Source of the DNA: Candidatus Sumerlaeota bacterium
Lineage (GTDB): Bacteria; Sumerlaeota; Sumerlaeia; SLMS01
Length of the DNA: 34,559 bases
Direction of reading: 5' to 3'
Assembly: GCA_007133495.1 (NCBI GenBank)
Contig: SLMS01000131.1
Span: forward strand, 1-34,559
The notes beneath the pieces are model-generated. The model searched no databases, was not told the DNA's origin, and was given only the letters and a program-made list of their open reading frames with translations. The position numbers and the translations under genes were made by a program. The stretch's first letter is position 1, and the number at the start of each line of letters is the position of its first letter. Shown one piece after another: positions 1 to 34,559 of the stretch.

Positions 1-26
1 CACGGAAATACAACTGTGTTTCCGTG
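1..26. terminator. Near-perfect palindrome/hairpin CACGGAAA-N10-TTTCCGTG downstream of the NtrC-type regulator gene
   Basis: Bases 1-8 CACGGAAA are the exact reverse complement of bases 19-26 TTTCCGTG; inner ACA/TGT can extend the stem. Lies 3' of the minus-strand CDS ending at 54. No T tract can be judged because the window ends. Confidence 0.45.
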
Positions 27-53
27 GCGTGAATCCCTGCACCGGAAGAAAGC

Positions 54-1625
54 TTAATCCAGCTCGTACTTCTTCATCTTTCTGTATAGACGCTTCCTGT
101 CTATACCGAGCGCCTTCGCCGCCTCCACCTTCCGCCCCTTCGCCCGCCGCAGCGCCTCCACGATCTGACGCTTCTCCATCTCATCCAGCGTCAGGGGCTT
201 TTCCGGGGCCTTCGGCACGAACGGCTCTGAAAACGACGGTGCGCCCCCGCCGTTCCCGCCCTGCGAGGCGGAGGGTGCCTTTGGTGCAGGCGATTGGCGC
301 GCCGCCGGCGGCAGCGTCTGCCGCGCCGGAACGGGCTTCGCCGCACCCGCATCGTCCTCGTCGAACGGCCGCACCGCCGCCAGCGCCTCTTCCGGCGAAC
401 GGAAGAGCTGCGGCGGCAGGTCCTCCACCGCGATCGTGTCCGAAACGCTCAGCGCAAAAATGCGCTCCACCACGTTCTCCAGCTCGCGTATATTTCCCGG
501 CCATGGATACTGCACCAACATCTCCATCGCCTCGGGCTGTACCGACTTCGCCGCCACGTCGTAATCCTTCGCATACCGCAGTATAAAATGCCCTGCCAGC
601 GGCGGAATATCCTCCTGCCGCTCCCGCAACGGCAGCAGGTGAAGATTCACTACCGAAAGCCTATAAAACAAATCCTGGCGGAAATTCCGCCGGCGCACTT
701 CATATTCGAGGTCCCTGTTCGTCGCGCAGATAAGCCGCAGGTTGATCTTGTGCGCCGCCGTGTCGCCCACCGGAATGACCTCGCGCTCCTGTATCGCACG
801 CAGCAGTTTCACCTGCAAATGAGGCGACATTTCCGATATCTCGTCCAGAAACAGCGTCCCACCTTCCGCCGCCTGGAAAAAACCAACGTGATCGTTCACC
901 GCGCCCGTAAAGGCACCCTTGCGGTGGCCGAAAAGCTGGCTCTCCAGCAGCGTCTCGCTCAGCGCCCCGCAGTTCACCGCAATGAACGGATAGCGCGCGA
1001 AGGGCCCGCTGTCGTGAATCGCCCGCGCGATCAACTCCTTTCCCGTTCCGCTCTCCCCCGTGATCAACACCGTGCTGCGGTTCCGCGCCACCCGGTCCAC
1101 CATCCCCAGCACGTCACGGATATGCGCCGACTCCCCGATGATTTCGTAGTGAGGCTCGCCAGCGCCCAGCCGCGCCTTCAACTGCCTGTTCTCCGACCGC
1201 AGGTCCCGCAATTCGAGAGCCCGTGAAAGCACCAGCAGAATCTCGTCCGGGTTCGCCGGCTTGATCAGGTAATCCACCGCCCCCGTCTTCATCGCATCCA
1301 CCGCCGACTGGATAGACCCATGCCCTGTCAGCACGATCACCGGCATGTCGGGGTATCTTTGCCGCACCCGGTGGAGCAGCCCCATCCCGTCGAGCTTCGG
1401 CATCTTCAGGTCCGTCAGCACCGCATCGATCGGCACCGGCGCCTCGCTTTCCTCCGGCCGGTCCGGATCGGGCATGTTCTCCTGCAGGACCTCCATGCCC
1501 TCCTCACCATCGTGCGCCGTGATCACCTCGTAGCCGTGCCGGCGGAGAATCTTTGCCAGCATCAGCACCAGGTTTTTCTCGTCATCGACGAGCAGAATTC
1601 TTGGAGTCCGTTTTTCGTGAGGCAT
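54..1625 (-). CDS. Sigma-54-dependent response regulator, NtrC family (REC - AAA+ - Fis-type HTH)
   Basis: ILLVDDEKN...DAVLTDLKMPKLDG receiver; GESGTGKELIARAIH Walker A; GAFTGA; LFLDEISEM; YPWPGNIRELENVVER; C-terminal EAAKALGIDRKRLYRKMKKY HTH. Start MPHEKRTP at 1625 preferred over the longer ORF. Confidence 0.95.
   Translation of the reverse strand: MPHEKRTPRILLVDDEKNLVLMLAKILRRHGYEVITAHDGEEGMEVLQENMPDPDRPEESEAPVPIDAVLTDLKMPKLDGMGLLHRVRQRYPDMPVIVLTGHGSIQSAVDAMKTGAVDYLIKPANPDEILLVLSRALELRDLRSENRQLKARLGAGEPHYEIIGESAHIRDVLGMVDRVARNRSTVLITGESGTGKELIARAIHDSGPFARYPFIAVNCGALSETLLESQLFGHRKGAFTGAVNDHVGFFQAAEGGTLFLDEISEMSPHLQVKLLRAIQEREVIPVGDTAAHKINLRLICATNRDLEYEVRRRNFRQDLFYRLSVVNLHLLPLRERQEDIPPLAGHFILRYAKDYDVAAKSVQPEAMEMLVQYPWPGNIRELENVVERIFALSVSDTIAVEDLPPQLFRSPEEALAAVRPFDEDDAGAAKPVPARQTLPPAARQSPAPKAPSASQGGNGGGAPSFSEPFVPKAPEKPLTLDEMEKRQIVEALRRAKGRKVEAAKALGIDRKRLYRKMKKYELD
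84..106. repeat. Inverted pair of the iterated octamer: GTATAGAC-7 nt-GTCTATAC
   Basis: Perfect 8-bp inverted repeat read directly at 84-91 and 99-106, inside the 3' end of the regulator CDS. Confidence 0.85.
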
Positions 1626-1692
1626 GTGAGCTGTCAGTAGCCGATCGTCTAGAGTGCGGGGCAGCCCCCGGCTGCCGCCGTGAGTCCTTCGT

Positions 1693-2013
1693 TCAGGTCC
1701 CCTCCGGCTCCTCCGCATCGCCGCCGGTCTTCAGCCGGCGCACCTCGTACCCCTCCAGCGCCCCCGGCCGGTGCTGCGCGCAGATCGCCGCATGAGCGGA
1801 CTGCAAACCCGCCAGCAGCCCGTCCTCCCATGCAAACTGCGGGTTCTCCGCCACCTCCGGCCAGTCGAAAGGATTCATCAGGTCGTCCGCCGTCAGGTGC
1901 GGCACGATCCGCCGCGCAATCCGCAGGCACTTCTCCCGCTGGTGCACGATCATGTCGTCGAGCAGCCGCAGCACCTCCGCTGCCTTCATGCCGCCCTTTG
2001 CCTCTTCATCCAT
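1693..2013 (-). CDS. Hypothetical protein, about 106 aa
   Basis: ORF from ATG at 2013 (MDEEAKGGMKAAEVLRLLDDMIVHQREKCLRIARRIVPHL...), just upstream of and co-oriented with the regulator gene. No family recognised. Confidence 0.6.
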   Translation of the reverse strand: MDEEAKGGMKAAEVLRLLDDMIVHQREKCLRIARRIVPHLTADDLMNPFDWPEVAENPQFAWEDGLLAGLQSAHAAICAQHRPGALEGYEVRRLKTGGDAEEPEGT

Positions 2014-2194
2014 TGCCAGCCGCTGCCTTTCTGCACAAGGCCTTGCACTTTCCCCCACCCTGTGTCCTCCTCGCGGCAGGACACAATTGCAGACTGTGCC
2101 CCCCGTACCGCCCGGCTGCGATTTTGGTGAAAGAAACCTCCCTCCTGCGGCCTTACCAGTCAGAAGGAAGGTCACCGCCCCCAAGGCTTGCCTC

Positions 2195-4081
2195 ATGCAC
2201 GGCATCCCGTCCGACCAGCAATTCGAGGAGTTCTTCGCCCGCCACAGTCCCGCCGTCTGGCGGCTCTGCCTGAGCATCCTCCAGTCCGAGGACGACGCCG
2301 CCGACGCGTTCCAGAACGCGTGGGTACGCTTCTTCCGCAAGGCGCGCGGCCGGCCCGAGGCGCTCGCTCACCCCGGTGCCGCGGCGCTCCTGCTCCGCTT
2401 TGCCAGCCGTGAGGCCGGGACGCTCCGGTCCCGCCGCTGGCGCCAAGCGAAGCGGGAACTCCCCGGTGCGCTCCCCACGCTCACCACCCCGGACGGCTCG
2501 CCCGCCGCGGCGCTGGCCGAGCGCGAGGCCGCCGCGAAGGTCCTGCACTGTCTGGACGGCCTGCCCGAGCGCTACGCCCTGCCCATCCGCCTGCACTACC
2601 TGGCCGGGCTCAAGCACCGGGAGATCGCCGAGGTGCTCGGCGTGAGCGTGAACACGGTCTCGACGAGGCTCGCGCGCGGGACGGACCGGCTGCGGACCAG
2701 GCTCCAACGCGCGGGCATCCGCGGGCCGGAGTCGGTGCTTTTGACCGCCGCGGGCCTCCTAGCCGCGAGCGTCCCGCCAGCCGTATCCGCCGCCAAGGTG
2801 AGCACCCTCGCCGCCGCGGCCGGGAGTGGCGCCTTCCTCGCATCCCTTTCAGGAGCCACTGCGATGAAACTCGGACTCGGCGGCGCAGCCGCTGTCACCG
2901 CCGCCGCCATCGGCATTGCCGTCCTCACCCCGGACGAAAACCCCGCCACGGCGGAATCCTCGGGCCCGGAACCGGTGGCGGCCACCCAGCAGGCCGGTTC
3001 CTCTCCTCCCGCTTCCGCCGCATCCGGCAACCTGCCCGGCCGCCTGGAGGCACGCTTCCTCGCCCCGGAGGACACCACACCCGGGGTCACCGCGCGCGAG
3101 CTGCACCAACGCCTCCGCACCGATGGCATGGCCGCCTTCCCCGCTCCCACCGTCGATGATGTGCAGCCCTTTGTCGCGGAGTTCACCGGCAACTGGCCCG
3201 TTCAGGGGCGCCTGGAGGGCTTCGAACCTCTCGGTCTCGAGCACTTTCCCCCATCGCCAGGCTCCATTGAGCGCAGCCAAGCCGCCCCCCACGGCATCGT
3301 TGAGCGTGTCCAGACACAAGTGGACGGCAGCCCCGCAGAAACACGCAGGACCATCCACGGCGCTGTCTCCGGCCGCATGATCCGCGAGTCCGGAACGGTG
3401 ACCCAGACCGTCGAGGTGGACATGCCACATTTGGTCATCATGCCCAACGGCCGGCAACTCATCGGCCGCTGGCGCAATCACGCCTCGGCCGCCATCCCCG
3501 GCGATTCCGCCGCACTCCCCTTCGTCATCGTCGCCGGTGGGGAGGTGTCCCGTGGCATCACCGCGATCGGCGGCGATTTCACTGGCGGAGCCGGTCCCGA
3601 ACCCGCCGCATGGGGAACCGTGTCCGTCTATACAAATGGAGGCACGGTGGGGCCTCTGTCCAGTTTCGAATTCCCGCTCTATGAGGGGATGACTCTCGAC
3701 GGATTCACCGGAAGCCAGCAGCCATTCATCACGGAATTCTACACGCAGGAGGGCGGCGTGCAGCGGCGCCGTTCCATCCAGTCCACCTCAGCCAGCGGTA
3801 TGTCGGTCGCGCTCGAACCGTCCGAAAATGTGGCCGGGTCGTGGGCCCTCCGCGTGGTATTCGACTATACAGACACCAACCCCCGCCCGGGAGGAAGCCC
3901 GCCGGTAGTCCGGCAGCGCGATTCCGTAACCTGGGAGGACACACTGACCATTACCACCGGAAGGCGAACTCTCCGTGCCCGCCCGGGAGATATACGCAGC
4001 GAAGTCGCACGCCCTGGACCCACCCAGCCCCCCGGCTCACCGGAAGAGCGCCACTACGAACTCCGCATCACCGTTGAGTAG
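2195..4081 (+). CDS. ECF-type RNA polymerase sigma factor with hydrophobic segment and long C-terminal extension
   Basis: Region 2 (FEEFFARHSPAVWRLCLSILQSEDDAADAFQNAWVRFFRKA) and region 4 (LPERYALPIRLHYLAGLKHREIAEVLGVSVNTVSTRLARGTDRLRTRL), then hydrophobic GLGGAAAVTAAAIGIAVL and about 380 further residues. Confidence 0.85.
   Translation: MHGIPSDQQFEEFFARHSPAVWRLCLSILQSEDDAADAFQNAWVRFFRKARGRPEALAHPGAAALLLRFASREAGTLRSRRWRQAKRELPGALPTLTTPDGSPAAALAEREAAAKVLHCLDGLPERYALPIRLHYLAGLKHREIAEVLGVSVNTVSTRLARGTDRLRTRLQRAGIRGPESVLLTAAGLLAASVPPAVSAAKVSTLAAAAGSGAFLASLSGATAMKLGLGGAAAVTAAAIGIAVLTPDENPATAESSGPEPVAATQQAGSSPPASAASGNLPGRLEARFLAPEDTTPGVTARELHQRLRTDGMAAFPAPTVDDVQPFVAEFTGNWPVQGRLEGFEPLGLEHFPPSPGSIERSQAAPHGIVERVQTQVDGSPAETRRTIHGAVSGRMIRESGTVTQTVEVDMPHLVIMPNGRQLIGRWRNHASAAIPGDSAALPFVIVAGGEVSRGITAIGGDFTGGAGPEPAAWGTVSVYTNGGTVGPLSSFEFPLYEGMTLDGFTGSQQPFITEFYTQEGGVQRRRSIQSTSASGMSVALEPSENVAGSWALRVVFDYTDTNPRPGGSPPVVRQRDSVTWEDTLTITTGRRTLRARPGDIRSEVARPGPTQPPGSPEERHYELRITVE
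3626..3633. repeat. Iterated octamer copy (GTCTATAC)
   Basis: Exact match; coding phase gtc-tat-ac (V-Y-T). Confidence 0.8.
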
Positions 4082-4098
4082 GGTACTGGGCAGGCAGC

Positions 4099-4380
4099 TC
4101 ACCCAAGGAGCGCCATCAACAGGAGAATAAAACCCATAAGCACCCCCAGCGGCAACGGAATCAACCACATCCGCGCCAACTGTGTCTGCGTATAGGTTCC
4201 GATATACCGCTTGTCGCCATCCTTGAAATACCACCAGGCGACTCTTTCGAATAGCGTGTTTGGCTGCTTGATCTCGCCACCGCCAATGACGCGAATGCAC
4301 GAAAACAGTCCGATGATGCAATAGGCCATGAGGGCGATTGCCACGATGACCAGCAAAACGCGCCCTGTATCGATTTCCAT
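4099..4380 (-). CDS. Small membrane protein, 93 aa, two predicted TM helices
   Basis: MEIDTGRVLLVIVAIALMAYCIIGLFSC...WLIPLPLGVLMGFILLLMALLG; hydrophobic ends around a polar middle. Confidence 0.65.
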   Translation of the reverse strand: MEIDTGRVLLVIVAIALMAYCIIGLFSCIRVIGGGEIKQPNTLFERVAWWYFKDGDKRYIGTYTQTQLARMWLIPLPLGVLMGFILLLMALLG

Positions 4381-4452
4381 GACGTGGCTCCATCCAGTGC
4401 TGCCGGGGTCTCGGGTCCCTAGCGTCCCTTCGTCAACCAGCCACCGCAGCGT

Positions 4453-5136
4453 CTATCCTTCGAACAGCGCCGTGCCGATCCGCACGATCGTGGCGCCCTC
4501 CTCCACCGCCACCTCGAAATCATTCGTCATTCCCATGGACAGGTGGGGGAGGGGCAGGCCAATCCGCTCCTGCAATTCATCCCGCAGCAGCCGCAACTTG
4601 CGGAACACCGGCCGGGATACCTCCGGGTCGTCGCTGTACGGGGCCATTGTCATCAGCCCCTGCACCCGGAGCCGGTCCAGCTCCGACACCGCCCGCACAA
4701 GCTCCGCAGCCTCGTCGCGCGCGGCCCCGTGTTTCTGCTCCTCGCCGGCTATATTAAACTGCACGAGCACCTCCAGCGGTGGCAACTCGGGACGCTTCGC
4801 AAACGCCTTCTGAAGCGCCTCCGCCACGTCCAGCTTCTCCACCGAATGCACCCACTGGACAAGTCCCGGAAGGTACTTCGCCTTGTTCTTCTGAAGCGGG
4901 CCAACAAAATGCCATGCGATTCCGTCCGGCAGTTGAGGGATGCGCTCCCGCGCCTCCTGCACCCGGTTTTCCGCAAGATGCGTCACGCCGAGTTCGTATA
5001 GCTGCCGCACCGTTTCGAGAGGGCGTTTCTTCACCACGGCCAGCAGCAGAACGTCCTCCCGCGGTCTGCCCGCACGTCTGCACGCATCCTCCAGTCGATC
5101 ATCTATATGCGAAAGGCGTTCCCGCGTCTCCTCCAT
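4453..5136 (-). CDS. yggS: YggS/PLPBP family PLP-binding homeostasis protein
   Basis: LLLAVVKKRPLETV, HFVGPLQKNKAKYL, VQFNIAGEEQKHG, GLMTMAPYSDDPE, LSMGMTNDFEVAVEEGATIVRIGTALFEG. Start at 5136, next to the trpE stop. Confidence 0.92.
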   Translation of the reverse strand: MEETRERLSHIDDRLEDACRRAGRPREDVLLLAVVKKRPLETVRQLYELGVTHLAENRVQEARERIPQLPDGIAWHFVGPLQKNKAKYLPGLVQWVHSVEKLDVAEALQKAFAKRPELPPLEVLVQFNIAGEEQKHGAARDEAAELVRAVSELDRLRVQGLMTMAPYSDDPEVSRPVFRKLRLLRDELQERIGLPLPHLSMGMTNDFEVAVEEGATIVRIGTALFEG

Positions 5137-5138
5137 CG

Positions 5139-6695
5139 CTACTCCAGCCCCGTCCCGGCCATCTCCACCGCCCGGAGAAGCCCCTTCGCCTTGTTCACGC
5201 ACTCCATGTATTCGTTCTCCGGGACGCTGTCCGCCACGATCCCGCCGCCGGACTGTATATACACGTGACCACCGGTGATGACTGCCGTTCGAATCGTGAT
5301 GCAACTGTCCATCGTGCCGTTGAAACTGAGATAGACAACCGCACCACCGTAGGGCCCCCTCCGGCTCACCTCCAGCTCGTCTATAATCTCCATCGCGCGG
5401 ATTTTCGGGGCGCCGCTCAGCGTCCCCGCCGGGAAAGTCGCCCCCAGCACGTCAAGCCCGTCGAAGCCCTCCACAATGTCCCCTTCCACGTTGCTCACGA
5501 TGTGCATCACGTGGCTGTAACGCTCAATCGTCATGAAATCGTTCACGTGAACCGAACCGAACTGGCACACGCGCCCCACGTCATTGCGGCCCAGGTCCAC
5601 CAGCATCACATGCTCCGCGCGTTCCTTCTCGTCCGCGAGCAGGTCCTGCTCCAGCGCCTCGTCCTCCTCCGGCGTCGCGCCGCGCGGCCGCGTTCCCGCG
5701 ATCGGCCGCACCGTCACTTTCCCCGTCCTGTTGTCCAGGCGCGAAAGAATCTCCGGCGAGGAACCGGCGAGCTGAAAATCCTTACCGCATTTCAGATAGA
5801 ACATATACGGCGAGGGGTTGATCGCCCGCAGCGCCCTGTATATATCGAACGGATGGCAGACCAGCGGCGTCCGGAAGCGCTGGCTCAGCACCACCTGGAA
5901 AATATCGCCCGCGGTGATGTACTCCTTCGCGCGCTCGACCCCCCGCAGATAGACATCCCGCGGGCAGTTCGCCTCCACCGGCACCTCGATCGGCGCAAAC
6001 GTGCCCGCATCCACCGGGTGGAAATCCCCCTCGTTGGCCTCCGGGCGCGAGCCGTGTGCATTGTTCGAACGCTCCCTCGGCACCGGCCCCAGCACAAGAT
6101 CGCGGAGCCCGTCCAGCCGCTTCGTCGCCCGGTCATACACCTTCTCCAGCGGCTCCTCCCCGTCCACGCGTGCCACGGAAACCAGCACCATACGGTGCCG
6201 CACGTGATCGAACGCGACTATATTCTCCGCCAGCATCACAAAACAATCCGGCAGCCCGAGGTGGTCCGGATTCTCGTCCGGAATCCTCTCGAAATAGCGC
6301 ACGGCATCGTAGGACAGATAACCCACAATGCCGCCCGCCAGCGGAGGCAACCCCGGTATATCCACCGGCCGGTAACGCCCCAGCAGCATGCGCAGCGTGT
6401 CCGCCGGCGTCTCCGCGGGCTGGAGGGCCGGATCGTCCGAAACAAGCTCCTGCCGCGTCCCCCACGCCTTCAGAATAACGTGCGGGTCCGCCCCGAGAAA
6501 CGTATAGCGCCCGATGTTCTCCCCGCCCTCCACTGAATCCAGCATGAAGGCGTGCGGGCTCGCCTCGTCCAGCTTGCGGAAAACCGAAACCGGCGTCTCC
6601 ATGTCCGCCAGCAACTCCCGGCACACCGGCACAACGGTGCCGGGCTTGGCAAGGCGCTTGAATTGGGCAAAGTCAGGAGTCTGCATGGGCGGCAT
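5139..6695 (-). CDS. trpE: Anthranilate synthase component I
   Basis: NPSPYMFYLKCG, SSPEILSRL, VTVRPIAGTRPRG, DEKERAEHVMLVDLGRNDVGRV, SHVMHIVSNVEG, PAGTLSGAPKIRAMEIIDELE, YGGAVVYLSFNGTMD. Confidence 0.96.
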   Translation of the reverse strand: MPPMQTPDFAQFKRLAKPGTVVPVCRELLADMETPVSVFRKLDEASPHAFMLDSVEGGENIGRYTFLGADPHVILKAWGTRQELVSDDPALQPAETPADTLRMLLGRYRPVDIPGLPPLAGGIVGYLSYDAVRYFERIPDENPDHLGLPDCFVMLAENIVAFDHVRHRMVLVSVARVDGEEPLEKVYDRATKRLDGLRDLVLGPVPRERSNNAHGSRPEANEGDFHPVDAGTFAPIEVPVEANCPRDVYLRGVERAKEYITAGDIFQVVLSQRFRTPLVCHPFDIYRALRAINPSPYMFYLKCGKDFQLAGSSPEILSRLDNRTGKVTVRPIAGTRPRGATPEEDEALEQDLLADEKERAEHVMLVDLGRNDVGRVCQFGSVHVNDFMTIERYSHVMHIVSNVEGDIVEGFDGLDVLGATFPAGTLSGAPKIRAMEIIDELEVSRRGPYGGAVVYLSFNGTMDSCITIRTAVITGGHVYIQSGGGIVADSVPENEYMECVNKAKGLLRAVEMAGTGLE

Positions 6696-6746
6696 TCTTC
6701 CCGCCCCGCCGGGCGGCTCAACAGAAAACCCCGCCCGCTGCCGCCA

Positions 6747-6836
6747 TCAATAGAGAATCCACCGCGTCACCCCGTCCCCCTTCACGGAAACGGCGTCCAG
6801 ACGCAGCTTCGCCCGCGGCCCGCTTGGCGTTGGCGG
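6747..6836 (-). pseudogene. Orphan paralogous C-terminal tail of a CotH-type protein (…SGPRAKLRLDAVSVKGDGVTRWILY*)
   Basis: The sequence right after the CotH stop, in the same frame, translates as PPTPSGPRAKLRLDAVSVKGDGVTRWILY*. It matches the end of the CotH protein (DGPRAKLRLDDVTVAGS...) at protein and DNA level. Confidence 0.7.
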
Positions 6837-9800
6837 TCAGTGAATCAGCCAAAGATCACTGGGTTCCTCCGGCATCTCCGTACTGCCTGCCACTGTGACG
6901 TCGTCGAGGCGCAGTTTTGCCCTCGGCCCATCGGTAACTCCCACGTGGTAGTACCGCCAAAGAAGCTGGACATACTCCTGTCCGAGCAACTCCTCCGGCA
7001 ATGCAATATCCTCGAAGAACTGTGTGTGGCCATCGTCCTGGCGGATGTACTCAATCGGTAGCTCGTCGTCGTCGAGCACATCTTCAAACGTCGCGTCTAT
7101 ATCAGTGCGGTACTGGAGCCTGATTGCGTAGACGCGGGAGTTCTCCAGCACCGTGCCCGCGAGAAACGAAACCTCGGCTTCAGTGACCCCTCGGGTGTCC
7201 AGAGCCAGCACTGCGCCGCCAAGATCGCGCTCCCGGCCCGTATTAATGAAGGCAATGCCATCGCCATCGAGCCCAGTCAGCCGTGTTCGGCGCGTATTAT
7301 TATACGGGAAACCGATCGTGTCCTCGTTCTCCTCGTGATAGTGGTGGGGGAGCAGGAAATACGCAAAATCAAGCCGTGCGTCCACCGGCGGGTCGGTGAG
7401 GTCCGTCTGGAGGAAAAGCATGCTCTCCGGATAGGAACCCTCCGGCTCGTCCGCACTCCAGGCGTCAAATACGAAATCGCCTGCCGCCAGCTCGTGAGCC
7501 TCTGGATAGACAAGATGGTGGATCATATAATAAATGGGCGGATTCTCCCCGTCGAAGGCCGTAACCCGCACCGACGTCTCACCCCGGTGCTCAGCCGTGA
7601 CAATTACCTGGTCCCCGGAAAGGGAGGCGTCCACAACTCCCGGCCGTGTTGTGTCCACGCCGAAGGAAAGCGGTGCGCCCTCCGGGTCGGAGAATATCCG
7701 GTTGAGGTCGTACTGCCGCACATTGCCTTCGCTGACCCGCTGGCGGGGAAGCGCATCCGCCACATAGGGCGGCGCATTTGTCCCGGGAAGCGGCTCACCT
7801 TCCAGCGTTATATGGTCGAACCGGTTGTTGCCGCTATCGCCACCGTCCCCCTCTACAAACTCGATCCGCACCGTGAAATCCGGGTTGTTTGCAACGCCGG
7901 GGACCTCGGTGAAGTCGTAGGTATAGATCGCTGACGGGGCATTCTCCAGCGTCACAATATCGAACGGCTCGAAGCTGCTCCCGTCCGTCGAGTAGGAAAT
8001 CACCTGGGTTCCGGCCCCGTTTCCGGACCGCCGGCTGTCGTACTTCAGGACAATATTTTCGTACCCGTCCGTCGGAAGGTGGAGGTCCATCACCGCGCCA
8101 ATGGGGTCCTGAACGCGGAGGTGGAGCCCTGGCAGGTCTCCGAACTGTGCATTCTGTCCACGGAAATCATGGCGGTCGTCCAGCCGGTACTCCGTGTCCG
8201 GTCCCTCATCAATGGTGAGAGAAGCATCGCTCACGGAGTACGCCGGCGCCAGAATGTCCTCCGTATTCTCGAAATTCCAGTAATGCAAAAGGACCGCAGG
8301 TGCGTTTTTCTCGAAATTCGCCACCAGCGACAGGTCTCCCTGCGGGACGATCTCAGCCTCTGCGGAGGACTTTGTCTCAATTCCATCCCACCCGGTAAAA
8401 GTGTAACCCGGCGCGGCCTCCGCGCGGAGGGGGAGCGGAATGCCGCGGAAGTAGGTCCCCTCCCAGGGCGCCTCTGCTCCTGCAATGCTGATGTGGCCCG
8501 CCTCAACGCTACCGCCCTCGGGGTCGTTGATGTCTATGGAAAGGTTGGCGGTACCGTCCAGCGAGAAAAAATCCACAGCATGGTCCCGGAACGCGTCCGG
8601 TCTGTTCCGGGCATAATCCCGTACCCTCTCGGCCTCGTTCTCCCAGAAGGTGACAGTTGTAGGCCAGAACCATCGCTGAGTGTGCTCCTCCATGCCGTGG
8701 GCGATCTCGTTGTGCAGCAAGTCGATGGCAGCAACCACCGAGTCCGCACTGAACGTGGTATTCAGGTGCTCCGCGAGACGAACCAGAAACTCATTGCGGA
8801 ACTCGTCACTTTCGAGCAGCGCATCAAGCTTCAACGAATAGTGGTGATTATATCTCGTATCCGCGGCGGGTTCAAGGTCCGGATAGTCCCATGGTCTGTA
8901 ATCGCCAAGGCCAAGCGTAAAATCAAGGTCATAGACGATCCAGCGCCAGCGGCCATCATAGGGCGTCAGGTGATCAGGCACCCCAGCCGCCGGGTCGCGG
9001 CGGTACCGCCAAAGATTTATATTATCGATCGGCCAGTCGAGGTTCCCCAGAACCGTGTGGGTAATCGTATAGTCAATGAAGTTGGTCACGTCCATATAAT
9101 CGTGAACGGCCTTGTACGCTTCCGGGTCGCTGAGGTCCTCCTGCAGCACAGCCTCCAGCATTTGGCTGTAGTGCTCCAGGTCCCCTTCCTTCACCTCAGG
9201 AGCAGGCCATTTTCCGTCAAGCAGGTCAAGGTTGTACGGGTCCAGGTCATGCTTGTGGCCGAGGAAATATCGATCGATCCTGTCCCGGAAATGATGGATG
9301 CCCCAGTACTCGCCGCTCACGAAAACGACAGCCGGCCGGGAATACTGAAAATCGAGATCTGTCGTGTCCCGGAGCAGGGCCCACGAAAGTGAGTCCCGGT
9401 AAAGCAGATAGGCCCAATCCGGCGCCCCTCCTGCCCGCAGCAAAATGCGCTTATACTGCTCCACATGGCTGTCCGGGAAGAACTGATAATTGAAGAACTC
9501 CTCGCCGTAGGACGGTCTGGCATATAGCCGGAATGTCTTGCGCGGGAGGGCGCGGCTGAAGTTGCCGTGCACTCGTATGCCCACGTCCTGGACGAGACTC
9601 CGGGCCCCGCCCTCTTCAAAAAGCTCGAAACTACCCGGGCGCTCCCATTCGCGTCCCCGCTGCAGAAAATTGCCGGTCAGGTTCGGAAACTCCTCCTCCG
9701 GGTCATAGTGCACTCCCGGCACATAGATACCGATGTAGTGATCGAAGAGATTGTCGTAGTCCGTCACAAGTGAAACGACCGGCATCTGATACCGATCGTG

Positions 9801-10688
9801 TATATCCTCGCCCACCAGGTAGGAATTCGTCACCGTCTCGCTCGGAAGATGCCCGGACTTGAACGCTCGGGCGCGCAGAACGGTAATCTTGAAGATTTCC
9901 TCCTCAAGGTCCTGCCAGGGCTGCGCATCGCCGACAGTACGAACGGCGGACAGGACATTCGGGTCGCCCTCGCGGCTGTCGATGGTGAGGGGTCCGGTAT
10001 AGAGTGGGGAGTCCTCCTCCGGGGTCGAGCCGTCGAGGGTGTACCGAATTTCGGCGCCCTCCTCAGCCTCCAACTCCAACTCGAAGGCTTCCGTATAGAA
10101 ACCCGCCGGCATGGAAACCGTGGGCGGTTCGAGGATATCCGCTAGCGGCTCCGTGTCGTTCGGCCCGCCGGGTGTGGGCATATCGAAATAATACCAGTTG
10201 TCTCCCCCGTCGGGCACCCGTCCGTAGGACTGGTCTCGCGGCACCTCGACAGGATCGACGAAGTCCATAAGCTCCCCGTCCGGCTGCGAGAGCAGAAGCT
10301 CCTCGCCATCTCTCGAAATTGCAAAGTTCGTGTGCAGCGGCTCCCCCGGGTCCCTGCGGTCCTTGTTGGACGCCCACACCAGCAGAAAGTCCCCGGCCCC
10401 GATCGTCACCTCCGGAAATTCCCACCGGAAGGGATTCCCCTCGTCGTCGGACAGGCCCCACCCGTCGAGATTCACGGCCTCGCCGCTATTATTATACAAT
10501 TCGATCCAATCCGGAAAATCACCGTCCTCATCCGCGATCGTCTCGCCGTTGGAGGACATGAACTCATTGATCACAACCTGCCCGTGGGCCGTGCCCGCGC
10601 AAGTGATCGCCCCCGCCACAAGCCATGCAGGAACAGACCCGCAGCGCCGCAGGATGGCCGGGATGGAATTCGAAATGCAGTTCTTCAT
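6837..10688 (-). CDS. Large secreted lamin-tail / chitobiase-like / CotH-kinase-like multidomain protein, about 1283 aa
   Basis: Signal-like N-terminus; VVINEFMSSNGETIADEDGDFPDWIELYNNSGEAVNLDGWGLSDD (lamin tail); IRYTLDGSTPEEDSPLYTGPL (chitobiase-type); FRLYARPSYGEEFFNYQFFP...VFVSGEYWGIHHFRDRID...WIVYDLDFTLG (CotH); GYTFTGWDG repeat-type domain. ATG at 10688 preceded by GGAGA. Confidence 0.88.
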   Translation of the reverse strand: MKNCISNSIPAILRRCGSVPAWLVAGAITCAGTAHGQVVINEFMSSNGETIADEDGDFPDWIELYNNSGEAVNLDGWGLSDDEGNPFRWEFPEVTIGAGDFLLVWASNKDRRDPGEPLHTNFAISRDGEELLLSQPDGELMDFVDPVEVPRDQSYGRVPDGGDNWYYFDMPTPGGPNDTEPLADILEPPTVSMPAGFYTEAFELELEAEEGAEIRYTLDGSTPEEDSPLYTGPLTIDSREGDPNVLSAVRTVGDAQPWQDLEEEIFKITVLRARAFKSGHLPSETVTNSYLVGEDIHDRYQMPVVSLVTDYDNLFDHYIGIYVPGVHYDPEEEFPNLTGNFLQRGREWERPGSFELFEEGGARSLVQDVGIRVHGNFSRALPRKTFRLYARPSYGEEFFNYQFFPDSHVEQYKRILLRAGGAPDWAYLLYRDSLSWALLRDTTDLDFQYSRPAVVFVSGEYWGIHHFRDRIDRYFLGHKHDLDPYNLDLLDGKWPAPEVKEGDLEHYSQMLEAVLQEDLSDPEAYKAVHDYMDVTNFIDYTITHTVLGNLDWPIDNINLWRYRRDPAAGVPDHLTPYDGRWRWIVYDLDFTLGLGDYRPWDYPDLEPAADTRYNHHYSLKLDALLESDEFRNEFLVRLAEHLNTTFSADSVVAAIDLLHNEIAHGMEEHTQRWFWPTTVTFWENEAERVRDYARNRPDAFRDHAVDFFSLDGTANLSIDINDPEGGSVEAGHISIAGAEAPWEGTYFRGIPLPLRAEAAPGYTFTGWDGIETKSSAEAEIVPQGDLSLVANFEKNAPAVLLHYWNFENTEDILAPAYSVSDASLTIDEGPDTEYRLDDRHDFRGQNAQFGDLPGLHLRVQDPIGAVMDLHLPTDGYENIVLKYDSRRSGNGAGTQVISYSTDGSSFEPFDIVTLENAPSAIYTYDFTEVPGVANNPDFTVRIEFVEGDGGDSGNNRFDHITLEGEPLPGTNAPPYVADALPRQRVSEGNVRQYDLNRIFSDPEGAPLSFGVDTTRPGVVDASLSGDQVIVTAEHRGETSVRVTAFDGENPPIYYMIHHLVYPEAHELAAGDFVFDAWSADEPEGSYPESMLFLQTDLTDPPVDARLDFAYFLLPHHYHEENEDTIGFPYNNTRRTRLTGLDGDGIAFINTGRERDLGGAVLALDTRGVTEAEVSFLAGTVLENSRVYAIRLQYRTDIDATFEDVLDDDELPIEYIRQDDGHTQFFEDIALPEELLGQEYVQLLWRYYHVGVTDGPRAKLRLDDVTVAGSTEMPEEPSDLWLIH

Positions 10689-10695
10689 ATATGAA
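10684..10695. promoter_or_regulatory. 12-bp perfect palindrome TTCATATATGAA over the CotH start codon
   Basis: Read directly; self-complementary and overlapping the ATG at 10686-10688. Confidence 0.3.
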
Positions 10696-10741
10696 TCTCC
10701 ACCGGAAAAGTCGGATGCATGGGAACTCCAATTCTCAGAGG

Positions 10742-12064
10742 TCAGGAATTGACCAGGATGATTTTGGACTTCGGTTTCTCTTCCGCGCCGTCCTTCACGA
10801 AAGCCACAGAGGCAAACGAAACCAACGTGTTGTTGTCCGGCGTCACCGCCTGCTGGTAGTGCAACACGCGTCCCTTCGCCCTTCCGCGCAGCGCCTCCAT
10901 CACGCAGTACATCGGGCCGATGCTGCACACCCGTTGATCGTTCACCCGCTCGCGGAAGGACTCGAAAAACTGCAGTGGATCACCCGTCTCGATGGCATCC
11001 AGGTGCTCGCGGTCGTTGCGCTCCACGATTTTCTTGCGCACTTCGTTCACCGGCTCCGGATCACCGAACTGAGGCCCGCAGTGCGAAAAATCCACCCCTC
11101 CAACGATCGCCACGTCATCGCCATACTTCTCCACCATCTTGCGCAGCGCATCCGTGAACTTCTGCACGTCCTCCACCTGATTCGGCTTCACTTCATCGTG
11201 ATGCAGGAGCTCCTCGACGCTCCCCGCCAGGATCGGTACTATCGAAATATCCTCGTCCTGGAAAACGTGCCGCAGGTACGTCGCCTGCAACTCCACAGCG
11301 TGCTCGTCCGCGTGTGCGTACTCCTCCGCGAGCAGGTCGAGCCCCGACAATTCCTGCAGCTCCTTCAGCAACTCCTTGTCCGCCGGCACCGTCCCGATCG
11401 GAGTTTCGTAATCCTTGCCCGTCGCCACGAAAAGGTTCTGCGTCGGCCGGTGGCACGTACCGATCACGATGAACCGCCGCGCTCCCGTGCCGTGATCCTT
11501 GAGCGCCTGATACGCCCACGCGTAGGCTTCCCCGCCGCGGCCGTAGTCTATATGCGGCGACAGGACCGCCTGCACCGAGCCCGCCGGCAGGTCCAGCCGC
11601 TCCGGTGGCGAAAGCGCACTCATCCGGTGCCGGCGGAACTCGTCCCCAAGCTCCTTGAGCATCGCCAGCCGGTCCTTTCCGTCTGCCGCGAACGTCTTGT
11701 AGGGACGCGTGGGCGAATCCATCCACGCGCGGTATTTCGCCCGTAGCGCCTCGGCAAAACGGTCCGTCTGGAGCAGCAACGCCTCGTCGAGTTGCCGCGC
11801 CATGTCCTTGAAAACGTCGGCCGGGATGATTTGCCCGCTCATCTGCCCCGCCTTGCTGCTCATCTCTTCGGCTGTTGTCTTTCCGTCGGCCATCTCCAGG
11901 AAGAGCAGCAGCAGGGGGTCGGCAGGCAGCACCGCCGCCCCCTCGATCAGGCCGACCGGGTCGCGCACCACGATCAGCGTCTGGTCCTTTGAACGCGCCG
12001 GGATCAGCTCCAGCGGCCGCAGCGCCGGCCGGTCCAGCGGATAGGTGGGAATATGGTCGAACAC
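10742..12064 (-). CDS. MEMO1/AmmeMemoRadiSam system protein B family, with about 150-aa N-terminal extension
   Basis: AVLSPHIDYGRGGEAYAWAYQAL, FIVIGTCHRP, EYAHADEHAVELQATYLRHVF, VAIVGGVDFSHCGPQFGD, GRVLHYQQAVTPDNNTLVSFASVAF. Confidence 0.88.
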   Translation of the reverse strand: MFDHIPTYPLDRPALRPLELIPARSKDQTLIVVRDPVGLIEGAAVLPADPLLLLFLEMADGKTTAEEMSSKAGQMSGQIIPADVFKDMARQLDEALLLQTDRFAEALRAKYRAWMDSPTRPYKTFAADGKDRLAMLKELGDEFRRHRMSALSPPERLDLPAGSVQAVLSPHIDYGRGGEAYAWAYQALKDHGTGARRFIVIGTCHRPTQNLFVATGKDYETPIGTVPADKELLKELQELSGLDLLAEEYAHADEHAVELQATYLRHVFQDEDISIVPILAGSVEELLHHDEVKPNQVEDVQKFTDALRKMVEKYGDDVAIVGGVDFSHCGPQFGDPEPVNEVRKKIVERNDREHLDAIETGDPLQFFESFRERVNDQRVCSIGPMYCVMEALRGRAKGRVLHYQQAVTPDNNTLVSFASVAFVKDGAEEKPKSKIILVNS

Positions 12065-12118
12065 AGTGGAAGGTTGCTCCCGGGTGGGTTTTCCGCACGT
12101 TGTTGCGGCTTCCCCGGG

Positions 12119-13312
12119 TCATTGCAAGGACGAATGCCCCCCTGCCCCGATCACTTCGCGCAGCAACCCCTCCAGGATCGCATCGCTCAGCAGCCAGCCC
12201 TCCCGCGTCAGCCGCACCCCCTCCGGCCCCGCCTCCATCCAGGCCGCCGATTCCGGCAGGTTCGCCCCGTGCCACCGCCGGCACGCTTCCACCAACTCAG
12301 GAGCCTCCCCGCGCCCCAGCCCCTCAGTCCGCCGCAGCCCCGTAAACAAACGCTCCCACGCCGCCTCCTCCGGCCCGGGCCGCTCCGCAGGCTCCCGCGG
12401 AACCCGCCCCGCCGCCAGCGCCGCCGCCCAGCCCTCCAGGTCCTCCGGGTTCCGCCAGCGCTCCGGCCCCATGCGCGAGTGAGCCCCCGGCCCCACGCCC
12501 AGCACGTCCCGCCCCGTCCAGTACCGGGCGTTGTGCCGCGAGCGGAACCCGGGGCGCGCGAAATTGCTGATCTCGTAGTGCTCGAAGCCCTCGCCCTCCA
12601 GGAAATCCGCCCCCCGCAGGTACATCTCCGCCTGAAGCTCGTCGCCCAGCTCCGCCAGCCGGCCCTCCCGCTTCCATGCCTCGAAAGGAGTCCCCTCGTG
12701 CCACGTCAGCCCGTAGAAACTCACGTGGTCCGGCTCCAGCGCCACCGCCCGCCGCAGATTCTCCATCCACCGCTCCATCGTCTGCCCCGGCAGCGCAAAC
12801 ATCAGGTCCAGCGAAACATTCCCGAACCCCGCCCGCCGGGAGCGCCGCACCGCCTCCTCGATCGTCTCCGGCCCGTGCAGCCGTTCGAGCAGCCCAAGCT
12901 CCTCCGGGTGGAACGACTGTGCGCCGATGCTCAGCCGTGTGAATCCCGCTGCGTGCCACTGCCGCGCCCGGTTCTCGGTCAGGTTCTCCGGATTCGCCTC
13001 GAGCGTGAACTCCCGCCCCCCGCACTCCACGAAGAGCCCCTTCCAATGCGCCAGCAGTTCCCCCACCGCCTCCGGCACCAGCGTACTCGGCGTCCCCCCG
13101 CCAAAATACACCGTCTCCAGCGGACGTTCCGCCATTTCGGGATACACGCCGAGCAGCAGGTCCACCTCGCGCCGTAGCTGCCCCGGAAAGTCCAGCCGCG
13201 CCCGCGCCGGCCGCTCCCGAAGCTCCATCTTGTAGAAATCGCAGTATGGGCAGGCATGCTTGCAGAACGGCACATGGCCGTATATACCGAGGCTTTCCCG
13301 CGCCCCCGCCAT
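12119..13312 (-). CDS. hemW: HemW-like / coproporphyrinogen III oxidase-like radical SAM protein
   Basis: IYGHVPFCKHACPYCDFYK (CxxxCxxC), TVYFGGGTPSTL, LEANPENL, RLSIGAQSFHPEELGLLERLH, LMFALPGQTMERWMENLRRAVAL. Confidence 0.88.
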   Translation of the reverse strand: MAGARESLGIYGHVPFCKHACPYCDFYKMELRERPARARLDFPGQLRREVDLLLGVYPEMAERPLETVYFGGGTPSTLVPEAVGELLAHWKGLFVECGGREFTLEANPENLTENRARQWHAAGFTRLSIGAQSFHPEELGLLERLHGPETIEEAVRRSRRAGFGNVSLDLMFALPGQTMERWMENLRRAVALEPDHVSFYGLTWHEGTPFEAWKREGRLAELGDELQAEMYLRGADFLEGEGFEHYEISNFARPGFRSRHNARYWTGRDVLGVGPGAHSRMGPERWRNPEDLEGWAAALAAGRVPREPAERPGPEEAAWERLFTGLRRTEGLGRGEAPELVEACRRWHGANLPESAAWMEAGPEGVRLTREGWLLSDAILEGLLREVIGAGGHSSLQ

Positions 13313-13316
13313 GCTG

Positions 13317-16250
13317 CTACTGGTACTCCGTCTCGTCATCGGGTTCCATTGGCGGAGGGGGCGGAGGCACGTGATGCGGCTCCGGCGCCTCGATGCCCTC
13401 CGGGAGCGCCGGCGGTCCGGGGCGTGCGGTTTCCGGCAGCATCTCCTCCGGGTCTTCAGGCCAGGCGTCTATACGGGCGATCATGTCGCTCAGCCACCCG
13501 AAACGCTCCGGATCGATCTCCATCGCCGTCTCGTACCCCATCCTTGTGGCTTCGAGGAACCCTCCGGCGCCCTCCTCGTCGAGCGGCAGCGTCTCGAAAA
13601 GGCGCGCATGGATGCCGCCGAACCGGTACCACGCCTCCGCGTCATGAGGGGCGCTCTGCACCGCAAGCCCGTGCAGTTCTGAGGCGCGCGAATAGTTTGC
13701 CTGTGACTCCGCCAACGCCGCCATGTAATACAGAATCTCGTGCCGGCCCGGTTGGCGGTGTTCGATCGCCTCCTCCAGCACCTCCAGTGCCCCCGCCCAG
13801 TCGTTCTCCCAGCGGTGCACCTGCGAAAGGAGGTAGCTCGCGTGCAGGTTCGCCGGGTTGCGCTCAAGCTCCTCCGCAACGACCTCGCGGACGAAATCGC
13901 CCTCGCCGAGCGCGTGAAAATGGTACGCAATTTCCCGTGCCGCAGGGTCGGAAACCCATCGCCGCAGGCCCTCGCGCGCCGCAGCGTCCAGCCGCTCCCG
14001 GGTCTCCTCCGCGCCCTCCTCCGGCAGCATCCAGTGCTGCTGCACCAGCAGCGCGTATAGATACGGCATCCTCGGGTTCCGCTCGATCGTGCGCAGTATC
14101 CGCTCCACCCGCTTCTCCGCCGGAACACCGGCCGGCACGTCAGCCCGCCGGTAGAAATGATTATAGACATCCGTCGTCTTCAGAAACGCCCCTGCGTGCT
14201 CGTACTCCTCCTCCAGCGCCGGGTGCTCGTACATCAGCGCGGACACCTCCGGGTACGCCCGCCCGGGCGCCGCCGGGTTGCCGTCCTCGTGCAGCACGAA
14301 AAGCACGATATACTCCGGCCGGCGCTGCTCCATCAGGACCGCCGCGCTCCGCTCGGCAAACGCCTTATGGTACTCCCGCGCGGCCCGACGCCGCAACTCC
14401 CGCCGGCGCGGCCGGTTCGGCGGCTCCGGCTCCTCCGCCACCAGCCGCTCGTAATGCTCGTGTTCAGTCGGCAGCCGGCCCCGCGCGCTCGGAGCGTGGC
14501 CCAGCATCGGGTCCGTCAGTCCGTCCGCATCGTATAGACTGAGGTGTGTGGCAAACCAGAGTGGCTGCCCGATGTCTCCCGTGTATATCCAGCTATCATC
14601 CCGCGTGTTCAACAACAGGTGGTCGGACACCGTCTCCAGCGGAGCCAGAAAGCCGCGTCCATACGATTCCGCCACCGCCTGCGGATGCCACCAGCCCCCC
14701 GGCCGCTCAGTCACAAAAGCGTGTCCCGGCCCGAACACCCAGGCCGCCTGCGTGCGCCAGTGCTCCCGCGCCGCTCCCGCAACCAGCCACAGCGCCACCG
14801 CGAACGTCCCCACGGCTATCCACCCGCCCCACGGCCCCGGCTCGCGCCAGAGCCGCACCAGCGGCCCCACGCTTCCAAAACCAGCCGCCACCGCCACACC
14901 GATAAACGGCAGCACCACCTGGAAAAAACGGAAACTCGGCATCCAGTCACCGTTCACGTGCCACACGTAATACACGTTCGCCAGCCATGGCAGGAAAACC
15001 AGCCCCGCCACCGCCTCCCACCGCGGCAGCCCCACCGGCGGCCCGCGCCAAAGCAGCGACGCACCGGCCCCCAACACCAGCAGCGACCCACCCAGCACCC
15101 ACAGGTTCACCCACAGCAGCGACGGCCTCCCCGTCCCCGGCAGATTCCCCGTCACCCGGTCCGCCAGCTTCCCCACCGTGCTGCCCGCATCATCCGGCAG
15201 CCAACCCCGCACCATCGGCTTCTCCTCCGCCACCGGCTGCGCAATATAGAACCTCCAGAACTGCTCCATCGCCCGCGGCCGATGCTCCGTCTGCACGTGG
15301 CGCTGCTTGGCGTAATACGTGTTCGGCAGCACATCCCCGAAATACATCCACCGCCAACCCCAGAAAAGTGCCGTTGGAATCAGCACGATCAAGAGCGCCC
15401 TCCGGAAACGTCCCCATGGCCAGCGTCCCCTCCCCAGAAGCCAGAGCCCGTATAGACACAGCGGCAGCAGATAGAACAGTGAGTCCACCCGCGCCAGCAC
15501 CGCACCAACCGCCAGCCAGGGCGAGACCTGCCAGCGCCGCGCGTCCCGCCGCTCCACCTCGAACCGCGCATAGCACGCCGTCAGCAGCGCCACCTGAAGC
15601 TGTGTCTCCATCCCCATCAGCGCCCAGTGCGAAAACCACGTGTTCACCGCCAGCAGCCCCGGCGCCAGCAGGTTGAACAGATCGTTCCTCCACCGTACCG
15701 CTGCCGCCAGACCCCACGCCGCCGCCATCGCTGCCACCGCGCTCAACAGCCCCATCCATTTCGCCACGAACAGCAAATCCCAGCCCAGCCAGTGCGGCAC
15801 CACCAGCAGGACCGCCCAAAGGAAGTTCGTGAATCCCTCCACCCGCGGGCCCTCCGGGTTGAACACCCAGCCGTGACCCTGCGCAAACATGTCCACGAAC
15901 CGGAACGTGATGTACGAATCGTCGATCACCACCTCCCAGTGAACCGAGGCCTGCCACACGAAGGCTCCCACCAACGCCGCGAAAAGCAGGAGCTGCAAAA
16001 CGTTCAGCGGCCGCGCCAGCAGCCCCGCCGTACCGCGCAGCGCCTCACGCCCCGAGTAGAACGGCGGCAGGGGGGCGCCATGGTAGTTCCGCAGCCGCCT
16101 CCACCGCCCGCGCAACCGCTCCGCCATGCCGGCCGGAAGCACCGCCTCGGCCGTCCGCCGCAGCCAGCCCCGCTTCCGGGAGCCCGGTCGTGCCGCCGCG
16201 TCCCCGGCGGGTGGTTGGTTGGGGCGGGGCGCCTGATCCATGCTCTGCAT
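13317..16250 (-). CDS. Polytopic GT-C-like (AftB-like) glycosyltransferase with C-terminal TPR-like region
   Basis: IDDSYITFRFVDMFAQGHGWVFNPEGPRVEGFTNFLWA is typical of ArnT/AftB-like GT-C proteins; many TM segments; C-terminal helical repeats (ALEVLEEAIEHRQPGRHEILYYMAALAESQANYSRASELHGLAVQSAPHDAEAWYRFGGIHARL). Confidence 0.75.
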   Translation of the reverse strand: MQSMDQAPRPNQPPAGDAAARPGSRKRGWLRRTAEAVLPAGMAERLRGRWRRLRNYHGAPLPPFYSGREALRGTAGLLARPLNVLQLLLFAALVGAFVWQASVHWEVVIDDSYITFRFVDMFAQGHGWVFNPEGPRVEGFTNFLWAVLLVVPHWLGWDLLFVAKWMGLLSAVAAMAAAWGLAAAVRWRNDLFNLLAPGLLAVNTWFSHWALMGMETQLQVALLTACYARFEVERRDARRWQVSPWLAVGAVLARVDSLFYLLPLCLYGLWLLGRGRWPWGRFRRALLIVLIPTALFWGWRWMYFGDVLPNTYYAKQRHVQTEHRPRAMEQFWRFYIAQPVAEEKPMVRGWLPDDAGSTVGKLADRVTGNLPGTGRPSLLWVNLWVLGGSLLVLGAGASLLWRGPPVGLPRWEAVAGLVFLPWLANVYYVWHVNGDWMPSFRFFQVVLPFIGVAVAAGFGSVGPLVRLWREPGPWGGWIAVGTFAVALWLVAGAAREHWRTQAAWVFGPGHAFVTERPGGWWHPQAVAESYGRGFLAPLETVSDHLLLNTRDDSWIYTGDIGQPLWFATHLSLYDADGLTDPMLGHAPSARGRLPTEHEHYERLVAEEPEPPNRPRRRELRRRAAREYHKAFAERSAAVLMEQRRPEYIVLFVLHEDGNPAAPGRAYPEVSALMYEHPALEEEYEHAGAFLKTTDVYNHFYRRADVPAGVPAEKRVERILRTIERNPRMPYLYALLVQQHWMLPEEGAEETRERLDAAAREGLRRWVSDPAAREIAYHFHALGEGDFVREVVAEELERNPANLHASYLLSQVHRWENDWAGALEVLEEAIEHRQPGRHEILYYMAALAESQANYSRASELHGLAVQSAPHDAEAWYRFGGIHARLFETLPLDEEGAGGFLEATRMGYETAMEIDPERFGWLSDMIARIDAWPEDPEEMLPETARPGPPALPEGIEAPEPHHVPPPPPPMEPDDETEYQ
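13467..13474. repeat. Iterated octamer copy (GTCTATAC)
   Basis: Exact match; minus-strand coding phase cgt-ata-gac (R-I-D). Confidence 0.8.
14532..14539. repeat. Iterated octamer copy (GTATAGAC)
   Basis: Exact match; minus-strand coding phase agt-cta-tac (S-L-Y). Confidence 0.8.
15450..15457. repeat. Iterated octamer copy (GTATAGAC)
   Basis: Exact match; minus-strand coding phase tgt-cta-tac (C-L-Y). Confidence 0.8.
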
Positions 16251-16268
16251 CCTGTCCGGTCCGGCCCG

Positions 16269-17654
16269 TTAGCGCCAGTGGAATCCGGCGAAGCGCCACG
16301 GCCGGAACGCCCGCAGCACGTCCCGCGTCCGCCATGCACGCGTCTCGTACACCGGCCGCACGAAGCGCCACCCCTGCATCCGCAGCAGCGCCGACACCAC
16401 AAACAGCGTGTGGAAGCCCGTCCACTCGTAACCCAGCATCGTGAACTCAAACTGCCGGAACAACGCCAGCAGTGGGCCCGCCAGCATCCCCCCAACAAAA
16501 CCCGCCAGCCCCCCGAAAAGCCCGATCGCCGCAAGGTAAGCCGTCCGCTTGTCCCCCGGCGCCGTCGCCAACCCGAGGTTGAAAATCGCCACTGTCACCG
16601 CCGACCACGCCACACCGTCCACAAAACCGCTGATATAGATGAACGTCAGGTTCCCCGGTGTCGCCAGAATCCAGCAAAGCGGCAGCACCGTCGCCGCAAT
16701 CACCGACGTAATGATCAGCACCGCCTTGTTCCCCACCGCATCCGCCAGCCGGCCCCACAGCGGCCCCGCCACAAGCGTCGTCACCGCCGCAATCGAAGCC
16801 CAGATTGCTATCTGCGTGAACGACATCTCAAGGTGCTGCAGAAAATACGGATACACGAACACCGCCGCCAGCATGATCGACGGGTTCCAGTACACCACAA
16901 ACGTCAGGAACTTGCGGAAATTCGCATCCTGCAACGGCGTCATCACCGTCTCCCGCAGTCCCAGCTTCAGCGTCGCTTCTGCCGGATCGTAATGCAAAGT
17001 ATATAGACCAACCCCGATCAGCGCCAGCACCGTCGCCGTCGCCAGCACCGCCTGATAATTGATCGGCGCCCCCACCCAGTCCAGAAAAAGCCCTGCCGAG
17101 AGGTTCGCCACCAGCCCCACCACCGAAAGAATACCACCCCGCAGCCCGAAGTACCGCCCCCGGTGCGTCCCCGGAATCACGCCTCCCATCCATGAGGACC
17201 AGATAACCCCCGCCCCACCCTGGAAAAAGTGCGAAAAACCTACCAGCAGGATCAGGTACCATACCGCCTGTTCCTGCGGAATCCGCAGGAGCGGCAGCAG
17301 CGCCGGAAAAATCCACACCCCCCGGCCCACCGCCGCCAGGATCGTCGTCAGCAGCCGGCGTTGCGGATAAAGGCTCAGCAGCCATGCCGCCAGCGGTGCC
17401 GACGCCTGCGCAAGCATCGGAATGCTCGCCACCGCCGCCAGCTCCATCGGCCCCGCCCCGAGGTGAATCATAAACCCCGTGAGCACCGCCCCGGACGTCC
17501 ACACAAGGAACGTCTGCGTCAGCGTCCCTTCCATGATGGAAAGGCGCATCGTTTTCTTTACATCGTCGGAAATCGGCGGCGCCTCCGGAGGGACCTCCGG
17601 CTCGCGCGTTACCGACTCAAGGGCCTCCTCCGCCGCCTCGGCCAGCACACTCAT
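16269..17654 (-). CDS. MFS transporter
   Basis: About 12 hydrophobic segments; HRGRYFGLRGGILSVVGLVANL and GPLWGRLADAVGNKAVLIIT loop motifs. Starts 3 nt after the upstream stop. Confidence 0.85.
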   Translation of the reverse strand: MSVLAEAAEEALESVTREPEVPPEAPPISDDVKKTMRLSIMEGTLTQTFLVWTSGAVLTGFMIHLGAGPMELAAVASIPMLAQASAPLAAWLLSLYPQRRLLTTILAAVGRGVWIFPALLPLLRIPQEQAVWYLILLVGFSHFFQGGAGVIWSSWMGGVIPGTHRGRYFGLRGGILSVVGLVANLSAGLFLDWVGAPINYQAVLATATVLALIGVGLYTLHYDPAEATLKLGLRETVMTPLQDANFRKFLTFVVYWNPSIMLAAVFVYPYFLQHLEMSFTQIAIWASIAAVTTLVAGPLWGRLADAVGNKAVLIITSVIAATVLPLCWILATPGNLTFIYISGFVDGVAWSAVTVAIFNLGLATAPGDKRTAYLAAIGLFGGLAGFVGGMLAGPLLALFRQFEFTMLGYEWTGFHTLFVVSALLRMQGWRFVRPVYETRAWRTRDVLRAFRPWRFAGFHWR

Positions 17655-17657
17655 CGC

Positions 17658-18401
17658 TCAGGCAGTCCGGACCTTTCCTGCCCGCCTTCTGCGGACTGCC
17701 GCCCGGCAGCGCAACAGCGCCTCCCCGGTCTCCTCGATAAGCCGGTCCCAGCGCTCCCGCCTCTCCATGTAAAGCCCCTGTGGCAACTCAAGGTTCACAC
17801 CCGCGTACGTGCCCGCAGTCAGCGCCCGCCGCATCGTCAGGATCAAGCCATCTCCGGTCCCCCGGTACGGATAATTGCTCCGCACCAGCCATTTCATCGG
17901 GCTCCTCCTGAGCCGCGCCCTCACCCGGTGGCAGAACTGCTTTTCCAGCCCGCTCGCCGGGTCGTACAGCAGCCCGATCTCCGCGCGCCGCACCACTCCG
18001 TTGAACACCGGCGTGAAACTGTGGATCGAAAGGTGCAACACCGGCCCACGGCCCGTCTCGATCAGCTTCTGCACCTGCTCCATGGTGCCCTGCCGGTAGG
18101 GCGTATAGTAACGCTCCAGTACCGTCTCGCGTTCCTCCTCCGAAAGCCGGCCCGAGAACTCCGAGAACAGCGTCGGGCTGCCCAGCGAGCGGTTCAGGTC
18201 CACCAGAAGCCGCGTCACCGTCGAAAAGTGCACCGGCACCCCGAACAGCCCGGCAAAATGCCGCGCAGCCGCAAGCGCTCCCGGATCCCAGCCCCGGTGC
18301 GTCTTTAGCACCTCCTCTGCACCGGCAAACAGCCCCGCGTACTCCGTCGGAACATCGTTTCCCCCATGCTCGCACGAAACGAAAACGCTACGAAACTCCA
18401 T
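17658..18401 (-). CDS. N-formylglutamate amidohydrolase family hydrolase
   Basis: VFVSCEHGGNDVPTEYAGLF, LLVDLNRSLGSPTLFSEFSG, VLHLSIHSFTPVFNGVVRRAEIGLLYDP. Start (18401) overlaps the 3' end of the GCS2 gene (18388). Confidence 0.85.
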   Translation of the reverse strand: MEFRSVFVSCEHGGNDVPTEYAGLFAGAEEVLKTHRGWDPGALAAARHFAGLFGVPVHFSTVTRLLVDLNRSLGSPTLFSEFSGRLSEEERETVLERYYTPYRQGTMEQVQKLIETGRGPVLHLSIHSFTPVFNGVVRRAEIGLLYDPASGLEKQFCHRVRARLRRSPMKWLVRSNYPYRGTGDGLILTMRRALTAGTYAGVNLELPQGLYMERRERWDRLIEETGEALLRCRAAVRRRRAGKVRTA

Positions 18402-19620
18402 CGAACAACCGTCCCTCCTCAAGGCAGTCGCAAAGTTCTCCATACACGGCCCGCAGCCGCCTCCCGTCCGGCGAGCGGCCCAACCGGCGCAGCAACCGCG
18501 CAGCCAGCGTCCCCCGCGCACCCAGCGTCCGCACGAACGCATTCTCCTGCCCCGTGCGCGAGAACAGGTCCTGCCACAACTCACCGCACGAGCACCCCGG
18601 CCGCAATCCGCTTCCGAGCAAAGCGAGGTACTCCCCGTCAGTCACCCGCGCCTCCCCGCCACAGCCGATCGCCTCTATCAGCAAATCCCGCAGCGGCTCC
18701 ACCGCCGCCCCGGCCTGATCCGCCCACGGGCTCCATCGCTCCTCCACAAGCCCCCGCACCACCGCAACCATCGCCTCCACAACGGCAAGGTCCGCCGCGG
18801 GGCACTCCTGTATATCCAACAGCCGCACCTCGATTGAACCGCGCCCAAAACGTGCGATCGCACCGCGGCTGTTCACGAACTCCTCCCCCACAAGTACCCC
18901 CTCCGGGTCGAGCGGCCCCAGCGCCTCCCAGATCGGCCCGTTGATGACCCGCCCATAGTCCTTCTCCGTATAGACAGGCTCCGGAATCACGTCCCCCGTG
19001 ATGACCGGCACCCGCCGCTGGTTGTGGCGGTAGTAGTCCAGCCGCGTGTCCACAAGCCCCGTCACCCGCCCTCCCGCCACAGGGGAGCTTCCCGCCAGCG
19101 CCGGCAGCAAAGGCAGCACCAGCCGCACCGCCGCGTGCAGCCGGCCGAACTCCGCATCACCGCAGAACGGCAGGTTCACATGCGTGCTCTGCACGTTCGA
19201 CCACCCATGACCCTGGCAGCCAAAAATCCAGTCGTACGCCTCGTACACCGCATTGTATTCGTGCGGCCAAAGGCGCGTCTCCCGCACCGGGTCCATCCAC
19301 GGATGCATGGCCCCCGGCATCAGCCGGCATCCCATTGGCCCCAGCAGCCGGTTCGCCTCCCGCACGCACTTCTGGAAGCCTTCCGCCAACCCGCCGAGCC
19401 CTGCCGCAGGCCCGTTCGTCTTGAACTCCACAACGTGCAGCACCAGCTCGTTCGACCAGGCGAACTCCCCCCGCTCGAACTCGGAGACCGTCCGCCCGCA
19501 CGCAGCCTCGATCAGCCGGTCCGTCAGCGGTGCCACGTTCAGCGAATCCGCCTCTACAATTGCATACTCCAATTCCACCCCGAAGCCCTGGAAAAGGTGC
19601 AGCCGCGCCACCGTGCTCAC
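18388..19620 (-). CDS. Glutamate-cysteine ligase family 2 (GCS2) carboxylate-amine ligase
   Basis: FGVELEYAIVEADSLNVAP (GxExE), WSNELVLHVVEFKTNGP, GCRLMPGAMHPWMDP, GHGWSNVQSTHVNLPF, RGAIARFGRGSIEVRLLDIQECP. Confidence 0.85.
   Translation of the reverse strand: MSTVARLHLFQGFGVELEYAIVEADSLNVAPLTDRLIEAACGRTVSEFERGEFAWSNELVLHVVEFKTNGPAAGLGGLAEGFQKCVREANRLLGPMGCRLMPGAMHPWMDPVRETRLWPHEYNAVYEAYDWIFGCQGHGWSNVQSTHVNLPFCGDAEFGRLHAAVRLVLPLLPALAGSSPVAGGRVTGLVDTRLDYYRHNQRRVPVITGDVIPEPVYTEKDYGRVINGPIWEALGPLDPEGVLVGEEFVNSRGAIARFGRGSIEVRLLDIQECPAADLAVVEAMVAVVRGLVEERWSPWADQAGAAVEPLRDLLIEAIGCGGEARVTDGEYLALLGSGLRPGCSCGELWQDLFSRTGQENAFVRTLGARGTLAARLLRRLGRSPDGRRLRAVYGELCDCLEEGRLFDGVS
18968..18975. repeat. Iterated octamer copy (GTATAGAC)
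   Basis: Exact match; minus-strand coding phase gtc-tat-acg (V-Y-T). Confidence 0.8.
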
Positions 19621-21092
19621 TGGCGCCCTCCCCGCTTCTTCCTCTCCTCGATCCGCGCAAGGAAAACCTCCATCACCTTCTGATAGAGGCCGTCCTTCAG
19701 CAGGCCGTCCTCGAACCCCGCGTCCAGGCTCGGATTGTCGTTAATTTCGATAATATACACCTTGCCCCCCGTCTGCTTCAGATCGACGCCGTACAGCCCG
19801 TCTCCGATAAGGTTAGCCGCCTTCAGCGCGGTATGCACCACCTGCGGAGGAGCCTGCTCCAGCGCCACCTGGTCCACTTCGCCGTACTGTGTCCGGCCCC
19901 GCCCGTCTGTATGCTGAATCTTCCATTGTCGCGGCGCCATGTGGTACTTGCAGACATAGAGCGGCTTCCGGTCCAGTATGCCCACACGCCAGTCGTACTC
20001 CGTCGGCAGAAACTCCTGCGCGATGGCCAGCTCGGACCGCGCGAAGAGCTGCTCCAGCGCACGCCCCATCTCCTCGCGCCCTTCCGCCTTGAAAACGCCC
20101 TGCGAAAATGAACTGTCCGGCTGCTTCAGAATGCACGGAAAGCCGATTTCCCTCTCGATCTCCTCTGTATTGTTGCGGTGCACGATCAACGTCCGTGGCA
20201 TGGCGATACCGTGCCGCGCCAGCAACTCCGCAAGGAATACCTTGTTCGTGCACAGCAAAATCGAATCCGGATCGTCAATCACCACAAGCCCCTCTGCCGC
20301 CGCCCGTTGCGCGAAGCGATACGTGTGGTGATGCACGTTCGTCGTCTCGCGTATGAACAGCGCATCGAACTCTGCCAGCCGGCCGTAATCCTCCCGCCCG
20401 ATCGTCTCCACGTAGAAACCGAGCTTCTCCGCTGCGCGCTGAAACTTCCGCAGCGCCTTCTCGTTCGACGGCGGGTACTTCTCCGCCGGATTGCACAAAA
20501 TCGCAAGATCGTACCGCGTCACCGGCCGGCGGGGGCTCCGGTGGCGGCCCTTCTCGAAAAACTCCGCCGCGAAAAAAATCACACTCGGCCAGTGCTCGTC
20601 CGGAATATCGCTCACCGCCACCGGCCTCAGGCTTTGCAGCAACCACTTTCCCCCCGGCGTCCGCACCATTTTCGCCCGCAGCAGCGGAGCCGGAAACTGC
20701 CGGAAAAGGCTCATGCTCAGCCGGTCGTAATGCTTCGCCACGTTCTTCCCGAAATAGATACTCAACGTGAACTTGTTCGTCTGGATATGCGAAAGGCTCT
20801 TCTGGATCAGGTCGTCCAGCTCCTGCGACCAGAAGCGCAGCATCGTCAGCGACTTCATGTCCTGGATCGACGACACGCTCGGCAACGGCCGGTGGCCCCG
20901 CGCCGTCGCCAACAGCGACACGTAATAACCAAGACTCTGGTACTGATACGAACGGCAGAGATTCTGCACCCGCACGCCCCGCCGCCGCCCGTACCGCGGA
21001 TCGGTCAGGTAATGACGCGCCGGTACGATCTCCACACCCGGAATCTCCTCCGGCCAATCCTTCGGGCTATCGACGACGAACAGAATGTCCAT
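19617..21092 (-). CDS. RimK-type ATP-grasp ligase with RLAN-like N-terminal domain
   Basis: N-terminal MDILFVVDSPKDWPEEIPGVEIVPARHYL...; ATP-grasp IGFPCILKQPDSSFSQGVFKA, IAQEFLPTEYDWRVGILDRKPLYVCKYHMA, GLYGVDLKQTGGKVYIIEINDNPSLDAGFED. 4-nt overlap with the next gene. Confidence 0.88.
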   Translation of the reverse strand: MDILFVVDSPKDWPEEIPGVEIVPARHYLTDPRYGRRRGVRVQNLCRSYQYQSLGYYVSLLATARGHRPLPSVSSIQDMKSLTMLRFWSQELDDLIQKSLSHIQTNKFTLSIYFGKNVAKHYDRLSMSLFRQFPAPLLRAKMVRTPGGKWLLQSLRPVAVSDIPDEHWPSVIFFAAEFFEKGRHRSPRRPVTRYDLAILCNPAEKYPPSNEKALRKFQRAAEKLGFYVETIGREDYGRLAEFDALFIRETTNVHHHTYRFAQRAAAEGLVVIDDPDSILLCTNKVFLAELLARHGIAMPRTLIVHRNNTEEIEREIGFPCILKQPDSSFSQGVFKAEGREEMGRALEQLFARSELAIAQEFLPTEYDWRVGILDRKPLYVCKYHMAPRQWKIQHTDGRGRTQYGEVDQVALEQAPPQVVHTALKAANLIGDGLYGVDLKQTGGKVYIIEINDNPSLDAGFEDGLLKDGLYQKVMEVFLARIEERKKRGGRQ

Positions 21093-21993
21093 TAATTCTT
21101 CCCGCCTGGCGTGGGGTGCCCGGCTCTACTACCAGCAGGTTCGCATCATAAGTCAGAATCCCAAGCAGGATCGAGGTAATGACCCGCTCGATCGGCAGCT
21201 CGTAAATACGGTCCTCCCCGATCGGGTTCGGCGTCAGCGGGTCCGCCACCAGCACCGTCCGCTCAGTCTTGTTGTACCCGCACAGCACCACAAAATGCCC
21301 CTGAGGCTCGCCCCGCAGGTCGTCCGGGCTTGAGTCCGGCAGCTCCCGCGCTTCCTGGTATAGATACGTCGAACTCAGTCCTGTCAGGATCGGGACCGAC
21401 TGCTTCAGGAAGCGCCGGATCAGCCGCGCCGTCAGCTCCTCGAAGTAAATCCGCCCCCCCGCCTCCAGAAACTCAAGGTACGCCTTCGTCGCCCGCTGCA
21501 GCCGCTTGTTACCCTTCTTGTGTTCCGCCTGCGCCCGCAGCCGCTCCCCCAGCTCCTTCCTGCCACCGGGAAACCACGTCGGGTCGAACACCTCAAGGTT
21601 GTACGTATAGATACGCGCCCGATAACCCCGCCCCAGCGCATGGTTCCCCAACAGAACCGCCAGCGTGCCCCCGCCCTCCAGCATCGCCGTCTGCGCCATC
21701 ACCTCCTCCAGCTCCACCGCATCCCCATGGTAGCGGTACACCGCATGAAGGCACGTTGGCCCGCATGCCGTATCGTTTGGCTGGGCCTGAATTTCAAACT
21801 GAAGACGCGTTTCCAAGGAGGGTCTCCGCCGGGCGTGCAGACGCGAAAAACGTCTTCCTCCCTTCCGTGCCGGTTCAAGGCCATTCAGCACACAGCCCAG
21901 TCCAATCGCCATCAGGAAAAACCTCAGGCCGGCAAACCCTCTCCTTGCCCTCCGCCGCCCCCTCAACTCCCCTGACCCTTCGGACCCGTTCAC
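21067..21993 (-). CDS. C39-like papain-fold peptidase
   Basis: QAQPNDTACGPTCLHAVYRYHG (catalytic Cys region), GHFVVLCGYNKTERTVLVADPLTP (His/Asp region). Start uncertain: GTG at 21993 with hydrophobic leader, or TTG at 21816 preceded by GGAG. Confidence 0.8.
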   Translation of the reverse strand: MNGSEGSGELRGRRRARRGFAGLRFFLMAIGLGCVLNGLEPARKGGRRFSRLHARRRPSLETRLQFEIQAQPNDTACGPTCLHAVYRYHGDAVELEEVMAQTAMLEGGGTLAVLLGNHALGRGYRARIYTYNLEVFDPTWFPGGRKELGERLRAQAEHKKGNKRLQRATKAYLEFLEAGGRIYFEELTARLIRRFLKQSVPILTGLSSTYLYQEARELPDSSPDDLRGEPQGHFVVLCGYNKTERTVLVADPLTPNPIGEDRIYELPIERVITSILLGILTYDANLLVVEPGTPRQAGRINGHSVRRR

Positions 21994-22041
21994 CCCTTCG
22001 GAAACACACCGAAACTCCCAGGATCACCACTCCACCCCGAC

Positions 22042-22953
22042 ATGGCCGAACCCCACAATCAGGAAAAAATCCCCCTCCTGCTCGCCCTCGGCAAGCCCGA
22101 CGAAGCGGCCCTTTTGGAACAGCACCTCCTCAAGAGGTTCGGAGGCGCCTTGGAAATCTACCGCGCCCCCTCCGGCTTCGACGCCATGTCCCTGGCCATG
22201 AATCAGCCCCGCGCCGTCCTCCTCGATCAGCGCCTCCCCGACGTCCTTGGCCTCGACATGATCGAGCCCGTCCGCGAGCAGATCGGAAACGACAACTACA
22301 TCATCTTTGTCGGCGGCACCGGCAAGGCAGGCATACGCCCCGGCATGAGGGACGAAGCACTCCGCCGCGGCGCAAACGCCCTCTTCGACCGGCCCGTCAA
22401 GATCGACATACTCCTCGATACCCTCCACAAACTACTCTACCCAAAGCCCCCCGAGCACCCCCACCTCCACGGCCTCGAACTCATCGACCTCATACAGGCC
22501 TACCACAACAAGCGCGTGGACCGCACCATCCGCATCTTCGGCTCCGCAAACCGCGTCGGCTCGATCTACATGCTCGCCGGCGAGGTCACCCACATCGAGT
22601 GCGGCCCCGAACTCGGCTTCACGGCCATGCTCGACCTCATGTCATGGACGCAGGGCGTCATCGAAGTGTACGACGCCTGCCTCTCCGCAGAGCGCACCAA
22701 CAAGCTCCCCACCCAGAGCCTCATCCTCGACGCCGCACGCGCCATCGACGAAGGCAGCCAAGGCGGCATCACCGCAGAGCACGACCCCACCGGCCAGCTC
22801 TTCGGCGAGGACATCCACGACGAGGAACTCTCCTTCGAGGCCCTCGACGCAGAAGAAGACTCCGGGGAGCACAGCCAACCGCCCCCCCAACACCAGGAAG
22901 ACGATCCGCTCGACTTTGGATTTCTCGACGAGGAGGAACAGCCCGGACGTTGA
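22042..22953 (+). CDS. Response-regulator-like receiver fused to DUF4388 (PATAN-like), acidic C-terminal tail
   Basis: AVLLDQRLPDVLGLDMIEPVREQ...FVGGTGKAG...ANALFDRPVKIDILLDTLHKLL; then LIQAYHNKRVDRTIRIFGSANRVGSIYMLAGEVTHIECGPELGFTAMLDLMSWTQGVIEV; tail DDPLDFGFLDEEEQPGR. Confidence 0.78.
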   Translation: MAEPHNQEKIPLLLALGKPDEAALLEQHLLKRFGGALEIYRAPSGFDAMSLAMNQPRAVLLDQRLPDVLGLDMIEPVREQIGNDNYIIFVGGTGKAGIRPGMRDEALRRGANALFDRPVKIDILLDTLHKLLYPKPPEHPHLHGLELIDLIQAYHNKRVDRTIRIFGSANRVGSIYMLAGEVTHIECGPELGFTAMLDLMSWTQGVIEVYDACLSAERTNKLPTQSLILDAARAIDEGSQGGITAEHDPTGQLFGEDIHDEELSFEALDAEEDSGEHSQPPPQHQEDDPLDFGFLDEEEQPGR

Positions 22954-22959
22954 GGCCCC

Positions 22960-23373
22960 TCAGGCCGCCGCGCTCTCAGGCTCCTCCAGTTTCAGCACCG
23001 GATGCGTGCTCCGGCATGGCGCAGGGTGCGCCACCTCCGGCTCCTCCAGCAGCGGACGGAAAAGCGACCCGAGCGCTTCCATCAACGCGCCCAACCGTAA
23101 TCCCTCGAAAGTCTCCGGGTAATTTTCCAAATAACCACGCGCAGAACGCCACAGCTTCCGCGCTCCGGAGCGGTTACCCCGCTCCCAGTGAAGCAGTGCC
23201 ACCGCCGCCTGAATAAGTCCCTTGTAGAAATTCTTGAACGGAGGCACCTCCACCACCCACAGGTCCTCCAGCACCTCGTGCGCCTCGAAGTAATCCCGTT
23301 CGTTAAACAAGTGTATGAAGTTACGGTACTCCGCAGGCCAATCGACTCTTTCCATTCGGGGGCAAGACTCCAT
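22960..23373 (-). CDS. DUF309 domain protein
   Basis: FIHLFNERDYFEAHEVLEDLWVVEVPPFKNFYKGLIQAAVALLHWERGNRSGARKLW. Start may be the internal Met at 23355. Confidence 0.85.
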   Translation of the reverse strand: MESCPRMERVDWPAEYRNFIHLFNERDYFEAHEVLEDLWVVEVPPFKNFYKGLIQAAVALLHWERGNRSGARKLWRSARGYLENYPETFEGLRLGALMEALGSLFRPLLEEPEVAHPAPCRSTHPVLKLEEPESAAA

Positions 23374-23499
23374 TGCGCAAGGTTTATTGCTTGACGAGCC
23401 TGGGTGCCGTCAACGCAACGGCCCTTTCCGTTGACCGCCCGGGCCGTTGCCGCCACACAGCACAGCCCATGCCCGGACAACGCCCGCCAAGGTAGCCAG

Positions 23500-24753
23500 A
23501 TGACCCCGTCAGTTCAACAGGAAGCTCCCCCCACGTCTCCCGCGGGGCCGCTACCCCTCGCCCGCCTCACCATCACCGGCGTCTTCATGGGCTTGGCCAA
23601 CCTCATCCCCGGCGTCAGCGGCGGCACCATGGTTCTGGCCCTCGGTCTTTACCGCGAATTCATCGGCGCCGTCTCTGAAATAACCCGCCTGCGCTTCGCC
23701 GCGAGACCTCTCATCGTCCTGGCCATGCTCTTCGGCCTCGCTGCCGCCACCATCCTCGGCCTTGCCGGAGTCATCGAATTCCTCCTGGAGACCTTCAAAC
23801 CCGGCATGTTGGCTCTCTTTGTCGGCATGACCCTCGGCGGAGCTCCCATGCTCTACCGCCAGCTCCGCCCCATCAACCTCTCCTCCGCACTCTTTGCCGG
23901 CGCCGGCCTTGCCCTCATGGCTGTTATTGCCTTTGGCCTTCAGCCCGACCTCCGCACCCCTGGCTGGGGGTGGTTCTTCGCCGCAGGGCTCGTTGGCAGC
24001 TCCGCCATGATCCTTCCCGGCATCTCCGGCAGCTACCTGCTCCTCGTCCTCGGCCTCTATCTCCCGGTTATCTCTGGCATCTCGGACCTCCGCGCCGCCC
24101 TTACCGAACGCGACATCTCCCAGCTTATCGCCGTCGGCTACGGCTTGGTCCTCCCCGTCGGTCTTGGCCTCGTGGCGGGGGTCGTTGCGCTCTCCAACCT
24201 CCTCAAATTCTTCCTAGAACGCTACGAGCGCCCCACCACTGCCCTCCTCCTCGGCCTGCTCCTGGGCGCCGTCCTCGGCCTCTACCCCTTTCAGGACACC
24301 AGCCTCGACCGCCTCCCGCGCTACGCCGTCAGCGACAACGGCCGGCCCGGCGAGGGCGAACTGCGCATCATCGGCTTCGGCTGGGAGCAAGGTACCGGCG
24401 GCCCCATCGAACGCCAACTGCAGCACCTCCCCTCGGACCTGCTCGAAGTGGAAATACTCGAGACCGCCACGGACCGCGCCCCCACGGTCGCCGACGTGCA
24501 GGCAGCACGCGAAACCAGCGCCGTCATCATCGCCTACGACGTCCGCATCCCCCGCGAAGTCCGCCAGGAAACCAGCGACCGCGACGCCGGCCGCGTGCCG
24601 CTCTACATCGTTCCAGACACTGAACTTACGTTCCCCCGCGGCGTCCTCGCCCTATTCCTTGCCGCTGGCGGATTCCTCTTCACCTTCTCGCTCGGCCGGC
24701 TCAAAAACTCCTCACGACCACCGGCCACCGAAAACCCGCCCACCGCGCAGTAA
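23500..24753 (+). CDS. DUF368 family membrane protein (PopT-type polyprenyl-phosphate transporter)
   Basis: GVFMGLANLIPGVSGGTMVLALGLYREFI, GMTLGGAPMLYRQL, GLVGSSAMILPGISGSYLLLVLGLY are DUF368 signatures. Start at ATG 23500. Confidence 0.88.
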   Translation: MTPSVQQEAPPTSPAGPLPLARLTITGVFMGLANLIPGVSGGTMVLALGLYREFIGAVSEITRLRFAARPLIVLAMLFGLAAATILGLAGVIEFLLETFKPGMLALFVGMTLGGAPMLYRQLRPINLSSALFAGAGLALMAVIAFGLQPDLRTPGWGWFFAAGLVGSSAMILPGISGSYLLLVLGLYLPVISGISDLRAALTERDISQLIAVGYGLVLPVGLGLVAGVVALSNLLKFFLERYERPTTALLLGLLLGAVLGLYPFQDTSLDRLPRYAVSDNGRPGEGELRIIGFGWEQGTGGPIERQLQHLPSDLLEVEILETATDRAPTVADVQAARETSAVIIAYDVRIPREVRQETSDRDAGRVPLYIVPDTELTFPRGVLALFLAAGGFLFTFSLGRLKNSSRPPATENPPTAQ

Positions 24754-24801
24754 ACCTGCCGGCCTCCGGCGAAGTCAAATCACTACAGGGAAGCACGAAC
24801 C

Positions 24802-25260
24802 ATGATTGAAGGGGTCAAAGTCAAGCGCCTCACGGTACATTGCGACGAGCGTGGCAGGCTCATGGAAATGCTCCGGGCAGACGATCCCGGCCTCGATACC
24901 CGCTTCGGCCAAGTTTACATGACCACCGCCTACCCCGGCACTGTCAAAGCATGGCACTACCATCGCCTCCAGACGGACCACTTCGTCTGCCCCGTCGGCA
25001 TGATCAAACTTGTGCTCCACGACAACCGCGAGGACTCCGCCACCAAAGGCGAGACAAACGAGTTCTTCCTCGGTGTCCACAACCCCATCCTCGTCGAAAT
25101 CCCCCCCCTCGTTTACCACGGATTCAAGTGCATCTCCGAAACCGAAGCTCTCGTCATCAACACCGTCACCGAATGCTACAACCACGAACAGCCCGACGAG
25201 TACCGGATTCCACCACATTCGGGAGAAATACCCTATGAGTGGGGAAGAAAAGACGGCTGA
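24802..25260 (+). CDS. RmlC-like cupin (dTDP-4-dehydrorhamnose 3,5-epimerase-related)
   Basis: DERGRLMEMLRADDP...FGQVYMTTAYPGTVKAWHYHRLQTDHFVCPVGMIKLVLHDNREDS...LVEIPPLVYHGFKCIS. Confidence 0.85.
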   Translation: MIEGVKVKRLTVHCDERGRLMEMLRADDPGLDTRFGQVYMTTAYPGTVKAWHYHRLQTDHFVCPVGMIKLVLHDNREDSATKGETNEFFLGVHNPILVEIPPLVYHGFKCISETEALVINTVTECYNHEQPDEYRIPPHSGEIPYEWGRKDG

Positions 25261-25395
25261 AATCCGTGAGATTCCCTTGATGGTCTGATTCTCGCGGGCA
25301 CAAACTCCTCGGGGATCGGAATCGATCGCCGGGGGGCTATCATGCCCCGCACCCGGCAACAAGACTTCTCGAAGGGAGAAGGCAACACCATTACA

Positions 25396-28300
25396 ATGCC
25401 CTCCAAGGGTCGCCCACCTTCCTGGCCATTTGCGGCACTGCTCGTTCTCGGGCTCGTAGTGCTGGTGGGATGGCTGTTTCTCAATGGCACCCCGGCCCCC
25501 GAAGAGGACACCCCGGAGACCACTGCGGAGCTTCCCCGGCAGCCCGAACGCGGGCCCCTCATCCCCGAGATGCGAATGGGCATGGACCGGTCGCCCGCCG
25601 CACAGGCCTATCGCGAGGAACTCCGCCAGCAGCGCGAAGCCGAAGCACCCCCGCCCGAACCCGAAGAAGAACCCGAAGAGGGCGAATACCCCCCGACCGA
25701 GGAATACACCCCCCCCGAGCCCATCGAAATCGCCCTTGAGATGGAGCCCGGCGAGCTTATCGGCTGGGTCAACGACGAGCACGGCGCACCCCTCCAGGAC
25801 GTCAGAATCGCCCTCAAGTACGAAGAAGCCGTCGAGGACGGTGTCGAGCCCCCCACGCCCGAAACACGGTCCACCGAAAACGGCCTCTTCACCGTCGAGG
25901 AAATCCCCCCCGGCCCCTGGACCGTCACCGCACGCAAGGACAACTACGCCAAGGTCGCCCAGACCGCCGTCCAGATACCCTCCGGCTCGCAGGCAGGTCC
26001 CATCACCCTGCGCATGGAGCCTGAACTCGTCCTCAAAGGGACCGTCCGCGCGCGGGACGAAGTGCTCCCCGGCGCACAGGTCAGCGTCTTTCGCGACCTG
26101 CTGACGATAAACAGCCGCGGCGAAGTCTCCCGCGTCCGCGTGGACTACGGCGGCACGTCCACCGACGGCGAAGGCGCCTTCGAAATACGCAGGCTCCCCG
26201 AAGCTGCCCTCACCCTGCGCGTCCGCTCTCCGGGCTACGCACGCCTCCAGGAGCGCATCCCCATGCGCCCGGACATGTCCGCCCTGCAGCTCACCCTCCG
26301 CCCCGAAGCCACTCTCGGTGGAACCGTGCGCGGCTCCCTCGGCCAAGCCGTCGAAGGCGCCGAACTCACTCTCCGCCAGCCCGACGTCGGCGGCGAGTCC
26401 GGCGAAGTCGCCAAGACAACAAGCGGCGAGAACGGCACCTTCCTCTTCAGGGAACTCCCCAGCGGCCGCGACTACCATCTGCACGCCAAAGCCGAGAACT
26501 ACGCTCCCGCCGGGCCCATCGAAGTCTCCAGCGGCACCAGCACCAATGTCATTAACCTCGACTCCGGCGGCATCATCACCGGCCGCGTCGCCAACTTCGA
26601 CACCGGCGCCCCCATGGCCTCCATCGGCGTCGTCGCCATCTCCGCAAACGAAGACCGCCGGCGCACCGCCCTCTGGACGAAGACAAACAGCCGCGGCGAA
26701 TACCGCATTACCCGCCTCCCCGCCGGCGACTACAACGTCGCCATCGTCAATGACAGCCTCACCTCCGAACCCAAGTCCGGCGTTCAGGTCGATCACAACT
26801 CCACCACAGAAGGCATCGACTTCTCCATCTACCCCGGCCTTCAGCTAAGGGGATACGTCGTTGACGGCGAGACAGGTGATCCCCTCCAGGACGCCCGCGT
26901 CACCGTCAAGAGCCTCGTCGGGCCCGAACTGCTCACCGCAAAGGAAACCACCACCTTCACCGAAGGCTCGGGCATCTTCCGCTTCCCGAACATGCCCCAG
27001 GGGCTCTACACCTTCGAAGCCAGCCTCGACGGCTACATGCGCGGCGCCGGTGAGGAAGGCTCCGTCCGCGTCGAAGCACTCCGCGGCACCGACCCCGAAC
27101 CCGTTGACATCAAACTCTATCGCGGCGGCCGCATCGAAGGCTACGTCAACAGCGCGGGGGGCAACCCCATCCCCAATGCCACCGTCCAGCTCTTCCGCGC
27201 TGGGGGGTCTCCCGGCCGCATCCGCGAACGGGACTTCTTCACAAGCACCGACAGTGGCGGGCACTTCGAAATGGAAGGCATCCCCATCCACGACGAGGTC
27301 CACCTGCATGTCACCGCATGGGCCGAAGGCCACACAAAGGCCCGCAGCGAACGCGTCATCCTAAACCGCGACCAGAGCAGCCGCACCGTCGAACTCGTCC
27401 TCGGTGCGGGCCAGACGCTGCAGGCCACCGTCAGGTCCTCAACCGGCGAAGGCCTCTCCGATGCCGACGTCCGCCTCAGTCACTCCGACTTCAGCGACCC
27501 GGACCCTTCTACCTGGCGCCAGCGCGAAAGCGAAGACGGCCGATACAGCTTCGAAAACATCCCCTTCGGCCGCGTCCGCGTAAACGCAAGCCGCGACGGA
27601 TATCTTCCCGCCGGTGGCAACGTCAACGTGGAGTCGCGCGGCATCGCCGAGATCGAACTCACCCTCGACCCCGCGCAACGCATCACCGGCAGGGTTTACG
27701 ACGACCAACTGAACACCCTCCGCTCCGGCCGCGTGGACGCACGCGCAGAACGCGGGGCACGGGGCTCAGGCCGCTCAAACATCGACTCCGAGGGCCGCTT
27801 CGATATCGACACCATCGGCGAAGGCACCTTCCTCCTCGAAGTCAACACCGACATCTCCACCTCCACCGGCAACCGCCGCTTCACCTGGGGCTTTCCCGGC
27901 AACGAACCCAACATGGGCCTCTCCGACGTCATCCTCGTCGTGCCCGCCGGCGGCGGCCTCGAAGGAAAGGTCTTCCTCCCCGACTCCGAAGGCCCGCCCG
28001 CGCGCTTCTCCATCCGCGTGCGCGGCAGCTATACTGATGACGCAGGCCGCAACCGCAGCATCAACGAAAGCCACAACTTCAGCGGCACTGACCGTTGGCG
28101 CTTCGAAAAGCTCCCGCCAGGCGAGTACAACGTCACCGCAAGCGCCCCCAACTACCTCCCCGTCACCGTCGGCCCCTTCGAAGTGGGCTCCGACGGCGTC
28201 TATACTGCTGGCACCATCTCCCTCCATCCGGGCGGCGCCGTCCGCTTCCGTGCCGTGCACTCCCGGACCCAGGAGGCCATCGGAGGCGTCCTCGGCCGCC

Positions 28301-29307
28301 TCACACCCGACGGGCCAAGCTCCCGCACCAACAACCAGGGCATCGCCAATATCGGCACCGTCAAGCCCGACATCTATACGCTCGAACTCTCTCACGGCGA
28401 CTTCCTCCCCACCGAACGCGAGGTCGTCCAGGTCACACGCGGCGGCGAAACTGACCTCGGCACCATCCGCATGGACCCCGGCGGCGTTCTCCATGGCCGC
28501 GTCGTGGACGGCACCCGCCAGCCTCTCCGCGGCATCAACGTCGAGGCACGCTCCGTAGAGGAAGAAGACGAGGTGAACCGTGCCGGCACCGACGCAGGCG
28601 GCCGTTACTCCCTGCGCGGCCTGCGCCCCGGCGGTCAGATCGTCACCTTCAGCGGCACCGTCAACGACCGCCGCGTCGCGCGCAGTTTCGAAATCAACAT
28701 CTCCCCCGAGCGCGAATCAAACCACGACGTCACCCTCTGGGCCAACTCACGCCTTACCGGCACCCTCAATGCCGCCTCCGACGTCGACGTCTCCCGCGCC
28801 GTCGTCAATCTATACCCCATGCGCGGGGACAATGTCCCCATCACCGGCCAGTCCATACGCGTAAGCGGCATCTCCGGTAACCGCTTCGTCGAGGACAACA
28901 TGCTCGAAGGCCGCTACCTCGTCACCGTGCAGGCACCCCGCGGCTCCGGTACCGCCTACTGGGCAAACGTGGTCACCGTCGAGGACCGCGAAACATACGC
29001 CACCATCAACCAGGGCACCACAAATATAGACGGCCGCATCCTCATGACGGAAAACGGCCCTCCCGTGGCCAACCAGGAAGTCCAGCTCAGGCTCCTCACC
29101 GCCCCCCAGAGCGGCGTCTCCAGCCTGCGCCAGTGGTGGCAGTGGACCACCCGCACCGGTGAGGACGGGCTCTTCTCCCTCCGCAATCTCCCCGCGGGCA
29201 CCTACTCCCTCACCGCCCACAACGACGACATCGAGGCCGATATCCTCGAAATCATTCAGCTCCGCCCCGGCAGCTACGTCGAAGGCAAGGTTCTCTCCTT
29301 CCAGTAG
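25396..29307 (+). CDS. Giant membrane-anchored protein with about 13 CarboxypepD_reg-like repeats
   Basis: N-terminal TM (WPFAALLVLGLVVLVGWLFL), Pro/Glu-rich linker, then repeats opening G-x-V-x(5-8)-P-L-x-x-A/V-x-V, e.g. GWVNDEHGAPLQDVRIALKY, GYVVDGETGDPLQDARVTVK, GRVVDGTRQPLRGINVEARS. Confidence 0.88.
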   Translation: MPSKGRPPSWPFAALLVLGLVVLVGWLFLNGTPAPEEDTPETTAELPRQPERGPLIPEMRMGMDRSPAAQAYREELRQQREAEAPPPEPEEEPEEGEYPPTEEYTPPEPIEIALEMEPGELIGWVNDEHGAPLQDVRIALKYEEAVEDGVEPPTPETRSTENGLFTVEEIPPGPWTVTARKDNYAKVAQTAVQIPSGSQAGPITLRMEPELVLKGTVRARDEVLPGAQVSVFRDLLTINSRGEVSRVRVDYGGTSTDGEGAFEIRRLPEAALTLRVRSPGYARLQERIPMRPDMSALQLTLRPEATLGGTVRGSLGQAVEGAELTLRQPDVGGESGEVAKTTSGENGTFLFRELPSGRDYHLHAKAENYAPAGPIEVSSGTSTNVINLDSGGIITGRVANFDTGAPMASIGVVAISANEDRRRTALWTKTNSRGEYRITRLPAGDYNVAIVNDSLTSEPKSGVQVDHNSTTEGIDFSIYPGLQLRGYVVDGETGDPLQDARVTVKSLVGPELLTAKETTTFTEGSGIFRFPNMPQGLYTFEASLDGYMRGAGEEGSVRVEALRGTDPEPVDIKLYRGGRIEGYVNSAGGNPIPNATVQLFRAGGSPGRIRERDFFTSTDSGGHFEMEGIPIHDEVHLHVTAWAEGHTKARSERVILNRDQSSRTVELVLGAGQTLQATVRSSTGEGLSDADVRLSHSDFSDPDPSTWRQRESEDGRYSFENIPFGRVRVNASRDGYLPAGGNVNVESRGIAEIELTLDPAQRITGRVYDDQLNTLRSGRVDARAERGARGSGRSNIDSEGRFDIDTIGEGTFLLEVNTDISTSTGNRRFTWGFPGNEPNMGLSDVILVVPAGGGLEGKVFLPDSEGPPARFSIRVRGSYTDDAGRNRSINESHNFSGTDRWRFEKLPPGEYNVTASAPNYLPVTVGPFEVGSDGVYTAGTISLHPGGAVRFRAVHSRTQEAIGGVLGRLTPDGPSSRTNNQGIANIGTVKPDIYTLELSHGDFLPTEREVVQVTRGGETDLGTIRMDPGGVLHGRVVDGTRQPLRGINVEARSVEEEDEVNRAGTDAGGRYSLRGLRPGGQIVTFSGTVNDRRVARSFEINISPERESNHDVTLWANSRLTGTLNAASDVDVSRAVVNLYPMRGDNVPITGQSIRVSGISGNRFVEDNMLEGRYLVTVQAPRGSGTAYWANVVTVEDRETYATINQGTTNIDGRILMTENGPPVANQEVQLRLLTAPQSGVSSLRQWWQWTTRTGEDGLFSLRNLPAGTYSLTAHNDDIEADILEIIQLRPGSYVEGKVLSFQ
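28198..28205. repeat. Iterated octamer copy (GTCTATAC)
   Basis: Exact match; plus-strand coding phase gtc-tat-act (V-Y-T). Confidence 0.8.
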
Positions 29308-29320
29308 CCACCCTGAACTG

Positions 29321-31099
29321 TCAGTACAGTGCTGGAATCTCGTCACCCGGCACGGCATTCACCAGCCGCGCCGTGTTGTGCGCGCGCCGGATTGCCTCTG
29401 CATTCTCCTCCGTATTACGCACCCACACCTGCCAGCCCGCCCCCAGCGGATCGTGCGGCAATTCCGGCCACGCGGCTCCAAGGACCCAATCATCCCCGCC
29501 CGCCCGCCGAAGCGCCTGCGCCAGCCGTTGCCCGCCCTGCGTGATGATCCACTGAACCTCGTACTCGTCCAATACTTCCCGCCAATTGTTGTACAGCACC
29601 CGCCCCTCATCGTCCCGAAACGGAAACTCCGCCGCCGTCACGACGTAATTTTCCAGCCGGAAGAACTCCCCTCCGAAAATATCGAAACGCGAGTCACTGA
29701 AAACCAGATTCCGCTCCGGTGACAGGCGCCAGATCAAATATCCCGCATAGCGATTCTCGTTGAACATGTTCCCCGGCAGCTCCGCCAGCTCCGCAAGGTC
29801 CGCCACTTGCGCCGGAAAGCGCTCCCGTATATACGCCCGTCCATCCAGGTACTGCAGGTTCCTTCCTGCGTAGCTCGCCTGCGTCAGCGGACTCAGCCAC
29901 TGCCCGCCCTCCCGCGGGTTCACCGACACCCAGCCCGCCAGATAGACAGCCATCACCGCCACACCCACCGAAGGTGCCGCCCGCCGCCATATCATCCACC
30001 CCGCGTCCGGCAAGTTCCATTCCGCCAGCGAACGCTCCGCCCGCCGCACCGCCTCCCCCAGCACACGCGCCGTCAGCGGCACCATCATGATCGAAAACAG
30101 AGAAAGGTGCCGCACATGCTGGATCGCCTGATGCAGGAAAAACAGATAAATCGCCAGCTCCCAAAACCGCACCCGGAAACCCCGCAGCAGAAACGCCAAC
30201 GCCAACGTCCCTAGCACTGCCAACTGGAAATCGATCACGAAGTAGAAATCCGGCGACGCCAGCTCCCCGATCGCCCGCACCAACTCCGTATCCGTCAGCA
30301 CCCGCGCCGGAAGCTCGTATAGACGCCAACCATACGGATTCACCAGCGTCGCCACAAGCGCCGCCGGCAGCAACAACGCCAGCATCCGCGCCGGCACCAC
30401 CTGCGGCAGCCTGGCCAGCGGAACCGCCGGCAGCCGGTGCCGCACAGACTGGAAGCCATGGTCCGCCGCGAAGAAACCGAGAATCACCCCCGCCGCAAGC
30501 CAGCCTCCGTGCAGATTCGTCCACAGCGCAATCACCGGCGGCAGCGCCCAGAGCCACGCCCGCCGCAGCCAGCCCTCCGTCACCCCAACCAGCAGCAACA
30601 ACTGGCCCGCCAGCAGCAGATTGCTCACCACCGGTGGCCGCACATAGAACATACGCCGGCCGATGGCTATACACAGCACCGCCACAAGGAGCGCAATCCA
30701 CACACGCCCCGATATACGGTATGCCAGCAGATAGACAAGCCCCACCGTCAGCGCAATCAGCACGCCGTTGAACAGGATGGCGCCCCGCCAGCCGCCCAGG
30801 CCGCTCGCCTCGCCCGCACGCCAGGCAAGATAGTAGCCCGCCTGCGCCAGCCACTCGTGATTGTGCCACTCGTGGTCCTGCGCCGTATGGCTGAAGACGT
30901 CGTGTTCCGGAAGACCGTTCTGGACGATATACTGGCCCGTCTTTACATGCCACCAGCAATCGTTGTCCGATCGGATCGGCACCACCGCGATGTGCAACGC
31001 ATAGGCAAAGAGGAACAGCACCGCCAGCGCATGCGCCAGCCCCAACGGAAGAGCGCTTCCGCCCCGCTCACCTGCGGGTTCCCCCTCACTCCTCGTCAT
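29321..31099 (-). CDS. Polytopic membrane protein, glycosyltransferase-like
   Basis: Many TM segments; VPIRSDNDCWWHVKTGQYIVQNGLPEHDVFSHTAQDHEWHNHEWLAQ loop; C-terminal soluble domain. Start MTRSEGEP at 31099 overlaps the upstream gene's stop. Confidence 0.75.
   Translation of the reverse strand: MTRSEGEPAGERGGSALPLGLAHALAVLFLFAYALHIAVVPIRSDNDCWWHVKTGQYIVQNGLPEHDVFSHTAQDHEWHNHEWLAQAGYYLAWRAGEASGLGGWRGAILFNGVLIALTVGLVYLLAYRISGRVWIALLVAVLCIAIGRRMFYVRPPVVSNLLLAGQLLLLVGVTEGWLRRAWLWALPPVIALWTNLHGGWLAAGVILGFFAADHGFQSVRHRLPAVPLARLPQVVPARMLALLLPAALVATLVNPYGWRLYELPARVLTDTELVRAIGELASPDFYFVIDFQLAVLGTLALAFLLRGFRVRFWELAIYLFFLHQAIQHVRHLSLFSIMMVPLTARVLGEAVRRAERSLAEWNLPDAGWMIWRRAAPSVGVAVMAVYLAGWVSVNPREGGQWLSPLTQASYAGRNLQYLDGRAYIRERFPAQVADLAELAELPGNMFNENRYAGYLIWRLSPERNLVFSDSRFDIFGGEFFRLENYVVTAAEFPFRDDEGRVLYNNWREVLDEYEVQWIITQGGQRLAQALRRAGGDDWVLGAAWPELPHDPLGAGWQVWVRNTEENAEAIRRAHNTARLVNAVPGDEIPALY
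30317..30324. repeat. Iterated octamer copy (GTATAGAC)
   Basis: Exact match; minus-strand coding phase cgt-cta-tac (R-L-Y). Confidence 0.8.
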
Positions 31100-31505
31100 C
31101 GTCGCCGAGCGAGGCCGCTTCCAGCACCTCTTCCGCCGCGTAGATCGGCACTCGTCTCTTGCTTGCCAGCACAAGGCTGTCCGACGGCCGCGCGTCCACC
31201 CGCGCCGTCTCCCCGTCCGCCGTCCGCACCAGCAACTTGCCGATGTACGTGTCCCCTCTCAACTCCTCCACGATTACGCCCGTCAGCTCGCCCCCCATCT
31301 CCTCGATCGTGTTCAGCACCAGGTCGTGCGTCATCGGCCGCGGAGCGTGCTGGCCGTGCAGGGACTGGTCCAGCGCCAGCACCTCGTAGGGTCCGATGTA
31401 GATCGGAAACGAGCGCGTCCCCTCCTTCTCCCGCAGCACGACGGTGTGCGGACCCGCGTCCCCGCGAATCTGAATTTCCACCAGCTCCATTTCTTTCATC
31501 ATCAT
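31086..31505 (-). CDS. Bifunctional nuclease family (DUF151/BFN) protein
   Basis: VVLREKEGTRSFPIYIGPYEVLALDQSLHGQHAPRPMTHDLVLNTIEEMGGELTGVIVEELRGDTYIGKLLV...DARPSDSLVLASKRRVPIYAAEEVLE. Confidence 0.9.
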   Translation of the reverse strand: MMMKEMELVEIQIRGDAGPHTVVLREKEGTRSFPIYIGPYEVLALDQSLHGQHAPRPMTHDLVLNTIEEMGGELTGVIVEELRGDTYIGKLLVRTADGETARVDARPSDSLVLASKRRVPIYAAEEVLEAASLGDDDEE

Positions 31506-31553
31506 GGCCTGCCACTCCCGGCAACGATCATTGTCCTGCCGCTTACAACAGAA

Positions 31554-31580
31554 GGGAGCCGGACGCAAGGTCCGGCTCCC
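31554..31580. terminator. Perfect 11-bp stem hairpin GGGAGCCGGAC-GCAAG-GTCCGGCTCCC between secA and the BFN gene
   Basis: Arms 31554-31564 and 31570-31580 are exact reverse complements with a 5-nt loop. Located 3' of the secA stop and 5' of the BFN start on the same strand. Confidence 0.75.
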
Positions 31581-31616
31581 TCTCATTTGCGGCTTTTGAT
31601 TGGCGGCAAGGCCCTC

Positions 31617-34559
31617 TTACCGAGGTTCCTCTTCTCCCGGAGGGCTTTGGACCGTGTGCTGCAGCCGCTCCTTCTGCTTCGGGTCGCCGTGGCAGTCCTT
31701 GTACTTCTTGCCGCTGCCGCACGGGCACGGGTCGTTCCGGCCCACTTTCGGCGTCTCCCGCCGGTACGTGCCCAGCCCCGTCCGAGGCCTTTGCGGGCGC
31801 TTCTCCTGCTGTCCCGCCTTCGCCTGCTGGGCCGCCGCCTGCGCCTCGGCGGGGGAGAGAGCCGAGGCCTTCTGCGTCACCATCCGCTGCACCCGCTGAC
31901 GCTGCCGCGCCTCCTCCTCGGACACCGGCTGCGCCCGGAAGAACGTCTGGAACACGTTTTTGTTCACCCGCAGCATGAAGTCCTCGAACGCCGCCGTCGC
32001 GTCCCGCGTGAACTCCACCAGCGGGTCCTTCTGCGCGTAGGACCGCAGCCCAATGCCCTCGCGCAGCTCGTCGATCGCCAGAAGGTGATCCTGCCAATCC
32101 GTATCGATCATCTGCAGCCCGATGTAACGGCCGAACGGCACCGCAATATCCCCAAGGCTCGAAATCTTCTCGTCGTAGGCGTTCACGATATGCTCCATCG
32201 CCGCGTCGTGCAGCTCCTCGTAATCGCCCCAGCTCTTTCCGCGCAGCGGATCGACCGATTCCGTCACGATCGTGGACTCGATCCAGTCCAGCCAGCCGTC
32301 TATATCGGCGTCCCCCATGTTGGACTTCTCGCCGAAATACGCCGTGAACTCCGCATCGATCGCGTCCTCGAAAATACCAAGGTAGATCGGCCGGAGGTCC
32401 TCCTCCAGCAGGATGTCCCGCCGCAGCCCGTACACCTGCAGCCGCTGGCGGTTCATCACGTTGTCGAACTGCAGCGTCCGCTGCCGGCGCTCGTGGTTGA
32501 TCATCTCCACCTTCTTTTGCGCCTTCGTGATCGACCGCGTCACCATCCGGTTCTCGATAGCCTCGCCTTCCTTCATCCCCAGCCGTTCCAGCCAGACCGA
32601 TATACGGTCCGACCCGAACCACAGCATCAGGTTGTCCTCCAGCGAGACGAAAAACCGCGACGTCCCCGGGTCGCCCTGCCGGCCCGAACGGCCGCGGAGC
32701 TGTCTGTCTATACGCCGCGCCTCGTGCCGTTCCGTACCCACAATCTGCAGGCCGCCCGGCCATTCCTCGCCCGACTCGGGGTCCGTATGTGTCTCCGCCA
32801 CGCCCGGCCCGAGCCGGATGTCCGTGCCGCGCCCCGCCATGTTGGTGGCGATCGTGATCGCTCCGGGCCGGCCGGCCTCGGCCACGATCTGCGCCTCCTG
32901 CAGGTGGTTCTTCGCGTTCAGCACGTTGTGATGCAGCTTGCGCGAAGTGAACATCTTGCTCAGCTTCTCCGAGTCCAGCACGTTCGTCGTACCCACAAGG
33001 ATCGGCAGGTTCATCTTGTGCAGCCGTTCCACCTCCTCCAGCACCGCCGCGTACTTCTCCCGCTTCGTCCGGAACACCACGTCATCCATGTCCACCCGGA
33101 TCATCGGCTTGTTGGTGGGGATCGTCACGACGTCCATCTTGTACGTCGCGTGGAACTCGGCCGCCTCCGTCTCCGCCGTGCCCGTCATGCCGGACAGCAC
33201 CTTGTACATACGGAAGTAGTTCTGGATCGTGATCGTCGCCAGCGTCTGCGTCTCCGACTCGATCTTCACCCCTTCCTTCGCCTCCACCGCCTGGTGCAGC
33301 CCGTCGCTCCAGCGCCGGCCCGTCATTTTCCGGCCGGTGTTCTCGTCCACGATCACCACCTTGTTGTCCTCCACGACGTAATCCACGTCGCGGACCTTCA
33401 ACACGTAGGCGTGCAGCAACTGGCTGATCGTGTGCAGCTCCTCCGCCTTTTTGTCATGGGCGGCACGGGCCTCCTTCTTCTTCTCCTCCTTGTCCTCGTC
33501 CGTCAGTTCCTCGTCCGATTCTATACGCGCGAACTCGTCCACCACGTCGCTCAGGACGAAGTACTCCGGGTTCTCCGGCGAGAGCTCATTGCGCCCCTTC
33601 TCCGTCAGCTCGATCGAGCGGTTCTTCTCGTCCACAATAAAGTAAAGATCGCGCTCGATCTCCGGCATCCGCTTCTCGCGGATCAGCTCCATCTCCACCC
33701 GGTCCTGCATCCGCGCCCACGAAGGCTCCTGCCGCAGCTTCATGTACCGCTTGTGTTTTGGCAGGCCCTTGTAGCACTGCAGCAGCCGCACGCCTGCCTC
33801 GAATGCCTCGTCATTCGTCATCTCTTCCTTTTCCAGCAACTCCTCCGCTTCCTTCGCCAGCCGGCTCACCACCATGTTCTGCTTCGCCGTAAGGTCCCGG
33901 ATACTTGGCAGAATGCGGTCATACTGGTCGATGGACCGGTCAACGGGGCCCGAGATGATCAGCGGAGTCCGCGCCTCGTCGATCAGCACCGAGTCCACCT
34001 CGTCCACGATGCAGAAGTACGGCTCGCGCTGCGAGAGCTGGTTGCGGTGCCGTGCCATGTTGTCGCGCAGATAATCGAAACCGAACTCGTTCACCGTACC
34101 GTAGCTCACATCGCTAAGGTACATCGCCCGCCGCTCCGGCGTATGCGGCTGCGTCTTGTCCAGGCAGCCCACCGTCATCCCCAGGAAGCTGAACAGTGGC
34201 TCGTTCCACTCCGAGTCGCGCCGCGCAAGGTAATCGTTCACCGTCACAAGGTGCGAACCCCGGCAGAGCAGCGCGTGCAGATAAAGGGGCATGATCGCCG
34301 TCAGCGTCTTCCCCTCGCCCGTCGCCATCTCGGAGATGTGCCCCTCCGCCAGTGAGATCGCCCCCATAAGCTGCACGTCGAAGGGGACCGCGATCCATTC
34401 CATTTCCTGCTCCGCCACGACCCACTTCTTCCCCACGTGGCGCCGGCACACCTCCTTCATCGCCGCAAACGCGTCCGGCAGCAGGTCCATCAACTCGTAC
34501 TTCTTCTCCTCCGGCTTGATCTTCTCCCGAAGCTCCGCCCAGCGCGCCTCCGTCCACGG
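31617..34559 (-). CDS. secA: Preprotein translocase subunit SecA (5' end beyond window)
   Basis: [101 protein letters not shown]-terminal [22 protein letters not shown]. Frame stays open to base 34559. Confidence 0.97.
32706..32713. repeat. Iterated octamer copy (GTCTATAC)
   Basis: Exact match; minus-strand coding phase cgt-ata-gac (R-I-D) in secA. Confidence 0.8.

What the first reader, a model, noticed from the sequence alone, without database searches (positions are those of the whole stretch)
84..32713. Dispersed iterated octamer GTATAGAC/GTCTATAC embedded in unrelated genes
Seen directly: 10 exact copies (84, 99, 3626, 13467, 14532, 15450, 18968, 28198, 30317, 32706), 5 per orientation, plus many one-mismatch copies (e.g. 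5380, 7096, 7920, 11548, 14055, 14161, 17000, 21358, 21605, 28374, 28808, 29023, 32299, 33517). Assuming roughly 63% GC, chance expectation is below one exact copy over both strands. Copies occupy three coding phases (xgt-cta-tac L-Y, xgt-ata-gac I-D, gtc-tat-ac V-Y-T) and use CTA, ATA and TAT, codons that should be disfavoured in a GC-rich genome. They sit in genes as different as secA, a GT-C protein, a GCS2 ligase and a sigma factor, so selection looks DNA-level rather than protein-level. Known analogues are HIP1 in cyanobacteria and DNA uptake sequences in Neisseria and Pasteurellaceae. Balanced orientation argues against a strand-polar KOPS-like signal. Function is inference.
Basis: partly seen in the sequence, partly recalled or inferred. 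Interest (0 to 1): 0.85.

Follow-up and report, generated by a model that had tools for sequence, protein, structure and literature searches.

The report
Thousand-copy DNA signature in Sumerlaeota genomes
A ten-letter DNA word is written about a thousand times through the genes of one family of uncultured soda-lake bacteria, by choosing unusual synonymous codons, and it is kept in place as if a protein reads it; its job is unknown, but the best guess is a 'this is my own DNA' tag of the kind some competent bacteria use.

Summary
Confirmed. All ten GTATAGAC copies are present (chance 0.14), and the draft genome (a Candidatus Sumerlaeota MAG, 3.73 Mb) holds 930 copies against 28 for the reversed control word. 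The signal is YGTATAGACR: two-fold-symmetric arms (YGT...ACR) around an obligatorily asymmetric centre (ATAG). It is a DNA-level feature. Synonymous shuffling gives 5 copies in coding DNA against 83 observed. In motif context Ile, Leu and Tyr use ATA 23/23, CTA 24/28 and TAT 28/28. Sites are conserved between species more often than other octamers of equal composition (8/17 against 17%), while their flanks diverge.

Among 386 genomes it is enriched only in one family (6 of 7 genomes), not in its sister family. It is absent from three stretches of a relative, two of them looking like acquired defence or transposon islands. Orientation is balanced, so Chi- or KOPS-like polarity is unlikely. None of three DNA-methyltransferase families tested is shared by the motif-bearing genomes, which counts against the HIP1-methylation model. 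ComEC is universal here; a ComEA-type HhH protein was not found in the one motif-free family member. The best reading is a self-recognition signal of DNA-uptake type; a HIP-like or architectural binding site remains possible. Function is inferred, not shown.

The parts
84..91 (+). exact copy; in the C-terminal Fis-type HTH of a sigma-54 response regulator (54-1625 -), codons read R-L-Y; YGTATAGACR at 83-92
   Evidence: kept exactly in G003, lost in G001, G002 and G006
99..106 (-). exact copy, inverted and 15 bp from the first, same gene, codons read G-I-D
   Evidence: kept exactly in G001, lost in G003
3626..3633 (-). exact copy in a 628-aa protein with an ECF sigma-70-like N-terminus (2195-4081 +), codons V-Y-T
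13467..13474 (-). exact copy in a 977-aa protein without Pfam hit (13317-16250 -), codons R-I-D
   Evidence: conserved exactly in G001
14532..14539 (+). exact copy in the same 977-aa gene, Leu-Tyr codons
   Evidence: one mismatch in G001
15450..15457 (+). exact copy in the same 977-aa gene, Leu-Tyr codons
   Evidence: conserved exactly in G001
18968..18975 (+). exact copy in a GCS2-type carboxylate-amine ligase (18388-19620 -), codons V-Y-T
   Evidence: conserved exactly in G001 and G003
28198..28205 (-). exact copy in a carboxypeptidase-regulatory-domain repeat protein (25459-29307 +), codons V-Y-T
30317..30324 (+). exact copy in a 574-aa protein without family hit (29321-31045 -), codons R-L-Y
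32706..32713 (-). exact copy in secA (31617-34559 -), codons of R-I-D in [12 protein letters not shown]; the aligned G001 and G003 sequences differ by one base, a synonymous change of the Ile codon
5255..5262 (.). fully palindromic variant GTATATAC (also at 13280-13287 and 29827-29834)
   Evidence: occurs genome-wide but is far rarer than the asymmetric form
7921..7928 (+). example of the outer-position variant class GTATAGAT / ATATAGAC (also 14055, 21358, 21605, 28372, 28808; 7095, 11546, 17001, 29024, 32298)
   Evidence: these variants are enriched in G000

Best explanation
YGTATAGACR is a dispersed DNA recognition signal (930 octamer copies in the 3.73-Mb draft, 671 with both flanks) that a sequence-specific DNA-binding protein of one Sumerlaeota family reads as a mark of self DNA. 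The most likely use is as a DNA-uptake signal in natural transformation: a surface or pilus-borne receptor binds the word, DNA from the own family enters through ComEA/ComEC, and repeated uptake and recombination of word-bearing fragments spreads and repairs copies throughout the vertically inherited genome, in both orientations and in any codon phase that tolerates it. Shown here: genome-wide enrichment, DNA-level maintenance, conservation with turnover, family restriction, absence from some acquired-looking regions, lack of polarity, and competence-type proteins encoded. Inferred: that a protein reads it, that uptake is the process, and the drive that keeps copies exact.
For: 930 copies against 28 control. 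Enriched in 6 of 7 family genomes (247-1078 copies) and in no other family among 386 genomes to a comparable degree. 83 in-gene copies against 5 after synonymous shuffling. Codon choice in motif context ATA 23/23, CTA 24/28, TAT 28/28 against genome shares of 9%, 1.5% and 28%. Copies are kept exactly in the sister species at 8/17 against 17% for equal-composition octamers (Fisher p 0.004), and in another genus at 3/8 against 11.5% (p 0.06). Around the eight conserved sites the next 10 bases are only 66% identical, yet Y/R flanks tend to stay Y/R when the base changes. In G003, 62 exact copies stand against about 15 excess one-mismatch copies, so copies are kept exact, as expected of a recognised word. 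Flank preference differs by genus (TGTATAGACA / CTGTATAGACAG in G002 and G003), like a dialect. Three G003 stretches totalling 54.7 kb have no copy; two of them carry a type III R-M operon with a DrmD-like helicase, or an MTase with a transposase. ComEC is in every genome. HhH-domain proteins of about 180-250 aa occur in all six motif-bearing genomes; the motif-free G004 shows the domain only in Tex and one weak hit.
Against: ComEC and ComEA-like proteins also occur in the motif-free sister family, so competence genes do not predict the motif. G004 is only about 80% complete, so its missing ComEA may be a gap. Known uptake sequences are not two-fold symmetric (own knowledge) and run to thousands per genome (PMC3630211); this one is less dense. 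Inverted pairs at close range are rare, one or two per genome sampled. No receptor was identified and nothing was measured.
Confidence: 0.4

Rival explanations
1. HIP1-like iterated palindrome: an orphan DNA methyltransferase modifies the word and methylation-linked repair or recombination creates and keeps copies.
For: Intragenic, orientation-neutral, quasi-palindromic, clade-restricted and gained or lost between relatives, like HIP1 and alternate HIPs (PMC4390886).
Against: C5 methylases (PF00145) were not found in G001, G002, G003 and G006. The one vertically kept N6/N4 methylase is shared by G000, G001 and the motif-free sister family but has no close relative among those read from G002, G003 and G005. 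Dam-type (PF02086) was not found in G000, G001 and G005. HIPs are mostly GC-rich at about 1000-2000 per Mb (PMC4390886); this word has an AT-rich core at about 60-290 per Mb. Type I, III and IIG methylases were not surveyed family-wide.
Confidence: 0.2
2. Binding site of a chromosome-architecture or global regulatory protein, read as a dimer (symmetric arms YGT...ACR) with a directional centre.
For: Tolerance in G000 is roughly mirrored between outer positions 0/7 and 1/6 while the central ATAG is strict, as for a dimer. Half-sites are not independent: one GTA and one GTC half in 97 of 111 copies in G000 and 67 of 70 in G003. Near-random spacing in G000.
Against: No known sequence-specific nucleoid or regulatory protein has about 1000 near-exact sites mostly inside coding regions (own knowledge). 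No consistent intergenic preference: 14/97 in G000 (p 0.13), and fewer than expected in G003.
Confidence: 0.25
3. Polar signal such as Chi or KOPS.
For: Density is similar to Chi in E. coli (own knowledge), and the centre is asymmetric.
Against: Neighbouring copies share orientation no more than chance: 35 same and 41 opposite in G000; 47 and 42 along 1.2 Mb of G002, with 15 + and 22 - on a 403-kb contig. The bias in G003 (42 same, 14 opposite) goes with within-gene clusters and the stop codon in one phase.
Confidence: 0.04
4. By-product of codon-pair bias, protein motifs or avoidance of restriction-type words.
For: G000 avoids GTMKAC words, which partly forces GTC-TAT over GTC-TAC (71/76 outside the motif); G001 avoids RTCGAY, which raises ATAGAC.
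Against: G003 has the strictest motif and avoids neither GTCTAC (48/52) nor GTCGAC (116/110). Several codon phases and intergenic copies show the same word. GTATCGAC is not avoided in G000 (4/5.3), yet ATA is used 23/23.
Confidence: 0.03

Closest known systems
DNA uptake sequences of Neisseriaceae (DUS) and Pasteurellaceae (USS)
   Same: Short word of about 10-12 bp, hundreds to thousands of near-exact copies in both orientations, clade-specific with genus-level variants, absent from some acquired-looking islands, with ComEC/ComEA-type genes present.
   Different: Two-fold-symmetric arms, lower density, mostly inside coding sequence; receptor and uptake function unknown; different phylum.
HIP1 (GCGATCGC) and alternate HIPs of cyanobacteria
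   Same: Iterated quasi-palindrome dispersed in unrelated genes, orientation-neutral, gained or lost between relatives.
   Different: Not a perfect palindrome (the asymmetric centre is required), AT-rich core in a GC-rich genome, several-fold lower density, no shared methyltransferase in the three families tested.
Chi / KOPS
   Same: Octamer-scale word, comparable copy number to Chi.
   Different: No strand polarity; symmetric arms.

Membership tests
DNA uptake sequence (DUS/USS) | Genome-wide over-representation of one exact word in both orientations | tested here: met
DNA uptake sequence (DUS/USS) | Word accumulates in the core genome and is scarce in acquired DNA | tested here: inconclusive
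   Three site-free G003 stretches, two with R-M, helicase or transposase genes; few regions, chosen post hoc
DNA uptake sequence (DUS/USS) | Transformation machinery encoded | tested here: inconclusive
   ComEC in all 13 genomes, HhH proteins of ComEA size in all six motif-bearing genomes and not found in G004; both also present in motif-free f2; pili and DprA not searched
DNA uptake sequence (DUS/USS) | Word raises uptake or transformation through a specific receptor | not testable with these tools
   needs a culture or purified receptor
HIP1-like iterated palindrome | Highly iterated perfect palindrome | tested here: not met
   Asymmetric form 97 against 14 symmetric in G000, 67 against 3 in G003; 55 and 35 asymmetric expected if the halves were independent
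HIP1-like iterated palindrome | Cognate DNA methyltransferase present wherever the word is frequent | tested here: inconclusive
   No common PF00145, PF01555 or PF02086 enzyme found across motif-bearing genomes; other MTase families not surveyed, MAGs 75-91% complete
Chi / KOPS | Strand polarity relative to replication | tested here: not met
   Local orientation runs only, no closed genome:

The most novel reading that the evidence does not exclude
An independently evolved self-DNA recognition signal in an uncultured phylum (Sumerlaeota), outside the Neisseriaceae and Pasteurellaceae, read by a new receptor that recognises an asymmetric dyad, with gain, dialect drift and loss visible inside a single family.
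Probability: 0.4. Interest if true: 0.85.

Novelty: new variant of a known kind. Interest (0 to 1): 0.68.

Why it matters
Short words maintained about a thousand-fold in a genome are known from few lineages, and the reason for HIP1 is still debated. A new, independent case with close relatives in different states (strict in G003, softer in G000, fewer exact copies in G001, absent in G004 and the sister family) makes the questions of how such words arise, what keeps them and what removes them directly testable. If it is an uptake signal, it would point to sequence-specific natural transformation in a phylum with no cultured genetics and could help deliver DNA to these bacteria.

Tried and rejected
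Literature search for the word itself returned papers that, by their titles, are unrelated, and no held paper joins Sumerlaeota with natural transformation. EM motif refinement converged cleanly only for G003 (G000 gave a softer, broader motif); in G001 and G002 it drifted to codon periodicity, so exact-word and one-mismatch counts were used there. Transcription-terminator role rejected: close inverted pairs are one or two per genome sampled. Insertion of a mini-element rejected: most non-conserved sites align without gaps. A matching dialect in the sister family was looked for and not found. The ComEC tree did not resolve whether G004 lost the word or branched first.
Full report
Observation. 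The ten octamers are present as listed, five on each strand (0.14 expected), and 42 copies occur when one mismatch is allowed against 6.6 expected. The window is contig C88 of a 3.73-Mb, 344-contig draft genome. Its SecA is 89% identical to that of a Candidatus Sumerlaeota MAG (isolate CSSed165cm_452), so the genome belongs to that phylum. The draft genome has 489 forward and 441 reverse copies; the same word read backwards has 13 and 15.

The motif. In 335 kb of the own genome the octamer occurs 97 times against 1.3 expected from an order-2 Markov model and 7.0 from order 3, and it tops the 8-mer list. A context logo shows clear information only at one more base on each side: Y before (83/97) and R after (88/97), little beyond. 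In the relative G003 the preference extends to CTGTATAGACAG. The arms are two-fold symmetric, but the centre must be asymmetric: one GTA half and one GTC half in 97 of 111 copies (55 expected if the halves were independent), and 67 of 70 in G003.

One-mismatch spectrum. In G003 there are 62 exact copies (YGTATAGACR) and only about 15 one-mismatch copies above expectation. The ratio of excess near-copies to exact copies is 0.24 in G003, 0.93 in G002, 1.31 in G000 and 2.92 in G001. In G000 the tolerated changes sit mainly at mirrored outer positions (0/7 and 1/6), while changes at the central ATAG are rare apart from GTATATAC. Random decay would not give that pattern; a recognition profile would. 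G001 also avoids RTCGAY, which inflates ATAGAC-containing words there, so its high ratio is only partly erosion.

DNA level, not protein level. Shuffling synonymous codons within genes gives 5.0 +/- 2.0 copies. Where neighbouring bases allow the motif, the codon is nearly fixed: Ile = ATA 23/23 (genome share 8.9%), Leu = CTA 24/28 (1.5%), Tyr = TAT 28/28 (28%); in G003 5/7, 19/22 and 36/37. Part of the Tyr effect in G000 comes from avoidance of GTCTAC, but G003 shows no such avoidance and has the stricter motif. Intergenic copies exist at comparable density in G000. The excess of GTCTATAC on the coding strand follows largely from the stop codon in one of the six placements.

Conservation. In 73.6 kb aligned with G001 (78% identity), 8 of 17 copies are exactly kept, against 17% of 1149 same-composition octamers (p 0.004). 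In 26 kb aligned with G003 (72%), 3 of 8 are kept against 11.5% (p 0.06). Around the eight conserved sites the next ten bases are only 66% identical, below the average, and motif-type Y and R flanks tend to stay Y and R even when the base changes. The window pair at 84/99 illustrates the turnover: G001 keeps only the second, G003 only the first, G002 and G006 neither. In SecA, G001 and G003 differ from the site by one base, in the Ile codon.

Distribution. Of 386 genomes, only this family (f1) is strongly enriched: G000, G001, G002, G003, G005 and G006; G004 and the members of sister family f2 are at or near background. The ComEC tree supports f1 as a group with G004 unresolved inside it. In G003 three sampled stretches (54.7 kb) have no copy where about 15 are expected. 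One carries a type III R-M operon with a DrmD-like helicase, one a type II methylase and a transposase, and the third ordinary metabolic genes. This fits slow accumulation in vertically inherited DNA, but the regions were picked after seeing the counts.

Polarity and spacing. Orientation of neighbours is random in G000 (35 same, 41 opposite) and along 1.2 Mb of G002 (47 and 42). Spacing is compatible with random in G000 and G002, with some excess of close pairs in G002; G003 is clustered.

Candidate partners. No C5, N6/N4 (PF01555) or Dam-type methyltransferase found is shared by the motif-bearing genomes; the one vertically conserved N6/N4 enzyme tracks G000, G001 and the motif-free f2. ComEC is universal here. 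HhH proteins of about 180-250 aa occur in all motif-bearing genomes, and similar ones in f2; the two f2 members read in full have a hydrophobic N-terminal stretch and tandem HhH domains, as in ComEA. In G004 the domain is found only in Tex and one weak hit. This is consistent with, but far from proof of, an uptake system; G004 is about 80% complete.

Mechanism. The established part is a clade-specific, maintained DNA word. Inferred: a protein reads it. Uptake is favoured (0.40) because of exactness, dialect-like drift, absence from some acquired-looking DNA, competence genes and lack of a shared methylase. An architectural or regulatory dimer (0.25) and a HIP-like methylation or repair system (0.20) remain open. 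Polar signals and codon by-products are disfavoured by direct tests.

Limits. The statement that uptake specificity is known from Pasteurellaceae and Neisseriaceae follows the abstracts of PMC1939737 and PMC7811141; HIP properties are from PMC4390886.

Noticed in passing
own genome, 335 kb sampled (window and L008-L027): Strong avoidance of hexamers typical of restriction sites in coding DNA: CAGCTG 4/138, GAGCTC 31/186, GGATCC 8/112, AGATCC 23/168, and GTMKAC words (GTCGAC 11/135, GTAGAC 7/73, GTATAC 3/26). The sister species G001 instead avoids RTCGAY (ATCGAC 5/132, GTCGAC 1/105, ATCGAT 0/27).
   Followed up: partly
L039 (G003 contig C4, 1-14687): Island without motif copies carrying a type III R-M pair and a DrmD-like SNF2 helicase, plus two neighbouring proteins (572 and 450 aa) with no PADLOC hit.
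   Followed up: no
L157:15155-15182 (G002) and window 84-106: Rare back-to-back inverted motif pairs (CCTGTCTATACAATGTATAGACAGG in G002) that could form hairpins.
   Followed up: partly
window 6837-10619 (-) and 13317-16250 (-): Large proteins (1260 and 977 aa): no NCBIfam hit for either, and no Pfam hit for the 977-aa one (the 1260-aa one was not run against Pfam).
   Followed up: no
window 2195-4081 (+): ECF sigma-like domain at the N-terminus of a 628-aa protein, an unusually long sigma fusion.
   Followed up: no
L012:17600-19700 with G001 contigs C54, C167, C240, C241: A dispersed repetitive family with many partial DNA matches in the sister genome.
   Followed up: no
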